A stretch of 64,000 bases of DNA, taken from NCBI RefSeq assembly GCF_004138335.1, contig NZ_RYFW01000001.1, forward strand, positions 2,935,244 through 2,999,243, read 5' to 3'. Below the pieces are notes generated by a model, which saw only the letters and a list, made by a program, of their open reading frames with translations, did no database searches and had not been told where the DNA came from. Position numbers and translations under genes: made by a program. This stretch comes from Peristeroidobacter agariperforans (GTDB lineage: Bacteria; Pseudomonadota; Gammaproteobacteria; Steroidobacterales; Steroidobacteraceae). This document shows, piece by piece, positions 1 through 64,000 of the stretch; position 1 is the stretch's first letter; each line of letters starts with the position of its first letter.

Positions 1-464
1 GCGTAGAAACCCAGAACTACGACTATCGCTATCTGTGCACCGAGCTGCGCGGCAAGATCATGATTCCGATCATCAGCCGCGTGCGCTCCAGGACCATGCA
101 GGAATTCGGTGAGCTGCTGCGTCATGCCGGCGAGGAATTCGTGTACGTGCTCGAAGGCGCCATCGAGGTGCACTCGGAGTTCTACGATCCCATTACGTTG
201 CGTGCGGGTGAGTACGCCTATCTGGACAGCGAGATGGGCCACGGCTACCTCGTTGCCGGCGGCTTCGCGGAAGCGACGATTCTCGCGGTCTGCGCTTCGG
301 CCGCGGCCAACCTCCAGCAGGAGTTGATTTCTCAGGCGCGTGGCGAAGCGCCCAAGACTACCAAGACCGCCGTGGCTGGCAACGCCGAAAAGCCGAAGGC
401 GCTCAAATCTTCCACGCACAGGAAGTCCTCCGCGAAAGCCAGGCGCCGCGTCGGCGCTGCGTAG
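1..464 (+). CDS. Cupin-domain transcriptional regulator, C-terminal part (XRE-cupin type), 5' end outside window
   Basis: The reading frame is open from base 3 to the stop at 462-464, so the gene starts upstream of the window and the ATG at 60 is internal. The visible part is one double-stranded beta-helix cupin domain; the stretch EEFVYVLEGAIEVH and the following GHGYLVAGG are typical of the ligand-sensing half of small HTH-cupin repressors. The last 40 residues are a Lys/Arg/Ala-rich basic tail. In this family the missing N-terminal part is normally an XRE-type helix-turn-helix. The target genes are unknown; the divergence in spacing and the separate promoter at 550 argue that the next operon is independently transcribed. 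Confidence 0.75.
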   Translation, partial: VETQNYDYRYLCTELRGKIMIPIISRVRSRTMQEFGELLRHAGEEFVYVLEGAIEVHSEFYDPITLRAGEYAYLDSEMGHGYLVAGGFAEATILAVCASAAANLQQELISQARGEAPKTTKTAVAGNAEKPKALKSSTHRKSSAKARRRVGAA

Positions 465-549
465 CTTTTTCCGCTTCGGGCGCGCGCGGGAGAATTTCGC
501 CTCGGTCGTCTCCATTCGGAGTAGTTTATCCTGTATGGAGAAAATTCTC

Positions 550-577
550 TTGACAGGAATATGGGGCTCCCTAGACT
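550..577 (+). promoter_or_regulatory. Candidate sigma-70 promoter for the S9 peptidase operon
   Basis: TTGACA at 550-555, a 16-base spacer and TAGACT at 572-577, 34 bases before the ATG at 611. A small inverted repeat GAGAA-AA-TTCTC (538-549) abuts the -35 box and could be an operator. Pattern reading only. Confidence 0.45.
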
Positions 578-610
578 GGCTCGCGGGGGATACAACAATC
601 CGGGAGTCGT

Positions 611-2755
611 ATGACGCAATCCCACTGGCTTGCCCGTGGCTATGGCGCGGCGCTGCTGTCTCTATGTCTTTTGCTCGGCGCGTTCGTCACTGGTCCTCGA
701 GCCGAGGCTGCCGATAAATCGATCACCATCGCAGATCTGTTGAGCGCGCCGTTTCCGTATGGGTTGACTGCGTCGCCGAAGGCCGAGCAAGTTGCGTGGA
801 TCGCCAATCACCTCGGCGCTCGGAATATCTATTTGGGACAGGCCGGCAGCGACGGAAAGTTCGCCGTTCGCGCGCTTACGCTTCAAGAAGGAGACAACGG
901 CATCGAGCTCGCCGATCTGCAGTGGTCGCACGATGCTTCCATGCTCGTATTCTCGCGCGGCGGCAGTCTCGAAGGTGGCGGCCCGGTCAATCCATCGAGC
1001 GCCGCGTCCGGACCGACTGCGATGGAAATCGCTTCGGTGCGGCTCGATTCGGGAGAGATTCGTTCGTTCGGGCAAGGCAGCAACGCCGTGCCCTCGCCCG
1101 TGAACGATGACGTCGTATTCGTGCGCGGCGGGCAGATCTGGATCGGCAATCTGGCCCGCAGCGACGCTGCGACTCAGTTGCTTCAAGACGCCGGCGCCGC
1201 GAGCGAGCTGTCGTGGTCGCCGGATGGCAAGCGCCTCGCGTTCATCAGCAATCGCAAAGACTTCTCGGTCGTCGGTGTCATCGAGCTCGCGTCCAGGAAC
1301 ATTCAATGGATGAGCCCGGGCGTCGATTGGGACATGAGCCTGCGCTGGTCTCGCGACAGCAAGCGGCTCGCGTGGGTTCGTTATCCGTCGCTCGGGGAAT
1401 CTTTCTGGACCGATGCGTTCTTCGCGAAGCGTGCGGGCGAGCCCTGGTCGATTTGGGTTGCCGAAGTCGCCACCGGCACGGGCAACAGGGTGTGGACCGC
1501 CGATGCCGGGCCCGGCAGCATTTTTCAGCCCATCGAGGGCAGCACGAGCCTGTTGTGGACCGTGGACAATCGCCTGTTGTTTCCTTGGGAGCAAACCGGT
1601 TGGTTGCGGCTCTATTCGCTGGATCTGAGCCAGAAGGGCGCGCGCCCGGTGGCGTTGTCACAAGACGGCGCGGAAGTCTTTGCGATGACCTTGGATCAGA
1701 CCGGGCGCGAGGTGGTTTATTCGTCCAATGCCGAGGATGATGATCATCGTCATCTCTGGCGCGTTTCGGCCAAAGGCGGCAAGCCACAGCGCGCGACCAA
1801 GGGCGAGAGCATCGAAGACTTTCCGGTGGTGACGCCGCAGGGCTCGTTGTTCGCCATGCACAGCACCGCTCGCAATCCGATGGCGCCGGCGCTGATTCAA
1901 GCAGATGGCGCGTTCAAGACGCTACCCGCGAGCGGCAAGGCGGTGTCCTTCCCGAGCGATCGTCTGGTAGTCCCGCAGCGTGTCGTCTTCAAGAGCCCCG
2001 ACGGTTTGTCGGTGCACGGTCAGCTGTTCGAACCGTCCGGCAAGAAGAGTGCGAAGCAGCCGGCGGTGCTGTTCTTCCATGGCGGGCCGCAGCGTCAGAT
2101 GCTGCTCGGCTGGCACCCGATGGGCGCCTACACTCATATGTATGCGATGAACCAGTTCCTTGCCTCCAAGGGATATGTGGTTCTCTCGGTGAACTTCCGC
2201 GGCGGCACGGGCTACGGCCTGAACTTCCGTGAGCCTGACGAATTCGCTGCGGGCGGCGGCAGTGAGGCTCGTGATATCGCCGGGGCGGTTGCGTACTTGA
2301 AGAGTCGCGGCGACATCGATCCCGCTCGCATCGGCGTCTATGGAATGAGCTACGGTGGCATCATGACCTCGCTGGCGCTCGCACGCTATCCGCAGGACTT
2401 CGCGGTCGGCGTCGACATGGCGGGCGTGCACAACTGGAAATCGTTCCTTGCCGATCTGACGGCGCCTGGCGCGTCCCCCGAAGTTGCCGAGGTGGCGTTC
2501 CAGTCATCCGCGATGGCCACGATCAAGGACTGGCGCACGCCCGTGCTGATCGTGCACGGCGACGACGACCGGGCGGTGCTCTTTTCGCAGAGTGTGGAGT
2601 TGGTTCGCGGCTTGCGCGAGCATACGAACGTCGAGCCCGAGTTGCTGGTGATTCCCAACGAAGTGCACGATTTCATCCTGCACCGAAGCTGGCGCCGCGT
2701 GTTCGAAACGACGCACGAATTCATCGATCGTTACCTGCAGCAGCCTGGTACCTGA
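611..2755 (+). CDS. Secreted prolyl-oligopeptidase family (S9) serine peptidase
   Basis: A 714-residue protein with a Sec signal peptide (about residues 1-33, AEA-AD cleavage). An N-terminal beta-propeller (about 40-440) contains PD40-like repeats such as SWSPDGKRLAFIS, and a C-terminal alpha/beta hydrolase domain spans about 480-710. The catalytic serine is in GMSYGG (Ser580), the acid in HGDDDRAV (about Asp653) and the histidine in NEVHDF (His686), so the triad is complete. S9 enzymes of this build cleave short peptides, often after proline or at the N-terminus; the exact specificity is not readable. It is followed after 10 bases by a serine hydrolase, with a good GGAGAA ribosome site, and lies just upstream of the hydroxyproline locus, so it may supply peptides to that pathway (inference). 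Confidence 0.85.
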   Translation: MTQSHWLARGYGAALLSLCLLLGAFVTGPRAEAADKSITIADLLSAPFPYGLTASPKAEQVAWIANHLGARNIYLGQAGSDGKFAVRALTLQEGDNGIELADLQWSHDASMLVFSRGGSLEGGGPVNPSSAASGPTAMEIASVRLDSGEIRSFGQGSNAVPSPVNDDVVFVRGGQIWIGNLARSDAATQLLQDAGAASELSWSPDGKRLAFISNRKDFSVVGVIELASRNIQWMSPGVDWDMSLRWSRDSKRLAWVRYPSLGESFWTDAFFAKRAGEPWSIWVAEVATGTGNRVWTADAGPGSIFQPIEGSTSLLWTVDNRLLFPWEQTGWLRLYSLDLSQKGARPVALSQDGAEVFAMTLDQTGREVVYSSNAEDDDHRHLWRVSAKGGKPQRATKGESIEDFPVVTPQGSLFAMHSTARNPMAPALIQADGAFKTLPASGKAVSFPSDRLVVPQRVVFKSPDGLSVHGQLFEPSGKKSAKQPAVLFFHGGPQRQMLLGWHPMGAYTHMYAMNQFLASKGYVVLSVNFRGGTGYGLNFREPDEFAAGGGSEARDIAGAVAYLKSRGDIDPARIGVYGMSYGGIMTSLALARYPQDFAVGVDMAGVHNWKSFLADLTAPGASPEVAEVAFQSSAMATIKDWRTPVLIVHGDDDRAVLFSQSVELVRGLREHTNVEPELLVIPNEVHDFILHRSWRRVFETTHEFIDRYLQQPGT

Positions 2756-2765
2756 GGAGAAAACA

Positions 2766-4487
2766 ATGTCGATCAGTCGCCGTGAGATGTTGTTGCACAC
2801 GGGGTTGCTGGCTGGGGTGACCGCGATGGGCCGCTTCGCGGTCGCCGATTCGTCAGGCACGACGAAATCCGGCGCGGATGCGAATCTCTTTGCGCGCCTG
2901 GACGAATACGCGCGCCAATACATGGAAGAAATGAAGGCCCCGGGGATGACGCTGGCGCTCGCCGATCGCAAAGGTCTGCGACGGGTCGTTCACTACGGAT
3001 TCGGCGATGTCGAGCATCGCGCGCCGGTGCAGGACGATGAGTTGTTCGAGATCGGCTCGATCAGCAAATCGTTCGTCGCAATCTGCCTGCTGCAGCTCCA
3101 TGACGAAGGCAAGCTGGATCTGCACAAGCCGATCGTGGAATACCTGCCGTGGTTTCGCATCGACTCGGCATTCGCGCCGATCACTACACATCACTTGTTG
3201 ACGCACGGCGCAGGTTTGCCGGGCAATGCGCCCTTGCTGCCGTCGGATCCATCGATGCGTCATCGGGCGGCGTATGCGCCTGGCGCGCACTTCCACTACT
3301 GCAACATGGGTTACCAGGCCTTGGGGGACCTGGCCTGGACGCTCGATGGCCGGGAGCTGCCCGAGATCATTCGCAAGCGCATTTTCGAGCCGCTCGGCAT
3401 GACTCGGTCGGAGCCGGTGATCACGCACGATATTCGCGATCGCATCGTGAAGAACTATCAGCCGTTTCAGAGCGATCGTCCGGGCACACGGGATGCGCGC
3501 CTGGCGGAAGCTCCCGGCATCATCTACACCGGGGGCGCCGGATGCGTGCTCGCAACAGCAAAAGACATGGGCGCGTATCTGCGCATGATCGCGAACGGCG
3601 GCGAAGGTCCGAACGGTCGCCGGTTGATGTCGAAGGATTCGTTCGCGCTATTTACCAAGGCGCACATCGTCGCGCCGGAGTTCGGTCCGACCGCGAGCTA
3701 TGGATACGGCATCGCCGTCGACAAACTCGACGGCCACACGGTCGTGCGTCACACCGGCGGCATGGTGTCCTTCATGTCTTCGCTGCTGGTCGATATCGAC
3801 AACGGCGTCGGCGCATTTGCTTCGATCAACGCTCAGCAGGGATATCGTCCGACGGCTGTCACTCAGTTCGCCGTGCAACTCATGCGTGAGCAGCAGGCAT
3901 CGAAGCCAATGCCAAACGTTCCGGCCGCCAACCCGGCGCTGCAGGTGCCCAATGCCGCTGACTACGCGGGCTCTTATCAACAGAGCGGTGGTGGCAAATT
4001 GGAGATCGAGGCGAGCGGCGACAAACTGTTCCTCGTGCGCACCAGCGGCAAGGTGCCTTTGCAACCGGCCGGTGCGCCTGGAGCATTTGTCGTCGCAGAT
4101 GGCGGCAAGAGTCAGTTCCTGCTCGTATTCGGTCGTGCCGATGCGAAAGATCCCAAGAGCGCGGTCGTCGAAGCGACCTGGGGTGGCGACTGGTATACGA
4201 ACGCGAAGTATCAAGGAGAGAAACAATTCAACGTGCCCAAGGAATGGCAGAGCTACGTCGGTCACTATCGCAACGAGAATCCCTGGATCGGCAGCATCCG
4301 CATCGTGCTTCGCAAGGGCCGGCTGTGGATCGACGGCATGATGCCGCTGGAAGCCGCGGGCGATCGTTTCAACCTGCGCGACCAGCCGCACAGTCCCGAG
4401 TGGATTCAGTTCGGCGAGGTCGTCAATGGCCGGTGCATGCGGCTGAAGCTTTCGGGCGAAGATCTGTGGCGTGTGGCGACGGCTTAG
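2766..4487 (+). CDS. Tat-exported serine hydrolase, class C beta-lactamase / S12 family
   Basis: A 573-residue protein. The N-terminus has a twin-arginine signal (SRREMLLHTG) and a hydrophobic segment. The active-site motifs of the penicillin-binding-protein fold are all present: SxxK as SISK (Ser98-Lys101), YxN as YCN (178-180) and the KTG equivalent HTGG (329-332). The first 390 residues are the catalytic domain; the remainder looks like the lipocalin-like beta domain often appended in this family. Members are usually esterases, D-aminopeptidases or peptidases rather than resistance enzymes. It is second in an operon, 10 bases after the S9 peptidase and 12 before the next gene. The substrate is unknown. 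Confidence 0.82.
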   Translation: MSISRREMLLHTGLLAGVTAMGRFAVADSSGTTKSGADANLFARLDEYARQYMEEMKAPGMTLALADRKGLRRVVHYGFGDVEHRAPVQDDELFEIGSISKSFVAICLLQLHDEGKLDLHKPIVEYLPWFRIDSAFAPITTHHLLTHGAGLPGNAPLLPSDPSMRHRAAYAPGAHFHYCNMGYQALGDLAWTLDGRELPEIIRKRIFEPLGMTRSEPVITHDIRDRIVKNYQPFQSDRPGTRDARLAEAPGIIYTGGAGCVLATAKDMGAYLRMIANGGEGPNGRRLMSKDSFALFTKAHIVAPEFGPTASYGYGIAVDKLDGHTVVRHTGGMVSFMSSLLVDIDNGVGAFASINAQQGYRPTAVTQFAVQLMREQQASKPMPNVPAANPALQVPNAADYAGSYQQSGGGKLEIEASGDKLFLVRTSGKVPLQPAGAPGAFVVADGGKSQFLLVFGRADAKDPKSAVVEATWGGDWYTNAKYQGEKQFNVPKEWQSYVGHYRNENPWIGSIRIVLRKGRLWIDGMMPLEAAGDRFNLRDQPHSPEWIQFGEVVNGRCMRLKLSGEDLWRVATA

Positions 4488-4499
4488 AGGAGCAGGGAA

Positions 4500-5489
4500 A
4501 TGAAACACGGATTGCGTCGCGGGCAGCTGGCTCTCATGCTGTGGGTCATGGCATCGCTGCAAACAGTCGTCGCCGCGCCAGTGCTGGAAGCGGAGATCGC
4601 GAGAGTATCCGCTCCCATCGGCGGCAAGGTCGGTGTCGCCGCCTGGCAGCTCGATGGCAAAGGCGGGCGCGTCATGGTGAACGCGAACGAGCGCTTCCCG
4701 ATGGCGAGCACCTTCAAGATCGCCGTCGCCGGAGCGATTCTCGCCAACGTGGATGCCGGCAAGTTGAAGCTCGATCAGCTGGTCGCCGTGCAACCGAACG
4801 ACATCGTGCCCTCCGACGGCATCGCCAGCCTGGCGATTCATCCGGGCATCAGCCTGTCAGTCCACAACTTGCTGGAGCTGATGCTCACGTTGAGCGACAA
4901 CACCGCGACCGATGTACTGACGCGGCTCGCTGGCGGTCCGCAAGCAGTGACGGCGTGGGTGCGCAGGCAGGGGGTCGAAGAACAGCGCATCGATCGCGAC
5001 ACTGCGGGCCTGTTACGTGAGTTCTTCAACCTGCCGCCTGGGCCGTTCAACGAGGTGCTGGACGAGGCGGTGAAGAAGGATCCGCAACTCGAGGAGCGCG
5101 GCAACCATCCGAATGCGGCGTTCGATAAAGACGTTCGCGATACGTCGACGCCGGCTGCGATGGGGCAGTTGCTGACCAGGATCTTCAATCAGCAGGCACT
5201 GAGCGTTTCGAGCACCAAGGTTCTGATCGACATCATGCAACGTTGCCACACCGGCGCCGGGCGCCTGCCCGGACGGATGCCCGCGGGTACCGTCATCGCT
5301 CACAAGACCGGCACCATCGGGGGCACCGTGAACGACGTCGGCGTCATGACTCTGCCCGATGGCAAGGGCCAGGTCGTCATCGCCGTCTTCATAAAAGAGA
5401 GCGACAAGCCGATGGAAGCGCGCGAGCGAGTGATCGCCGAGATCGCCCGCTCGGTGCGCGACTACTTCCTGCTCGCCGAGGCCAGCTAG
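4500..5489 (+). CDS. Class A beta-lactamase-like secreted serine hydrolase with atypical omega loop
   Basis: A 329-residue protein with a signal peptide (cleavage after VVAAP region). It shows STFK (Ser70-Lys73), SDN (132-134) and KTG (269-271), the diagnostic class A motifs. The omega-loop region is unusual: after the IDR stretch comes an insertion of roughly 35 residues before RDTSTP, and no glutamate sits at the position expected for the deacylating Glu166, although an Asn is present at the Asn170-equivalent (NHPN). True beta-lactamase activity is therefore doubtful; a related carboxypeptidase or esterase role is possible. The ribosome site AGGAGCAGGGAA is strong. It is last in a three-gene operon; the next transcription unit has its own operator-promoter. 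Confidence 0.75.
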   Translation: MKHGLRRGQLALMLWVMASLQTVVAAPVLEAEIARVSAPIGGKVGVAAWQLDGKGGRVMVNANERFPMASTFKIAVAGAILANVDAGKLKLDQLVAVQPNDIVPSDGIASLAIHPGISLSVHNLLELMLTLSDNTATDVLTRLAGGPQAVTAWVRRQGVEEQRIDRDTAGLLREFFNLPPGPFNEVLDEAVKKDPQLEERGNHPNAAFDKDVRDTSTPAAMGQLLTRIFNQQALSVSSTKVLIDIMQRCHTGAGRLPGRMPAGTVIAHKTGTIGGTVNDVGVMTLPDGKGQVVIAVFIKESDKPMEARERVIAEIARSVRDYFLLAEAS

Positions 5490-5508
5490 CCCGCGGCCTG
5501 TCCTGGCC

Positions 5509-5537
5509 TTGCCATGCTCCTCCTGGCTGGATAGTAT
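5509..5537 (+). promoter_or_regulatory. Candidate promoter of the epimerase operon
   Basis: TTGCCA (5509-5514), a 17-base spacer and TAGTAT (5532-5537). The -10 box overlaps the palindrome at 5533-5547, the expected arrangement for repression. Confidence 0.5.
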
Positions 5538-5547
5538 TTCGTATACT
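5533..5547. promoter_or_regulatory. Palindromic operator 1 of the hydroxyproline regulon
   Basis: AGTATTTCGTATACT, an imperfect 15-base palindrome. It matches AGTATACGATATACT at 14748 and GTTATATCGTATAAC at 18944. All three lie just before transcription units of the same locus. The shape fits a GntR/FCD-family dimer, and one such regulator is encoded at 22124-22795. Confidence 0.65.
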
Positions 5548-5571
5548 AAATGCCAGAGAGGAGCGATCGGC

Positions 5572-7344
5572 ATGCGCGGAATGGTTGCGATGGCCGGAGC
5601 CCTCTGGTTCCTTGGCGCGCCCGGAGTCCTGGCCCAGACCGGGCCGACGGACGCGGTTGCCAAACTCAATGCGACCTACCAGGCCGAGTGGGAATGGTGG
5701 AAGAACGAGATGGCCGAGGAGCCCGACGACGAGCGTCCGGGCGAAGAATCGGACCATCTGGCGCGCGTCGACGAAGCCAGCCAGCAAGCGCGGCTGGCGC
5801 ATCTGCAGGCGGTGCTCGCAGATGTGAGTCGGATCGACACGGCGTCGCTGTCGGGCGAAGATAAAATCAACGCGGAAATATTCCGCACGATTCTCGAAGA
5901 GCGCATTTCCGACCTGCGCTTCAAGACCTACCAGACCCCGTTCAACGCCGACTCGTTCTTCTGGACCGAATTCACGCCGCGCGAAGGGTTTCCCGATCAG
6001 GAAGCCTATCGGCGCTACCTCGGCCGCCTCGCGGACGTGCCCCGTTACTTCGACGAGCACATCGCCAACATGCGTGCGGGGCTGAAACGCGGCTTCACGG
6101 TGCCGAAAGTTTCGGTCCTGGGGCGCGATAAGACGATCGAGCCGTATCTCGCCACCGACGATACCAATCCATTGTTCCTGCCGTTCACGCAGATGCCGAC
6201 GAGCATCGCGACCGGCGATCAGGAGCGTCTGCGCAGCGAAGCCCGGGCCGTGATCGCCAAGCAGATCGCGCCGGCGTACACGAAGCTGCTGGATTTCATT
6301 CGCAAAGAATATCTGGCGAAGGCGCGCACCACGATCTCCGCATCGGCCCTGCCGGATGGCGCAAAGTTCTATCAGGCGCGTATCGAGAAGTTCACGACGC
6401 TCAAGCTGACGGCCCCGGAGATTCACCAGATCGGGTTGAGCGAGGTGGCGCGCATCAAGGAAGAGATGCAGGTCACCATGCAAAAGGCGGACTTCAAGGG
6501 CACGTTGCCCGAGTTCTATCAATTCCTGCGCACCGATCCGCAGTTCTATGCGAAGACGCCGCACCAGCTGATTGCCGAAGCCGCTTACATCGTCAAGAAG
6601 TCCGACCTGAAGCTCAAGGACACGATCGGCACGTTGCCTCGTTTCCGGCACGGCATTCTGCCCGTGCCCGATGCGTTGGCGCCGATCTATACCGGCGGTC
6701 GCGGCGGCCTGGAGAGCTGTCTGTTCAATACATATAACCTGCCGGCGCGCCCGCTTTATACGCTGCCGTCGCTGGTGCTGCACGAGTGCACGCCCGGCCA
6801 CAGTTTCCAGGCTGCGCTGGCGCTGGAAGCACCGGAGCGTCCGAAGTTCCGCAACGATGTTTACTTCTCGGGCTACGGCGAAGGCTGGGGCCTGTACACC
6901 GAATGGCTCGGCCGCGTGATGGGCATTTACGAGACGCCGTACGAAGAGTTCGGTCAGCTCACGTACGAAATGTGGCGCGCCGCGCGCCTCGTCGTCGACA
7001 CCGGTATTCATCACTATGGTTGGACCCGCGATCAGGCGCTTCAATACATGAAGGACAACGTCGCGCTGTCGACGCACGAGATCACCACCGAAGTCGATCG
7101 CTACATCGCCTGGCCGGGTCAGGCGGTCGCTTACAAGCTCGGCGAGCTGCAGATCCGCCGGCACCGTCGTGAAGCGGAGCAGGCGCTCGGACCGAAGTTC
7201 GATCAGCGCAAGTTCCACGACGCGATTCTCGCACTCGGCGCAGTGCCGCTGCCGGTGCTGGAGCAGCGTATGGCGCAGTTCATCGCGGATGGCGGCGAGA
7301 ATCCGTCCACGCCGTCGCGCGATCCTGCTGATCACAGCAACTGA
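5572..7344 (+). CDS. Secreted DUF885 family metallopeptidase-like protein (copy 1)
   Basis: A 590-residue protein. The ATG at 5572 is chosen because GAGAGGAG precedes it by 8 bases and it begins a signal peptide (MRGMVAMAG... cleavage near VLAQ). The long helical C-terminal domain contains HECTPGHSFQ (His404-Glu405-x4-His410), the HExxPGH zinc-binding pattern of the DUF885 family, followed by EGWGLYTEW. Members are thought to be zinc-dependent carboxy- or dipeptidases; the specificity is unproven. It is first in the operon with a hydroxyproline epimerase (11 bases downstream) and a second DUF885 copy is at 17152. The context suggests hydrolysis of imported Hyp-containing peptides in the periplasm. 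Confidence 0.82.
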   Translation: MRGMVAMAGALWFLGAPGVLAQTGPTDAVAKLNATYQAEWEWWKNEMAEEPDDERPGEESDHLARVDEASQQARLAHLQAVLADVSRIDTASLSGEDKINAEIFRTILEERISDLRFKTYQTPFNADSFFWTEFTPREGFPDQEAYRRYLGRLADVPRYFDEHIANMRAGLKRGFTVPKVSVLGRDKTIEPYLATDDTNPLFLPFTQMPTSIATGDQERLRSEARAVIAKQIAPAYTKLLDFIRKEYLAKARTTISASALPDGAKFYQARIEKFTTLKLTAPEIHQIGLSEVARIKEEMQVTMQKADFKGTLPEFYQFLRTDPQFYAKTPHQLIAEAAYIVKKSDLKLKDTIGTLPRFRHGILPVPDALAPIYTGGRGGLESCLFNTYNLPARPLYTLPSLVLHECTPGHSFQAALALEAPERPKFRNDVYFSGYGEGWGLYTEWLGRVMGIYETPYEEFGQLTYEMWRAARLVVDTGIHHYGWTRDQALQYMKDNVALSTHEITTEVDRYIAWPGQAVAYKLGELQIRRHRREAEQALGPKFDQRKFHDAILALGAVPLPVLEQRMAQFIADGGENPSTPSRDPADHSN

Positions 7345-7355
7345 TCGACGCACTT

Positions 7356-8309
7356 ATGGACAGCATCCGAATCCTGGATTCTCACACCGGCGGCGAGCCG
7401 ACGCGGCTCGTGCTCGAAGGTGGCCCCGATCTTGGCGAAGGGCCGCTCGAGCTGCGCTTGCGACGCTTTCGCGAGAGCTTCGACGCCTTCCGTTCCGCGA
7501 TCGTCAACGAGCCGCGTGGCAGTGATACGGTCGTCGGCGCGCTGTTGTGCAAGCCTCATCGCGAGGAGTGCGACATCGGCGTCATCTTCTTCAACAACGT
7601 CGGCTATCTGGGCATGTGCGGGCACGGCACCATCGGTGTGATCGTGTCCTTGGCGCATCTGGGCATGCTCAAGCCGGGCACGGTGAAGATCGATACGCCC
7701 GTTGGCGTCGTCGAAGCGCAGCTGTTGCCCGACGGATCAGTCGCCGTTGCGAATGTTCCAAGCTATCGCAAGGCGCACGCTGTGACCGTCGATGTCTCTG
7801 GCGTGGGTCCGGTGACCGGCGACGTCGCTTGGGGCGGCAACTGGTTCTTCCTGGTCGAGCAGGAGCGCATTCCCATCCGACTGACGAATGTCGAGTCGCT
7901 CACCGATCTGTCGTGGCGCATTCGTCAGGCGGTGAACGCGCAGGGCTATCCCGAGATCGATCACGTCGAACTGCTCGGTGCGACGCCGACGGCGCGCAGT
8001 CGGAACTTCGTGCTCTGTCCCGGCAAAGCGTATGACCGCTCTCCTTGCGGCACGGGCACCAGCGCCAAGCTCGCGTGTCTTGCTGCTGACGGTAAGCTCG
8101 CCGAAGGCGAGGAGTGGACCCAAGAAAGCGTGCTCGGCAGCGTTTTCAAGGCGCGTTATCGCTGGCTCGATCGCGCCAAGGGGACGATTGCGCCAACCAT
8201 CATGGGCACGGCGCACGTGACCGCCGATGCGAAGTTGCTGCTCGATCCCAATGATCCATTCTGCTGGGGCATCCGCGACGATAAGAACATGGATGCCATG
8301 CGAGGCTGA
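7356..8309 (+). CDS. 4-hydroxyproline 2-epimerase (proline racemase family)
   Basis: A 317-residue protein. Both catalytic cysteines of the proline racemase family are present: Cys88 in MCGHGTIG and Cys231 in SPCGTGTSA. Having two Cys argues for a racemase/epimerase rather than a trans-3-hydroxyproline dehydratase, which has Thr at one site. The neighbours decide the substrate: a DadA-type dehydrogenase, a DapA-family deaminase and a GH127 arabinofuranosidase fit trans-4-hydroxy-L-proline to cis-4-hydroxy-D-proline better than proline. It is cytoplasmic. It lies 11 bases after the DUF885 gene and 3 before the DUF5695 gene; its own ribosome site is poor, so translation probably depends on coupling. 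Confidence 0.85.
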   Translation: MDSIRILDSHTGGEPTRLVLEGGPDLGEGPLELRLRRFRESFDAFRSAIVNEPRGSDTVVGALLCKPHREECDIGVIFFNNVGYLGMCGHGTIGVIVSLAHLGMLKPGTVKIDTPVGVVEAQLLPDGSVAVANVPSYRKAHAVTVDVSGVGPVTGDVAWGGNWFFLVEQERIPIRLTNVESLTDLSWRIRQAVNAQGYPEIDHVELLGATPTARSRNFVLCPGKAYDRSPCGTGTSAKLACLAADGKLAEGEEWTQESVLGSVFKARYRWLDRAKGTIAPTIMGTAHVTADAKLLLDPNDPFCWGIRDDKNMDAMRG

Positions 8310-8312
8310 GCG

Positions 8313-11027
8313 ATGAGGAATGTCGTGAGCGCCGCGCTGCGTGTCGGTGCGGTGTTGTTGTTCGTTCACCCGTTTGCGATGGCAAGCACGGCACTCACAG
8401 TGCAGAGCCGTGACTTCGACGTCGCGCTCGACGGGCCTTCGCAGACGCTGGTGTCGCTGAAACCGAAACAGGGCGACGGCTTCGACTTTGCTCCCTCGAA
8501 GCTGCAAGCCGCTCGCAGCGGCGATGGTTATTACCAACTCGGCGATATCGACCTGCGCCTGCGCGCGGCAGGCGAGTCGCAGTGGCAGGATTACTCGACG
8601 GCCTTTCGACGCGAACCCGCGCGTGAGCTGACGCGCGATGCGAAGACTCTGGCTGCTGCTGAAATATCGCTGGGAGTGCCAAGCGAGCTCGGCCTGCGCG
8701 TCGTTCGCCGGTGGCAGATCGGTGACAACGGCAATCTCTCGTTGCGCTTCGAGCTGACCAATGCCGGACCGCGAGACATCGAGCTCGGCGGCGTCGGGCT
8801 CGCGATGGTGTTCGACAACGTGCTGTCGAAACGCTCGCTGGCGGAGGCGCACACCGAAGCCAGCTTCGCGGATCCCTACATCGGCCTCGATGCTGGATAC
8901 CTGCAGGTCACACGACTCAATGGCCAGGGCCCAGCTCTGATCGTTACCGGCGAGAGCGGCACGCCGTTCGAAGCGTATCGACCCATCGCCGACAAGAAAG
9001 ATGAGAGCGGCAAAGCGCTGCTACTCAACGATGCGACTCAGCGAGGCCAAACGTTCGAAGGCTTCTACACCTGGATGGCGGCAAGTCGCGGCTTCGCGGA
9101 GCGCGAATGGAAGGGCGCCGAGCAGTGGAATGAGCCGACGACTGTCACGCTTCGTCGCGGCGAGAGGCGTACGTTCGGCGTGCAATTCCTGGTTTCGAAG
9201 TCGATTCGCGCTATCGAGAGCACGTTGACTGCCAACGCCCGCCCAGTGGCGGTGGGCATTCCAGGGTACGTGCTGCCGACCGATCTCACGGGAGATCTGT
9301 GGCTGTCCTCGCAGCACGCAATTCGTTCCGTCATCGCCAACCCCAGCGGTGCGCTGGAGATTGCGGCCGCTGAAGGTGTGCACGGCTGGTCCAGATATCG
9401 AGTGACAGGCAAGCAATGGGGACGTTCTCGCTTGACGATCACCTATGCGGACGGCACGCGGCAGGCGGTTCATTACTTCGTGACCAAGCCGAGCGCCACG
9501 GTGCTCGACGATCTGGGCCGATTCATTGCTACGAAGCATTGGTACGACGACCCATCGGATCCATTCAAGCGCGGGCCGTCGTTCATGACGTTCGATCGCG
9601 AGCGCAACGCCGTCGTGCTGCAGGATCAGCGAGTGTGGATGGCGGGCTTGAGCGATGAGGGCGGTGCTGGCGCCTGGCTCGCGCTCGTCATGAAACAACT
9701 CGGCGCCCCGAATGCGTCGGAAATCCAGAAGTTCGAGCGCTTCGTCACTGAGACCCTGGATGGTCGTTTGCAGGTCAACCAGGGGCCCGAGAAGTTCGGC
9801 GTCCGTAAGAGCCTGTTCTACTACGAGCCGCAGGCTCCGCAGGGCGTGCGCTATGACCCCGCCATCGATTGGACGAAATGGTCGGCGTGGCGAAAGTCAC
9901 AAGCCGATTCCGTCGTGCGCTCATTCAACTACGTGCACGTCGCTGCCGCGCATTGGGTGTTGTATCGCCTCGCTCGTTATCACGACGGGCTGGTGAAGGC
10001 GCACGACTGGCGTTGGTATCTGGATCGGGCTTATCAAACGGCGCTCGCGATGCCGCGGCTCGCACCCGAGTACGCGAAGTTCGGTCAGATGGAAGGCGAG
10101 GTGTTCATCGAAATCCTGCGCGATCTGCAGGATGAGGGCATGAAGGCCGAAGCGTCGCAACTCGAGCAGGCGATGCGTCAGCGGGCCGATCACTGGGCCG
10201 CCGAGGAATATCCGTTCGGCAGCGAAATGCCCTGGGACTCGACCGGTCAGCCCGAGGTGTATGCGTGGATGCGCTACTTCGGCAATTCGGCGAAGGCCGA
10301 CCTGACCCGCGAAGTGATCCTTGGCTACGACCCTACGATTCCCAGCTGGGGCTACAACGGTAATGCGCGGCGCTATTGGGATTTCATGTACGCCGGCAAG
10401 ACTGCGCAGCTGGAACGTCAGCTGCACCACTACGGCTCGGCGAACAACGCGCTGCCGCTGCTCGACTCCTTCCGCCGCGATCCGCGAGACATTCATTTGT
10501 TACGCGTCGCATATGGCGGCTTGATGGGCACGCTGACGAACATCGATCAGGACGGCTTCGGCTCGGCGGCGTTTCATTCCAATCCGGATCTGCTCCGGTT
10601 CGACGGCTACAACGGCGACTATGGCTCCGCGTTCTATGGTTACGCCTACGGCATTGGCAGCTATCTGGCGCGTCATCCCGTGTTCGGCGCTGTCGGCTTC
10701 GGCGGATCGACGCAAGAGCAGGGATCGATCGTCAGCTTCGTGCCGCGTGATGGTTTCCGGACCCGAGTGTTTCTCGCTGAAGCTGGACTTTGGCTCACGC
10801 TGGATGCCGGCAAGTTCGCGCGCGTGGACTATGACCGCAGCAGCGGGAGCGTGAGCGTGTATCTGGATCGCGCCGATGAATTCACATCGAAGGCTCAGCT
10901 TCGAGTCGAGAGCACGAAGTCAGGCGCCGGCTATCGGCCGAGCGCGACGCTGAGCAAGCAGCGCGGTCGTTATGTGATTCCGCTCAGCCAGAACGAAGCG
11001 CGGGTGCAGCTGGCGCCGATGCGCTGA
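8313..11027 (+). CDS. Secreted DUF5695-like large protein, probable (alpha/alpha)6-barrel glycosidase
   Basis: A 904-residue protein with a signal peptide (about residues 1-25, cleavage after FAMAS). The first 280 residues look like a beta-sandwich substrate-binding domain. From about 400 to 800 there are repeated helical segments with acidic and aromatic clusters (for example KFGQMEGEVFIEIL, YPFGSEMPWDSTGQ, GYNGNARRYWDFMY), as in inverting (alpha/alpha)6-barrel carbohydrate enzymes. I recognise it as DUF5695-like from overall pattern; no activity is known to me. Being cotranscribed with a hydroxyproline epimerase and a DUF885 peptidase, and facing a GH127 gene, makes a role in stripping sugars from hydroxyproline-rich glycoproteins the best hypothesis. 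Confidence 0.7.
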   Translation: MRNVVSAALRVGAVLLFVHPFAMASTALTVQSRDFDVALDGPSQTLVSLKPKQGDGFDFAPSKLQAARSGDGYYQLGDIDLRLRAAGESQWQDYSTAFRREPARELTRDAKTLAAAEISLGVPSELGLRVVRRWQIGDNGNLSLRFELTNAGPRDIELGGVGLAMVFDNVLSKRSLAEAHTEASFADPYIGLDAGYLQVTRLNGQGPALIVTGESGTPFEAYRPIADKKDESGKALLLNDATQRGQTFEGFYTWMAASRGFAEREWKGAEQWNEPTTVTLRRGERRTFGVQFLVSKSIRAIESTLTANARPVAVGIPGYVLPTDLTGDLWLSSQHAIRSVIANPSGALEIAAAEGVHGWSRYRVTGKQWGRSRLTITYADGTRQAVHYFVTKPSATVLDDLGRFIATKHWYDDPSDPFKRGPSFMTFDRERNAVVLQDQRVWMAGLSDEGGAGAWLALVMKQLGAPNASEIQKFERFVTETLDGRLQVNQGPEKFGVRKSLFYYEPQAPQGVRYDPAIDWTKWSAWRKSQADSVVRSFNYVHVAAAHWVLYRLARYHDGLVKAHDWRWYLDRAYQTALAMPRLAPEYAKFGQMEGEVFIEILRDLQDEGMKAEASQLEQAMRQRADHWAAEEYPFGSEMPWDSTGQPEVYAWMRYFGNSAKADLTREVILGYDPTIPSWGYNGNARRYWDFMYAGKTAQLERQLHHYGSANNALPLLDSFRRDPRDIHLLRVAYGGLMGTLTNIDQDGFGSAAFHSNPDLLRFDGYNGDYGSAFYGYAYGIGSYLARHPVFGAVGFGGSTQEQGSIVSFVPRDGFRTRVFLAEAGLWLTLDAGKFARVDYDRSSGSVSVYLDRADEFTSKAQLRVESTKSGAGYRPSATLSKQRGRYVIPLSQNEARVQLAPMR

Positions 11028-11052
11028 GAACAGAACGTCGATGAATCTGCGG

Positions 11053-11081
11053 CCGGCGCGCTGAGATCTTCAGCGCGCCGG
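11053..11081. terminator. Bidirectional hairpin between convergent genes
   Basis: A perfect 12-bp stem CCGGCGCGCTGA with its complement and a 5-base GATCT loop, between the stop of the DUF5695 gene and the stop of the leftward GH127 gene. No clear T-tract, so termination is likely but not certain. Confidence 0.6.
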
Positions 11082-11091
11082 AACGAATCGA

Positions 11092-13476
11092 TCACGCCGT
11101 GATGTTGGCGTTCTTGGTGTAGATGCGGCAGCCGAACACCGGGCCGGCGGTGTTGCCGGGCTCGGGCTCGAAGCGCACCAGCACACTTTCCTTGCCCTTG
11201 GTGAGCGCCTCCGGGATCTCGTAATCCACGTCGAAGAACACCGGCTTGTCCGGACGCAGCGCCTGCGTCGCGATCCGCTGGCCTTCGACCAGGATGTGGA
11301 ACTTGCGCGCGCGCTCGTCGGCCCAGTAAGTCGCCTGCAGAATCAGCGGACCCGGCTTGACCTTCATGCGGAACGCGAAGAAGCCGCCGGTGCGGGCGTC
11401 ACGTCCCTGGCGACCGCGATAGACCACGGGATAGGAAATATCCGAGGTCAGCTGGTGATCGCGCTCGGGCTGCATCTCACCCAGGTGCATCACGTCGACA
11501 GAGCGGGCAGCGAGCTCTTTCTGGCGAGCCTGCTCGGCTTTGAACGCTTGTTCTTCCTGGACCCACTCGGCATCGGTGAAGCGTCGGAAGTAAACCGCGC
11601 TGCGCCGGTGATAGTTCTTGTAGAACGGGGAGAACGTGAGCGCGGCGGGACGAACAATTGTGCTGGCCCGATACACCGCATTCTGAGGCTCGACGGGTTT
11701 GAAATCTGCGAGCAAGTCTGCGCCGACGAGCGCAGGTGCGGCAGCTTCGAACGGCTGATCCGCGGGACCGAGATCAGCGGCGAGCACCATCGGTCCGCGC
11801 AACACAGCGATCGTCTTGTCATCTCCCGGTGCGGCTTCGAGGCGGAGTTCCAGCGGCAACGTGAACGCCACCGTATCTCCTTCGCGCCAGCGACGGCGAA
11901 CGATGAGATAACCCGCATCCTTCGTGGTTTCAGCGGGCTTGCCGTTGACGGTCAGCTGCGCATCCTTGGCCCAGCCAGGAACGCGAAGCGCGACGGCGAA
12001 CTGCTGCGGCTTCCGCAATGAAGCCACTTTGAGGTTGACCGTGTTCTCGTACGGATATCGAGTCGTCAGTTCCAGCTGCGCGTCGCGGGCCTTCCAGGTC
12101 GCGCGCGAAGGAATGAACAAGTTTACGACCAGCGTATCCTCGCTCTCCCACCAGATCGAATCGCCGTGCTTGGAATGACTTTCCATGCCGGAGCCCACGC
12201 AACACCAGAAGCTGTCGGTGGGCGAGGAGAACTCGCGCTTGATGCCCGACATCAGCGGGGTCATGTAGGTGAACATGCCGGTTGCTGGATCCTGATGCGC
12301 GAGGATGTGGTTCAGATGCGCGCGCTCGTAGTAGTCGAACAACGCGCCCGACGGCTGCCACGCAAACAGATGGCGCGTCAGCTTGAGCATGTTGTAGGTG
12401 TTGCAGGCCTCGCAGGTCTGCTCGGTGATGTGTCTTGCGACCGTGCGCGGCTCGGAGAAATATTCGCGATCCGAGTTGCCGCCGATCACGTAGCTGTGAT
12501 CGGTGGTGACGGTCTTCCAGAAGAAGCGCGGCGCTACCGCCTGCGCCGACTTGCCGGTGATTTCGTGCAGACGCGCGAGACCGATCAGCTTGGGGATCTG
12601 CGTGTTCGCATGGCGCTGCGCGAGCTCGTCGCGTTCGGCCGTCAGAGGATCGAGAATGCGCTTGTGATAGAGACGCTCCGCCAGCACCAGCCAGCGTCGA
12701 TCGTTGGTGCGCGTGTAGAGCTCGGCGAAGCTTTCGTTGATGCCGCCGTGCTCGCAGTCGAGCACGGTCTGCACCTGCTCGTCATTCAGCGCGTTGAAGA
12801 CCTTCTCGATGTAACCACCGAGACCGACGGCCACTTCGATTGCGCGCTTGTTGCCACCGCAGTAAGTGTCCACGTCCATCAAGCCGGCGAACAGCTTGTG
12901 CCAGTTGTAGAGCGGCACCCAGCAGCCGTTGAGATCGAAGCCGGCCGAACGGATCTCGCCGCGCATGATCTCGGGGAAGATCTCCTTGCCGTCGACGATC
13001 GTGCCGTCCTTGCGCTTGCGGGTGAAGCCCGCAACGTAGCCGTCGCCTTGCTTGGCCTGAGCTTCGGCCAGCTCGGCGACGATATATTCGGCGCGCTGCT
13101 TGGCTTGGGGCTCGCCCGTTTGCGCATAAATCAGTGCGAGTGCGGTGAGATAGTGACCGAGGCTGTGACCTGCGATCGTGTCTGCTTCCCAGCCGCCGTA
13201 GACCTCTCCCTTCGGCGTCAGCCCGGCGAACTTACGGAAGTTGTGGAGCAGGCGATCCGGCTCCAGCGCCAGCAGATATTTGCGATTCGCTTCGACCGCA
13301 TCGGCGAACGGCGAGGGCAACAAGCGCACATCGCTCAGAGACAGCGCCTTCGCGGTTCCCGGCAGCGTGCCAGTGCTGGCCAAAGCGGCGCTCCATGGCA
13401 GTCCGGCGCAGAGCGCACCGGCCGCGGCGCCCTTCAACAGTGCGCGACGATCGGTGATCAGCGGAGGTCGAGTCAT
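11092..13476 (-). CDS. GH127 beta-L-arabinofuranosidase, Tat-exported
   Basis: A 794-residue protein. The twin-arginine signal TDRRALLKGAAAG opens the protein. The catalytic (alpha/alpha)6 region has YNWHKLFAGL, EACNTYNMLKLTRHLF (Glu356, Cys358) and WCCVGSGMESHSK (Cys425, Cys426). These correspond to the zinc-binding Glu338, Cys340, Cys417 and Cys418 of the characterised Bifidobacterium HypBA1, in which Cys417 is the nucleophile. The C-terminal 250 residues resemble DUF4986/DUF6805 beta domains. HypBA1 removes beta-L-arabinofuranose from hydroxyproline-linked arabino-oligosaccharides, matching the surrounding hydroxyproline genes. It lies 9 bases after the dehydrogenase gene with an AAGGAG ribosome site, so the two are cotranscribed leftward. 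Confidence 0.88.
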   Translation of the reverse strand: MTRPPLITDRRALLKGAAAGALCAGLPWSAALASTGTLPGTAKALSLSDVRLLPSPFADAVEANRKYLLALEPDRLLHNFRKFAGLTPKGEVYGGWEADTIAGHSLGHYLTALALIYAQTGEPQAKQRAEYIVAELAEAQAKQGDGYVAGFTRKRKDGTIVDGKEIFPEIMRGEIRSAGFDLNGCWVPLYNWHKLFAGLMDVDTYCGGNKRAIEVAVGLGGYIEKVFNALNDEQVQTVLDCEHGGINESFAELYTRTNDRRWLVLAERLYHKRILDPLTAERDELAQRHANTQIPKLIGLARLHEITGKSAQAVAPRFFWKTVTTDHSYVIGGNSDREYFSEPRTVARHITEQTCEACNTYNMLKLTRHLFAWQPSGALFDYYERAHLNHILAHQDPATGMFTYMTPLMSGIKREFSSPTDSFWCCVGSGMESHSKHGDSIWWESEDTLVVNLFIPSRATWKARDAQLELTTRYPYENTVNLKVASLRKPQQFAVALRVPGWAKDAQLTVNGKPAETTKDAGYLIVRRRWREGDTVAFTLPLELRLEAAPGDDKTIAVLRGPMVLAADLGPADQPFEAAAPALVGADLLADFKPVEPQNAVYRASTIVRPAALTFSPFYKNYHRRSAVYFRRFTDAEWVQEEQAFKAEQARQKELAARSVDVMHLGEMQPERDHQLTSDISYPVVYRGRQGRDARTGGFFAFRMKVKPGPLILQATYWADERARKFHILVEGQRIATQALRPDKPVFFDVDYEIPEALTKGKESVLVRFEPEPGNTAGPVFGCRIYTKNANITA

Positions 13477-13485
13477 CGGTGCTCC

Positions 13486-14715
13486 TTAAGAGAAACGTTG
13501 TAGATCGAAAGGCTTCAAGCTCACGGCCGTCGGCGAGCTCGTCGCGAGCTGCGCGATCAGTTCGCCGGTGATGGCCGCGAGCGTCAGGCCGAGATGTTGG
13601 TGGCCGAATCCGTACAGAATGTTGGGTGCGTGCGGCAGCCGCCCGATTGCAGGAAGATAGTCCGGCAACGTTGGACGTGCGCCCATCCACTGGCGAGTCG
13701 GAGCGTCGCAGGGCAGGCCGAGCGCCGCGACGTGACTGCGCAGACGCTGCCACTTGCGATCGTCAGGCGGCGCATCGATGTCGCTGAATTCCACGAAGCT
13801 CGCCGCACGCAGGCCGGAATCGAAGCGCGTGACGATCATGGAACGATCTTCGAACACCACCGGCGGCAGATCGGGCCAGCCATGCTCGGTCATCTGCAGG
13901 TGATAGCCGCGCTCGGCAATGATCGGCACGGGGTTGCAGTAGGGCTCAATCAACTCGCGCGAGCGAACCCCGGCTGCGATCACCGCGAAGTCAGCTTCGA
14001 CTGAGCTGCCGTCATCCAGCGTCACGCTGACCGATCGTTCGCGATGAGCGACGGCGCGTACCTTGGCGTTCACGATGCGGCCGTTTCGCGCTGTGATGAA
14101 CGTTCGCAACGCATCGGCAAGCTTGGGCAAATCTGCGATCTGCGCGGTGTTCTCGAATCGAATCGCACCCGCAGGGGCCTGTGTCATAAGACCCGCAAGC
14201 AGGCGCATTTCATCGGCGTCGCATTCATGAAAGCGAGCGTTGCCAATGTCAGCGGAGCGCCATGCCGCGAGCCCCGCGGCGGCACTGGCTGCGGATTCCC
14301 AGACGACAAAATGTCCCGTCTCGCGCACCAGGTCCGGCACGCCGAGCTGTTCGCTCAAAGATTTCCAGGCAGGCAGCGCGTTGGCGAGTAGCGAGCGAAG
14401 GGCCTCGCGTCCGCGATCGACTCGTCGTGCCGCGCTCGCCATTCGCAGAGCAAACGGCAACCAGCGCTTGATCTGAGAGGGCGGCAGGCCGAGTGCGCCG
14501 CCTCGACAGAATAGTCTGCGAGGACCGGAGCGCAACACCGGCCACGAGGCCAGCGGCTCGACTTGCTCGATCGCGATGTGTCCGGCGTTCCCCCATGACG
14601 CAGCACCGGCTGCAGGCGCGGCGTCGATTACAGTAATCTCGACGCCCACGCGTTGCAGACCGGTCGCGATGCTCAGACCGACGACGCCGCCACCTAGAAC
14701 TACTGCCCTTTGCAT
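13486..14715 (-). CDS. DadA-type FAD-dependent D-amino acid (cis-4-hydroxy-D-proline) dehydrogenase
   Basis: A 409-residue protein. The ATG at 14715 is chosen because it directly starts the Rossmann motif MQRAVVLGGGVVGLS (GxGxxG near residues 8-13); the frame is open upstream but that extension crosses the divergent gene. The body has the DAO fold with SWGNAGHIA near residue 45, a DadA hallmark, and a C-terminal GFGHQHLGLT. DadA relatives oxidise D-amino acids to imino acids and pass electrons to the respiratory chain. Here the likely substrate is cis-4-hydroxy-D-proline made by the epimerase, giving 1-pyrroline-4-hydroxy-2-carboxylate. It is divergent from the DapA-family gene across a shared operator. 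Confidence 0.82.
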   Translation of the reverse strand: MQRAVVLGGGVVGLSIATGLQRVGVEITVIDAAPAAGAASWGNAGHIAIEQVEPLASWPVLRSGPRRLFCRGGALGLPPSQIKRWLPFALRMASAARRVDRGREALRSLLANALPAWKSLSEQLGVPDLVRETGHFVVWESAASAAAGLAAWRSADIGNARFHECDADEMRLLAGLMTQAPAGAIRFENTAQIADLPKLADALRTFITARNGRIVNAKVRAVAHRERSVSVTLDDGSSVEADFAVIAAGVRSRELIEPYCNPVPIIAERGYHLQMTEHGWPDLPPVVFEDRSMIVTRFDSGLRAASFVEFSDIDAPPDDRKWQRLRSHVAALGLPCDAPTRQWMGARPTLPDYLPAIGRLPHAPNILYGFGHQHLGLTLAAITGELIAQLATSSPTAVSLKPFDLQRFS

Positions 14716-14747
14716 AGACCCGCAGATTACACTGGCGATGGGCGAAT

Positions 14748-14762
14748 AGTATACGATATACT
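14748..14762. promoter_or_regulatory. Palindromic operator 2 of the hydroxyproline regulon
   Basis: AGTATACGATATACT: two perfect 6-base arms (AGTATA/TATACT) around CGA. It sits in the 72-base gap between the divergent dehydrogenase and DapA-family genes, so one site can control both. A TAGTAT-like -10 sequence (14747-14752) overlaps it on the plus strand and TATACT overlaps it on the minus strand. Confidence 0.7.
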
Positions 14763-14787
14763 TAAAGCTCCAGTAGACGAGGCTATC

Positions 14788-15699
14788 ATGACACCGACTT
14801 GGCAGGGCGTTTATCCGGCGGCGACCACTCAGTTCAAGGAGGACCTGTCCATCGACCTGGCGCAGAGCCAGCGGGTCATCGACAACCTGATCAAAGACGG
14901 CGTCCACGGCATCATCGCGATGGGCACCTGCGGCGAGAACAACTCGCTCGATGCCGCCGAGAAACAAACATTGCTGCGCGCAATCGTCGAAGTCGTCGCT
15001 GGCCGCGTGCCGGTCGTAACCGGCGTTTCCGAATTCGATACGCGCCGCGCCGTGGCCTTTGCCAAAGATGCGAAGCAGGCGGGTGCCGATGGCCTGATGG
15101 TGCTGCCCGCGATGGTTTATGTGCCGACCGAAGAAGAGCTGGTCATGCACTTCCGCACGGTGGCGCAGGCGACCGATCTGCCGGTCATGTTGTACAACAA
15201 TCCGCCGGCGTATCGAGTGAACATCGGCGTCAAGGTGCTCGAAGCACTGCGCGATGTGCCCAACATCGTTGCGGTCAAGGAATCGGCGCCGGATCCGCGC
15301 CGCTTCACCGATCTCATCAATGCGTTCGGCGATCGCTACACGCTGATGGCCGGTTTGGACGACGTTGCACTGGAAGGCTTGCTGCTGGGCGCGACGGGCT
15401 GGGTGTCCGGACTCACGAGCGCGTTCCCGCGCGAATCGACTCAGTTGATCGAGGCGGTCAACGCTGGCGATCTGGATCGCGCGCGCGCCATCTATCGCTG
15501 GTTCATGCCGTTGTTACATCTGGATGCCGAGCATGACCTCGTGCAATCGATCAAGCTGGCGGAATCCATCATGGGGCGCGGCTCGGAACGAGTGCGTCCG
15601 CCACGCTTGCCGTTGGCTGGGGAGCGGCGTCGCGAGGTGATCGCAATGGTCGAACGCGCGGCCGCCACCCGGCCCACATTGCGTGCATCGGCCGCCTGA
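14788..15699 (+). CDS. DapA/NAL-family enzyme, probable 1-pyrroline-4-hydroxy-2-carboxylate deaminase
   Basis: A 303-residue protein. The ATG at 14788 is chosen over the in-frame ATG-like codons upstream because GAGG precedes it and the DapA barrel begins there (TWQGVYPAATTQF). Class I aldolase residues are visible: Schiff-base Lys164 in VAVKES and Tyr136 in MLYNNPPAYR. The usual GTTGE motif is GTCGEN. DapA itself makes dihydrodipicolinate, but the family includes the deaminase of bacterial hydroxyproline catabolism, which yields alpha-ketoglutarate semialdehyde. Lying between a D-amino acid dehydrogenase and an amino acid permease favours that role. The exact clade should be checked by alignment. 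Confidence 0.78.
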   Translation: MTPTWQGVYPAATTQFKEDLSIDLAQSQRVIDNLIKDGVHGIIAMGTCGENNSLDAAEKQTLLRAIVEVVAGRVPVVTGVSEFDTRRAVAFAKDAKQAGADGLMVLPAMVYVPTEEELVMHFRTVAQATDLPVMLYNNPPAYRVNIGVKVLEALRDVPNIVAVKESAPDPRRFTDLINAFGDRYTLMAGLDDVALEGLLLGATGWVSGLTSAFPRESTQLIEAVNAGDLDRARAIYRWFMPLLHLDAEHDLVQSIKLAESIMGRGSERVRPPRLPLAGERRREVIAMVERAAATRPTLRASAA

Positions 15700-15739
15700 G
15701 CCGTTGATATCGCCCGGCACGACTTGAAGGGGAGCGAGC

Positions 15740-17152
15740 ATGGGAATATTCGGCCAGCGTAAGTCGCTACAGCACTCGCACGGCATAGACGAGGGCAAGC
15801 GGCTCGCAAAGACCTTGAGCTGGCCGCACCTGATCGCACTCGGCGTCGGCGCCATCGTCGGCACCGGCATCTACACCCTGACCGGTGTAGGCGCCGACCG
15901 AGCCGGGCCCGCAGTGATCTTCGCATTCGCGATTGCCGGCGCAGTCTGTGCCTGCGCCGCGCTCGCGTATGCCGAAGTGGCGACGCTCATGCCAGCGGCA
16001 GGCGGCGCTTATACATATACATACGTTGCCATCGGCGAGCGTCTGGCCTGGATCGTGGGCTGGAGCTTGATCCTGGAATATTCGCTCGCCTGCAGCACCG
16101 TTGCCGTTGGCTGGTCGGCTTACCTCGTTGGGTGGCTGCAAGCTGCGGGCATACATCTACCGCCCGCGCTATTAAGTGGGCCACATGCCGGCGGCATCAT
16201 CAATCTTCCTGCGGTGCTGGTCGCAGCGCTCATTGCTGGCATGCTGATCGCCGGCACGCGCGAGAGCGCGACGTTCAATATTCTCTTGGTCGTCATCAAG
16301 CTGACTGCGTTGGCTTGCTTCGTTGCGCTCGCTTTGCCCGCGTTCAACGCCGGCAATCTCGAGCCGTTCATGCCGTATGGTTTCGCGAGCCACGAAGATG
16401 GTGGAGCGAAGCGGGGCGTGATGGCTGCCGCCGCTATCGTGTTCTTTGCGTTCTACGGATTCGATGCGGTCGCCACCTCTGCGGAGGAGGCCAAAAATCC
16501 AGGCCGCGATTTGAAGATTGGCATCGTCGGCTCGATGGCTGTTTGCACGCTCATCTACATGCTGGTCGCGGTATCTGCCGTTGGCGCGGTCAAGCACACC
16601 GAGTTGGCCGCGTCGGCCGAGCCGCTCGCGTATGTCTTGCGAACACTCGAGCATCCGGTCGCCGCGTGGGCGGTGGGATTGGCGGCGCTCATCGCGTTGC
16701 CGTCGGTGATCCTGGTGATGATGTACGGCCAGAGTCGCATCTTCTTCGTGATGGCGCGCGACGGGCTGTTGCCGAAACGCTTGAGCACGGTCTCGGCTCG
16801 CACTGGCACGCCGGTGTTGATTACCGCCGTCACCGGAGTGTTCGTCGCACTGACTGCGGGCTTTTTCCGTCTCGACGAGATCGCCGAGTTGGCCAACGCG
16901 GGCACCCTGCTCGCGTTCGTAACGACCGCGGCGTCGATGATGGTGTTGCGTAAGTCGGCGCCCGATGCGCCGCGCGTGTTCCGGTGCCCTGCGCCGAATG
17001 TGGTCGGCATGCTGGCGATCCTCGGCTGCTTCTATCTGTTCCTGAGCCTGCCGGGCCTGACGATTCAACGCTTCCTGTTGTGGAACGCGGTGGGCTTCGC
17101 CATCTATCTGCTGTTGCAGTGGTTGCGGGCGCGAGTCGCCGTACCGGCCTGA
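15740..17152 (+). CDS. APC-superfamily amino acid permease (cationic amino acid transporter type)
   Basis: A 470-residue protein with about 12 hydrophobic segments. The first membrane helix has the APC signature GVGAIVGTGIYTLTGVGA, and YGFDAVATSAEEAKNPGRDL in the mid-protein loop is typical of the CAT branch. A strong ribosome site, AAGGGGAGCGAGC, precedes the ATG. The stop overlaps the start of the following DUF885 gene (TGATG). Genetic linkage suggests import of hydroxyproline or small Hyp-containing products across the inner membrane; specificity cannot be read from sequence. Confidence 0.85.
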   Translation: MGIFGQRKSLQHSHGIDEGKRLAKTLSWPHLIALGVGAIVGTGIYTLTGVGADRAGPAVIFAFAIAGAVCACAALAYAEVATLMPAAGGAYTYTYVAIGERLAWIVGWSLILEYSLACSTVAVGWSAYLVGWLQAAGIHLPPALLSGPHAGGIINLPAVLVAALIAGMLIAGTRESATFNILLVVIKLTALACFVALALPAFNAGNLEPFMPYGFASHEDGGAKRGVMAAAAIVFFAFYGFDAVATSAEEAKNPGRDLKIGIVGSMAVCTLIYMLVAVSAVGAVKHTELAASAEPLAYVLRTLEHPVAAWAVGLAALIALPSVILVMMYGQSRIFFVMARDGLLPKRLSTVSARTGTPVLITAVTGVFVALTAGFFRLDEIAELANAGTLLAFVTTAASMMVLRKSAPDAPRVFRCPAPNVVGMLAILGCFYLFLSLPGLTIQRFLLWNAVGFAIYLLLQWLRARVAVPA

Positions 17153-18855
17153 TGTTGTCGCTGAAGCGTCTGATTGCTTGCACGCTGCTGGCTGCGATGC
17201 CGGCGGCAGCTGGCGTTGCGGACACGTTGAACGACGTCATCGCCGAATACGAAACCCTCGCGCGCGCCACGGATACCAACGAAGGCCCGGGCTGGCCGGA
17301 TGTGAGTTTCGCGGCCGCCAAGAAACGACAGGAAAAATACCTCGAGCTGCGCGACCGACTGGGAAAGGTCGATGCGCCAGGCGAAGAAGATGCGCTGACC
17401 CGCGAGCTGCTTCAGTGGCGGCTGCAGGTCTTGATCGACGGCGCGCGCTTCGATGAGGATCGAACGCCTTTCGATAGCGGCGACGGCTTCTTCAACGCCG
17501 GAACGTATGCGGCGCAGGTCACGCGCATCGCGAGCGATGCTGACGCGATGGCGTGGATCGCCAGGCTGCAAGCGCTGCCGTCCTACTATGACGGGCAAAT
17601 TGCGAATCTGCGCCGGGGTATCGCCACGGGATTCACGCAGCCGCGCTCTACTGCCGAATCGGCGCTGAGCTCGATGAAAGTCGCGGCCGATCAGGCGGCG
17701 GCAGACAGTCCGCTGTTGAAGCCGCTGGCGTCATTGCCGGCAACCATTCCAGAAGCGCGACAGAAAGAATTGCGAGCGCAGGCGCTCGCGGTCATCGAGC
17801 GTGCGGTCAAGCCGGCTCAGCGCTCGCTCGTGACGTTCTTCGAGGAGGAATACTTGCCCAAGGCGCGCCCGAAGCTCGGCGCGTCGACGCTTCCGGAGGG
17901 CAGGGCGTACTACGAGTTCGCGGTGAGGCGCTCGACAACGACCGATCTGACGCCGGACGAAGTGTTCGACATCGGTGCCGCGGAGGTTGAGCGCATTCGG
18001 GCCGAGATGATCAGCGCGCAGCGAGCTGACGGCTTCCAGGGAACCTTGCGAGAGTATCTGGACGACTTGAATCGTCGGCCCGGCAGCCATGTGCCCGACA
18101 TCGAGAGCTACGTCGACAAGGCGGCGGGCATCGGCAATCGTGTCGCGCTCGAGCTGCCGCGCTGGTTCAAGACGCTGCCGAGATTGCCTTGGGGCGTTCG
18201 TATCAAGCCCCCGGAATTGGAAGCGGCTTCCGGCGCCTACAACCTGGGCGATCCGGAAAAAGGTGTCGCTGGCGCCGTGGTCGTAGGCCGGCAGGCCTAT
18301 CGCAGTTCGGTGTACGGGCTGACGGCCTGGATGCTGCACGAAGGAATCCCCGGACATCATCTGCAGATTGCGCTCGGACAAGAGCGGCTCGATCTGCCGA
18401 AGTTTCGGCGTCGAGACGATGTGACGGCCTTTGTCGAGGGCTGGGCGCTTTACGCGGAGCGACTGGGCGCGGAGATGGGCATTTATCGGACGCGTGAGGA
18501 ACGCGTCAATCAGCTCTCGATGGAGATGTGGCGCGCCTGCCGACTGGTGATGGATGTCGGGATCCATTGGAAACATTGGTCCGCCGAGCAAGCCGCCGCT
18601 TGCCTGAAAGACAACACCGCGTTGTCGCCGGGCTCCGTGGCTGGGGAGACTCAACGTTACATCTCGTGGCCGGGCCAGGCGCTGGCTTACAAGATCGGCG
18701 AGATCAGGATCAGAAAAATTCGCAGCGAAGCGGAGCAGGCGCTCGGCGCGCGCTTCGAAATTCGTGAGTTTCACGACGCCGTGATCGGCAGCGGCCCGAT
18801 GCCCCTGGACATCCTCGAACGCCACGTGCAGCGCTGGGTGAAACAGCAGCTCTGA
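17152..18855 (+). CDS. Secreted DUF885 family metallopeptidase-like protein (copy 2)
   Basis: A 567-residue protein. The ATG at 17152 overlaps the permease stop and opens a clear signal peptide (LKRLIACTLLAAMPAAAG). The zinc motif is HEGIPGHHLQ (His396-Glu397, His402, His403), the standard DUF885 form. It shares the EEYLPKAR, RYISWPGQALAYKIGE and REFHD stretches with copy 1 at 5572 but differs in the motif and much of the N-terminal half. It is third in the DapA-permease-DUF885 operon. The role is probably peptide hydrolysis feeding the permease. Confidence 0.82.
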   Translation: MLSLKRLIACTLLAAMPAAAGVADTLNDVIAEYETLARATDTNEGPGWPDVSFAAAKKRQEKYLELRDRLGKVDAPGEEDALTRELLQWRLQVLIDGARFDEDRTPFDSGDGFFNAGTYAAQVTRIASDADAMAWIARLQALPSYYDGQIANLRRGIATGFTQPRSTAESALSSMKVAADQAAADSPLLKPLASLPATIPEARQKELRAQALAVIERAVKPAQRSLVTFFEEEYLPKARPKLGASTLPEGRAYYEFAVRRSTTTDLTPDEVFDIGAAEVERIRAEMISAQRADGFQGTLREYLDDLNRRPGSHVPDIESYVDKAAGIGNRVALELPRWFKTLPRLPWGVRIKPPELEAASGAYNLGDPEKGVAGAVVVGRQAYRSSVYGLTAWMLHEGIPGHHLQIALGQERLDLPKFRRRDDVTAFVEGWALYAERLGAEMGIYRTREERVNQLSMEMWRACRLVMDVGIHWKHWSAEQAAACLKDNTALSPGSVAGETQRYISWPGQALAYKIGEIRIRKIRSEAEQALGARFEIREFHDAVIGSGPMPLDILERHVQRWVKQQL

Positions 18856-18943
18856 GTCGTTGTTCGCGCTCCCACGTCTGTGATTCGCTACGCTGTCGGC
18901 TTCCGCCGCGCCAATAAAAACAACAACTTGTAAATTGCACGGA

Positions 18944-18958
18944 GTTATATCGTATAAC
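18944..18958. promoter_or_regulatory. Palindromic operator 3 of the hydroxyproline regulon
   Basis: GTTATATCGTATAAC, a perfect 6-base-arm palindrome around TCG, in the AT-rich 182-base region before the TonB receptor. TATAAC inside it (18953-18958) could serve as the -10 box, with a weak TTGTAA (18928-18933). The rest of 18856-19037 shows no gene. Confidence 0.6.
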
Positions 18959-19037
18959 GTATTTGATTTATTAACTCAGACATGTTTTAAATGTCGGCAA
19001 CCTTCATCTGGCTGAAAACAACATCGTGGGGGCTGAC

Positions 19038-22013
19038 ATGCGTAGCAAAACACCTGGTTTGCCGGGATCGGCAGACCGTTTGAAACTGACGTCGCGGAGT
19101 GGGAAGGCCGCGGTCGTCGCGTGCGCCATTGGACTGTTCGGTCCGATTGGCGGTCACGCGCAAGAGCAGGGAGCCGAGGGGGCTCCGCTCGAGGAAGTGG
19201 TCATCACCGGCACGCGCATCAAGCGAGCCAATCTGGAAACGGCGAGCCCGATCACGGCCCTGCCGCAGGAAGAGTTCAAGTATCAGGGCACCTCGACGGT
19301 CGAGGGCGTGCTCAATCGCATGCCGCAGTTCACTGCGGATTCGAACGAGAACGGCTCGAACGGTTCAGACGGCACCGCGCGTGTGAACCTGCGTAATCTC
19401 GGCCCCTCGCGCGTGCTGGTGCTGATCGACGGCCAGCGAATGCTGCCGGTCGAAGGCAACGACGTGAATTTCATTCCGAGCGCGCTGATCGAGCGCGTCG
19501 ACGTCGTGACCGGCGGCGCATCGGCCGTGTACGGATCCGATGCGGTCTCGGGCGTCGTCAACTTCGTGCTGGACAAGAATCTCGAAGGCGTACGGATCTC
19601 CGCGCAGTACGGTTCTGCCTGGCATCGCAACGACAACTCTTACGCGCGCCAGGTCGTGCGGGACGCGAACTACGAGCTGGCGGACTCCTCGGTGTGGGAC
19701 GGTGGACGCGCCGATTTCAACATCGCCATGGGCATGAACAGCGCGGATGGCAAGGGCAATGCGACCTTCTATCTCGGCTATCGCAAGCTCGAGCCGGTAA
19801 CTCAGGACACGCGTGACTTTTCGGCCTGCGGCCTGAACCTCGGCGGCGCAAACGCCGATGAGCTGGTGTGCGGCGGATCGAGCAACAACCAGTGGGGCAG
19901 CTTCGTGATGCTGGGCGGTCCGAACAACGGCCGCAGCTTCAACAACACGAAGGACGGCCAGCAGACCTGGGTGCCTTACGACAGTTCGTTCCTGTACAAC
20001 TACGCGCCGACCAACTACATCCAGCGCCAGGACCGGCGCCTCACGGCGGGTGGCTTCGCCCACTACGACTACAGCGATCACATGAAGCTGTACGGCGGCG
20101 TGATGTTCATGGATGACCAGACGTACTCGCAGGCTGCGCCGAGCGCGTACTTCCAGGGCAATGTGTATCCGATCAACTGTGACAATCCGTTGATGTCGGC
20201 TCAGCAGGCGTCGATCCTTTGCGGAGCGGCGGCGGGCACGCCGACCAACATCAACACGTTCATCGGCTATCGCTTTGCGGGTGCCGGCGGCGCGCGTATC
20301 GATGATTTGCGTCACACCGACTACCGCATGAACTTCGGTTCGCGAGGCGACATCGCCAGCGGCTGGACCTACGATGTGAGCTATCTGTTCTCTCGAGTCA
20401 TTTACGACGAGAGCTACAAGAACGATCTGGATCTGAACAAGGGCGCCCGGGCGCTGCAGGTCGTGAATGTGAACGGCGTGCCGACCTGTCGCTCGGTCGT
20501 CGATGGCACCGATCCGGACTGCGTCCCCGCCAACGTGTTCTCTGCGTTCGGCATCAGCGACGAAGCCTATGGCTACCTGCTGACGCCGACCTTCACGCAC
20601 GGCGTGCAGACCGAGAAGGTCGCCAACCTGACCGTCAACGGCGATCTGGATCAGTACGGCATCCGCAGCCCGTTCGCGTCAGCCGGTGTGGCGATTGCGA
20701 CCGGTGTGGAACACCGCACTGAAGACCTGACCTTCGAGGCCGATGCGCTCGCTCAGCAGAAGGGCACGAAGGAGAACGCCGGCGAGTTCAACGTCAAAGA
20801 GCTGTACATCGAGGCGGACGTGCCGCTGGTTTCGAGCAAGCCGTTCGTCGATGAGCTGGCGGTCAACCTCGGCTATCGTTATTCGGACTATTCGATCCAG
20901 GGTGGCACGGGCTTCACCGCGGACACGTACAAGTTCGAGCTGCGCTATGCGCCGGTGTCTTCGTTCAAGCTGCGTAGCAGTTATAACCGCGCAGTGCGTG
21001 CTCCTAACATCACAGAGCTGTTCGCCGCGCAGGCGCTCGGCAACGTGGCGGCGCAGGATCCGTGCTCCGGAGCCAACCCCGATGCAAGCCTCGATGACTG
21101 TATTCGCAGCGGTGTCACACAGGCTCAGTACGGGTTGATTCCCGAGTGCCCGGCCGATACTTGCGTGACGCTCGGCGGCGGCAACCTCGGTCTGCAGCCG
21201 GAGATCGCCGATACCTACACATACGGCTTCGTGTTCACGCCGAGCTTCCTGCCGAGCTTCACGTTCTCGGCGGACTACTTCGACATCTTCGTGGATGGTT
21301 ACATCAGCCCGGTCGATGCTCCGACGATCATCAACGAGTGTGTGGATGGCGGCTCGCCGTACTTCTGCAGCCTGTTCCATCGCGATCCGGTGTCCGGCGT
21401 GCTGTTCGGCACGAACGGCTATCTCACGGCCACCAACCAGAACACCGGCTACCTGCAGACCTCGGGCATGGACTTCACGTCCGGCTATAACTTCGACCTG
21501 GGCAACATCCTGCCGGGCGCTCCTGAGCTGGGCTCGATCGACATTTCTTTCGTCGGCACCTGGTTGAACAGCCGTCGCACCGAGCCCTTGCCGGGCCTGG
21601 ACAGCTACAACTGCGTCGGTTTGTTTGGTCCGACCTGCGGTCAGCCTTCGCCGAAGTGGCGCCACAACGTCCGTATGACCTGGACCTCGCCGCAGCAATC
21701 GACCACCGTGTCGGCCAACTGGCGATATTTCGGCTCGGTCGGGCTCTCCAGCAACGACTTCCTGCTGGATGATCAGGAAGATTACATCTCGATGAACCGC
21801 CGTATCACGGGTTACAGCTACCTGGATCTGGCGGCGACCTGGAAGTGGGTGGAATCCGTCGAGTTCCGTGCCGGCATCAACAACGTGTTCGATCGGGATC
21901 CGCCGGTGATCGCCGCGGGCCTGCTCAGCTCGTTCGGCAACGGCAACACCTATCCGGGTGTCTACGACCCGATGGGCCGCCTGGTGTACTTCGGTATGAC
22001 GGTGGAGTTCTGA
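19038..22013 (+). CDS. TonB-dependent outer membrane receptor (hydroxyproline locus)
   Basis: The ATG at 19038 is preferred to the in-frame GTG at 19026 because GGGGG precedes it by about six bases; this gives 991 residues. The sequence has a signal peptide ending near GGHAQE, a TonB box-like region EEVVITGTRIKRAN, a plug domain (about 45-170, with VLVLIDGQRML and YGSDAVSGVVNFVL) and a long beta-barrel ending in the aromatic residue Phe (VYFGMTVEF). This is not the TIGR01782-like class of the two receptors in the pectin locus. It likely imports glycopeptides or peptides released from plant hydroxyproline-rich glycoproteins (inference from linkage and shared operator). Confidence 0.87.
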   Translation: MRSKTPGLPGSADRLKLTSRSGKAAVVACAIGLFGPIGGHAQEQGAEGAPLEEVVITGTRIKRANLETASPITALPQEEFKYQGTSTVEGVLNRMPQFTADSNENGSNGSDGTARVNLRNLGPSRVLVLIDGQRMLPVEGNDVNFIPSALIERVDVVTGGASAVYGSDAVSGVVNFVLDKNLEGVRISAQYGSAWHRNDNSYARQVVRDANYELADSSVWDGGRADFNIAMGMNSADGKGNATFYLGYRKLEPVTQDTRDFSACGLNLGGANADELVCGGSSNNQWGSFVMLGGPNNGRSFNNTKDGQQTWVPYDSSFLYNYAPTNYIQRQDRRLTAGGFAHYDYSDHMKLYGGVMFMDDQTYSQAAPSAYFQGNVYPINCDNPLMSAQQASILCGAAAGTPTNINTFIGYRFAGAGGARIDDLRHTDYRMNFGSRGDIASGWTYDVSYLFSRVIYDESYKNDLDLNKGARALQVVNVNGVPTCRSVVDGTDPDCVPANVFSAFGISDEAYGYLLTPTFTHGVQTEKVANLTVNGDLDQYGIRSPFASAGVAIATGVEHRTEDLTFEADALAQQKGTKENAGEFNVKELYIEADVPLVSSKPFVDELAVNLGYRYSDYSIQGGTGFTADTYKFELRYAPVSSFKLRSSYNRAVRAPNITELFAAQALGNVAAQDPCSGANPDASLDDCIRSGVTQAQYGLIPECPADTCVTLGGGNLGLQPEIADTYTYGFVFTPSFLPSFTFSADYFDIFVDGYISPVDAPTIINECVDGGSPYFCSLFHRDPVSGVLFGTNGYLTATNQNTGYLQTSGMDFTSGYNFDLGNILPGAPELGSIDISFVGTWLNSRRTEPLPGLDSYNCVGLFGPTCGQPSPKWRHNVRMTWTSPQQSTTVSANWRYFGSVGLSSNDFLLDDQEDYISMNRRITGYSYLDLAATWKWVESVEFRAGINNVFDRDPPVIAAGLLSSFGNGNTYPGVYDPMGRLVYFGMTVEF

Positions 22014-22024
22014 TCTGAGAAAGG

Positions 22025-22055
22025 GACGGCGCGTTGTCTTCGACAGCGCGCCGTC
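22025..22055. terminator. Terminator hairpin after the TonB receptor gene
   Basis: A 14-bp stem (GACGGCGCGTTGTC pairing with GACAGCGCGCCGTC, one G-U) with a 3-base loop followed by TTAT. It lies between the convergent receptor and GntR genes. Confidence 0.7.
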
Positions 22056-22123
22056 TTATCTCGATGTTTCGATTTGCCGGCGCGTGGCGCCGTGTCGAGG
22101 CGGGTTCAGGGCGAGGGTAAGGC

Positions 22124-22795
22124 TCAGTCGGGGTCTTTGAGCTGAGCTCGCAGATCCTTGAGCGTGCCTTGAATGTGTTCCTTCAGCAGCTTCTCGACTT
22201 TGCGCTTGTCTCGTTCGAGCCAGGCGTTGAACAGCGCTTGATGCTCGATGTGCGCGCGTGCGTCGCGGCCGGCCGGCTCGAGATGAGCAATGACATAGCG
22301 CTCGGCCAGTACTTCCAGTCGTTCGACCAGCTGCGTGGTAAGAGGGCGGCGGCCCGGCTCCACCAGCGCGATGTGAAACTCTCGATTGCGAACGGCCACG
22401 TCGGCCAGGTTGCTGTGCGCAGCAGTATCGAGCGCGGTGAAGGCTCGCATCGCAATCGCCCGATCGTCGTCCGTTGCCACACTCGATGCATATGCCGCCG
22501 CTTGCGGCTCGATTGACAGCCGCAGCGCGTAGATCTCGTCGACCTGCTCGCGCGACATCGCCTGCACGTAATAACCCCGATTCGGGTGATTGATGAGCAG
22601 ACCTTCCTGCTCCAGCCGCGCCAGCGCCTCGCGCAATGGGATCTTGCTGATGCCGAGCTCGGTGGCCAAGGCATCCTGCCGGATGGGCTCGCCATTGCGC
22701 AGCCGACCCTTGAGGATCTGCTCACGGACGACTTCGAACACGCGATCGGAAAGCGTGCGGACGACGATGCTCATGGCGGCGGGAACACGGTCCAT
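22124..22795 (-). CDS. GntR-family regulator with FCD domain, probable regulator of the hydroxyproline locus
   Basis: A 223-residue protein. The N-terminal winged helix-turn-helix (about 8-75) has the GntR pattern LSDRVFEVVREQIL...LGISKIPLREALARLEQEGLL. The C-terminal all-helical FCD domain (about 85-215) has the metal/ligand histidine set NREFHIALVE, HIEHQALFNAW and LLKEHIQGTL. FCD regulators usually bind short palindromes as dimers and respond to small acids or amino acid catabolites. The three 15-base palindromes at 5533, 14748 and 18944 fit. Start is either 22795 or 22774; neither has a clear ribosome site. The ligand could be hydroxyproline or a pathway intermediate. Confidence 0.85.
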   Translation of the reverse strand: MDRVPAAMSIVVRTLSDRVFEVVREQILKGRLRNGEPIRQDALATELGISKIPLREALARLEQEGLLINHPNRGYYVQAMSREQVDEIYALRLSIEPQAAAYASSVATDDDRAIAMRAFTALDTAAHSNLADVAVRNREFHIALVEPGRRPLTTQLVERLEVLAERYVIAHLEPAGRDARAHIEHQALFNAWLERDKRKVEKLLKEHIQGTLKDLRAQLKDPD

Positions 22796-22900
22796 ATGGA
22801 ATACCGTAGACGATCATACCCGAACCGGCGGGCGAATTCCGGCGTGCAGCGGCGAGTTAGAGTCGGGTAAAGGCGGAATCCCTGCAGGTGCGCTACATAA

Positions 22901-23764
22901 TTAATGCGCGGCCAGGTCGAGCTCCGCGATGAGGGGAAAATGATCTGACGGATAGCGCCCCTCGCGTTGCGTCGTGACGGTCTCCACCCGGTTTACCTTC
23001 AGGCCGCGAACCAATATCCAGTCGATGCGTCGTTCTGGTTTGCCCGTGAAGCCGTGGAAGGTGCCTTGCGGGCCGCTGCGTTCTGGGGCTGCGGTCCAGG
23101 CGTCGGTCAGCGACTTCGTGAGGCTCGAGTAGGCGCGGCTCTCTGCTGTCGTGTTGAAGTCCCCGAGGAGAATGACAGGTTCCGTCGCTGCCAGCTTCCC
23201 CAAGCGATCGCGAATGAGCTCGGCACATCGAACGCGAATGGGCTCGTCGCTATCGCGATAGGGCAAGTGCGTGTTGTAGAGCGTGAATGTTGCGCCGTCG
23301 GCGAGGCGCTCGAAGCGTGCCCACGTCACCATGCGCGGATACAAATTGCCCCACGTGCGGCTACCGGCAACATCGGGCGTGTCCGAGAGCCAGAAGTTGC
23401 CGGACTCGCGCACACGCAGGCGATCCTTGCGATAGAACACGCCCATGTGTTCGTCGACATGGTCGCCGCCGCGGCCTTCGCCGAACCAGACAAACTGAGG
23501 CAGACGTTCGACGATCTCATCGCCCTGGCGTTTGAAGAGTTCCTGCGTGCCGATGACATCGGGATCTTCGGCACGAAGCATTGCCACGACCACGTCGCGT
23601 CGGGCGTCCCAGTTGTTTGCTCCATCGTTGGGAGTGAGCAAACGAACGTTGAATGTCATGACTCGCAGCGGCTGTGCGTGCACCGGCAGCGCCGTCAGCG
23701 TGCAGCCGACCAGCCACAGCAGAACGTTGAGCCAGGGGAGTTGTCGGCGGATCTTCCGGGTCAC
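22901..23764 (-). CDS. Secreted endonuclease/exonuclease/phosphatase family hydrolase
   Basis: A 287-residue protein with a signal peptide (LLWLVGCTLTALPVHAQ). The EEP fold motifs are in order: MTFNVRL near residue 36, GTQELF (metal-binding Glu), LYNTHLPY, LLGDFNTT (Asp, Asn) and the terminal SDHFPLIAELDL (Asp-His). All catalytic positions are kept. Secreted members act as phosphodiesterases on nucleic acids, lipids or phosphorylated metabolites; the target is not readable. It lies upstream of, and in the same direction as, the GntR gene (106-base gap) and is divergent from the first pectin-locus TonB receptor. Confidence 0.82.
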   Translation of the reverse strand: MTRKIRRQLPWLNVLLWLVGCTLTALPVHAQPLRVMTFNVRLLTPNDGANNWDARRDVVVAMLRAEDPDVIGTQELFKRQGDEIVERLPQFVWFGEGRGGDHVDEHMGVFYRKDRLRVRESGNFWLSDTPDVAGSRTWGNLYPRMVTWARFERLADGATFTLYNTHLPYRDSDEPIRVRCAELIRDRLGKLAATEPVILLGDFNTTAESRAYSSLTKSLTDAWTAAPERSGPQGTFHGFTGKPERRIDWILVRGLKVNRVETVTTQREGRYPSDHFPLIAELDLAAH

Positions 23765-23872
23765 AGTGGGCTCGTTTGGTTGTCGTGCCGGCCGAGTGTA
23801 GAGCCGACAGATTACAAGCGGACGACCCGGGCCGCTCTCTTGACAGTGCCCGGGCGATGGAGCGATGCTCGG

Positions 23873-23888
23873 TTGACACCGGTGGCAA
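23873..23888. promoter_or_regulatory. CACCGGTG-core palindromic operator before pectin arm 1
   Basis: TTGACACCGGTGGCAA, 14 of 16 bases symmetric. TTGACA inside it can serve as the -35 box. A related site, TGACACCGGTGACA, is at 42224, before the second pectin arm. The form resembles LacI-family operators; no LacI gene is in the window. Confidence 0.6.
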
Positions 23889-24015
23889 TCGCAGAATTTT
23901 GCAGTTCCGCTGGGCAGGGGGACGACGCTTTAGCGAGCGAAGTCGAGGATCAACATGAACGGATTCGCGCCGTGCATGCGGCTGCCTGCGTCCGACAATA
24001 ATCAGGAAGATTTAC

Positions 24016-26841
24016 ATGGCGGCAAGGAAACTATGGGCGAGCGTGTCGGTGCTGCTATCGGTGAGCGCGGTCGCCGAACCTCAGCAACAGGCGGATAAAA
24101 CATCCGGGGCCGCGCCGGCGGTCGAGGAAGTCGTCGTCACGGGCTATCGCGGCAGTCTGGCGCTCGCGCTGGAAGAGAAGCGTGAGCAGAGCGGCGTGGT
24201 GGATGTGATCAAGGCCGAGGACGTCGCGAAGTTTCCAGACGCGAATCTCGCGGAATCGCTGCAACGTTTGCCCGGTGTCGTGGTCGCTCGCGACGGCGGC
24301 GAAGGGCGGAGCATTTCGGTTCGCGGCCTCGGGCCCGACTACACACGAGTTCGTTTGAATGGGTTGGAGGCGCAGACCACATCCAATGGTTTCGAAGGCA
24401 TCAATCGCTCGCGAGGCTTCGATTTCAACGTGTTCGCCTCCGAGCTGTTCAATAGTCTGACGGTGCGCAAGACGCCGTCGGCCGAAACGGAGGAGGGCTC
24501 GCTGGGCGCGACCGTCGATCTGCAGACTGCGCGGCCGTTCGACAATTCCGGCACCCAATTCGCGTTTTCGTCCAAGGTGAGTTTCAACGATCTGAGCGAG
24601 AAGACCGATCCGCGCTTTGCGCTGCTTGCCTCCGACACATTCTTCGACGATACCTTCGGCGTACTGGTCTCTGCAGCGTATTCGAAGAGTCGCAAGATCA
24701 GTCAGGCCAGTCACAATCTCAACTGGGATCGCATGAGCGAGAACGGCGGCTGGTGCGACCCTGCGAACCCCGCCGGCGTTTGCTTCGGCCAGTATCCCGT
24801 GGGTATCAGCTACGAGCAGCTGCGCTCGACCTCCATCTATCATCCGCGCATTCCGCGCCTCGCGCAGTTCGCAGTCGAGAATGAAAGGCTCGGCATCACG
24901 TCGGCGCTGCAATGGAAGCCGAGAGCGGGGACGGAGGTGTCGCTGGATCTGTTGTACTCACGTCACGAAGGATTGCGTCAGGAGAATCTGCTGACGCCCA
25001 TCGGGCTGTTTCGCGCGCAGTCCCAGCAAGGCAAGCCTGAAACCATCGTGCGGGAAGCCGAGGTCCGCGGCAACGACCTGGTCTATGCAGTGCTCGACAA
25101 CGTCGATCTGCGCGCCGAGAACTCCATCTTCGACTTCAACACGGTGTTCAAACAGGCGGGCTTGACGGTCAAACAAGAGCTCAACGACCGATGGCGCGCG
25201 CAGCTGCAGTTGGGCGGCTCCGACTCCGACTTCGACGAGCCGCGCGAGACGACGCTGCAGGTGGATCGGCTCAACACGGACGGTTTCATTTATGACTTCC
25301 GCGACAGCCAGACCCGGCCGCGCATCGTGTGGGGGTTCGACACGACCGATCCGAACAACTATTACTACGGTCCGGCCGTGCCTGGATTCACTGGCGGGGC
25401 GACGGGGCCGGAGATCCGGCTGCGGCCGCAGGGTGTCGAGAATACTTTCAGACAGGGCGCGTTGAGCGTCGAGTTCGACCTGTCGCAGGTCTGGACGTTG
25501 AAGGGCGGTATCAACGTCCGAAAATACACCTTCGACTCGGACTCGCGTCGAATGACCAACGAGCGGAATATTCCAGCACTGCCGGCTGGCGTAACAGTGG
25601 CCGATCTGGTGCACCGGTTCTCGGGATTCGAGGGCTTCGGCGTGCCGGCTGAAACCGCTACTGCCTGGGTCGTCCCCGACGAGCAGGCCTACATCGATAT
25701 TTTCGACATCTACGGCAACACAGGTGTGTTCGCGCTGAGGCGCGATGTGGCATCGGCGCGCAGCAATATCTATTCAGTCGACGAGAAGGATTCGGCCGCT
25801 TACATCCAGGGCGATTTCAACACCGAGGTGTTTGGATTGCCGACGCGCGGCGATATCGGCGTCAGGTTCGTTCGCACCGATCAGGACGCCGTGGGTTTCG
25901 CCGAAGCAGGCGTCAATACTCAGCTGCTGCAGGTGTCGCGCAGCTACGATGACTGGCTGCCGGCCGCCAATGTGGCCTTTGAACTGAGCAACGATGTGCT
26001 CTTGCGGCTCGCGGCATCTCGCGTGATGACGCGTCCGCCACTGGCACAGTTGACGCCCGGCGGTGCGGTGAACGTGGCTGGCGGTACGCGCACTGTGAAC
26101 CAGGGCAATCCCAATCTGGATCCCATCGAGGCCGATGCGTTCGATGTTGGTGTGGAATGGTATTTCGCACCGGAGTCCGTCGTGTCCTTGGGCTTCTTCT
26201 ATAAGGACGTGAAGACTTACATCGCTACCTTGCGAACGACTCAACCTTTCAACACGCTGGGCATCCCGGAGGCAGTGTTGGCGGGCACCGGCGTCACGCC
26301 GAGCGATGACTTCGTTTTCTCGCGGCCGGTGAATAGCGATGGCGGTCCACTGCGGGGCTTCGAGTTCAACGTGCAGATGCCGCTGAGTTTCCTGCCCGGA
26401 TGGCTGCAGAACTTTGGCGTGCTCGGCAACTACACGCACGTCAGCTCCGATATCACCTACATCGTCAATCCGGCGCTGCCCGAAGGCGCGCCGGGAAGAA
26501 CGGCGGTGTTGCCGCTCATCAATCTGTCGAAGGAGTCGGCGAATGCCACACTCTATTACAGTCAGGCAGGATTCGAGGCGCGGGTGTCAGCCGCGTATCG
26601 CGACGACTACCTGCGCATCGTGCCCGGCTTGAATGGTCAGGATGCCGATGCCACCAAGGGCAGCGTGTATGTCGATGCTTCGCTGAGCTACTCGTTCGGC
26701 GGTCATTATCAGATTTCGTTGGAAGGCCAGAACCTTGGCGATACGTACGAGCACCTCTACAACGATACGCGGGCAGAGCGTAACGAGTACTACCGCAACT
26801 TCGGGCGTCAGTACACGGCCGGGTTTCGCTATAGCTTTTGA
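24016..26841 (+). CDS. TonB-dependent receptor, TIGR01782-like class (pectin arm 1)
   Basis: A 941-residue protein starting at an ATG with AGGAAG upstream. It has a signal peptide, a TonB box region VEEVVVTGYRGSLALALEEKREQ, a plug with DVAKFPDANLAESLQRLPGV and SISVRGLGPDYTRVRLNG, then a barrel ending in FRYSF. This pattern is typical of the Xanthomonas/Caulobacter receptor class linked to carbohydrate uptake. It heads an operon with a DUF4450 protein and is followed by GH28 and PL1 genes, so its cargo is probably pectic or rhamnogalacturonan oligosaccharides. Confidence 0.88.
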   Translation: MAARKLWASVSVLLSVSAVAEPQQQADKTSGAAPAVEEVVVTGYRGSLALALEEKREQSGVVDVIKAEDVAKFPDANLAESLQRLPGVVVARDGGEGRSISVRGLGPDYTRVRLNGLEAQTTSNGFEGINRSRGFDFNVFASELFNSLTVRKTPSAETEEGSLGATVDLQTARPFDNSGTQFAFSSKVSFNDLSEKTDPRFALLASDTFFDDTFGVLVSAAYSKSRKISQASHNLNWDRMSENGGWCDPANPAGVCFGQYPVGISYEQLRSTSIYHPRIPRLAQFAVENERLGITSALQWKPRAGTEVSLDLLYSRHEGLRQENLLTPIGLFRAQSQQGKPETIVREAEVRGNDLVYAVLDNVDLRAENSIFDFNTVFKQAGLTVKQELNDRWRAQLQLGGSDSDFDEPRETTLQVDRLNTDGFIYDFRDSQTRPRIVWGFDTTDPNNYYYGPAVPGFTGGATGPEIRLRPQGVENTFRQGALSVEFDLSQVWTLKGGINVRKYTFDSDSRRMTNERNIPALPAGVTVADLVHRFSGFEGFGVPAETATAWVVPDEQAYIDIFDIYGNTGVFALRRDVASARSNIYSVDEKDSAAYIQGDFNTEVFGLPTRGDIGVRFVRTDQDAVGFAEAGVNTQLLQVSRSYDDWLPAANVAFELSNDVLLRLAASRVMTRPPLAQLTPGGAVNVAGGTRTVNQGNPNLDPIEADAFDVGVEWYFAPESVVSLGFFYKDVKTYIATLRTTQPFNTLGIPEAVLAGTGVTPSDDFVFSRPVNSDGGPLRGFEFNVQMPLSFLPGWLQNFGVLGNYTHVSSDITYIVNPALPEGAPGRTAVLPLINLSKESANATLYYSQAGFEARVSAAYRDDYLRIVPGLNGQDADATKGSVYVDASLSYSFGGHYQISLEGQNLGDTYEHLYNDTRAERNEYYRNFGRQYTAGFRYSF

Positions 26842-26855
26842 TTGGAGAGTCATCG

Positions 26856-29800
26856 TTGTCGGGCGAGTGTCGGTCGATCCACAGATGGAGGGTCATTGCA
26901 GTAGGAGTTCTCGCCGCGTGTGCCGCTGTGGTTGCGCATGCGCAGGCGCCGTCTGCTGTCGGTGGGATTCATCCGAACACCAAGGCGCTGATCGAACGCC
27001 CCCTGCGGTACCAGCCGCAGGGAGATGCGTTCGTCATCCATAACGGGGCCGAACGGTTCAATCGCCCGCTTTACGGTGGCAATACCGCGTTTCGGCTCGA
27101 CGGTGGCGACAGGCCGGAGTTCGTTTTGTATCTACCGGGGCGCGGCGGCAATTTGCGTTTGGCGCTGCGCGCGCGAGGCGAAACGCGCTGGCTGCACTCG
27201 GCAGCCGATATCACAAGCGGCTATCGCCCTGGCGAGTTGTTCTACGAGATTCGCGATCCTCTGCTCGGCGCGGCCGGTGTGTTGAGAATCGTCGCGCTCG
27301 CCTATCACGACACCGAAGGTCTGATCCTGCAAGTTACGCCGGAGAATGTAACGGCCGGAGTCGAGCTGCTGTGGGCATTTGGCGGTGTCAACGGAGAACG
27401 CGGCAAGCGCGACGGTGACATCGGCACCGAACCTATGCCGATCAGTGAGTGGTTTCAGCCGAAGCCAGAGTTCGCTGCTGACAATCGAATCGAAACAGGT
27501 CCGCCAGGGCGGTTCAGACTCGAAGCGAAGGCGGCGACACTGGTCGGCGTTGCTTCGCCATCGGGCCGGATGAGCGTTGCCGATGCGGAGTATTGGGAGC
27601 GGATCGAGTCGCTGTTCGCGGTACGCGATCACACGCCAGGTACCGCTGCGTCGAAGCCATTGGTCGTAGGTGCTCTGCCGCTCACGAAAGCGCCGGCATA
27701 CTTATCTATCCAGCGTCTGGCGAGCGATACCGACGCGACCAAAGAACTCGATGTCTACAGCTCAGTAACCGCCGAGCGAAAGAACGCGGATGCTCCAGCC
27801 GCCCGCGCTCAGCTCGCCGCGGAATTCAAAGCAGCTGAATTGCCGTCGCGTTTCCGATCTACGCGTCAGCACTTCGCAGCTCTGCGCACGCGCGTGACCA
27901 TCGATACGCCCGATCCATTCTTGAACGCAGCGGTCGGTGCTCTAAATGTGGCAGCCGATGCCGTTTGGGACGAGCCTCAGCAAGCCATCATGCACGGAGC
28001 GATCGCGTGGCGCGCAAAGTTGCTCGGCTGGCGCGGGCCGTATGCGCTAGATGCGTTGGGATGGCATGAGCGCGCACGAGCAAACTTCGAACACTGGTTC
28101 GGGCGGCAAAACACGGACCCGATTCCGGGCCAGCTGCCACCGGCGGATGAAAGCGCAAATCTCGCCCGTAGTGAGGCCGGCCTGCATTCGAACGGCGATA
28201 TGGCCAACGCGCACTACGATATGAATGCGGGGTTCATCGACGCCCTGTTCCGCCATCTTGCATGGACGGGCGATCTCGAGTTTGCTCGACGAGCCTGGCC
28301 GGTCGTTGAGCGGCATCTTGCCTGGGAGAAACGTTTGTTCCGGCGCCAGTTCGCCGACAAGCGAGATCTGCCTTTGTATGAAGCGTACGCGCAGATCTGG
28401 GCAAGCGACGATCTGCAGTACAGCGGTGGCGGCGTTGCCTATGCCTCCGCGTACAACCTGTATCACAACCGAATGGCGGCGAAGCTCGCAAAGTTGCTCG
28501 GCCAAGATGCGAGGCCATACGAAGCGGAGGCCGACGCAATTGGCAGTGCCATGCGCCATTACCTGTGGCAGGACCAGGAGGGAGCATTTGCCGAGTACAA
28601 GGATCTTCTGGGTTTACAGCTCGTGCATCCGAGCGCCGGGCTCTGGAGCTTCTATCACACGATGGATTCCGGCGTGCCGACACCAAGTGAGGCGTGGTCG
28701 ATGGCGAGCGCCGTCGAGCGACTCAATCCTCGACTGCCTGTGACGGGCCGCGGCGTGCCCGACGATCAGCGGTATGAAATGTTTGCCACGACGAACTGGA
28801 TGCCTTATTCCTGGTCGATCAACAACGTCGTCATGGGTGAGAACCTGCACACGGCGCTCGGCTTCTGGCAGGCGGGTCGCGCCGATGCGGCTTATCGGCT
28901 GGCGAAGAGTGCTCTGCTCGCGAGCATGTACATGGGCATCTCGCCGGGCAACGTGGGCTCGATGAATCACCTCGACGTATATCGCCGCGAAGCTCAGCGC
29001 GATTTCGCAGACGGCTCCGGTGTGATGGCGCGTGCGATCGTCGAAGGGCTGTTCGGAGTCAAGCCGGACGCACTGAGCGGCGTTCTGGAGCTACGACCCG
29101 GACTACCGTCGCACTGGCAACGCGCGAGCCTCGCGCATGCCAATCTCAAACTCGCATTCGCGCGTGAGGGCCTGGTGGATCGGTGGACGGTGGATCCATC
29201 CGACGCACACCAGTTCAAGTCAGTGAAGCTGCGAGTGCCGGCGACACACGAGAAAGTTGCGAGTGTCACGGTCAACGGTCGGCAAGCTCAGTGGCATGCA
29301 GATTCGGAATCCGTCGGCCGACCGATGCTCGAGATCCTGACGCCGTTGAAGGCAAACCAAGCGGCGGTCGTGCAGATCGAATGGTTTGGCGCGAGGCTGC
29401 AGCTGAAGGATGCTCCCGGCAATCGGTTCACCCGGTCGAAGCAAGGTGCGTTCACATGGTGGCAGCCGTCGCTCGACGTGCCGGTCACCTCGGAACCCTC
29501 GCCGACGACGGCATATCAGCGTTCGGCGCAGATGCAGTTCCAGCCGATCAACTTGGATGCGAAGTTCAACGATCGCGTCACCGAGATCTTCCGCAAGGGC
29601 AAGTACAGGACACCGCGTTCGCCGTACGTATCGCTTGCTTTGCCTGCGCAAGGCATCGGTGCCTGGGCAGGACACGTGAACGCGATGGCGCAGATCGACG
29701 ACTCCGGCCTGCGCCGACTCGCGACGGCGTCGAATAATCAGTTCGTACTTCCGGACGGCATCGTCTTCAGGACGCCGGGGCAGCCCGGTGCGGCGAATGC

Positions 29801-30293
29801 CATTTTTACTTCTCAATGGGACAATTACCCGCGTGAAGCGGCGATTCCCTTGTGCGGCCGAGCGAGGCACGCGCACCTGCTCATGGCCGGCTCGACGAAT
29901 CACATGCAGAGTCGGCTCGACAACGGCGAAATCGTGATTGCCTACACCGATGGAACAACCACGCGGTTTCCGTTGCGCAATCCCTCGACATGGTGGCCCA
30001 TCGATCAGGACTATCTGACCGACGGCTATCAGTTCCCACTGCATGCCACGCGAGCGACGCGAATCGACCTGCAGTCGGGTCGTGTGCGCCCGGCCTCGTC
30101 CGAGCAAACCGCCGCGGGCGGCCCCGTCGCTGGCGGCGCGGCCACCGTTCTGGATTTCCCGCTGGAAGAGCAGCGCACGCTCAAATCGCTCACGGTTCGG
30201 GCGCTCGCCAACGATGTGGTCATCGGGCTGATGGCAGTGACGCTGGCACGCGACGATCAATCCAAAGTGTGCATGCCTCGGGACGCTCTTTAA
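26856..30293 (+). CDS. Large secreted DUF4450 / GH142-like putative glycosidase
   Basis: About 1145 residues if translation starts at TTG 26856, which is preceded by GGAGAG (26844-26849); an in-frame codon at 26838 would overlap the receptor stop. A signal peptide follows (VIAVGVLAACAAVVAHAQ). The N-terminal sandwich begins RPLRYQPQGDAFVIHNGAERFNRPLYGG, which I recognise as DUF4450. The central part (about 400-760) is a helical barrel with GWRGPYALDALGWHERA and MPYSWSINNVVMGEN. The C-terminal 350 residues are beta-rich. GH142 enzymes of this kind remove beta-L-arabinofuranose from rhamnogalacturonan II; the match is from memory and should be tested. It is second in the TonB-led operon. Confidence 0.68.
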   Translation: MSGECRSIHRWRVIAVGVLAACAAVVAHAQAPSAVGGIHPNTKALIERPLRYQPQGDAFVIHNGAERFNRPLYGGNTAFRLDGGDRPEFVLYLPGRGGNLRLALRARGETRWLHSAADITSGYRPGELFYEIRDPLLGAAGVLRIVALAYHDTEGLILQVTPENVTAGVELLWAFGGVNGERGKRDGDIGTEPMPISEWFQPKPEFAADNRIETGPPGRFRLEAKAATLVGVASPSGRMSVADAEYWERIESLFAVRDHTPGTAASKPLVVGALPLTKAPAYLSIQRLASDTDATKELDVYSSVTAERKNADAPAARAQLAAEFKAAELPSRFRSTRQHFAALRTRVTIDTPDPFLNAAVGALNVAADAVWDEPQQAIMHGAIAWRAKLLGWRGPYALDALGWHERARANFEHWFGRQNTDPIPGQLPPADESANLARSEAGLHSNGDMANAHYDMNAGFIDALFRHLAWTGDLEFARRAWPVVERHLAWEKRLFRRQFADKRDLPLYEAYAQIWASDDLQYSGGGVAYASAYNLYHNRMAAKLAKLLGQDARPYEAEADAIGSAMRHYLWQDQEGAFAEYKDLLGLQLVHPSAGLWSFYHTMDSGVPTPSEAWSMASAVERLNPRLPVTGRGVPDDQRYEMFATTNWMPYSWSINNVVMGENLHTALGFWQAGRADAAYRLAKSALLASMYMGISPGNVGSMNHLDVYRREAQRDFADGSGVMARAIVEGLFGVKPDALSGVLELRPGLPSHWQRASLAHANLKLAFAREGLVDRWTVDPSDAHQFKSVKLRVPATHEKVASVTVNGRQAQWHADSESVGRPMLEILTPLKANQAAVVQIEWFGARLQLKDAPGNRFTRSKQGAFTWWQPSLDVPVTSEPSPTTAYQRSAQMQFQPINLDAKFNDRVTEIFRKGKYRTPRSPYVSLALPAQGIGAWAGHVNAMAQIDDSGLRRLATASNNQFVLPDGIVFRTPGQPGAANAIFTSQWDNYPREAAIPLCGRARHAHLLMAGSTNHMQSRLDNGEIVIAYTDGTTTRFPLRNPSTWWPIDQDYLTDGYQFPLHATRATRIDLQSGRVRPASSEQTAAGGPVAGGAATVLDFPLEEQRTLKSLTVRALANDVVIGLMAVTLARDDQSKVCMPRDAL

Positions 30294-30343
30294 ATTGATC
30301 CACGAGCATGCCGGCCTACAATCGATCGTTCATCAAGTAAGTC

Positions 30344-30396
30344 GAGCGCGGCGCGTGGATGAGTTAAGCCCCCCAGAAGCATTCGCCGCCGCGCTC
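30344..30396. other. Inverted repeat in the leader before the GH28 gene
   Basis: GAGCGCGGCG (30344-30353) pairs perfectly with CGCCGCGCTC (30387-30396) across a 33-base loop in the 138-base gap between the DUF4450 and GH28 genes. It could partly terminate transcription or protect the downstream GH28-PL1 message. No clear promoter was seen in the gap. Confidence 0.4.
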
Positions 30397-30431
30397 GCAA
30401 TCCTCCCAAGCACCTCCCGGATCTGAGTCCT

Positions 30432-31853
30432 ATGTCGATACAGCGTCGCTCATTGCTGCAGGCTCTGGCGGCTGCGCCGGTTGCAATGCCAGTGCTCACG
30501 GGGGTAACGAGTTCGCTCGTCCCCATGGCCAGCAGCGCCGCCGGCTCGAGCCCGAAGCAGCCAAACACGTATCAAGCAAAGGACTTCGGCGCGAGGGGCG
30601 ACGGCACGACGCTCGACACCCAGGCCATTCAAGCGGCGATCGACGCGGCGGCGAAGACGCAGGGTACGGTGATCTTCGACGGCGGGGTGTACTTGACCGG
30701 CTCGCTGTTCCTCAAGAATGGCGTGACCTTCCAGGTCGACCAGGGCGTGCGGCTGCAGGGCTCGCAGAACATCGAAGACTATCCCTTGCTGCCGACGCGC
30801 GCGGCCGGCATCGAGATGACGTGGCCAGCGGCGCTCATCAACGTTTACAAAGAGCAGAACGTCAAGCTGACGGGCGACGGCATCATCGACGGCAACGGCA
30901 AGGTGTTCTGGGACAGCTACTGGAATTTGCGCCGTCAGTACGATCCGAAGGGCATTCGCTGGGCTGCCGACTACGATTGCCGGCGTCCGCGTCTGATCCA
31001 GTTCTTCGAAGCACAGAACGTGCGGCTCGAGAATCTGTCGCTGTATCGCGCGGGCTTCTGGACCGTGCACATTTGCTATTCCCAGGATGTGACGGTCTAC
31101 AACGTCATCATTCGCAACAACGAAGGTGGACGCGGTCCGAGCACCGACGGCATCGACATCGATTCCTCGCGCCAGGTGCTGGTCGAGAAGGCCGACATCA
31201 CATGCAACGACGATGCGTTGTGCATGAAGGCGGGACGCGACTCCGATGGCTTGCGCGTCTCGCGGCCGACCGAGGACGTGGTGATCCGGGATTGCATCAT
31301 TCGCGATGCGGCTGCTGGCGTGACATTCGGGAGCGAAACTTCCGGCGGCTTCAGGAACGTCAAAGTCTCCGGGATCAAGGTGTATCACCCGACGCCCGTG
31401 GGCATTCTGTTCAAGTCGGCTCAGACGCGCGGCGGTTCGATCTCCGGCATCGAAATCTCCGACGTGTTCATGCAGGACGTGCCGGTCGTGATGCGCGTGA
31501 ACTTGAATTGGTACCCGGCGTACAGCTACGCCAAGATTCCGGAAGGCATCAAAGACTACCCCGGTTATTGGAAGACATTGTCGACCCCCGTGCCGAAAGA
31601 GCGCGGCATTCCGCAGCTGAGCGATGTGTACGTGCACGATGTGCAGGCGGTGGGTGCGAAGACGGCGTTCGAGATCTCGGCGTATCCGGAGAAGCCACTG
31701 AAGAACTTCCGCTTCGAGCGGCTGCACCTGGACGCGTGGGCGGCTGGCAGCATTGCGAATGCCGAGGACTTTTCGTTCAAGGACGTGACCATTCTGTCGC
31801 TCGACGGCAAGCCGGTGGATCTGAAGCAGTCCAAGAATGTGCGGGGGCTTTGA
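30432..31853 (+). CDS. GH28 polygalacturonase family enzyme, exo-type, Tat-exported
   Basis: A 473-residue protein with a twin-arginine signal SIQRRSLLQALAAAP. The right-handed beta-helix of GH28 is evident from repeated short strands after residue 50 (KDFGARGDGTTLDTQAIQ). Catalytic carboxylates are STDGIDID (Asp239) and NDDALCMKAG (Asp260, Asp261). The endo-enzyme GHG motif is replaced by GSETSGG, as in exo-acting GH28 enzymes, and the RIK motif is LFKSAQTRGG. It most likely releases galacturonate or a substituted residue from chain ends. The stop overlaps the start of the pectate lyase gene (TGATG), showing translational coupling. Confidence 0.87.
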   Translation: MSIQRRSLLQALAAAPVAMPVLTGVTSSLVPMASSAAGSSPKQPNTYQAKDFGARGDGTTLDTQAIQAAIDAAAKTQGTVIFDGGVYLTGSLFLKNGVTFQVDQGVRLQGSQNIEDYPLLPTRAAGIEMTWPAALINVYKEQNVKLTGDGIIDGNGKVFWDSYWNLRRQYDPKGIRWAADYDCRRPRLIQFFEAQNVRLENLSLYRAGFWTVHICYSQDVTVYNVIIRNNEGGRGPSTDGIDIDSSRQVLVEKADITCNDDALCMKAGRDSDGLRVSRPTEDVVIRDCIIRDAAAGVTFGSETSGGFRNVKVSGIKVYHPTPVGILFKSAQTRGGSISGIEISDVFMQDVPVVMRVNLNWYPAYSYAKIPEGIKDYPGYWKTLSTPVPKERGIPQLSDVYVHDVQAVGAKTAFEISAYPEKPLKNFRFERLHLDAWAAGSIANAEDFSFKDVTILSLDGKPVDLKQSKNVRGL

Positions 31854-33316
31854 TGAAGTGTCGAGTTGAAAACAGAGTCCGTGCTGCCGTTGCTGCCGCC
31901 GTCGCGGTTGCGTGTTTGCCCTCGGCTCGGATCGCGCTGGCGGATGTTCAATCGGCGGAGGTAGTTGCGTTCCCGGGCGCGGAAGGTTTCGGGCGCTTTA
32001 CCAAAGGCGGTCGCGGCGGCAAGGTCTACAAAGTCACGAATCTGAACGATGCTGGTGCGGGTTCGCTCAGAGAAGCCGTGGAAGCGGAAGGGCCGCGCAT
32101 CGTCGTATTCGACGTCGATGGCACGATCCGACTGAAGAGCCCGCTGCAGATCCGCAACGATTTCATCACCATCGCCGGCCAATCCGCGCCGGGCGGCGGC
32201 ATTACGGTGCGTGATTACCCGCTGCAGATCAGTGCGAATGAAGTCATCGTGCGCTACATCCGTGCGCGTATGGGCGATGAGATGAAGCTCGAAGCCGATG
32301 CGGTTTCCGTGGGGCAGGGGCGCAACATCGTCATCGACCATTGCTCGGTGAGTTGGTCGAACGATGAGACGCTGTCGGTGACGCAGCGGGTCGAGCCGGG
32401 TTTGAAACATTTGACGGATGTGACCGTGCAGTGGTCCATCATCTCCGAGTCGTTGAACGATGCCGGCCATGAGAAGGGGCAACACGGTTATGGCAGCTTG
32501 ATTCAGGGCTCGTACGGCGCGCGCTATTCCTTCCATCACAATCTGTGGGCGCATCACGAGGCGCGCATGCCGCGCATCGGTAACTACGCCGGCGCGAAGG
32601 ACGATCCGGAAGGCATCGTGATGGACTTCAGGAACAACGTTTTCTACAACTGGGGGCCGGGTGCGACGACCGATTTCTATAACTGGCAGCCGGGGTTGGA
32701 GCGGGGCTACAACATGGATCCGTTCTACGGTCGGCCCGACAACACTTCGCGCTTCGCTGCCGGTGCGGACCTGAACAGTAACGCGAACACGCATTCGAAC
32801 TTCGTCAATAACTGGTACCAGCAGGGCTCGGCGACCGGCGGACCGGTCGCGCTGTACATTCGCAACGCGAGCGGTAAGACGCACTTCGCGGGCAACTACA
32901 TGGATGGCAAGCTGGTGAAGGATCAGTGGTCGCTGGTTGTGACTTCACAGAAGCCGGTCGTCTTCAAGGCGGAACAGCCGTTCAAGTTTGGGCCGGTGAA
33001 GACGGAGACGGCGCCGCAGGCGTACAAGCGTGTGCTGGAGTCGGCGGGGGCGTCGAAGGCGCGTGATGCGGTTGATGAGCGTATCGTCGCGTCGGTGCGC
33101 GACAAGACTGGGAAGCTGATCAACAGTCAGAAAGAAGTAGGTGGGTGGCCTGAGCTTCGCGCTGGCGTAGCCGCGCCGGACGCGGACAGTGATGGGATGC
33201 CGGATGCTTGGGAGAAGGCGCAGAAGTTGAATCCGCGTGATCCGGCTGATGCCGCTAGCATCGATAAGCGCGGGTATTCGAACATTGAGGTGTATCTCAA
33301 CGGTCTCGTGCCCTAG
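31853..33316 (+). CDS. Pectate lyase, PL1 family
   Basis: A 487-residue protein. The frame is open far upstream, but the ATG at 31853 overlaps the GH28 stop and is followed by a signal peptide (VAAAVAVACLPSARIALA). The mature part begins AFPGAEGFGRFTKGGRGGKVY and shows the PL1 helix features: GTIRLKSPLQI, ITIAGQSAPGGGITV, IVIDHCSVSWSNDE, HHNLWAHHEARMPRI and FRNNVFYNWG. A C-terminal DADSDGMPDAWE segment is a thrombospondin type 3-like calcium motif. PL1 enzymes cleave polygalacturonate by beta-elimination to unsaturated oligomers, the substrates of the PL22 and GH105 genes opposite. Confidence 0.88.
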   Translation: MKCRVENRVRAAVAAAVAVACLPSARIALADVQSAEVVAFPGAEGFGRFTKGGRGGKVYKVTNLNDAGAGSLREAVEAEGPRIVVFDVDGTIRLKSPLQIRNDFITIAGQSAPGGGITVRDYPLQISANEVIVRYIRARMGDEMKLEADAVSVGQGRNIVIDHCSVSWSNDETLSVTQRVEPGLKHLTDVTVQWSIISESLNDAGHEKGQHGYGSLIQGSYGARYSFHHNLWAHHEARMPRIGNYAGAKDDPEGIVMDFRNNVFYNWGPGATTDFYNWQPGLERGYNMDPFYGRPDNTSRFAAGADLNSNANTHSNFVNNWYQQGSATGGPVALYIRNASGKTHFAGNYMDGKLVKDQWSLVVTSQKPVVFKAEQPFKFGPVKTETAPQAYKRVLESAGASKARDAVDERIVASVRDKTGKLINSQKEVGGWPELRAGVAAPDADSDGMPDAWEKAQKLNPRDPADAASIDKRGYSNIEVYLNGLVP

Positions 33317-33329
33317 CTGCATTGACGTT

Positions 33330-33470
33330 GAGGCCGGAGAGGAGAGGCCTCGGTGGTTCGCACGCCGCCTCGGCGACGTGCCGACGCGTCCGTGCTGGTT
33401 TTCAAGCACCCGGACGAACGCGGTCGCATCCGTCCTATGTTCGATGAGTTTTGTCCAGTCCAGTCTGGAC
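33330..33470. terminator. Two small hairpins in the convergent gap of the pectin locus
   Basis: GAGGCC (33330-33335) pairs with GGCCTC (33346-33351), and GTCCAG (33453-33458) pairs with CTGGAC (33465-33470). The 162-base gap between convergent PL1 and PL22-fusion genes holds no gene; the hairpins may end transcription from each side. Confidence 0.4.
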
Positions 33471-33478
33471 TCGATCAT

Positions 33479-36400
33479 TCAGGGCAAGGGGCGAAGCCCC
33501 TCTGCCCGAACAACCCAGCCTTGCTTTGGAAATCCGGGCGCGTTGCCGGTGGAGCCGTCCCAGCCACCGGCCATCATTCCGACTGCCAGCAGCAATCCGC
33601 CGTTCGATGGGAAATAAGTTTCCGCGGCCCGCGTGTATCCCGGACCATCTGGCCCGACAGGTTTCGCTGAACCATCGGCGGTGGGCACGAAGCTGTCGGC
33701 GTGTTCGTCGAGGTGTACGCGTGGCGTCATGCCACTCAATCCGTACTGGTTGTTCTTCCCGTTGAACAAAAGAAAGCTCATCGCGGTCTCGGGTTCGTGC
33801 AAGCGCGCGGCGGTCATAGCGATCAGCGGATAATCCCAGCCCCAGGTCTGTCGTAGATCCCACAACGTTGCGACCGCGTTCAAAGTGCGCTTCATCGTCG
33901 GTCGATCCACGCTCTCTCCTGGCAACAATCCAAACGCGCCGAGGAACGAGGGATGATCCCGATTGAAGCAGTCATGCGTAGTACGCCCATTCGAACACTC
34001 CGTGCTGCGCGCTTGATCCCAGAGGGACGGGAATGACTCCGTCGCGACATACAAACCATCCTTCGCCGGCAGCGGCGACAACTTCGCGAGCACGCGGTCC
34101 CAATCGGCATTGCGCGGCAGGCCCAGCCGCTCGCGCCATTTCTGGGCCGTCGTCAACCCGAACCGAAAGTACTCCAGCTCGAAGGTTGGATTGAACGTCG
34201 CCAGCGGGGCCCACACTTCCTGGGCCGGAATGATCGGTGGACCGATGACGTATTGACCGCGTTGCTCATCGAAATGTGGGAACGAAGCGAGCAGGTCCGC
34301 CGTCGCGAACACCAGCTCCTGATACCTGGCGAGCGTGTCGCGAGAAGGCTGAGCGCGATACAGCAGCTCGGCCAGATAAATCGGATGGGGCTGTTGCCAC
34401 ATGATGAACGGCGACACCTTGCTCGGGCTGTTGCGACCTTCGGGGCCGACCATCTTGGGCCACCAGGCGCCGCGAACGTCGTGCTCGGCAGCGAGCTTCT
34501 TCGCCGCGGGCAGGTGCTGCAGATACCAGGACATGCTGCGTTCGAGCAGCTCCGGCCGGCCCCAAAGCGCGAAGTGCGCCGAATGCCAAGGATGCATTTC
34601 CATGTGGAACTTGCCGTTCCAGCTGTTGGAGAACAATCCTTCTTCCTGCGGCGGCAACGTGCCGGCACCGTTCAGCGCCATCAGGTATTGCGACAACACG
34701 ACACGACGCTCCAACTCGCTCGCGCGTGGATCGGTGCTGCCTGTGAAATCCACCATCGCGCCCTGGGACCAATAGTTCTTCCAGTGCGTGGTCGTGTCAT
34801 TCTTCGCCGTCGCTGCGTCAGGAAGCGTTTCGCGAATCGCCTCGGGAGCAAACTGAACCATCAGCGTCAATCGATCGGGCCGGCCGGTGGGAAGGACGCG
34901 ATAGGTGTGCGGGCCCGACGGAGTGAATTTCACATCGGTGTCGGCCTGCGCGGCGACGTAGTAGCGAGTGTCGTCGAGGGCGCGGTCGAGTTTCAGGCGG
35001 CGTGTGTCACGAGCGCGCTCGATCGTTTCATGCTTGTCAGGATGGTTCCAGTCCGCCGGATCGGGATTGAGCTTGGCCGACACGCCCGGAAATTTCACAT
35101 CCACGCCGAGCCGGCCCGTCGCGAGCAGCGGCGAGGTGAGCTCGACCATCACCATATCGAGCGTCGGGTGCACGCGTGTCTGCACTTGAATCTCGTTGCC
35201 CTCAAACGAGAAGCGGCTCGTGAGTGAGCCGCTCCAGAGGTCCAGGGTCTGCCGGGGCTCGGCAAGCTCGGTGAATTTTGCCGGCTTGCCGTCGCTCGAT
35301 GTTAGATAGAGCGATAGTCGGCCGAGTGAGAATCGGTGCGGGTTCTCGCGCAGCCATGCTATGGCGGGTTTAGAGGCGTCCTGCCAATCCGAATAGTATG
35401 CGTATGGATATTTCTTGCCGCGCACGTCGATCTGCGTGAAGCCATCCGCTTCTTTGAAGCCTTGCGGATTCGGAAAGCTGTGCCAGGCCCACTGCGCTTG
35501 GGTCATCAGCGGTACGAGCGCCGAGTACTGATCCTGGAAAGTCTGCAGTCCGGTGATGTCGGCAGTGAATGCAATGTTGCCGTTGCCGACCATGAGCGGG
35601 GCGGAAGGGTCGATCTGGGTCAGCGTCGGGTTGTGACGTTGCGTGAGCGCGCGACGATCGATGCGAGCTGCTTCGTTGCTGCTCGTGGTCGCCGTGCCGT
35701 CGGCCTTCGCGATCTCTACCGCATACACGTGCGTCGGACCGTGCATGTTGGAGCGGAACACCACCCACTTCTGATCCGGCGTAAAGGTGACGTTGGGCTC
35801 CAGGCGGTAGTGGTGCGACTTCATGCTGACCAGCTTCTCGGCTTCGAAGTGTCCTGCGTGAATCAGGTTCTGCTTCGAGACCGGACCGGTCGCGCGATTC
35901 TCCGCGAGCTTGGGACGGAACAGATAAATCCACCTGCCGTCCTTCGCCTCGGCGACCTGTGCCTCGTCGCCGCCGTCGCCCGCGAACATCGTACCGTCGG
36001 GGCTCACGTTGAAATGAATGGACCACTGATCGCGCGTCAGGTTGTACCAGGTGCGCTGTCGGGTCTCGAGGTTGTAGCCAGCGACCCAGAACACTTCGCT
36101 GCGCGGCGTTTGCAGGTCGTACCAGATCGTCTTGCCGTCCGCCGAGAAGAACTCGTGGCCGGCGATTTCCATGTGCATGGTGCGCTCATGGATCCTGGTG
36201 AGTTGCGAGCCGTCGGTGCGAATCGTCCAGATACGATCCACTTCGTGCCACGGCCCTTCGTGGCAGAACATGATCATGTTCGGATCGGTGGGCGAGAATT
36301 GCAGATGGTTCAGCCAGTCGCGCGCGGTATGAACGTTCTTGAGCTCGCCCGTCGCAATGTTGACCGTGAAAATGGTGCGCTCGAGCCGCTGCTCGAACAC

Positions 36401-36982
36401 TTGCCGGATGCGCAGGCCGCGGGCCTGGTGATAGGTGATGGGCTTGCCGTCCGGACCGACCTGCGGCTCCTTCGGCGCCTCGCCGACCTGGATTTCTTCG
36501 CCATTGACCCAGGAGCCGAGCAGCAGGGTTTCATCGGCATTCACGGACACCAGGCTGCCGCGGGGTATTTTCGCGATCCTGCGCGTCTTGTGCGTGTCCA
36601 TGTGAGTGGCATAGACCCAGCGCGCCTTGCTGTCCTTCTCGTCCTGGCGCGTGTAGTAAACATTGCCGCTCTTGCGGCCTGTCATCATGATGCGCAAGTT
36701 GTCGCCCCTGGCGACTTCCGCGATCTTGCGCGTAGCCAGATCGATGGTCGAGATGCCGTGCTCGGTGGTGACGACCAGCTTTTTGCCGTCGGGCGAGTAG
36801 CTGTTCTGGTGAAAATACAAGCTCGCCGTGCCGGGCTCTTTCGACAGGCGAATCACACGATGGCCGGTTTCCTGATCGATCCATTCGGTGGGAGGCTCCG
36901 GCTCGGCGGCCGCGGCAACCTGTAGCGTGGCTGAAAGGACGGCTGGCAACAGCACCAGCGCCGCGCTCAAACTGAATCGCAT
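33479..36982 (-). CDS. PL22 oligogalacturonate lyase domain fused to a large glycosidase-like domain
   Basis: A 1167-residue protein. The ATG at 36982 has GGAGG six bases upstream and overlaps the DUF4861 stop. After a signal peptide (about 1-27), residues 30-428 form the seven-bladed propeller of PL22, with SYSPDGKKLVV, LNHLQFSPTDPNMIMFCHEGPWHEVDRIW (about 224-252) and HEFFSADGKTIWYD. A linker near 429-440 leads to about 720 more residues with a beta-sandwich and a helical barrel containing NGKFHMEMHPWHSAHF, reminiscent of clan GH-L / GH65-GH95-like enzymes. PL22 turns unsaturated digalacturonate into 5-keto-4-deoxyuronate. A combined lyase/glycosidase would be unusual. It is last in the leftward pectin operon. 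Confidence 0.75.
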   Translation of the reverse strand: MRFSLSAALVLLPAVLSATLQVAAAAEPEPPTEWIDQETGHRVIRLSKEPGTASLYFHQNSYSPDGKKLVVTTEHGISTIDLATRKIAEVARGDNLRIMMTGRKSGNVYYTRQDEKDSKARWVYATHMDTHKTRRIAKIPRGSLVSVNADETLLLGSWVNGEEIQVGEAPKEPQVGPDGKPITYHQARGLRIRQVFEQRLERTIFTVNIATGELKNVHTARDWLNHLQFSPTDPNMIMFCHEGPWHEVDRIWTIRTDGSQLTRIHERTMHMEIAGHEFFSADGKTIWYDLQTPRSEVFWVAGYNLETRQRTWYNLTRDQWSIHFNVSPDGTMFAGDGGDEAQVAEAKDGRWIYLFRPKLAENRATGPVSKQNLIHAGHFEAEKLVSMKSHHYRLEPNVTFTPDQKWVVFRSNMHGPTHVYAVEIAKADGTATTSSNEAARIDRRALTQRHNPTLTQIDPSAPLMVGNGNIAFTADITGLQTFQDQYSALVPLMTQAQWAWHSFPNPQGFKEADGFTQIDVRGKKYPYAYYSDWQDASKPAIAWLRENPHRFSLGRLSLYLTSSDGKPAKFTELAEPRQTLDLWSGSLTSRFSFEGNEIQVQTRVHPTLDMVMVELTSPLLATGRLGVDVKFPGVSAKLNPDPADWNHPDKHETIERARDTRRLKLDRALDDTRYYVAAQADTDVKFTPSGPHTYRVLPTGRPDRLTLMVQFAPEAIRETLPDAATAKNDTTTHWKNYWSQGAMVDFTGSTDPRASELERRVVLSQYLMALNGAGTLPPQEEGLFSNSWNGKFHMEMHPWHSAHFALWGRPELLERSMSWYLQHLPAAKKLAAEHDVRGAWWPKMVGPEGRNSPSKVSPFIMWQQPHPIYLAELLYRAQPSRDTLARYQELVFATADLLASFPHFDEQRGQYVIGPPIIPAQEVWAPLATFNPTFELEYFRFGLTTAQKWRERLGLPRNADWDRVLAKLSPLPAKDGLYVATESFPSLWDQARSTECSNGRTTHDCFNRDHPSFLGAFGLLPGESVDRPTMKRTLNAVATLWDLRQTWGWDYPLIAMTAARLHEPETAMSFLLFNGKNNQYGLSGMTPRVHLDEHADSFVPTADGSAKPVGPDGPGYTRAAETYFPSNGGLLLAVGMMAGGWDGSTGNAPGFPKQGWVVRAEGLRPLP

Positions 36983-38226
36983 CAACTACCTCCAAGCGTC
37001 ACTTGCACGCCATTGATCTCCGCTCGAATCGGCGCGGCGATCCGCGCTGCTTTCGATGTGAGATAGGTATTCCAATCCGCGGCTGACTTGAACTTGCCGG
37101 CCGGCCTCCACGCGCCACCCACGAAGTAACGAATGGTCTCGCCCGGTTTGACTTTCACGAGCACCAAGCTATCGGGCCGACCTTTCGCGGCCGGAGTGGT
37201 GCGCGCGAAGCCCGCAAACTCGGCTTCGGGCGCCAACACGACGCCGGTGCCGAGCTCATCGTGAGATGGGTGATCTTGGTATTTTTCCCACAGCGCGATG
37301 AGCTTGCTGCGTGCGTCGGAACTCACTTGAACGTTTGCGGCGGCGGGATGCTCGGTGAGGCCGATCGCCACCGTCAGCGGGTCGCCCGTGAAATCGAACG
37401 TGCTGTGCACCTCATCGAGCTGTTGGCCGGCGTCAACGATGAAGCGCTTACGTTCGGTGATCTTCACACCGTTGCCGGCGTCCCAGGGTTCGTAGGTGAG
37501 CTCGAAGATCGCGCGCACGGGACCATTTGCGTAGACATGGTTCGTCTGCCAGTTGCCCGAGACTGCCAACTGCTGGCCATCCCAAATGCCCACGCCGCCG
37601 ACACCACGACCCCGGCCGACTTCGTAGAAATCCAGGCCTTCACCCGTATCCGTGTGCAAGCCGTCATGGCCCTTGCGATACCAGCGATCCGTCACGAGGT
37701 ACGGGACCTTCTTGGTCCACAGATCGATGCCACTGCTGGTCATCTGATCTTTGCCAGCAACTGGCTGCGCGAGAGCAGGGCCGTAGGCGCGATGAGCTAC
37801 TACGTCGTTTTCCCACGCAAAGTCATCCCACCGTTCCGGCACGTGGCCCGCCCACACTTTGCTGGGGAAGGGCGGCTGCGGTTTGGAGGCGGATTCGATG
37901 GTGACGGTCACGCGCGATTCGTTCGCGCGAAAGTCACGTTGGAAGATCAGGTCGTCATACTCGGCGGGCCCGCGATGGATGTGCTTCATCGCCGTGACTT
38001 GCGACGGGATGACCGCGCCCTTCGCGTCGCGAACGATCACCTGATCGAACGTCAAGTCGGGCAGCGCCTTCTTCACTTCGGTGAATGGGATGACGATGGT
38101 TTCCGCCGGTCGCGCAAGCCTGGCGTCGTTGTGAAGAACGATAGTTGCCTTCGCTGCGAGTGCGGCCTGCGCAGACAGGCTCAGCGCTACGGCGATGCCG
38201 ATCGCCAGCGCAGTACGTTCGATCAT
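36982..38226 (-). CDS. Secreted DUF4861 family protein of the pectin operon
   Basis: A 414-residue protein. ATG 38226 overlaps the stop of the GH105 gene by four bases (ATGA), so it is preferred to the in-frame GTG at 38250. A signal peptide is present (LAIGIAVALSLSAQAALA). The body is beta-rich, with AYGPALAQPVAG, GIDLWTKKVPYLVTDRWY, GEGLDFYEVGRGRGVGG and ELTYEPWD, which I recognise as DUF4861. This family recurs in polyuronide degradation loci but I know of no settled activity. Its place between GH105 and PL22 supports a lyase or hydrolase role on unsaturated uronides. Confidence 0.75.
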   Translation of the reverse strand: MIERTALAIGIAVALSLSAQAALAAKATIVLHNDARLARPAETIVIPFTEVKKALPDLTFDQVIVRDAKGAVIPSQVTAMKHIHRGPAEYDDLIFQRDFRANESRVTVTIESASKPQPPFPSKVWAGHVPERWDDFAWENDVVAHRAYGPALAQPVAGKDQMTSSGIDLWTKKVPYLVTDRWYRKGHDGLHTDTGEGLDFYEVGRGRGVGGVGIWDGQQLAVSGNWQTNHVYANGPVRAIFELTYEPWDAGNGVKITERKRFIVDAGQQLDEVHSTFDFTGDPLTVAIGLTEHPAAANVQVSSDARSKLIALWEKYQDHPSHDELGTGVVLAPEAEFAGFARTTPAAKGRPDSLVLVKVKPGETIRYFVGGAWRPAGKFKSAADWNTYLTSKAARIAAPIRAEINGVQVTLGGS

Positions 38227-39392
38227 CGCAGCAGCGCTGCGGCGGTCCACAGCATCGGCGACTGGCCGTGCAGATCGCCGGTCTTGCGCGGACGGTCGAA
38301 GTAGAATTTCTTCTGCACCTCGAGATCCGGTCCGACTTCTTTCGAAGCCTTGTTGGTGCCTACGACGGTCTCGCGAACGTTAGCCGCAGCATCGACGTAG
38401 GGAACGAGACCGAGCCAGGCTTTGCGAGCGGCCGGACCGTAAGCCGATGCATCGAGCCAGCCGCGCTTCACGCCTTCGACCAGCGCGAAGGCAAACATGG
38501 CGCTGCCCGAGGTCTCGGGCCAGAAGTCCGGCTGATCGATCAGCTGCAGCCACAACCCGTCCGCGCTCTGATACTTCAGCAGGCCAGCCATCATCAATCG
38601 ATAGCCTTGCATGATGCGGTTGTAGTGCGGATGTTCTGGCGGCAGCACCGACAGCACTTCAGCCATGCCGGCCGCGACCCAGCCATTGCCGCGCCCCCAG
38701 TAGAAAGGAGAGTCGGGGCTGTGCAGGAACAAGCCGTTCGGCTGTTGCAGCTTGTCCAGGTACGCGACCATGGTCATGGATACGCGATCCAGATACTTTG
38801 CATCCTTGGTCGCGCGATACGCCTGCACCTGCAATACCGGCAACATATAAAGGTCATCCGACCAGTAGCGCGCCTCGGTCGTGATGCCATCGGGCGTCGT
38901 GTTCTCCCACTGCTTATCGGCGAAGTCGCGGCCGAGCGTGAGGTACGACGGGTCGCCATTGATCTGGTAGATCTCCAACGGAACGACGCCGGTGATGCGG
39001 TAATCGACGTGCGAGCGCGGGCTGAGCCGTCTCGCGCCTTCGGGCGTGCGGAACTGATCGAACTTGCCGATGAGCTGCCGTTGCAAGCTCTGGTCTTCGG
39101 TGATCTGGGCGACTTGCAACGCGCCGTACCAGGCGCAGACCTCTGGATAGATGATCCAGCGGTGGAAGGAGTTCACCTGAAAGTCGAAACCGCGCGCGGC
39201 GAAGTTGTTTGCGATCCGGCGGCCGACGACCGCGGGATCGGCTCCCTCCGGCCAATTGGAGAAGTAGCTTTTCGTGGCGATGGTCGGATCGAACGCGCGC
39301 TGAGGCGCGTCCGAAGCGGTAGAGCATCCTGCCAACATCGCGACGCTGGAGATGAGCGTCGCGATGACTCCTGCGTTACGTCGGGCGAACAT
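38223..39392 (-). CDS. GH105 unsaturated rhamnogalacturonyl hydrolase, lipoprotein
   Basis: A 389-residue protein with a lipoprotein signal (lipobox LAGC, Cys23), so it is probably membrane-anchored. The (alpha/alpha)6 barrel shows RHVDY-like SHVDYRI, YWSDDLYMLP (Asp179/Asp180, the catalytic acid region of YteR-type enzymes), PFYWGRGNGWVAAG and FWPETSGSAMFAFAL. GH105 enzymes hydrolyse the unsaturated galacturonyl residue left by rhamnogalacturonan or pectate lyases. GAGGA lies six bases before the ATG. It is second in the operon, 14 bases after the TonB receptor stop. Confidence 0.87.
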   Translation of the reverse strand: MFARRNAGVIATLISSVAMLAGCSTASDAPQRAFDPTIATKSYFSNWPEGADPAVVGRRIANNFAARGFDFQVNSFHRWIIYPEVCAWYGALQVAQITEDQSLQRQLIGKFDQFRTPEGARRLSPRSHVDYRITGVVPLEIYQINGDPSYLTLGRDFADKQWENTTPDGITTEARYWSDDLYMLPVLQVQAYRATKDAKYLDRVSMTMVAYLDKLQQPNGLFLHSPDSPFYWGRGNGWVAAGMAEVLSVLPPEHPHYNRIMQGYRLMMAGLLKYQSADGLWLQLIDQPDFWPETSGSAMFAFALVEGVKRGWLDASAYGPAARKAWLGLVPYVDAAANVRETVVGTNKASKEVGPDLEVQKKFYFDRPRKTGDLHGQSPMLWTAAALLR

Positions 39393-39406
39393 GAGGGTCC
39401 TCGAGG

Positions 39407-42139
39407 TCAGTACGTCCAGCGTACGCCCAGCAACAATTCCCGACCAGTATGGCGATAGCGGGACACGAGGTTGTCCTGGTCGACATAAGAGTCCGTGTAT
39501 TCGTCCGTCAGGTTGATGCCTTCCAGCGACACCGTGAGCGTGTCGGTGACGTTGTACGAGACGGACGCGTCGATGTTGGTCGCATCGTTCACGCCTTCCT
39601 CGGTGGTGCCATTGCCGCCCGGGAAGGCGGTGAGGTACTTGCCTCGGAACGCAGACGAGACCCGCGCGCTGAACTTCTGCGTTTCATAGTACAACGTCAG
39701 GTTGTACGTGTTGCGTGAGAGATTGAGCAGGTCGTTGCGAATTCCGTGACCATTCGGATCCACGCCGTACTTCACGCTGGATTCGATGTAAGTGTAGTTG
39801 CCGATGAAGCCGAAGTTGCTCCAGGCGCCCGGCAGAAACGAGAACGGCTGCTGATATTGGAACTCGAGGCCGCGGATCCATCCGCCCTCGCCGTTGATAT
39901 TGCGGGTGACCTCGAACGCAGTCGCCGGATCGATGCCGGCGAGCAGATCGATCGGCAAGCCGGTTTCTGTGAACGGCAGGCCGCGGGTTTCTTTCACGCT
40001 GAAAGACTTGATGTCCTTGTAGAACAATCCGAGGGCCAGCAACGCCTCATCCTTGAAGTACCACTCGGCGCCGAGGTCGTAGTTGGTCGCGCGGAACGGA
40101 TCGAGCAATGGATTGCCGAAGCTCACCGTGCGCGAGCCCACGTTGACGGTACCGCCGGGCGTCAGATCCCCGAGCGACGGCCGCGCCATCACCTTGGCTG
40201 CGCCGAAGCGCACCAGAAAATCCTGACTGGGCTCGAGCACCAGGTTCAGCGACGGCAGCGTGTCCGTGTACTCGTTGTCGACACGCACGACTTCATTGCC
40301 GACGCCGGTGCGGTTCAGAATGCCTGTGGAAGTCACTTCGGTTTGAGCGTAGCGAACGCCGGTCGTGCCACGCAGTGGCATGTCGAACACGTCGTACTCG
40401 AAATCGACGGCGAGGAACGCGCTGGCATCCTCTTCGGAGACGTTGCGCGTGTCGCCGGTCGAGACTGTCAGTGCGTAGGTCGGATCGGTGAACAGCCCGA
40501 CGTAGCCGGCAGATTTCCACACGTCCGGCACGATGTAGTTGCGGTCCGAGCCTGCAGGAATGTTCAGATCGCGACCTACGGGCAGGTTGCGAGCGATGCT
40601 GCCGACCCCGACCAGCCGTCGATCCGCCGCCAGCGCTCCGCCCGAAGAGAAGTCCTGCATGTCGACTTCGAACTTCTTGGCCAGTGCGCCGCCTTTCAAC
40701 GTCAGGCCGTCGGTCACGTCGAACTCGAGCGAGAATTTGCCGGTGTCGTAGCTGTTGACGACCGAGCTCTCGCGCCGACGCGCTTCGGTGAGCGTCCACA
40801 GCGCCGGATTGGTCATGTCGATGCCGTGAACCAGGTACGGCATGCGGTCCTGGCCGTTGCGGAAGTCATAGGTGTAGCCGTCGACGTTGAGCGCGTCGTA
40901 AGCGAACGAGAAGTTATAGGGCGTGTCGAGGTCGTTCTCGCTCGTGCCGACCAGCGCTCTGAGCCGGAACGTGTCGCTGAACTCGTGCGTGCCGCTGAGC
41001 GTGAACTGGTGATACTTGGTGATGTGGCGCTCGAAGCCGTTCTCGGAGCGCAGATCCACGTTGTCGAACACGCCGTAGACGAGATTGTCGCCTTCCAGCG
41101 CGTAGTCGCGCACCACGGTCTCGTTGATGCCTGTCGCATTGGTGCGGCTGAAGGAGATGGAGCCGGCGTTCGCGTTCTCGGTCTGGCTGCTGTAGTAGGC
41201 GTATAGAGCGTCGAAGTTGAGCAGCGTCTTTTCGGTCGGCGCCCATTGAAGCGCGGCAGTCAGTCCGTAGCGCTTCTGTTCGAGCAGGCTCTCCGCATAT
41301 CGCGGAATACGCGGATGGAAGCCTTCATTCACGGCAGTGAACTCGTCGGGTGACGCACAAGGCAGACAGCTGCCGAAGTTGCCGGTGGGATTCGAAGTGC
41401 TGCCGGGCGTGCGATCGATGATTGCCTGGCCGTTGTCGCCCCAGCGAGTGGTGCCGAAGCCTTCATCGAAAGGATTGCGCTCGCTGTACGCCGCGGAGAA
41501 GAGGGCGCCGAAGGTGCGATCGTCGTTCGACCAGCTGATGAGCCCGGCCGCGCGTGGGTTAGTGTTTTCGGTCACGTCGTTGAAGCTCGCCTGGCCGGAC
41601 AGCGCCGTGCGAAAGCCCTGGTAATCGAAGGGCCGCGCGGTTTGCAGATCGACGGTGGCGCCGAGCGAGCCTTCGTCCAGGTCGGCTGTCTGCGTTTTGC
41701 GAACCACGATGCTCTGGAACAGCTCGGAGGCGAACACGTTGAAGTCGAAGCCGCGACCGCGATTGCCGGTGGAGCCGGCCACAGTTTCCATGCCGTTGAT
41801 ATTGGTGCGCGTGAAGTCGCCGCCGAGACCGCGAACCGTGATCGTGCGGCCCTGGCCGCCTTCGCGATTGATCGTCACGCCCGGAATGCGCTGAATCGCT
41901 TCGGCCAGGTTCAAATCGGGAAAGTCGGCGATGTCTTCGGCAACGATGGAGTCGACGGCGGCGATTTCTTCGCGCTTCACGTCCAGCGCTTTGTTCAAGC
42001 TCTGGCGAAAGCCGGTGACGACGACTTCTTCGACTTCCTGAGCGGTGACCTGTGTGGCGGCTGTGGTGGTGAGAGCAGCTGCCGCCGCCGAACGAACGGC
42101 CCAATGAGCGAGACCGCGTTTCGAACCCTTGCGCATCAT
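39407..42139 (-). CDS. TonB-dependent receptor, TIGR01782-like class (pectin arm 2)
   Basis: A 910-residue protein from the ATG at 42139, chosen because AGGGG precedes it and a normal signal peptide follows (KGSKRGLAHWAVRSAAAAALTTT...AQE); the open frame further upstream runs through the promoter. TonB box and plug features are VEEVVVTGFRQSLNKALDVKREE, DIADFPDLNLAEAIQRIPGV and TITVRGLGGDFTRTNING; the barrel ends LLGVRWTY. It is a clear paralogue of the receptor at 24016. It heads a leftward operon with GH105, DUF4861 and PL22-fusion genes and presumably imports unsaturated pectic oligosaccharides. Confidence 0.88.
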   Translation of the reverse strand: MMRKGSKRGLAHWAVRSAAAAALTTTAATQVTAQEVEEVVVTGFRQSLNKALDVKREEIAAVDSIVAEDIADFPDLNLAEAIQRIPGVTINREGGQGRTITVRGLGGDFTRTNINGMETVAGSTGNRGRGFDFNVFASELFQSIVVRKTQTADLDEGSLGATVDLQTARPFDYQGFRTALSGQASFNDVTENTNPRAAGLISWSNDDRTFGALFSAAYSERNPFDEGFGTTRWGDNGQAIIDRTPGSTSNPTGNFGSCLPCASPDEFTAVNEGFHPRIPRYAESLLEQKRYGLTAALQWAPTEKTLLNFDALYAYYSSQTENANAGSISFSRTNATGINETVVRDYALEGDNLVYGVFDNVDLRSENGFERHITKYHQFTLSGTHEFSDTFRLRALVGTSENDLDTPYNFSFAYDALNVDGYTYDFRNGQDRMPYLVHGIDMTNPALWTLTEARRRESSVVNSYDTGKFSLEFDVTDGLTLKGGALAKKFEVDMQDFSSGGALAADRRLVGVGSIARNLPVGRDLNIPAGSDRNYIVPDVWKSAGYVGLFTDPTYALTVSTGDTRNVSEEDASAFLAVDFEYDVFDMPLRGTTGVRYAQTEVTSTGILNRTGVGNEVVRVDNEYTDTLPSLNLVLEPSQDFLVRFGAAKVMARPSLGDLTPGGTVNVGSRTVSFGNPLLDPFRATNYDLGAEWYFKDEALLALGLFYKDIKSFSVKETRGLPFTETGLPIDLLAGIDPATAFEVTRNINGEGGWIRGLEFQYQQPFSFLPGAWSNFGFIGNYTYIESSVKYGVDPNGHGIRNDLLNLSRNTYNLTLYYETQKFSARVSSAFRGKYLTAFPGGNGTTEEGVNDATNIDASVSYNVTDTLTVSLEGINLTDEYTDSYVDQDNLVSRYRHTGRELLLGVRWTY

Positions 42140-42209
42140 CCAATCCCCTGAGCTTGATTCTCTTGTCGCGACAACGCGCGTTTTCATAACTGAACGCGGT
42201 TTCAGAACT

Positions 42210-42238
42210 AGCCTATTGAACGCTGACACCGGTGACAA
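42210..42238 (-). promoter_or_regulatory. Promoter and CACCGGTG-core operator of pectin arm 2
   Basis: On the minus strand TTGTCA (42238-42233), a 17-base spacer and TAGGCT (42215-42210). The palindrome TGACACCGGTGACA (42224-42237, 12 of 14 symmetric) overlaps the -35 box, the same layout as at 23873. Confidence 0.55.
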
Positions 42239-42355
42239 CCCCGCGAATCCGCTTTATTCAGTGCCGTTGTGGATCGCGCGATGCGTGATTTGGATTGATG
42301 CTTGCGCGCGTGTGCGAGTGAGTAGATTCTTCTTGTGACAACGGAGGCCAATCTC

Positions 42356-42826
42356 ATGAGCGACGCACGTCCCCCTTTGCCGCCCTTCACTCGCGAGACC
42401 GCGATTCAGAAAGTTCGCTTAGCTGAGGACGCGTGGAACAGCCGCGATCCGGCGCGCGTCGCGCTCGCATACACGGTCGACAGCCAGTGGCGAAACCGTT
42501 CCGAGTTTCCGCAGGGACGAGAGCAGATCGTCGAGTTCCTGACGCGCAAGTGGCGCCGCGAGCTCGAGTATCGACTCATCAAAGAGCTGTGGACGTTCGG
42601 CGACAATCGCATCGCCGTGCGCTTCGCCTACGAATGGCGCGACGATGCCAACAACTGGTATCGCTCTTACGGCAACGAGAACTGGGAGTTCGATGCGAAC
42701 GGGCTCATGCAGCGCCGTTACGCCAGCATCAACGATCTGCCGATCGCCGAATCGGAGCGCAAGTATCGTTGGCCGCAAGGACGGCGGCCGGACGATCACC
42801 CGGGGTTGAGCGAGCTCGGGCTGTGA
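42356..42826 (+). CDS. DUF1348 / NTF2-like small protein
   Basis: A 156-residue cytoplasmic protein. ATG 42356 is used because GGAGG lies eight bases upstream; a GTG at 42335 is in frame but has no ribosome site. The sequence has the SnoaL/NTF2 cone-fold pattern: [63 protein letters not shown] and [10 protein letters not shown]. It is near full length for DUF1348. No catalytic role is known. It is divergent from the pectin receptor and convergent with the cupin gene, so it is a single-gene unit. Confidence 0.82.
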
Positions 42827-42830
42827 GTAA

Positions 42831-43271
42831 TCAGCGGGGCGTCGCCGCCGTCGTCCAGTTGATCACGTGATAAGTCGCCGGGCCGTTGCCGACGTTGCGC
42901 AGCGAGTGCATCTGGTTCGAGGCGTTGAAGACGACGGCGCCCGGGCCGACGCGCTTCATCTTGCCATCGACCAGCACTTCGACCGTGCCTTCCTTCACGA
43001 TCACCAGCTCTTCGTTGGGATGCTTGTGAGGTGCGTGCGAGGTGGCGCCGGCGGGCAGCGTCGTGACGTGCAGTTCGAGCTCATCGAGCGTCGCGGTCGG
43101 CGCGCGGAAGAATTGACGGACGGCGCGGACTTCCTCTTGGTTGACGGGCACGTCGTCCCAGTCGAGAGCCGTCGAGCTCATGACTTTGGGATTCGAGGTG
43201 GCGAGTGTGGCAACGCCGATCGTCGCGGTCACGGACACAGCGGCAATAGTCATATCGCGAAGAGTGATCAC
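42831..43271 (-). CDS. Exported cupin domain protein
   Basis: A 146-residue protein starting with GTG at 43271, supported by CAGGAG six bases upstream. A hydrophobic N-terminus (TIAAVSVTATIGVATLA) suggests export or anchoring. The cupin motif is HAPHKHPNEELVIVKEGTVEV with the second motif NQMHSLRNVG; the two His, Glu and His positions for metal binding are kept. The substrate is unknown. It sits alone between the DUF1348 gene and the xylanase gene. Confidence 0.78.
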   Translation of the reverse strand: MITLRDMTIAAVSVTATIGVATLATSNPKVMSSTALDWDDVPVNQEEVRAVRQFFRAPTATLDELELHVTTLPAGATSHAPHKHPNEELVIVKEGTVEVLVDGKMKRVGPGAVVFNASNQMHSLRNVGNGPATYHVINWTTAATPR

Positions 43272-43336
43272 AACGGGCTCCTGTACACGAAACGAAACAG
43301 GGCCGACCGGCGCGGCCGGCCCTGCAAGGGCAACAG

Positions 43337-45226
43337 TTATCTGACTACGATGAAGACTACACCGGTCTCACTGCGTCGATAGCCATCCCAGACGGACAGG
43401 AACAATTTCAGAGTTGTTCCCTTCTTCACAGCGCGGAAGGCAGCGGCATCGGCAACGGTGATCGCGCCGGTGTCCGGGTCGATCGCGAATATGCCTGCGG
43501 CGCTACAATGTTCCGTTTGCCACTGCGAGAACGTGGTGCCCGCGTCGGCATCCGTCGCTATCGCCGTACCGACGACCGTTCCCTCGGCCGCCTTCTTGGG
43601 GACCGAGAAGAACTGAACCGGAATCTCAGCGCGCTCGTTCTGAACGTAACGTTGCAGCCACTGCATTGCCGGACGTTCGGCGCCGTTCTCATAAGTCAGC
43701 CATGCGCCTTGTGCTGTTCGCCAGTGGCCGGGGCGATAGCCCCACAACGTAATGCCGCGCACGGCCGGGTGCTCCCAGAACACCGGAAAGATTTTCTGGT
43801 AGCCCGCGAGTTGCACGGGATCGTCGTTGCCGTCGATGTCGAGCTCGGTCACGTAGATCGGCAGCCGGGTCTTGCCCGCCAGATAGTCGAGATTGGCGCG
43901 CAGGTTCGGCATCGGGGCGGCCTCGGTGGTCGAGAACGCATGGCCCTGGATGCCGACCAGATCGATCAATCTGCGGGCCTTCAACAGCTTGATGATGCCG
44001 ATGTAGGTTTCCGTCGCGCTCCGATCGTTGACGATGCTGTAGTCATTGAGCATCAGCTTGGCGTTCGGGAAATATTCGCGCGCCAGCGTGAACGCAGTGA
44101 TGATCCAATCCCAGCCGGTTGCGCCTGCGCCGCCGAGTGCTTCGTAATAATTGCCACAGCCGCCGCAGGACTGGCCCGGCGGAGTGTTCGCTGGTGTGAG
44201 CGGCGGATCGTGCAACGGCTCGTTCACGACTTCGATTTGCTCGAGATCGGGATAGCGCTCGGCAATGGCGGCCAGCCACTCGCGAATTTCTTCGAGTTGC
44301 TCGGCCGGCGGCAGATTCTGCAGCCACTCCGGCTGCTGATTGCCCCAGAACAGCACGTGCCATTTGAAGATGAAGCCATTGGTGCGCGCCATTTGATAAG
44401 CCGCATCCGCCTGCGTCCAGTTCATCACATCGCGGGTGCCTTCCACCGAGGCCCACTTACCGCCGTTCTCCGGCGTCACTTGATTCCAATACGCGGCAAA
44501 GTTGGCTGTCTGCGCCGGACTGTGGGCGCTGCCCAGGAACTTCGACTTGCCCGTGGCGATCGGCGGACCAGGCGGCGTATAGGGTGGCGGAGGTGGAGGC
44601 GGCGGCGTGCCGGTCGCGGCGGAGCCGGTGTCCAGATTGTTCACCGTGTACCACGAGCCTTGCCGGCCGAACGCGAACTTGTCGATGAAGTTGCCGGTCT
44701 CGCGGCCGCCGACCGAAAAAGTCTGCGTGAGATTGTCGGCCGGCACAGACCAGGTCGCGGGCCCGGCGAAGCCCGTGATCCTGAACCACTTGAACACACC
44801 AGTGGTCGCCGGACCGCCATTGCGAACCGTGTCGGCCGGTGCCGTGAAGCCGCCGCCGTCGACTTGATTGATCAGCACCCATTCGCCGGTGCCGACCTTG
44901 TTGCCAAAGCCGTTGCCGACATAGAAGCTGTCGTCGCTGCCGCCGCCGGGACCGACCCGGAAGCGCGCGTACAAGTCATAATTCCCCGCTGCTGGAAACG
45001 TGACGGAGTAGGTGAGCGCACCGTCGGCGGTCGCGGGCGGCCCGAAGCCGGGCGAATCGTTGACGATGGTGACGTAGGTGGCGCCTTCGGTGGCGCCGAC
45101 ACTATAGGCAGAGCTGATGCTGGCTGATTCCGCTTCGACGATGATTGGCTCGGTCTGTGCCGCCGCGGTGAGCGGCACGGCCAAGATTACAAACGCACCA
45201 AGGAACGCACGCGGATCCATGCTCAT
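43337..45226 (-). CDS. Modular secreted GH10 endo-beta-1,4-xylanase
   Basis: A 629-residue protein with GGGGGA before its ATG and a signal peptide (LGAFVILAVPLTAAAQ). The N-terminal module (about 25-200) is a beta-sandwich of carbohydrate-binding type (EAES start, GNFIDKFAFGRQGSWYTV). An eight-proline linker (about residue 210-220) leads to the GH10 barrel with the acid/base Glu336 in VVNEPLH and the nucleophile Glu461 in YVTELDIDG. The C-terminal 100 residues resemble a cadherin-like repeat (VVGTAIATDADAGT, FAIDPDTGAITV). Both catalytic residues are intact, so xylan cleavage is expected. Confidence 0.88.
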   Translation of the reverse strand: MSMDPRAFLGAFVILAVPLTAAAQTEPIIVEAESASISSAYSVGATEGATYVTIVNDSPGFGPPATADGALTYSVTFPAAGNYDLYARFRVGPGGGSDDSFYVGNGFGNKVGTGEWVLINQVDGGGFTAPADTVRNGGPATTGVFKWFRITGFAGPATWSVPADNLTQTFSVGGRETGNFIDKFAFGRQGSWYTVNNLDTGSAATGTPPPPPPPPYTPPGPPIATGKSKFLGSAHSPAQTANFAAYWNQVTPENGGKWASVEGTRDVMNWTQADAAYQMARTNGFIFKWHVLFWGNQQPEWLQNLPPAEQLEEIREWLAAIAERYPDLEQIEVVNEPLHDPPLTPANTPPGQSCGGCGNYYEALGGAGATGWDWIITAFTLAREYFPNAKLMLNDYSIVNDRSATETYIGIIKLLKARRLIDLVGIQGHAFSTTEAAPMPNLRANLDYLAGKTRLPIYVTELDIDGNDDPVQLAGYQKIFPVFWEHPAVRGITLWGYRPGHWRTAQGAWLTYENGAERPAMQWLQRYVQNERAEIPVQFFSVPKKAAEGTVVGTAIATDADAGTTFSQWQTEHCSAAGIFAIDPDTGAITVADAAAFRAVKKGTTLKLFLSVWDGYRRSETGVVFIVVR

Positions 45227-45284
45227 GGCATATCCCCCAAGCTTGTTTTGTAGCGTTGAATCGGGCTCTTCGGCGCAGCCACGC

Positions 45285-45298
45285 TAACACCGATTGAC
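45285..45298. promoter_or_regulatory. Weak CACCG-type half-site before the xylanase gene
   Basis: TAACACCGATTGAC shares one good half with the palindromes at 23873 and 42224 but the other half is poor. Its position, 60-70 bases before the leftward xylanase start, is similar. The 216-base gap also contains the start region of the divergent permease and no other gene. Confidence 0.25.
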
Positions 45299-45442
45299 TA
45301 GGACTGGTAGCGGTATCATCATGCGTACACAAAGGGCCAGCTGCGCTGGCCAACACCTGCAAGAAACATCGATCCGCACGTCGGTTGCCGCCGCGTGCAA
45401 CGGGGGCTCATTGCGCATCGATCAGACAGGCGCCGCAGGCGC

Positions 45443-46753
45443 ATGACCATTCTCGGCGTTGTGTTTGCCGTCGCGCTGCTGATCGCGTTGATCGCGATCC
45501 TGCGCGTTCAGCCCTTCGTGGCGTTCATCGTCACCTCGCTGGTCGCAGCGCTGGTGCTCGGACTGCCGATCGAGAAAATTCCAAGAACCATCGAGCGCGG
45601 CATCGGCGACATGCTCGGCTCGCTGTCGATCGTGATTTGCCTGGGCGCGATGTTCGGCAAATTGATCGCAGACAGCGGCGCCGCGCAGCGCATTGCCGAG
45701 GCGCTGATGAATTTGTTCGGCCCGTCGCGCGTGCCGCTGGCGATGGCGCTCACCGGCTTCATCGTCGGCATTCCGTTGTTCTACAACGTCGGCTTCGTGC
45801 TGATGGTGCCGCTGGTCTTCTCGGTGGTCTATCGCTCCAAACTGCCGCCGATGCTGGTGGGCATTCCGATGTTGTCCGGCCTGTCGATCGCTCATGGCTT
45901 TCTGCCGCCGCACCCGTCGCCGACCGCGCTGGTCGCACAGTTCGGCGCCGACATGGGCAAGACACTGATGTACGGTTGCGTGATCAGCGTGCCGACGCTG
46001 CTCATTGCCGGTCCATTGTTCGCTCGCAGTCTGAAGCGCATCGCGGTCGGGTCGTTGGATCTGTTCAAGCCGACGACGCTGACCGATGACCAGTTGCCCG
46101 GCACGTTCAACAGCTTCGCTTGCGCACTGCTGCCGGTGGTGTTGATCAGCGGCGCGACCTTGCTCAGCTACGGAAACTTCGATGCTTCGACCCGAACGCT
46201 GATCGATTTCCTCGGCAATCCGATGCTCGTGATGCTGGTGTCGCTGTTCGTGGGCTCGATCACGCTCGGCGTCTCGAGGGGACGCAAGCTCTGGCAATTG
46301 ATGGAAAGCTATGGGCACGCCATTCGCGACATCGCCGGCATCCTGCTCATCATCGGCGGCGCTGGCGCGCTGAAGCAGGTATTCGTCGACAGCGGCGTGA
46401 ACACAGAGTTGGGAAGTTTGCTCGGTAGCGCCCCCATTCATCCGCTGGTGCTCGGCTGGCTGGTGGCTTTCGCGATCCGGATTGCGCTCGGCTCGGCGAC
46501 GGTGGCGGGCCTGACGGCGGCGGGCATCGTTGCGCCGTTGATCCAGATCAGCGGTGTCGATGCGAATCTGATGGTGCTCGCGGTCGGCGCGGGCAGCTTG
46601 ATGTGCTCTCACGTCAACGACTCGGCGTTCTGGATGTTCAAGGAGTACTTCCAGGTCAGCCTGCGCGACACGTTCCGTTCCTGGACCATGATGGAAACAT
46701 TGGTCGGCAGCCTGGGGTTGGTTTTCGTACTGTTGTTGAACGCGGCGCTGTAG
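45443..46753 (+). CDS. GntP-family gluconate/organic acid:proton symporter
   Basis: A 436-residue integral membrane protein with 12 or more hydrophobic segments. ATG 45443 is preferred to a GTG at 45395 because the family usually begins directly with a membrane segment, as here (ILGVVFAVALLIALIAIL). Typical GntP stretches are GIPLFYNVGFVLMVPLVF, SIAHGFLPPHPSPTAL, RIALGSATVAGLTAAGI and SHVNDSAFWMFKEYF. GntP proteins take up gluconate or related sugar acids. Close to xylanase and pectin genes, an aldonate or uronate-derived substrate is plausible. Confidence 0.85.
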   Translation: MTILGVVFAVALLIALIAILRVQPFVAFIVTSLVAALVLGLPIEKIPRTIERGIGDMLGSLSIVICLGAMFGKLIADSGAAQRIAEALMNLFGPSRVPLAMALTGFIVGIPLFYNVGFVLMVPLVFSVVYRSKLPPMLVGIPMLSGLSIAHGFLPPHPSPTALVAQFGADMGKTLMYGCVISVPTLLIAGPLFARSLKRIAVGSLDLFKPTTLTDDQLPGTFNSFACALLPVVLISGATLLSYGNFDASTRTLIDFLGNPMLVMLVSLFVGSITLGVSRGRKLWQLMESYGHAIRDIAGILLIIGGAGALKQVFVDSGVNTELGSLLGSAPIHPLVLGWLVAFAIRIALGSATVAGLTAAGIVAPLIQISGVDANLMVLAVGAGSLMCSHVNDSAFWMFKEYFQVSLRDTFRSWTMMETLVGSLGLVFVLLLNAAL

Positions 46754-46792
46754 AGCGGGCACGGCAGCGAACACCCGTGACGTATTGACTTG

Positions 46793-46816
46793 GGGGCGCC
46801 GGGGACCCGGTGCCCC
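46793..46816. terminator. Hairpin after the GntP permease gene
   Basis: GGGGCGCCGG (46793-46802) pairs with CCGGTGCCCC (46807-46816), one G-U, four-base loop. It lies 40 bases after the permease stop and just before the next start. No T-tract. Confidence 0.45.
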
Positions 46817-46834
46817 TGATAAGGTGGCGGCTGC

Positions 46835-49800
46835 ATGGCGGTGTCGGCGAAAATGCCGGCCATGAGCACAGTCAAGCGGTTCGCCGCTCCCTTGGTCGCG
46901 CTAATCCGGCTGCACCTCGTCGCGATCGTCGTCGTCGCGGCGCTGCTGCTGATTTACACGCTGTTCGGCTTCTTTGCAGTCCCACGAATTGCTCGCGCGC
47001 AATTGCAAAGCTACGCCACCGAGCAGATGCACCGGCAAGTTTCGGTCGGCGAGATCCGTTTCAATCCGTTTGCTCTCGATGCCAGTGTCGCGGGTCTCGC
47101 TTTGCGCGAGGCGGATGGCTCGCCCGTCGTCGGCTTCAGACATCTTTATGTCAACGCGGAGCTTGCCTCGATCTGGCAGCGCGCGGTCGTGCTCAAAGAA
47201 GTGGAGCTGTCCGCGCCCGACGTCGATGTGATCGTCGCGAAGGACGGCACAGTGAATCTCGCGAAGCTGGCTCCGGAGTCGAAAGCGGAGAGCGCCGAGG
47301 AGCCGACCTCGCTGCCGAGAGTGCGCATCGACAGGCTGGACATTCGCGACGGTCGCATCGGCTTCACGGACAACACGCACACGCAGCCGTTCACCGCAGT
47401 CGTGGCGCCGATCAAATTCACGCTTACGAATTTCAAGACCGACGCCAACTACGAAAACGCCTATGACTTCTCCGGCTCCACGCTCGCTGGCGAGCGATTG
47501 GAGTGGGTCGGTGCGTTCACGGTGCAGCCGTTGGGATCGAGCGGGCGGTTTCGGGTGCAGGATCTCAAGGCCGCGACCGTCGATTCGTACGCCAAGGACA
47601 TGCTGCCGTTTCAGTTGGCCTCGGGCAGCGCGACGCTTGCAGGCAACTATCGTTTGGCCATGACGCCCGCGCTCGGATTTGAGGCGACCTTGCCGTTGCT
47701 GCAGGTTCGCGAGCTTTCCGTCAAGGAGCGCCAGGCGAAGAGCGCGCCGGTGACATTGCCGGAAGTGGATATTCACGAGATCGCGCTGTCTTATGAGAAG
47801 CAGGATGTCGGCATGAAGCGCATCGATGTGAAAGGTGCACACATCGACGTGGCTGTCGAGCCCGATGGGTCGATCAGCCTGATGCGCTTGTTCGGCGAAG
47901 AGTCGAGTGCGAGCCCGCAAGTGGCGACTCCGGCAACGTCATCCGCGCCGGCAGCGGGAGATTCGGCGCCCGAAGATGCGCAGAGTGAGTCGGACGAGTG
48001 GCGTGTTCATGCGGACACGATTCAGCTGAGCGAGGCCACCGTTGTTGCCGAGGATCGCAGCGTTGAGCCAGTCGCGAAGTTCGATCTCTCGCCCATCGCA
48101 CTGACGGTCAATGGATGGAGCACGGATGCGTCGGCGAAGGTGCAAGTCGATGCGGATGTCACGATCGATAAGAAGGCTAAGTTGCTCGGCAAAGGCGATG
48201 TGCAGCTGGAGCCGCTGGCAGCGCAGCTGGCGGTCGAGCTGACAGACTTCGAGTTGCCGGCGATTCAGCCGTATCTCAACGAGGCGACGGCGATGACGCT
48301 GCACTCGGGCCGGCTGGGCGCAAAAGGCGATGTTTCCTATGCGGCGGAGCCGGAGTCGGCGCCGCCGATGAAGTTCAAGGGCGAGGTTCGAGTGGCGGAT
48401 CTGCGCACGACGGATCAGCTGGTGAACGAGGACTTCGTCAAGTGGCGCAGCCTCAGCGTGACCGGCATCGACTTCTCGATGAACCCGGACAAGCTCGATA
48501 TCAACCGCATCGTCGCGAGGCAGCCGTACGGAAAGGTGGTCATCGCACAGGACACGACGCTGAATGTGACGAAGGTGTTGAGTCCGCCGGGGACATCGAC
48601 GCCCGACACGCAGCCGTCCAAAACCGAGCAGCCAGAGACAGCTCAGAGCGCGCGGGAAGCCGGCGACACCAAGCAGGCGTCCGAGCCCATGTTCCCCGTC
48701 CGCATCAAATCGATTCAGTTCATCGACGGCTCCGCCAACTTCGCCGACTACTCCATCGAACCCTCGTTCGCCACCGGCATTCTGGAGCTCAACGGCACCG
48801 TCACCGGCCTCTCGAGCGATCCAAGCTCTCGCGCCAAAGTGAAGCTCGACGGCAAGGTCGACAAATACGCTCCGGTCGACATCGGCGGCGAAGTGAATCT
48901 GCTGTCCGCCGCCGTGTACACGGACCTCGCGATGAACTTCCGAAACATGGAGCTGACCACGTTCAATCCCTACTCGGGCAAGTTCGCCGGCTACAACATC
49001 AGCAAGGGCAAGCTGTCGACCGAGCTGAAATACCTGGTGCAGGATCGCAAGCTGGACGCGTCCCATCACATCGTCATCGACAACCTGGAGTTCGGCGACA
49101 AGACCGATTCGAAAGACGCCGCGCCGATTCCGTTGAAGCTCGCTGTGGCGTTGCTGAAGGATCGTCAGGGCATCATCGATCTCAACCTGCCGGTGAGCGG
49201 CACGCTCGACGATCCGGAGTTCCGGCTCGGCCCGATTATCTGGAAAGCGGTGCTGAACCTGCTGACCAAGATCGTCACCGCACCGTTCGCCGCGCTAGGT
49301 GCTCTGATCGGTGGCGGTGAAGAAATGCAGTTCGTGGATTTCGACGCCGGCAAGGCAGAGCTGCCGGTAGCGCAAACAGAGAAGTTGAACAAGCTCGCCA
49401 GCGCCCTGATCGAGCGACCGCAGTTGAAGCTCAGCGTGCCGCTGACTGTCGTTTCGGCGCAGGACAGTGAAGCGATCGCTCGCGCTGCGTTGAAAGAAAA
49501 ATTGCCGCCCGATACATCGGCCGAGCCGCCGAACAACGACGCTGCGAAACGTCAGAGAATGGCGGTGCTGGAGAAGGTCTACAAGGAAGTAGCTAAGTCC
49601 GCCCCGGCTTATCCGCCCGAGACGCAGAGCGAGAAGGGCATCGACGTCGACGCGCGCCTGAAATTCCTCGATCAGTCACTGCTCGACCGCTTCAAGCCCG
49701 ACGATGCGGCCTTGACGGCGCTCGCTCAGAAGCGCGCCCGCGCCGTGCAAGACACGCTGCTCGCCAACACCGAGCTGAGTCCCGAGCGCGTCTTCATCAC

Positions 49801-49864
49801 GGCCGAGCGCAGCGAAGGGAAAACGCAGTCCGAGCAGGTCAGGATGGAGTTGAAGTTGGAGTAG
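46835..49864 (+). CDS. DUF748 (AsmA-like) envelope protein
   Basis: A 1009-residue protein with one N-terminal membrane anchor (about residues 22-47, LIRLHLVAIVVVAALLLIYTLF). The rest is periplasmic and beta-rich, with DUF748 signatures such as VSVGEIRFNPFALDASVAGLAL, the repeated FADYSIEPSFATGILELNGTVTGLSS and FNPYSGKFAGYNISKGKLSTELKY. The C-terminal region (LTALAQKRARAVQDTLL) resembles an OmpA-like tail. AsmA-type proteins are large bridge-like envelope proteins linked to lipid transport or outer membrane homeostasis. Starts at 46835, 46853 or 46862 are possible. It is probably transcribed alone. Confidence 0.8.
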   Translation: MAVSAKMPAMSTVKRFAAPLVALIRLHLVAIVVVAALLLIYTLFGFFAVPRIARAQLQSYATEQMHRQVSVGEIRFNPFALDASVAGLALREADGSPVVGFRHLYVNAELASIWQRAVVLKEVELSAPDVDVIVAKDGTVNLAKLAPESKAESAEEPTSLPRVRIDRLDIRDGRIGFTDNTHTQPFTAVVAPIKFTLTNFKTDANYENAYDFSGSTLAGERLEWVGAFTVQPLGSSGRFRVQDLKAATVDSYAKDMLPFQLASGSATLAGNYRLAMTPALGFEATLPLLQVRELSVKERQAKSAPVTLPEVDIHEIALSYEKQDVGMKRIDVKGAHIDVAVEPDGSISLMRLFGEESSASPQVATPATSSAPAAGDSAPEDAQSESDEWRVHADTIQLSEATVVAEDRSVEPVAKFDLSPIALTVNGWSTDASAKVQVDADVTIDKKAKLLGKGDVQLEPLAAQLAVELTDFELPAIQPYLNEATAMTLHSGRLGAKGDVSYAAEPESAPPMKFKGEVRVADLRTTDQLVNEDFVKWRSLSVTGIDFSMNPDKLDINRIVARQPYGKVVIAQDTTLNVTKVLSPPGTSTPDTQPSKTEQPETAQSAREAGDTKQASEPMFPVRIKSIQFIDGSANFADYSIEPSFATGILELNGTVTGLSSDPSSRAKVKLDGKVDKYAPVDIGGEVNLLSAAVYTDLAMNFRNMELTTFNPYSGKFAGYNISKGKLSTELKYLVQDRKLDASHHIVIDNLEFGDKTDSKDAAPIPLKLAVALLKDRQGIIDLNLPVSGTLDDPEFRLGPIIWKAVLNLLTKIVTAPFAALGALIGGGEEMQFVDFDAGKAELPVAQTEKLNKLASALIERPQLKLSVPLTVVSAQDSEAIARAALKEKLPPDTSAEPPNNDAAKRQRMAVLEKVYKEVAKSAPAYPPETQSEKGIDVDARLKFLDQSLLDRFKPDDAALTALAQKRARAVQDTLLANTELSPERVFITAERSEGKTQSEQVRMELKLE

Positions 49865-50096
49865 TCTCTGAGCCCTTGGCAGAAGCGTCCGGAACCTTCG
49901 GCGCCCACTCCGGCCGCAATACCAACAGAACCGTCGCCGCGCCCAGCACGCGAAAGCCGAAGATCAGCGTCGGGGTTGGACAGCGCGAAGTGGTCCTTGA
50001 ATGGCTCGACGGCGAGCGCGGAGGAGGTGTTGATGCGATCGACAAACGCGATCAGGCCGCCAGCGCGAGCAGCGTCAGCGTGCCCCAGCGCATCAT
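49839..50096 (-). pseudogene. Possible frameshifted small membrane-protein gene
   Basis: On the minus strand an ATG-ATG at 50096 starts MMRWGTLTLLALAA and stops. The neighbouring frame continues with well-biased codons (LIAFVDRINTSSALAVEPF, DHFALSNPDADL), and a third frame then gives IFGFRVLGAATVLLVLRPEW to the stop at 49839. Joined, this would be a protein of roughly 80-90 residues with two hydrophobic segments, broken by two frameshifts. It may be a decayed gene, a sequencing artefact or chance. The remaining gap (50097-50273) holds only a possible 25-codon GTG-started peptide ending at the ATG. Confidence 0.3.
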
Positions 50097-50273
50097 TGCG
50101 GCTGGGTCAATTTCGGCGTCGCCACCGCGTTCTGACCGGTTTCCGCGCCTTCTAATTCGACTACGGCCACTGCTCACCCTGCGGATATCGGAATTCGAGC
50201 TTCGAGGATAGAGGCGCGAGCGGCGCGGCGGTCGTCAAATATGCTGCCCGCCGATTGGAATCGGATGAGATGC

Positions 50274-51821
50274 TCAGTGGCCGACGCCCAGGCGCTTGGC
50301 GAGGCGGCGCAGATTGCCGCGATCCAATCCCAGATCGCGCGCGGCTGCGGCCCAATTTCCTTGCTGAGCGGCGAGGGCCCGCTCGATCAGACTGCGCTGA
50401 AACTTCGCCGACGCTTGTGCGAGAGTGAGTCCCCCGGTGTCGACGGGTTCTTCCTGCTCGGGCACGAGCGCCGCTTGTTCGAGACGAGGTTTGGCGAGAT
50501 CCAGGTGGAGCGGCTCGATCGTCACGATGCGATCGCTGCCGGCGCCACCCGCAGCTGCCTTCAATGCCGCACGGCTGATCGTGTGTTCGAGCTCGCGCAC
50601 GTTGCCGGGCCAGCTCGCTGACAGCAACGCCTGCTGTGAAGCGGGGGCCAATCGCAAGCCTCTGAGGTGCAGGCTCGCACGATTGCGCTCCAGCGCGTTG
50701 CCCGCCAGCAGCAAAATGTCACGTCCGCGCTGTCGCAGTGGCGGCACTTGCACCGGATAGATGCTGATGCGGTGATACAGATCGGCCCGAAAGCGGCCGG
50801 CGCGAACTTCTTCGGCGAGGTCGCGATTGGTCGCGGCGACGATGCGGACGTTCACTTTGATATTCGCATCCGAGCCGACGCGTTGAATCTCGCCACTCTG
50901 CAATATGCGCAACAGCTTGGGCTGCACCGTCATCGGCAGCTCGCCGATCTCATCGAGGAACAGCGTGCCGCCGTCGGCGATCTCGAACTTGCCGCGACGG
51001 TTCGACGTTGCGCCCGAGAATGCGCCGGCGACGTGGCCGAACAGCTCGCTTTCCACCAGCGATTCAGGCAGCGCGGCGCAGTTCACCGAGATCAGCGGCC
51101 GGTCGTTGCGAGGAGAGCCATAGTGAATCGCGCGTGCCACCAACTCCTTGCCGGTACCGGTTTCTCCAGTGATCAACACCGTCAGGTCGCTGCTCGCGAC
51201 GGTGTCGATTTCCTTGAGCAGCGCGCGAATCGGCGCGCTACGGCCGATGAACTGCTGATCCGGTCGCAATTCTTCGAGCAGCGCGCTGCTGACCAGGTTC
51301 TGCCGCTCCATCGCGTCTTGCATGCGTGACAAGCGCTCGATGATTTCGAGACACGCGCCGGCGAGATTCGCGCAGGTGCGAAGCGCGTCGAGCGATTTCT
51401 GATTGAAGGTGCCTCGTCGCAAGGCGTCGATGGTCAACACTCCAAGCGGTCCGCTTGTGCCTTTGATCGGCACGCCGGCGCAATCGTGCACGTGCAGACG
51501 ATCGGCGGCATTGGGAATGAGGCCGTCGAATGGATCGGGCAGCGGGCTCGTGGCAGGGAAGCGAAGCACATCGGCGCTGCGCATGATGGCTTGCAGACGG
51601 GGATGCTCGACCACTGGAAAACGACGGCCCAGCGCATCTGGACTCAGGCCGTGAACGGCGAGCGGCACCAGGTCGGCGCCGCGAAGTTGGAGTATCGAGC
51701 ACGAATCGGCGTGCGTGGCTTCGGTCAGTGCTTCCAGCCAGAGCTGCCAGGGTGGGGAGGGATTCCCCTGCAGCGCCTCGCGCAGTACCCGCTCGCAGGC
51801 GGCAGTCATCGGCGTCGTCAT
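50274..51821 (-). CDS. norR: NorR-type nitric oxide-responsive sigma-54 activator
   Basis: A 515-residue protein with three domains. The N-terminal GAF domain (about 1-175) contains LPDPFDGLIPN and HVHDCAGVPI, matching the region of the non-haem iron NO sensor of E. coli NorR. The central AAA+ domain (about 188-425) has Walker A GETGTGKE, Walker B GGTLFLDEIGE and a GAFSGA loop in place of GAFTGA. The C-terminal Fis-type HTH is NWAAAARDLGLDRGNLRRLAKRLG. It is divergent from hmp; one enhancer repeat overlaps its start codon, which suggests autoregulation. A second start at 51809 is possible. Confidence 0.92.
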   Translation of the reverse strand: MTTPMTAACERVLREALQGNPSPPWQLWLEALTEATHADSCSILQLRGADLVPLAVHGLSPDALGRRFPVVEHPRLQAIMRSADVLRFPATSPLPDPFDGLIPNAADRLHVHDCAGVPIKGTSGPLGVLTIDALRRGTFNQKSLDALRTCANLAGACLEIIERLSRMQDAMERQNLVSSALLEELRPDQQFIGRSAPIRALLKEIDTVASSDLTVLITGETGTGKELVARAIHYGSPRNDRPLISVNCAALPESLVESELFGHVAGAFSGATSNRRGKFEIADGGTLFLDEIGELPMTVQPKLLRILQSGEIQRVGSDANIKVNVRIVAATNRDLAEEVRAGRFRADLYHRISIYPVQVPPLRQRGRDILLLAGNALERNRASLHLRGLRLAPASQQALLSASWPGNVRELEHTISRAALKAAAGGAGSDRIVTIEPLHLDLAKPRLEQAALVPEQEEPVDTGGLTLAQASAKFQRSLIERALAAQQGNWAAAARDLGLDRGNLRRLAKRLGVGH

Positions 51822-51875
51822 AATGACTCGAATGATGTCATACCGACTCGGGAGCTGCTGGTGTCATTTTGACTC
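51817..51875. promoter_or_regulatory. Three NorR-type enhancer repeats
   Basis: GTCATAATGACTC (51817-51829), GTCATACCGACTC (51837-51849) and GTCATTTTGACTC (51863-51875). All share GTCAT-N3-GACTC, the layout of the triple NorR enhancer upstream of sigma-54 NO-stress promoters. Confidence 0.8.
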
Positions 51876-51915
51876 GACATCGCTCCGGGCGTCGACGAAT
51901 CAATGAGTTGTGATC

Positions 51916-51931
51916 TGGCACGGACATTGCT
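51916..51931 (+). promoter_or_regulatory. Sigma-54 promoter of hmp
   Basis: TGGCACGGACATTGCT matches the -24/-12 consensus TGGCAC-N5-TTGC exactly. It lies 43 bases before the hmp start and downstream of the three NorR repeats. Confidence 0.85.
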
Positions 51932-51973
51932 CCATCAGAAGTGTTCCATCGAGGTCGATTCGACAGAGGTTCA

Positions 51974-53143
51974 ATGCTTACGCCAGACCAGACCGCCATC
52001 ATCAAGGCCACTGCCCCGGTAGTCGCTCAGCACGCCGAGCGCATCACCAGCGTCTTCTATCCGTTGATGTTCGAGCGTTATCCCGAAGTGCGCGAGGTTT
52101 TCAACCAGGCGCACCAGCACGGCGGATCGCAGCCGCGTGCGCTCGCCAACGCCGTCGTCGCCTACGCCAGCAACATCGACAATCTCGGTGCGCTGGGCGC
52201 CGCCGTCGAGCGGATCGTGCAGAAACATGTCTCGTTGAACATTACTCCGCCGCAGTATCAGATCGTGGGCGAGTGCCTGCTCGAAGCCATCGGTCGCGTG
52301 TTGGGCGATGCTGTTACGCCCGAGATCGGGGCGGCGTGGACTGCGGCTTACTGGCAGCTTGCCAATCTGTTGATCGCAGCCGAAGAAAAGGAATATCGCC
52401 GTAAGGCGGAGCTCACCGGCGGCTGGCGTGGCACGCGTCGCCTGCGTGTGGTGCGACGAGCGTTCGAAAGCGAGGTCATCACTTCGTTCTGGCTGGCTCC
52501 GGTCGATAGCGGTCCGTTGATGGACTTCACGCCCGGACAGTATCTGGGACTCCGGCTGGACATCGATGGCACGACGGTTCAGCGCAATTACAGCCTGTCC
52601 GACGCACCGAACGGCAAGACATATCGGATCTCCGTGAAGCGCGAGCCCGGCGGCTTGGTATCGAACTATCTGCACGATCGGGTGCAGGAAGGATTCGAGC
52701 TCGACGCGTTTGCTCCTGCGGGCGAGTTCACTCTGGCGCAGAATTCCAAGCCGGTCGTGCTGCTGACCGCAGGCGTCGGCCAAACGCCGGCGTTGCCGAT
52801 GCTGGATCGCGCATTGGCCGAAGGCCGACAGGTCGTGTACGTACACGCCGCGCTCAACAGCGCTGTCCATGCGTTCCGCAAGCGCGTCGACTCGCTGGCG
52901 ACCGAACATCCAAATCTGCGGCACGTTTATATCTATAGCGAGCCGCTGCCCGGCGACGAGCCTCACTATCGTGGCTTTGTGACCCCCGAGATCCTGCAGC
53001 GATACGCGCCCGCTGACGCGGATATCTATTTCCTGGGCCCCAAGCCATTCATGGTGCACGTCAACCGGATGCTGCGTGACCTGCGCGTCGCGGCCGAGCG
53101 CATCCGTTTCGAATTCTTCGGCCCGATGGAAGCGTTGGAATAG
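51974..53143 (+). CDS. hmp: Flavohaemoglobin, nitric oxide dioxygenase
   Basis: A 389-residue protein; ATG 51974 has AGAGG upstream and matches the family start MLTPDQTAIIKATAP. The globin domain (1-140) has Tyr29 (B10), Gln53 (E7) and haem-binding His85 (QKHVSLN). The FAD domain (about 150-260) has RNYSLSDAP and the NAD(P)H domain (265-389) has GVGQTPALPMLD and YFLGPKPFM. It converts NO and oxygen to nitrate in the cytoplasm. Control by NorR and sigma-54 is clear from the upstream sites. The gene is full length. Confidence 0.95.
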   Translation: MLTPDQTAIIKATAPVVAQHAERITSVFYPLMFERYPEVREVFNQAHQHGGSQPRALANAVVAYASNIDNLGALGAAVERIVQKHVSLNITPPQYQIVGECLLEAIGRVLGDAVTPEIGAAWTAAYWQLANLLIAAEEKEYRRKAELTGGWRGTRRLRVVRRAFESEVITSFWLAPVDSGPLMDFTPGQYLGLRLDIDGTTVQRNYSLSDAPNGKTYRISVKREPGGLVSNYLHDRVQEGFELDAFAPAGEFTLAQNSKPVVLLTAGVGQTPALPMLDRALAEGRQVVYVHAALNSAVHAFRKRVDSLATEHPNLRHVYIYSEPLPGDEPHYRGFVTPEILQRYAPADADIYFLGPKPFMVHVNRMLRDLRVAAERIRFEFFGPMEALE

Positions 53144-53237
53144 TCGAGAGATCGCGTAGCCAGGGATGGCTCCTCGCGACGCTGTTCCCGGTTGACCGGC
53201 AAAATGCCAGCACGGACGCTGCCACAATCGATCATAA

Positions 53238-53254
53238 ACTCTGCATCGCAGAGT
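53238..53254. promoter_or_regulatory. 17-base palindromic operator A of the prenyltransferase/radical SAM gene set
   Basis: ACTCTGCATCGCAGAGT: 7-base perfect arms around ATC. A nearly identical site, also followed by ACTYGAC, is at 54293. A TTGACG (53257-53262) with TAACTT (53280-53285) at 17-base spacing just downstream could be the promoter. Confidence 0.7.
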
Positions 53255-53311
53255 ACTTGACGGCATGAGGACCGGCCCGTAACTTGGCGGCTGGCACCAC
53301 GAGGCACACCC

Positions 53312-53902
53312 ATGCCGCCAGCTAAAACCGTCAATCTCGATAGCCATGCGATGGCGACGCTGCGCTATATCCGCGAATCGATGGATGCGGCCGGCAGTGT
53401 GGCGGTGCCGGGATCGGCAGGCATCGCCATGGGCGCCGTTGGTTTGGCTGCGACGGCGTTATCGCTGATTCCGAATCTCGCGTCCCATTGGCTCGCTATC
53501 TGGTTGGTCGCTGCTCCTATCGCCGCGCTTGCGGGTGCATCGTTGATGACTCGGTCGGCGTCGTTGGTTTCGTTCATCGGCAGCGGTAAGCCAGGGCGCA
53601 AGCTTTTGCTGGGGCTGATGCCGAGTTTGTTCGCCGGTGCGGTGATGACCGCCGTGTTGTGGCAAGCGAACTACCTCGGCGCTGCGCCGGGAATCTGGTT
53701 GCTGTTGTATGGCTGTGCGCTGATTTCAGCGGGCGTGTTCACCAAGGTGATCGTGCGGTGGATGGGCGGATGTTTCGTTGCGTTGGGTCTGCTTGCGCTC
53801 GTGACTCCGGCGCAGTTGCAGATTCCGCTGCTCGGCCTCGGCTTCGGCGGTTTGCACATCACTTTCGGCTTTCTGATCGCACGAGGCGCCCATGGCCACT
53901 AA
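53312..53902 (+). CDS. Small integral membrane protein of unknown function
   Basis: A 196-residue protein with about six hydrophobic segments in three pairs (near 35-55, 60-80, 100-120, 128-145, 150-165, 170-190). A short soluble N-terminus (NLDSHAMATLRYIRESMDAAG) precedes them. The many Gly/Ala helices resemble small membrane proteins of unassigned families. It overlaps the winged-helix regulator gene by 11 bases, indicating coupled translation. In such pairs the membrane protein is often a modulator or target of the regulator; that is inference only. Confidence 0.75.
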   Translation: MPPAKTVNLDSHAMATLRYIRESMDAAGSVAVPGSAGIAMGAVGLAATALSLIPNLASHWLAIWLVAAPIAALAGASLMTRSASLVSFIGSGKPGRKLLLGLMPSLFAGAVMTAVLWQANYLGAAPGIWLLLYGCALISAGVFTKVIVRWMGGCFVALGLLALVTPAQLQIPLLGLGFGGLHITFGFLIARGAHGH

Positions 53903-54278
53903 AGTCAAAGTGCGTACTCCCGCCACCGCGAGCGCACATCAACAGCGCAAGCTAGCGACGGTGGCCTCGACGACCCGCGACGATGGCGAGTCGAAGTTCG
54001 AGCGTCTGATCTATGAGCGCGTCCGGCTCGGCATCATGAGTGCGCTGGCGGTCCGCGAAGAAATGACGTTCAACGAGCTCAAGAACCTGTTCAACATCAG
54101 CGACGGCAATCTGGGCGGGCATGCTCGCAAGCTCGAGGATGCGGGCTATCTGACGTGCACCAAATCGTTCGAGGATCGGCGGCCGCGCACTGCTTATCAG
54201 ATCACCGAGCAGGGCAGGGCTGCGCTGAATCGTTACCTCGATCATGTGGAGGCGGTCATTCGCGCGACCCGCGGCTGA
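53892..54278 (+). CDS. Winged-helix (HTH_34-like) transcriptional regulator
   Basis: A 128-residue protein with a Lys/Ala/Thr-rich N-terminal tail of about 30 residues. A winged helix follows: ERVRLGIMSALAVREEMTFNELKNLFNISDGNLGGHARKLEDAGYL, then the wing CTKSFEDRRPRTAYQITEQG. This pattern is typical of small MarR/ArsR-like repressors annotated HTH_34. The palindromes at 53238 and 54293 flank the two-gene unit and are the natural candidates for its binding sites. Confidence 0.85.
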   Translation: MATKVKVRTPATASAHQQRKLATVASTTRDDGESKFERLIYERVRLGIMSALAVREEMTFNELKNLFNISDGNLGGHARKLEDAGYLTCTKSFEDRRPRTAYQITEQGRAALNRYLDHVEAVIRATRG

Positions 54279-54292
54279 TCTTTGGTCCATTC

Positions 54293-54309
54293 ACTCTGCA
54301 ACGTAGAGT
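54293..54309. promoter_or_regulatory. 17-base palindromic operator B, directly before the cis-prenyltransferase gene
   Basis: ACTCTGCAACGTAGAGT, one mismatch pair from perfect symmetry, only eight bases before the ATG at 54318. TAGAGT (54304-54309) could be the -10 box with a weak TTTGGT at 54281. The message would then be nearly leaderless. Confidence 0.65.
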
Positions 54310-54317
54310 ACTCGACA

Positions 54318-55025
54318 ATGCATGTGGCAATCATCATGGATGGCAATGGGCGCTGGGCAACTCAGCGCGGCTTGCCGCGAACCGCGGGGCATCGTGCCGG
54401 AGCGCAGGCCGTCGATCGCGTGGTCACAGCGGCAGCGCGCAGCGGCATCGCTGCTCTAACGCTGTACGCGTTCTCGCAGGCGAACTGGCAACGTCCGCTG
54501 CCCGAAGTGCGCGGATTGTTTCGATTGTTCCGCATTTATTTGAAAGATCAGACCAGTCGCTGCGTCGAACAGTCGATCCGGCTCAACGTCATCGGGCGGC
54601 GCGACCGCCTCGATCCGCGACTGCTCTCGCTCATCGAGGAGGCGGAGCAAGCCACGAAGCATTGCACTCGAATGACTTTGCGGATCGCGATCGACTACTC
54701 CGCGCAGTGGAGTTTGATGCAGGTGTGTCACTCACTGCACGTGCCGGTCTCGATCGATCTGCAACGCTTCGCGCGGCAGTTGGCGGCGGTCGACCATGCC
54801 ATTCCAGTCAGCGAAGTGGACTTGTTGATTCGCACCGGCGGCGAGCGGCGCATGAGCGACTTCATGTTATGGGAGTGTGCCTACGCAGAGCTGCATTTCG
54901 TGTCGCGATTGTGGCCGGACTTCGATGAGCAAGACTTCGAAGCGGCGCTGGCCGAGTTCTCGCGCAGAGATCGACGCTTTGGAGCGATCGGCACGACGGA
55001 TTCCGTGAGGGTTCAACATGGCTGA
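54318..55025 (+). CDS. cis-Prenyltransferase (UppS/isoprenyl diphosphate synthase family), accessory copy
   Basis: A 235-residue protein. ATG 54318 begins MHVAIIMDGNGRWA, the family's first signature with the catalytic Asp8; the open frame upstream runs through the operator. Further motifs are GHRAGAQAVDRVV, TLYAFSQANWQRP and the C-terminal RTGGERRMSDFMLWECAYAELHF with Glu/Arg for pyrophosphate binding. The enzyme makes Z,Z-polyprenyl diphosphates. No housekeeping neighbours (frr, cdsA, dxr) are present, so this is likely an accessory copy. Its stop overlaps the radical SAM gene by eight bases. Confidence 0.87.
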   Translation: MHVAIIMDGNGRWATQRGLPRTAGHRAGAQAVDRVVTAAARSGIAALTLYAFSQANWQRPLPEVRGLFRLFRIYLKDQTSRCVEQSIRLNVIGRRDRLDPRLLSLIEEAEQATKHCTRMTLRIAIDYSAQWSLMQVCHSLHVPVSIDLQRFARQLAAVDHAIPVSEVDLLIRTGGERRMSDFMLWECAYAELHFVSRLWPDFDEQDFEAALAEFSRRDRRFGAIGTTDSVRVQHG

Positions 55026-56565
55026 CTTTGCAGCAGTTCGCATGCGCACGACGCCTGTGCCGGCGGAAATGGCCATTGCGCCGGAGCTGCCGATGCCGAT
55101 GACGAAAGCGACGCCTCGGCGGAACTTCGCGCTGCTCATCAATCCGTTTTACGCCAAGGATCCGCGCGCCAGTTACGGCAAACACGTTCTGACACCGACC
55201 TTGGCGCTGACGAGCATTGCGGGCGCGACGCCCGACCATTGGGAGATTCGTTACTGGGACGAGAATTTGCTCCAGGGCCCGCCGCCGCGCGAGCCGGTGC
55301 CGCACGTCGTTGGGATCACGGTGCATCTCACATTCGCGAAGCGCGCTTACGAGTTGGCGCGGTGGTATCGAATGCAAGGCTCGATAGTTGTTCTTGGTGG
55401 CTTGCATGTGCTGTCGTGCCCTGACGAAGCGGCCTCGCACGCGCATGCCATTGCGATTGGCGACGGTGTGCAGCTTTGGCCGCAGATTCTGAAGGATATC
55501 GAACGGGACGCCTTGCGACCGCGCTACACGGCGAACTACGCACGGGCGTATCGCCTCGATCCAGCGCCTCGTCGTCGCGTGTTGCCGCGCGAGTCCTTTC
55601 TCACGACGACCAGCGTGATCGCCACTCGCGGCTGTCACAATCGTTGCGGCTTTTGTTATCTCGCGACCGATGGCCTGCACATGCCTTATCGGATGCGCGA
55701 TGTGGAGCAGGTGGTCGATGAGATCGCAGCCGACGGTCAGCCGTACACGGTCTTCGTCGACAACAATCTTGGATCGCGGCCGGATTATCTAAAGCGTCTG
55801 TGCGCCGCCTTGAAGCCGCTTGGAATCATCTGGAGCGCGGCGGTCACCATCGATGTGACAGACGATCCATCGCTCGTTCGGGAGATGGCGCTGGCGGGCT
55901 GCACGGGCGTGTTCGTCGGTTTCGAGTCGCTCAATGCGGGCAATCTGAGCGATGCGCGCAAACGCTCGCCGGCGCCGGACGATTATGCGCGGCGAGTCGC
56001 GTTACTGCATCGATATGGAATCCAGGTCAACGGCAGCTTCGTGCTCGGTTTCGATCATGACCGCCCCGATGTGTTCGAGCGGACGGTGGAGTGGATCGAG
56101 GCGAACCGGCTCGAGTGCGCCACGTTTCATATCCTGACGCCGTATCCGGGAACGCCTTTTTTTCGACAGCTGGAAACGGAAGCGCGCATCCTGCATCGGG
56201 ATTGGGACAAGTACGACACCGCGCACGTCGTGTTTCAGCCGAAGCACATGAGTGCCGAGGAGCTCGATCGCGGTTACGCGTGGTGCTACGACCGATTGTT
56301 CTCGCACGCCTCGATCTGGCGGCGTCGGCCGGAAGATCCGCGTGCAGTGCTGTCGTATCTGGCCATGAGTTATCTGTACAAGCGCTCGAATCGCATCTGG
56401 CATCTACTAATCAAACATCGACTGACGGGCGCGATGTGGCGCCCCCTCATCGAGCACTCGCGACGGCGCCATTTGAAGTTCCGATCGAGATTGGCACGAA
56501 ATACCCTGTATGACGCGGCTCCGACTGCGCAGCGAGCCAGCCAATACGTGAGCCCTGGTGTGTGA
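55018..56565 (+). CDS. B12-binding domain radical SAM enzyme
   Basis: A 515-residue protein. Residues about 35-170 look like a cobalamin-binding Rossmann domain (FALLINPFYAKDP, VVGITVHLTFAKRAYELARWY, VVLGGLHVLSCPDEA). The radical SAM core (about 195-400) has RGCHNRCGFC, the CxxxCxxC cluster (Cys206, Cys210, Cys213), and VFVGFESLN and GSFVLGFDHD strands. The C-terminal 100 residues are basic and probably substrate-specific. Class B radical SAM enzymes methylate or rearrange unreactive carbons. Between a prenyltransferase and a phosphoglycosyltransferase, a polyprenyl or lipid-linked substrate is likely. Confidence 0.85.
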   Translation: MADFAAVRMRTTPVPAEMAIAPELPMPMTKATPRRNFALLINPFYAKDPRASYGKHVLTPTLALTSIAGATPDHWEIRYWDENLLQGPPPREPVPHVVGITVHLTFAKRAYELARWYRMQGSIVVLGGLHVLSCPDEAASHAHAIAIGDGVQLWPQILKDIERDALRPRYTANYARAYRLDPAPRRRVLPRESFLTTTSVIATRGCHNRCGFCYLATDGLHMPYRMRDVEQVVDEIAADGQPYTVFVDNNLGSRPDYLKRLCAALKPLGIIWSAAVTIDVTDDPSLVREMALAGCTGVFVGFESLNAGNLSDARKRSPAPDDYARRVALLHRYGIQVNGSFVLGFDHDRPDVFERTVEWIEANRLECATFHILTPYPGTPFFRQLETEARILHRDWDKYDTAHVVFQPKHMSAEELDRGYAWCYDRLFSHASIWRRRPEDPRAVLSYLAMSYLYKRSNRIWHLLIKHRLTGAMWRPLIEHSRRRHLKFRSRLARNTLYDAAPTAQRASQYVSPGV

Positions 56566-57170
56566 TGACCGCGTACCGGGGCAAACGCGCCGTGGACGTG
56601 GCGTTCGCGCTCCTGGCTTGCATTGGGTTTGCGCCGGCCGTTGCAATCATCGCGCTGGCGATCTGGTTGGAGGATCGCCATTCGCCCTTCTTCACCCAAA
56701 CCCGAATCGGTCTGGCGCGCCGGACGTTTCGCATTCTCAAGTTTCGCACCATGGAGCGTGGCGCGGTAACCCGCGTTGGCCGCTGGCTTCGCAACACTGG
56801 ATTGGATGAGTTGCTGCAGTTCGTGAATGTTTTGCGCGGTGAGATGAGTATCGTCGGCCCGCGTCCGCTGACGGCCGAGGACATCGTGCGGCTCGATTGG
56901 TCGTCTGATCGCCACAACTGGCGATTTGCCGGCAAACCGGGCATCACGGGGATCGCACAAATTGGGGGCGGGCGCAGTGGCCGACACAGCGCGCGCCTGG
57001 ATCGTCTTTATTTGCGGCGGCAGAGCGCGCTGCTCGATATCTGGATCATCGGACTGTCCTTCCTGATCAATATCGTGGGCAAATCCACCGTTCGCCTCTG
57101 GCTGCGATCCGTGTCAGGATTCCGCCGTGCGGCCGTATGCAACAAGGCGCCCGCATCGAGCGTTGAGTGA
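56565..57170 (+). CDS. Monotopic phosphoglycosyltransferase (bacterial sugar transferase)
   Basis: A 201-residue protein whose ATG at 56565 overlaps the radical SAM stop (TGATG); a GTG at 56562 is the alternative. The single re-entrant N-terminal membrane helix (VAFALLACIGFAPAVAIIALAIW) is followed by the WcaJ/PglC core: KFRTM, GRWLRNTGLDELLQFVNVLRGEMSIVGPRPL, and PGITGIAQI. It lacks the extra N-terminal membrane bundle of WcaJ/WbaP. The family transfers a sugar phosphate to undecaprenyl phosphate. The adjacent prenyltransferase may make its lipid carrier. Confidence 0.87.
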   Translation: MTAYRGKRAVDVAFALLACIGFAPAVAIIALAIWLEDRHSPFFTQTRIGLARRTFRILKFRTMERGAVTRVGRWLRNTGLDELLQFVNVLRGEMSIVGPRPLTAEDIVRLDWSSDRHNWRFAGKPGITGIAQIGGGRSGRHSARLDRLYLRRQSALLDIWIIGLSFLINIVGKSTVRLWLRSVSGFRRAAVCNKAPASSVE

Positions 57171-57197
57171 GCGGCAGGGGATCACGGAATCCGATTC

Positions 57198-57893
57198 GTG
57201 AGAAGCATAGTTAGAGCGTGGCTAGTGTTGCTCGGCCTCGTAGTGTCGGCGGTCGCAATTGCGCAACCCGTCGTCGTGGAGCTGTTTACGTCGCAGGGCT
57301 GCAGCTCGTGTCCGCCGGCGGATGTATTAATAGGTGAGCTCGCCAGGCGTCCCGGCGTCATCGCGCTGGCCTATCACGTCGACTACTGGGATGACCGGGG
57401 CTGGCAGGATCGGTTCTCCCTTCCTGAGGCCACGCAACGACAGCGTGGCTACGTACGGCGCCTCGAGAAATCCGGCGCCTTCACGCCGCAGATCGTCGTC
57501 AGCGGCGACACCAGCCTGGTGGGGTCGAATCGCACCGCTGTGGAAAAGGCGGTTGCCGGCGATCGGGATGCGCTGCGAATGTCGCTGTCGAAGGAAGGCA
57601 ACAGTCTGCACATCTACTTCCTCGAAGCCTGGCGCGAATCCATGGACGTGTTTCTGGTCAGCTATTTGAAGGAAGCGACAGCCCGGATCGACGGCGGCGA
57701 GAACGCGCATCGCACGCTCAAGCATTTCAACGTGGTGCGTTCGTTCCAGAAGCTCGGCACCTGGAACGGCAGGCCACAGCGAATGGTCACGCCGCTGGCG
57801 GAGCTGCCACGCGATGCGAGCGCGGTGGCCGTGATCCTGCAAAGAAAAAATCAAGGTGCGGTCGCGGGCGCAGCGTCCTTCACTTTGCACTGA
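57198..57893 (+). CDS. Secreted DUF1223 thioredoxin-like protein
   Basis: A 231-residue protein starting at GTG 57198, with a signal peptide (VRAWLVLLGLVVSAVAIAQ). The mature part starts VVVELFTSQGCSSCPPADVL, with the CxxC pair Cys35-Cys38 in a thioredoxin-like setting, then YHVDYWDDRGWQDRFS. This is the DUF1223 family, found in many proteobacterial periplasms; no function is established. It follows the sugar transferase after 27 bases and may be in the same operon. Confidence 0.82.
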   Translation: MRSIVRAWLVLLGLVVSAVAIAQPVVVELFTSQGCSSCPPADVLIGELARRPGVIALAYHVDYWDDRGWQDRFSLPEATQRQRGYVRRLEKSGAFTPQIVVSGDTSLVGSNRTAVEKAVAGDRDALRMSLSKEGNSLHIYFLEAWRESMDVFLVSYLKEATARIDGGENAHRTLKHFNVVRSFQKLGTWNGRPQRMVTPLAELPRDASAVAVILQRKNQGAVAGAASFTLH

Positions 57894-58046
57894 GTCGGAA
57901 CAACCTCTCAGCATGTAGTGTGGCGGCCTGCTCGCGCCTACCCCAAAGAGGGACGTCGACTTAACGCATCGGGTAGATGTACGTTGGGCGCGCAGCCCTT
58001 AGCCTTTCGATCACGCTTCTCCTCCCACTGCGCAGGTAGTCACGCC

Positions 58047-58874
58047 ATGAGCACGTTCACAGTCAAAGACGGCACCGAGATCTTCTACAAAGACTGGGGC
58101 AAAGGACAGCCATTGGTATTCCATCACGGCTGGCCGCTGAGCGCGGACGACTGGGATGCGCAGATGATGTTCTTCTTGAACAAGGGTTATCGCGTCATCG
58201 CGCACGATCGGCGCGGCCATGGCCGGTCATCGCAAACCGACGACGGTAACGAGATGGACACATACGCAGCCGACGTCGCTGCGTTGATGGATCATCTCGG
58301 CATCAAGGGCGCGATCCACATCGGTCATTCGACCGGCGGGGGTGAAGTCACGCGCTACGTGGCGCGCTATGGTGGCGGTGGGCGCGTGGCGAAAGCCGTG
58401 CTGATCGGCGCCGTTCCGCCAGTCATGGTGAAATCGGACAAGAATCCGGGCGGAACGCCGCTGGAAGTGTTCGATGGTTATCGTGCCGCGCTCGCGGCGA
58501 ACCGCGCGCAGCTTTACGTCGATGTGCCGGCCGGCCCGTTCTACAGCTTCAATCGCCCCGGCGCGAAGGTCCTCCAGGGCGTGATCGACCACTGGTGGCG
58601 CCAGGGCATGATGGGCGGCATCAAGGCGCACTACGATTGCATCAAGGCATTCTCGGAGACCGACTTCACCGAGGACCTGAAGAAGATCGAGTGCCCGGTG
58701 TTCATCATGCACGGCGACGACGATCAGATCGTGCCGATTGCGGATGCGGCGCTGCTGTCCTCGAAGCTGGTGAAGAACGGCACGTTGAAGGTTTATCAGG
58801 GCCTGCCGCACGGCATGTGCACGACGCACGCGGACATCATCAACGAGGACTTGCTGGCCTTCATTCGCAAGTGA
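58047..58874 (+). CDS. Alpha/beta hydrolase, non-haem chloroperoxidase/arylesterase type
   Basis: A 275-residue protein. ATG 58047 is where the family alignment begins ([18 protein letters not shown]). The triad is visible: the nucleophile in GHSTGGGE, Asp in HGDDDQIVP and His in LPHGMCTTH. The HHGWPLS oxyanion region is standard for this cofactor-free group, which are esterases with perhydrolase side activity. It has no signal peptide, so it is cytoplasmic. It stands as a single gene; 57894-58046 shows nothing else. Confidence 0.87.
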
Positions 58875-58961
58875 GTCGATGCGCGATCGGCGGTCATTGC
58901 CACGGCGGGGGCAAGACCGGCACGATAGGGGATGCTTGCGAGTTTCCAGTGGAGCATCCCC

Positions 58962-60035
58962 ATGGTCCGAATCGGATTGTTGTTACTGTTGAGCTTGTCC
59001 GTGTTGCCGGTCGCTTGGGCGGAGACGACTTTCCCCGCACCGGTCGAAGGCGACGTCGTCATCAAAAATTTCCGCTTCAACTCGAACCAGGTGCTGCCCG
59101 AGCTGCGGCTGCACTACCGGACGGTCGGCAAGCTCGAGCGTGACGCACAGGGCAAGGCGAAGAACGCCGTGCTGGTCATGCACGGTACGGGCGGCAGTGG
59201 CGTACAATTTCTGCGCGCCGATTTCTCCGAGCGACTGTTTCGTGCGGGCGGCGTGCTGGATGCGACGAAGTATTTCATCGTTCTGCCCGACGGCATCGGT
59301 CACGGCAAATCCAGCAAGCCCAGCGACGGCCTGCGCGCCGGCTTTCCGAAGTACGGTTATCGCGACATGGTCGAGGCTCAGCACCGGCTGCTGCAGGAAC
59401 TGGGCGTCAATCACCTGCGGCTGGTGATGGGCACGTCGATGGGCGGCATGCAGACCTGGATGTGGGGCCAGCAGTATCCGGACTTGATCGATGCGCTGAT
59501 GCCGCTGGCGAGCCTGCCCGGGCCGATCTCCGGCCGCAATCGGGTCTGGCGCCGCGTGGTCATCGACGCGATTCGTAACGATCCGCAGTGGCAGCAGGGC
59601 AATTACCAACAGCAGCCGCCATCCTTGCGGACGGCGGTACAGATGCTGTTCCTGATGGGCAGCAACCCGGTCATCCGTCAGCAACAGATGCCGACGCTGC
59701 AGAAGACTGACGAAGTGCTCGATGCGTATGTGGCCGACGCACTGAAGTCTGCCGACGCCAATGACTTGCTGTATCAGGTCTCAGCCTCGCAGGACTACGA
59801 TCCGTCGCCCGGGCTGGAGAAGATCAAAGTCCCGCTGCTCGCGATCAACTCGGCGGACGATCTGATCAATCCGCCGGAGCTGCAGATCCTGGAACGCGAG
59901 ATCAAGCGCGTGCCGAAGGGCAGGGCCATCGTCATTCCGCTCAGCCCGCAGACCGTCGGTCACGGGACGCACACGATCGCGAAGGTGTGGGAAGAGCACC
60001 TTGCGGCGCTCTTGAAAGAGACGGAGCGCCACTGA
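58962..60035 (+). CDS. Secreted MetX-like alpha/beta hydrolase
   Basis: A 357-residue protein. ATG 58962 opens a signal peptide (RIGLLLLLSLSVLPVAWAE) and has GGAG eight bases before it. The fold resembles homoserine O-acetyltransferase: LRLHYRTVGKL, VMHGTGGSG, VLPDGIGHGKSSKP, the nucleophile in MGTSMGGMQTWMWG (serine) and the terminal QTVGHGTHT (His). Export argues against a methionine biosynthesis role; a hydrolase on an extracytoplasmic ester or amide is likely. Confidence 0.82.
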   Translation: MVRIGLLLLLSLSVLPVAWAETTFPAPVEGDVVIKNFRFNSNQVLPELRLHYRTVGKLERDAQGKAKNAVLVMHGTGGSGVQFLRADFSERLFRAGGVLDATKYFIVLPDGIGHGKSSKPSDGLRAGFPKYGYRDMVEAQHRLLQELGVNHLRLVMGTSMGGMQTWMWGQQYPDLIDALMPLASLPGPISGRNRVWRRVVIDAIRNDPQWQQGNYQQQPPSLRTAVQMLFLMGSNPVIRQQQMPTLQKTDEVLDAYVADALKSADANDLLYQVSASQDYDPSPGLEKIKVPLLAINSADDLINPPELQILEREIKRVPKGRAIVIPLSPQTVGHGTHTIAKVWEEHLAALLKETERH

Positions 60036-60043
60036 GCGCTCCG
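60022..60043. terminator. Hairpin spanning the stop of the MetX-like gene
   Basis: CGGAGCG (60022-60028) pairs with CGCTCCG (60037-60043) around an 8-base loop containing the TGA stop, between convergent genes. It may act in both directions. No T-tract. Confidence 0.4.
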
Positions 60044-60048
60044 CAGTT

Positions 60049-62868
60049 CTAGCGTTCGATCGAGTGCCGGCCGCCATCGACGACCGTGCCGTCGGTGCGG
60101 ACGAATTCCAAGTGATATTCCATCGCCTTGGCATCGCCCGCCGGTGTGCTGAACTCGAAGGGATGGCGCTGGTCGACCAGTGTGCGCTCACCGCGCTCGC
60201 TTTTCAGCGTGACGCGTGCCGACTTCACATCGCTGTCGGACGCGGAGGTCCAGAGATAGAAGTCGTGCCGGCCGGCGAATGAAAGGAACATCGCGGTGGC
60301 GTTTCCGACCGGCGTCTGATCGGTGCGGAAGCCTTTATCGCTGGGAGCCGCCTGAGCATTGAAGTAGTCAGTGTGCAGCCGTGTGAACACAGGCAGGCCA
60401 TCCACGGCGATTGCCGTCAGTCCTTTCGATGAGAGTGGCAGCGTTACCGAGCCATTGACCACTGTTGTCGTGCCGGCGGGTTTGCCGTCGACCCAGACGC
60501 GAGCGCTGTACTCTCGACCGGGCTGGTAGGGCACGCGCTCGCGGTCCAAAGTCACCGTGACTTTGCGGGCGTCGGGCGACTCGTTGCTGAGCGCCAGATA
60601 GAAGCGGTCGTTGCCGTAGCCGGTCAGATAGTTGGCTTGCGGATCGCTGCTCGTGACGAGGCGTCGTGGCATCCATAAACGAACGTTGTTGTCGCCCATG
60701 AATTTTCCAGGACGGTCGCCATACACTTTGCTGCGCAGGTACGCGTAGCCCTGCGCGTAGCGCGCCGGAAATTCGATGGCGCCTTGCGAGCGCGTCTCGA
60801 AGTCGGACATCAAGTAATCGGTCAGCAGCGCGATGTGCGGCCAGACATGATTGAAGTACACCTCGTTGTAGGTGAGATTCGAGAACGGACGCTGCAGATA
60901 GTCGCTGCGGGCATAGACGTTCGAGAACCTCACATTGATGTCATACCCCGGGAAGCTCTTGTAACGGCCGACGATCGCCGACCGGGCCGCGTCGTGCAGG
61001 AAAGAATCGTTCGCTGCCGCAGCGATACGCAGCTCATAGGCCGCATGGTGTGCAAGGAACGTTGCGGGATTGAGGTGATAGGTGGTCTGCGCTTCCGGCG
61101 TCAGGCCGACCTGCGATACTTGCCACGCAGGCAGGGTAATTTCCGGCGTCGGGATGCCCGGCGAATCGGGGCTGGCCATGAAGTAGCCGACGGGGGCAGC
61201 GCCGCCGCGATCCACAGTGATTTCGCCACCGGGCACGCGCGGGTAGTACCAGGCATAACTCGCGTAGGTCCGGGCGCCGGCCTGAGCGGCGGCGAGATAG
61301 CGCGGCTCCTTCGTTTCCTGCCACAGCTCGAATAGCTCGACGAACTTCGGTGCGAAGTCGGACCAGAACTGGCCACCGGTCTGGAGACGAACATCGCTGA
61401 AATCACGTTGCGGCGTACTGATGCGAGCCTTGATGTACTTATCCGCGATGGAGCGCGCGGCGTTGAGATGCGTCTTGTCGCCGGTCAGCCGGTACAGTGC
61501 CAGCTTGTCCCAGAAGGTCGCGCCATCGCTGACCATCAGCAGGTTCAGCTGGCGCGGTTTGCCGGCGAGTTCGAGAGCATAGTGTCGGAACACAGGGCTC
61601 TGGCCGTGCGACATCTGATACAGCTCGGCTAATTCCGAAACCTCGGCGGCAGGCCCTTTCATGTCGCGAGCCGCGTTCTGTCCGTCGCTATCCGGCAGAG
61701 TGTTATAGAGATACTTCGTGCGCGACATCAAGAATTCGGTGATCGGCAGCGCGCGCAGACGATACACCTCGGGATCGTCCTGAATGAGCGCAGCGGCGAG
61801 GGGGTGCAGCGCCGAGACGACCTTCACCGTGCCCTTCACGTCGGTGTTGTAGTCGAAGCCACGCAGATCGGCGTCCCAACCCGCGTGCACGTCGTCCATC
61901 GCGAACTCGGTCATCGTATCGATCGTTGCATTCAACGATTGCTCGAAGTTCTGGCGATAGTCATTGAAGCCGAACAAGCTGCGTGCCGCTTCGGTGAATG
62001 CTTGATACCAGTCGCCGCTGACCAGCAGCGGCCGCACCGAGAAGGTTGCGCTCTCGCCGGCGTCGAAGTGCGAATCGGTTTGTCCCAACAGCGGCGCAAA
62101 GGCGGTGGGCTGAGCCTCGCCTTTGGGATTACGAAGCATCACGCCAAAGCGGGCGTTTGCGATAGTCGGGAGGCGATACGGGCTTTCGGCGGGATCGACG
62201 CTGAGGCCGCGAGTCACGCCATCGCGCGTTACCAGCGTAAGGGGCAAGCCGCCCATGCTCTCTGCAGTCATCAACGGAGCGCGCGGAAAACGCTTCTCCT
62301 GCCAGATGAGCGGTTGGAGAAAGCCGTCATCGCTGGCGGGATTGCTCGCTGGTGCGCCGGTGTAGCCGACGGTGTACCAGCCCGGCGTACGTGCGGTGAA
62401 CTTCCAGGAGATACGTGGCGCTTCGCCAGCAATGGGGCGCAGTTCGGCTTCCAAGGTGAAATCAGGATTGGCAGCGAAGGTCCATGCAGTGCCGCCGTTG
62501 TCCAGAGCGCGGCTGCTGGTGGCGCGAACTTCAGTAACCGCGCCGGCTTCATAAACAATGTCCGTGTTGCCGTTGCCGTTAGCGGCTCGCCAGCGCGGCA
62601 GCGGGTAATTCTCCACGTTCACGCCTTCGAGGCTTTCGCCGGGCGTCGAGGCAAAGCCTGACAGTCCGAGCTTCGGATCGGACGTGGCTTTGATGACGGT
62701 GAACACCGGTTGATACACCGCGCGCTTGCCGGCACGTTCGATAGTAATCGCGTTGTTCGCCGCGGGTTTGAGCTGGTACGACTCGGTGGACGAAGCCGCC
62801 GCTGTGGCACTGGCGACGCAGGCGGCAAGAAACAACGTAGAGCGGATCAGATCGCGAGTGCCGTTCAT
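60049..62868 (-). CDS. Large secreted protein, probable glycoside hydrolase of unrecognised family
   Basis: A 939-residue protein with AGGATGAGGG before its ATG and a signal peptide (LFLAACVASATAAA). The first 290 residues are a beta-sandwich, about 300-680 are mostly helical with acidic/aromatic motifs (FAMDDVHAGWDADLRGFDYN, GGQFWSDFAPKFVELFELW, YNEVYFNHVWPHIALL) and the last 220 are beta-rich. This layout is common in (alpha/alpha)6-barrel polysaccharide hydrolases and lyases, but I cannot name the family. It follows an enolase-superfamily gene by 11 bases in one operon, hinting at acidic sugars as substrate. Confidence 0.6.
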   Translation of the reverse strand: MNGTRDLIRSTLFLAACVASATAAASSTESYQLKPAANNAITIERAGKRAVYQPVFTVIKATSDPKLGLSGFASTPGESLEGVNVENYPLPRWRAANGNGNTDIVYEAGAVTEVRATSSRALDNGGTAWTFAANPDFTLEAELRPIAGEAPRISWKFTARTPGWYTVGYTGAPASNPASDDGFLQPLIWQEKRFPRAPLMTAESMGGLPLTLVTRDGVTRGLSVDPAESPYRLPTIANARFGVMLRNPKGEAQPTAFAPLLGQTDSHFDAGESATFSVRPLLVSGDWYQAFTEAARSLFGFNDYRQNFEQSLNATIDTMTEFAMDDVHAGWDADLRGFDYNTDVKGTVKVVSALHPLAAALIQDDPEVYRLRALPITEFLMSRTKYLYNTLPDSDGQNAARDMKGPAAEVSELAELYQMSHGQSPVFRHYALELAGKPRQLNLLMVSDGATFWDKLALYRLTGDKTHLNAARSIADKYIKARISTPQRDFSDVRLQTGGQFWSDFAPKFVELFELWQETKEPRYLAAAQAGARTYASYAWYYPRVPGGEITVDRGGAAPVGYFMASPDSPGIPTPEITLPAWQVSQVGLTPEAQTTYHLNPATFLAHHAAYELRIAAAANDSFLHDAARSAIVGRYKSFPGYDINVRFSNVYARSDYLQRPFSNLTYNEVYFNHVWPHIALLTDYLMSDFETRSQGAIEFPARYAQGYAYLRSKVYGDRPGKFMGDNNVRLWMPRRLVTSSDPQANYLTGYGNDRFYLALSNESPDARKVTVTLDRERVPYQPGREYSARVWVDGKPAGTTTVVNGSVTLPLSSKGLTAIAVDGLPVFTRLHTDYFNAQAAPSDKGFRTDQTPVGNATAMFLSFAGRHDFYLWTSASDSDVKSARVTLKSERGERTLVDQRHPFEFSTPAGDAKAMEYHLEFVRTDGTVVDGGRHSIER

Positions 62869-62879
62869 CCCTCATCCTC

Positions 62880-64000
62880 TTACTTTGCGTGTCGAAGCAA
62901 CTGCTCGGCGTTGAGTTCAATACCCAGACCCGCGCCGGCTGGCGCAAACAAATAACCGTTCTTCACTTCCGCAGGGGTGGCTGCAATGGCAGCGCCAATC
63001 GGGTTCTTGCCGATCCAGTACTCACACACGATGCTGTTCGGCATGGCAACGGCCAGGTGCGCGCTGGCGGCAACGTGCACGGCCGATCCAATGCTGACGT
63101 GCGGCTGGAAGGCGAGGCCGAAACAATCGGCAAGCTCGGCGATGCGCCGACATTCGGTGATGCCGCCGGCGCGACAAACGTCGGGCTGCACGATATCGAT
63201 CGCGCGGTTGCGGATCAGCTCGACGGTTTCGTGCCGGGTCATGATCGAATCCAGCGCGATCGGAATGCTCAGCCGTTGCGCCAGCTCCGCATACCCTTCG
63301 ACGTCTTCGGGAGGAATCGGCATTTCGAAGAATCCGACGCCCAGCTCTTCCATCGCTTCGCCGAGCCGCATCGCATCGGCGCGCGAATAAACACCCGCGG
63401 CGTCGGCGTAGATGCTGAAATCGTCACCGACTCCATCGCGGATCGCGCGGATCGCCCGTAAGTCACCGCGCACGCCGCGCCCGATCGCCATTTTGACGCC
63501 GGTGTAACCCGCGGCTCGAAGTGACCGTGCTTCTTCAACCAGCTCTGCGATGGCTTCATTGGGCGCCTCCAGGGGGAGCGATGGAATGCCGGAGGCATAA
63601 ACGCGCACGCTTTCCCGCATTTTGCCGCCGAGCAATGTTGAGATTGGTGCGCCGGCGGCCTGACCCGCCAGGTCCCACAGCGCGATGTCGACACCGGCGA
63701 TCGCTTCGATATAGAAGCCGGCGCGGTGTCCTCGAACCCGCATGCCCGCATACATTCGTTCCCAGAGCACGAGCACGTCGCGCGGATCGGCGCCGATCAA
63801 AATATCCTTGAGCAGCAGATCGACGATCTTTGCAGTCGCCTGCGGAGCGACGGGCGCTTTGGCCTCGCCCCAACCGACGTGGCCGCTGTCGGTTTCGATG
63901 CGGACGATGACGGTATCGATGGTGCGTGAATAAACAAACTTTCTTCGCAGCGGGACGGGGTACTCAGTCGACAGCTCCGCCTGGCCTGCGGCGCGTTCGG
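62880..64000 (-). CDS. Mandelate racemase/muconate lactonizing (enolase superfamily) enzyme, 5' end outside window
   Basis: The frame stays open to the window edge, so the gene runs past 64000; about 373 codons are seen. The N-terminal lid includes TDSGHVGWGEAKAP. The barrel shows GVKMAIG (catalytic Lys region), IYADAAGVYSR and FFEMPIPPED (metal-binding Asp and Glu), ALDSIMTRHE in place of the usual Gly-Glu, VQPDVCRAGG, and QPHVSIGSAVH (catalytic His). It probably dehydrates or epimerises an acid sugar in the cytoplasm. The third metal ligand appears to be Asp rather than Glu. It heads the operon with the 939-residue secreted protein. Confidence 0.82.
   Translation of the reverse strand, partial: ERAAGQAELSTEYPVPLRRKFVYSRTIDTVIVRIETDSGHVGWGEAKAPVAPQATAKIVDLLLKDILIGADPRDVLVLWERMYAGMRVRGHRAGFYIEAIAGVDIALWDLAGQAAGAPISTLLGGKMRESVRVYASGIPSLPLEAPNEAIAELVEEARSLRAAGYTGVKMAIGRGVRGDLRAIRAIRDGVGDDFSIYADAAGVYSRADAMRLGEAMEELGVGFFEMPIPPEDVEGYAELAQRLSIPIALDSIMTRHETVELIRNRAIDIVQPDVCRAGGITECRRIAELADCFGLAFQPHVSIGSAVHVAASAHLAVAMPNSIVCEYWIGKNPIGAAIAATPAEVKNGYLFAPAGAGLGIELNAEQLLRHAK

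Follow-up and report, generated by a model that had tools for sequence, protein, structure and literature searches.

A shared palindromic operator links hydroxyproline catabolism genes with a GH146 glycosidase and DUF5695 in a predicted regulon for plant hydroxyproline-rich glycoproteins

The HypR regulon of Proteobacteria (Leyn et al. 2016, PMC5343134) combines a GntR-family regulator with a hypE/hypO/hypD core, as does the locus described here; its alternative epimerase hypY can be compared with the two epimerase clades reported below, and its 'malate dehydrogenase' hypS is perhaps the Ldh-family gene of our relatives. In several Alteromonadales this regulon holds a putative TonB-dependent transporter, and in some lineages proline (di)peptidases and a dipeptide/tripeptide permease; the polymer upstream is collagen, and neither 'arabinofuranosidase' nor 'glycoprotein' occurs in the main text of the paper. 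In Xanthomonas euvesicatoria, xehypBA1, xehypBA2 and xehypAA serve the stepwise removal of Ara4-Hyp by GH43, GH121 and GH127-type enzymes (PMC6085000), the last of which (XeHypBA1) is assigned to GH146 by PMC10850190. A prolyl oligopeptidase gene adjoins these genes and is broken there, the xehypBA2-AA operon is under HrpX, the bacterium is unable to use arabinose, and 'TonB' is absent from the main text of that paper (PMC6085000). Bifidobacterium longum takes in and degrades β-L-arabino-oligosaccharides of hydroxyproline (Hyp)-rich glycoproteins by means of HypBA1, HypBA2, HypAA and an ABC transporter (PMC7263609), a system of sugar recovery for which Hyp catabolism is unmentioned in the text available to us. 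For Latescibacteria, extensin degradation was claimed in silico on the basis of GH127 in a 2015 paper that called the information on extensin breakdown limited and, in its accessible part, described no locus, regulator or Hyp pathway (PMC4454575).

The locus analysed here lies in a 64,000-nt stretch, referred to as the window, of the genome of the soil bacterium Peristeroidobacter agariperforans. Pfam/NCBIfam profile searches identified its families and their order between 5572 and 22795 (Table 1), in agreement with the genes that an earlier note on this DNA had named. The start codon of DUF885b overlaps the stop codon of the permease gene, and a 75% identical counterpart of the permease is a neighbour in one related locus (L050). 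GH43, M24 and POT were not among the families identified in the window.

Table 1. Genes and operator-like sites of the locus (positions in the window).
Feature	Position	Strand	Evidence
Operator-like palindrome AGTATTTCGTATACT	5533..5547	.	before DUF885a-epimerase-DUF5695 operon; 1 mismatch to consensus
DUF885 protein a	5572..7344	+	PF05960 484 bits; signal-peptide-like N-terminus; HExxPGHxxQ
4-Hydroxyproline 2-epimerase	7356..8309	+	PF05544; NF052296 409 bits; DRSPCGTGTSA; PDB relatives
DUF5695 protein	8313..11027	+	PF18951 1212 bits; signal-peptide-like N-terminus; PL27-like fold
GH146 β-L-arabinofuranosidase (activity predicted)	11092..13476	-	Pfam GH127_cat + GH127M + DUF6805; twin-arginine-like signal
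DAO-family FAD oxidase, predicted D-4-Hyp dehydrogenase (HypO)	13486..14715	-	PF01266 166 bits; recurring neighbour
Operator AGTATACGATATACT	14748..14762	.	divergent DAO/DapA promoter; exact TATAYCGTATA palindrome
DHDPS/DapA-family deaminase, predicted HypD (pyrroline-4-hydroxy-2-carboxylate deaminase)	14788..15699	+	PF00701 202 bits
APC amino-acid permease, predicted Hyp importer	15740..17152	+	PF13520
DUF885 protein b	17152..18855	+	PF05960 466 bits; signal-peptide-like N-terminus
Operator GTTATATCGTATAAC	18944..18958	.	before TonB receptor; contains exact core TATATCGTATA
TonB-dependent receptor, predicted Hyp-glycopeptide importer	19038..22013	+	PF00593 + PF07715
GntR/FCD regulator, HypR-like, predicted repressor	22124..22795	-	PF00392 + PF07729

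A second catalytic Cys, rather than Thr, marks the 4-hydroxyproline 2-epimerases. The motif that carries it is present in the window epimerase and in 22/22 homologues from 80 related loci, while a second epimerase-family paralogue of the same genome (L001) has Thr at that position. At 409 bits the window protein stayed below the NF052296 cut-off of 450, yet this was its best-scoring model. Across relatives the epimerase slot is filled by either of two distant clades (33–39% identical), the scanned members of both having 4-Hyp epimerase as best model, and the epimerases of two relatives from one clade passed the curated cut-off (516 and 522 versus 376 bits). The conserved second Cys, together with the best model of two scanned proteins, led us to reject trans-3-Hyp dehydratase or proline racemase as the identity of the racemase homologues in other genera. 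The deaminase was matched best among NCBIfam models by dapA (182.5 bits versus a cut-off of 206), with no HypD model among the matches; membership of the DHDPS family combined with linkage to Hyp epimerase and DAO genes points to HypD, and a 71% identical protein sits between the two in locus L058. Ldh-family genes of Sphingomonas were considered as a substitute for the epimerase and D-Hyp oxidase and rejected, since several loci carry Ldh alongside DAO, DapA and epimerase genes, in a tally that includes some weak matches, down to 23% identity. The families identified in the locus include no aldehyde dehydrogenase for the final Hyp step; hypH, encoding α-ketoglutarate-semialdehyde dehydrogenase, was not found in the cluster and could not be assigned among the 10 of the 23 genomic aldehyde dehydrogenases that were scanned.

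The glycosidase, which the earlier note had placed in GH127, belongs instead to GH146. It aligned over nearly its full length with the GH146 enzyme BT0349 (5opj, E 4.6e-142) and also matched GH146 8k7x (E 2.7e-53), compared to weaker matches with the GH127 structures 4qjy (E 9.3e-24) and HypBA1 3wkw (E 1.7e-12). Its EAC(NTYN) and WCC(VGSG) segments align with ETC(NTYN) and WCC(VGSG) of 5opj, so that the Glu-x-Cys and Cys-Cys of the zinc ligand set described for GH146 (PMC10850190) are kept. A β-L-arabinofuranosidase activity is predicted by this assignment, and two enzymes of the family, XeHypBA1 and Bll4HypBA1, act on Araf-β-Hyp (PMC10850190).

The structure model of the DUF5695 protein (pLDDT 87.9) has a PL27-like fold: Foldseek returned BACCELL_00875, a PL27 enzyme, as best match (5nok, E 8.6e-29, TMt 0.83), and the model shares the β-sandwich plus (α/α)6 architecture of the PL27 rhamnose-glucuronate lyases (PMC8377490), with about 15% identity in a comparison of fold and overall sequence. 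A DUF5695 profile matched PL27 5no8 at E 0.0079, while a single-sequence search did not return 5no8. Known PL27 members take rhamnose off gum arabic, an arabinogalactan-protein (PMC8377490), and we propose from the modelled fold that DUF5695 is a carbohydrate-active enzyme on a Hyp-linked glycan. The family is rare, occurring in 1/147 genomes sampled from the order, 1/369 from the class and 4/349 from the phylum. DUF885a is a probable periplasmic metallopeptidase, its HExxPGHxxQ motif being present in 39/39 relatives examined; its model resembled DUF885 crystal structures, which were its only good matches, and the putative peptidase 3ce2 matched weakly (E 0.28, probability 0.69). A PDB search with a 790-aa Tat-signal protein returned no relative.

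Much of this gene set recurs around DUF5695 in many genera of Alpha- and Gammaproteobacteria, which indicates that the arrangement is not due to chance. The best 80 of 200 relatives' loci, with flanks of up to 10 kb, were compared with 36 random 20-kb controls, using tblastn with few query proteins and counting co-localisation at E 1e-15. GH146 lay within 10 kb of DUF5695 in 52/80 loci (0/36 controls), DUF885 in 49 (2/36), S9 in 46 (0/36), GH43 in 31 (1/36), prolidase M24 in 29 (0/36), the DAO-type D-Hyp oxidase in 29 (1/36), DapA (HypD) in 27 (1/36), 4-Hyp epimerase in 22 (0/36), GH27 in 16 (0/36) and the POT peptide transporter in 13 (0/36). A glycosidase (GH146, GH43 or GH27) and a Hyp gene occurred together in 33/80 loci, representing 11/21 genus-level groups. 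Lack of conservation of the set in related genomes, one of the outcomes that the earlier note had named as refuting its proposal, was not what these counts showed. The controls were 18 + 18 stretches from two genomes only (20 + 20 drawn, two per genome overlapping and dropped), and they excluded the cluster neighbourhood and, in the own genome (G000), the GH27 site. Because sphingomonads make up 46/80 loci under six genus labels, Fisher values overstate independence; 18/80 loci were shorter than full length, and absences there mean little. Twelve of the 80 DUF5695 loci had none of 16 tallied families in reach, including 4/4 from Duganella and 5/6 acidobacterial ones, and ten proteins from four loci with little or no cluster in Duganella, Sphingomonas and Shewanella revealed no common theme. 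In Steroidobacter agaridevorans the TonB receptor does not adjoin DUF885b. The GH43, GH27, prolidase M24 and peptide transporter genes of relatives encode activities that a Hyp-arabinoside glycoprotein would require.

The promoters of the cluster share an operator-like palindrome with the consensus TATAYSGTATA, which is new here. The site at 5533 recurs with identical sequence and position in loci L059 and L060, and that at 18944 recurs in L060; in L059 neither the latter site nor a TonB receptor was found within the 2.2 kb available after DUF885b. Only three exact TATAYCGTATA sites exist in the genome: the cluster holds two, and the other lies upstream of a GH27/S9 pair elsewhere and also faces a GH28 gene. 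All four exact sites of relative G774 lie inside its cluster; in relative G702 the outside sites precede a GH27 gene and a DPP-IV gene, and one of them also faces a malonate decarboxylase gene. Across the 80 loci, 75/81 sites preceded cluster genes by at most 450 nt, with distances taken from the tblastn match and not a mapped start codon, compared to none in the 720 kb of controls. The operator precedes hypE, hypO and hypD operons (the window's own hypE site with one mismatch) and is common to GH146, S9 and DUF5695 promoters and Hyp genes in many loci. An exact copy also stands before a plain HypD-epimerase-GntR operon in three relatives of one genus, where DUF5695 was not found. Looser scans of the own genome showed no enrichment, either with up to two mismatches (22 matches versus 20 in a reversed control) or with up to one (12 rows versus 9, some rows being the same site on both strands), and genome-wide counts were therefore limited to exact sites and the one-mismatch site within the cluster. 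We also considered whether the S9 and beta-lactamase-like genes at 611-5489 are regulon members and placed them outside the regulon, since the site at 5533 precedes DUF885a and the sole match near their own promoter (524) has three mismatches. From its protein family and gene company, the GntR/FCD protein is predicted to be a HypR-like repressor acting on the three window palindromes; it carries ELGISKIPLREAL, with SKIPLREA in 21/33 GntR matches of relatives, and its own promoter has only a weak site with three mismatches.

Taken together, the recurring gene set and the shared operator point to a Hyp-responsive regulon for plant hydroxyproline-rich glycoproteins, which we consider probable, with extensin-type substrates (Hyp-arabinosides, Ser-galactose) the most likely; activities, transport, repressor binding and substrate are predictions from sequence. 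The TonB receptor would bring glycopeptides into the periplasm, where GH146 would strip β-L-arabinofuranose from Hyp, DUF5695 would cut another linkage of the Hyp glycan, the operator-linked GH27 would take off α-galactose, and S9 and DUF885 peptidases would trim the peptide. Hyp may then enter through the APC permease and be converted by the epimerase, D-Hyp oxidase and HypD to α-ketoglutarate semialdehyde, with the GntR/FCD protein repressing at TATAYSGTATA operators as long as neither Hyp nor a product has built up. Serine-linked α-galactose is typical of extensin. A bolder version, which we offer tentatively, is that this is the first recognised extensin-utilisation regulon, in which one Hyp-sensing repressor governs complete consumption of glycan and peptide, DUF5695 is a new PL27-fold family on Hyp-arabinosides in the role that the GH121 β-L-arabinobiosidase has in Xanthomonas and Bifidobacterium, and the operator-linked GH27 removes Ser-linked α-galactose.

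The same Hyp regulon might instead be directed at arabinogalactan-protein, with DUF5695 as a PL27-like lyase that takes rhamnose caps off glucuronate, GH146 releasing terminal β-1,3-arabinose and GH27 acting as a β-L-arabinopyranosidase. The closeness of the DUF5695 model to BACCELL_00875, which is active on gum arabic (PMC8377490), the known use of arabinogalactan-protein as substrate by one GH146 enzyme (PMC10850190) and the GH2 β-galactosidase-type genes in 13/80 loci all agree with this, although DUF5695 is only about 15% identical to PL27. A Pfam scan of ten widespread unassigned ORF families recognised seven, among which GH43 and GH2 were the only typical galactanase families, and the one GH43 representative was closest to the arabinofuranosidase/xylosidase Gly43N and reached 6eug, which we take to be a GH43 exo-β-1,3-galactanase, only at E 4e-4. 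The own GH27 was nearer to putative α-galactosidase chains (4e-93) than to the GH27 β-L-arabinopyranosidase Abp (5e-35), though Streptomyces 3a21, presumably a β-L-arabinopyranosidase as well, matched at 7.5e-53. We regard this substrate as a live but rather unlikely rival to extensin, which fits best; the earlier note's choice of extensin keeps that preference as an inference.

It is improbable that a locus for pectin side chains (arabinan or rhamnogalacturonan-I) is interleaved with the Hyp operon by accident. Such a locus could draw on the role of BT0349 as a rhamnogalacturonan-I locus enzyme (PMC10850190), on a pectin-type locus (GH28, PL22-like, GH88) that follows at 24–42 kb, on RG lyase genes after DUF5695 in Sphingomonas sp. 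R1 and on the GH28 gene facing the outside operator, but in many loci the operator is shared between the Hyp genes and the promoters of GH146, S9 and DUF5695, and it is hard to see what S9, M24, DUF885 and POT would contribute to the use of arabinan. More improbable still is that the glycosidases are incidental and the HypR regulon serves free Hyp and Hyp peptides such as those released from collagen: the HypR regulons already published (PMC5343134) do hold collagenases, proline dipeptidases and a dipeptide permease, but GH146 is the commonest neighbour of DUF5695, 16/81 operator sites lie upstream of GH146 genes, and the families identified in the part of the loci's ORFs scanned include no collagenase.

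Contrary to the earlier claim, the locus is not self-contained: a GH27/S9 pair linked to it by the operator is encoded elsewhere, and the last-step aldehyde dehydrogenase was not found in the locus. The proposal of a coherent system from import to central metabolism holds for a recurring, apparently co-regulated set reaching from the outer membrane to Hyp catabolism; the gene for the final step of Hyp breakdown was not located. Nor is the system wholly undescribed, HypR regulons with peptidases (PMC5343134) and Xanthomonas Hyp-arabinoside enzymes (PMC6085000) having been published; the operator on glycosidases and DUF5695, unlike in the published part of the HypR regulon available to us, is what this locus adds. 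The HypR-type hydroxyproline regulon thereby appears to extend to plant hydroxyproline-rich glycoproteins, a structural part of the plant cell wall whose use as whole glycoproteins by bacteria is little described. The conserved operator predicts the regulon in many plant- and soil-associated genera and makes the question of substrate directly and cheaply testable, and DUF5695, DUF885, the 790-aa Tat-signal protein and DUF6055 are candidates for plant-glycoprotein activities.

The earlier note had described the gene order of the cluster correctly. Its assignment of the glycosidase to GH127 had to be revised, with the protein matching BT0349 (5opj, a GH146 enzyme) at E 4.6e-142 compared to 1.7e-12 for the GH127 enzyme HypBA1, and the BT0349 alignment spanning nearly the whole window glycosidase, C-terminal domain included. 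The GH146 enzymes XeHypBA1 and Bll4HypBA1 are reported in PMC10850190 to be active on arabinose joined directly to hydroxyproline (Hyp), and the relabelling therefore favors the glycoprotein reading. The closest named DUF5695 relatives, from Steroidobacter agaridevorans (94%) and Peristeroidobacter soli (87%), had an S9-to-permease gene order identical to that of the window. Both species also retained beside the cluster the gene row in the first line of the table, which had no good operator of its own. The window genome measured 7.65 Mb, compared to ~3.5 Mb for two genomes listed under the same genus.

Coordinates of individual features in the window and in other loci
Location	Position	Strand	Feature
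Window	611-5489		Consecutive genes for an S9 peptidase, a DUF3471-containing serine beta-lactamase-like protein and a class A beta-lactamase-like protein
Window	22124-22795		GntR/FCD regulator gene, end of cluster
Window	24016-42238		Pectin-type locus: two TonB receptors, DUF4450, GH28, PL22-like, DUF4861 and GH88 genes
Window	60049-62868	minus	939-aa ORF, no Pfam match
L001, window genome	G000:C17:9295-10257		Second Pro_racemase paralogue, Thr replacing the second Cys
L050	12368-13363		Example of the Ldh-family gene (malate/lactate dehydrogenase type)
L146, relative G702	4113-6485		790-aa Tat-signal protein, exact operator ahead

DUF5695 was rare (1/147 genomes in the order sample, 1/369 in the class sample and 4/349 in the phylum sample), and on four Sphingomonas/Novosphingobium plasmid records carrying it, GH127/146, Ldh-family and DUF885 genes lay nearby in each. 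We counted marker families by tblastn (E 1e-15) in 80 DUF5695 loci, the best 80 of 200 relatives from one scan of named genomes, 46 of them from sphingomonads, and in 36 random 20-kb control stretches from two genomes. The markers counted were GH146 (52/80 loci vs 0/36 controls), DUF885 (49 vs 2), S9 (46 vs 0), Ldh (37 vs 0), the TonB receptor (36 vs 6), GntR (30 vs 1), DAO (29 vs 1), DapA (27 vs 1), the epimerase (22 vs 0) and APC (18 vs 1). Six families were picked for recurrence, as the commonest unassigned ORFs recognized by Pfam, and counted afterwards, their control counts still being informative: GH43 (31/80 vs 1/36), M24 (29 vs 0), GH27 (16 vs 0), DUF6055 (14 vs 0), POT (13 vs 0) and GH2 (13 vs 1). 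The loci held a median of 6 of these 16 families (maximum 12) and the controls a median of 0 (maximum 2). A glycosidase and a Hyp gene occurred together in 33 of the 80 loci, and of the 21 genus-level groups 11 were represented among these. Most complete were L105, L115 and L116, which read GH43-DUF885-Ldh-GH146-GntR, then S9-DUF5695-DUF6055-POT-M24-DAO-GntR-APC-GH27. Against conservation of the set stand the 12 loci in which none of the 16 families was detected (four from Duganella, five acidobacterial, two from Sphingomonas and one labelled Microvirga), together with the large share of sphingomonads. The Ldh-family gene, which in sphingomonads mostly sits between DUF885 and GH146, is perhaps the hypS of PMC5343134.

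In the window, a palindrome predicted to be an operator lay in the gap separating DAO from the divergent DapA gene, with similar ones ahead of the DUF885a operon and the TonB receptor gene. Exact scanning for TATAYCGTATA in the 58 loci having GH146, DAO, DapA or epimerase placed 63 sites in the 450-nt stretches upstream of marker matches vs 6 in the remainder (0.406 vs 0.0056 per kb), with 47 of the 58 loci represented. In the same scan, no site came from the reversed pattern or from 21 of 22 permuted palindromes; the remaining one, TATACYGTATA (31 in, 1 out), is an overlapping form of the operator motif. Across all 80 loci, the broader TATAYSGTATA gave 81 sites in 53 loci, 75 of them ≤450 nt upstream of a marker gene; it was absent from the controls (0 per 720 kb) and from 12 loci having a GH146, DAO, DapA, epimerase or GH27 gene. 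Even where the surrounding cluster was sparse or missing, three DUF5695 genes had the palindrome just upstream, either exact (L124) or with one mismatch (L118 and L109).

Genome-wide, the exact sites fell inside the cluster in 4/4 cases in relative G774, 3/6 (two overlapping) in G702 and 2/3 in the window genome, where a looser pattern showed no enrichment. The outside site of the window genome precedes a GH27 gene followed by an S9 (DPP-IV-type) gene, with a GH28 gene divergent, and those of G702 precede a GH27 gene, a DPP-IV-type gene (malonate decarboxylase gene divergent) and the gene for the 790-aa Tat-signal protein. The latter, a candidate additional enzyme, matched no further Pfam family, and no PDB entry was significantly related to it; its homologues adjoin DUF5695 in L063, L084, L085 and L093. 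Three genomes from a single other genus, none of which yielded DUF5695, have an exact site at the head of a plain HypD-epimerase-GntR operon, and a fourth genome carries a one-mismatch site pair between HypD and DAO; the palindrome therefore looks like a site for the Hyp regulator. The recognition-helix sequence SKIPLREA was shared by the window GntR protein and 21 of 33 GntR hits of relatives. Ten hits, all from sphingomonads or unnamed proteobacterial bins, read SRSVLREAF instead, a second type, and two were unreadable.

The locus epimerases fell into two distant groups. The best-scoring model for the Steroidobacter enzyme was a 4-Hyp epimerase model (409 bits, under its cut-off of 450), and homologues in the 80 loci outside Steroidobacter/Peristeroidobacter were 33-39% identical to the window enzyme; of these, the G774 and G702 proteins were scanned, and both passed another 4-Hyp epimerase model (516 and 522 vs a cut-off of 376). 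The second Cys was kept in 22/22 locus homologues. That two distantly related enzymes, predicted to do one and the same job, share the same gene company argues that Hyp catabolism, rather than mere linkage, is the conserved feature of the cluster. With Thr at the second-Cys position, the L001 paralogue resembles trans-3-Hyp dehydratase.

A structural model of DUF5695 built from 44 sequences (pLDDT 87.9) had PL27 BACCELL_00875 as its top PDB match (E 8.6e-29, TMt 0.83, 15% identity), and the profile match to PL27 was marginal (E 0.0079). Extensin glycans are not known to contain uronic acid; reading DUF5695 as a lyase therefore points to arabinogalactan-protein, which such an activity would fit better than the extensin proposed in the earlier note. 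Rhamnose removal from gum arabic is a PL27 enzyme activity, as described in PMC8377490. The GH43 and GH146 neighbors of DUF5695, on the other hand, resemble the Xanthomonas Ara4-Hyp cascade of PMC6085000, in which case GH121 would have been replaced. DUF885 is a probable peptidase: HExxPGHxxQ was present in 39/39 relatives, but its fold matched well only other DUF885 structures.

By inspection, N-termini resembling signal peptides were present in DUF885a, DUF885b, DUF5695 and GH146, and none was evident on the epimerase, DAO and DapA. This distribution would make trimming periplasmic and Hyp catabolism cytoplasmic, with an inferred order of steps. The last step would convert alpha-ketoglutarate semialdehyde to alpha-ketoglutarate; no gene for it was seen in the locus, and 10 scanned of 23 aldehyde-dehydrogenase matches in the genome gave no clear assignment to it.

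HypR regulons, as presented in PMC5343134, already take in collagenases, proline dipeptidases and a dipeptide permease, and in some lineages a TonB-dependent transporter. No earlier description of a Hyp regulon reaching plant glycoproteins via glycosidases was found in the open-access papers searched. The novelty is the carrying over of HypR logic to plant glycoproteins, the predicted substrate, through glycosidases. The proposed glycoprotein regulon is a clear prediction, recurrent across classes, with a built-in test.
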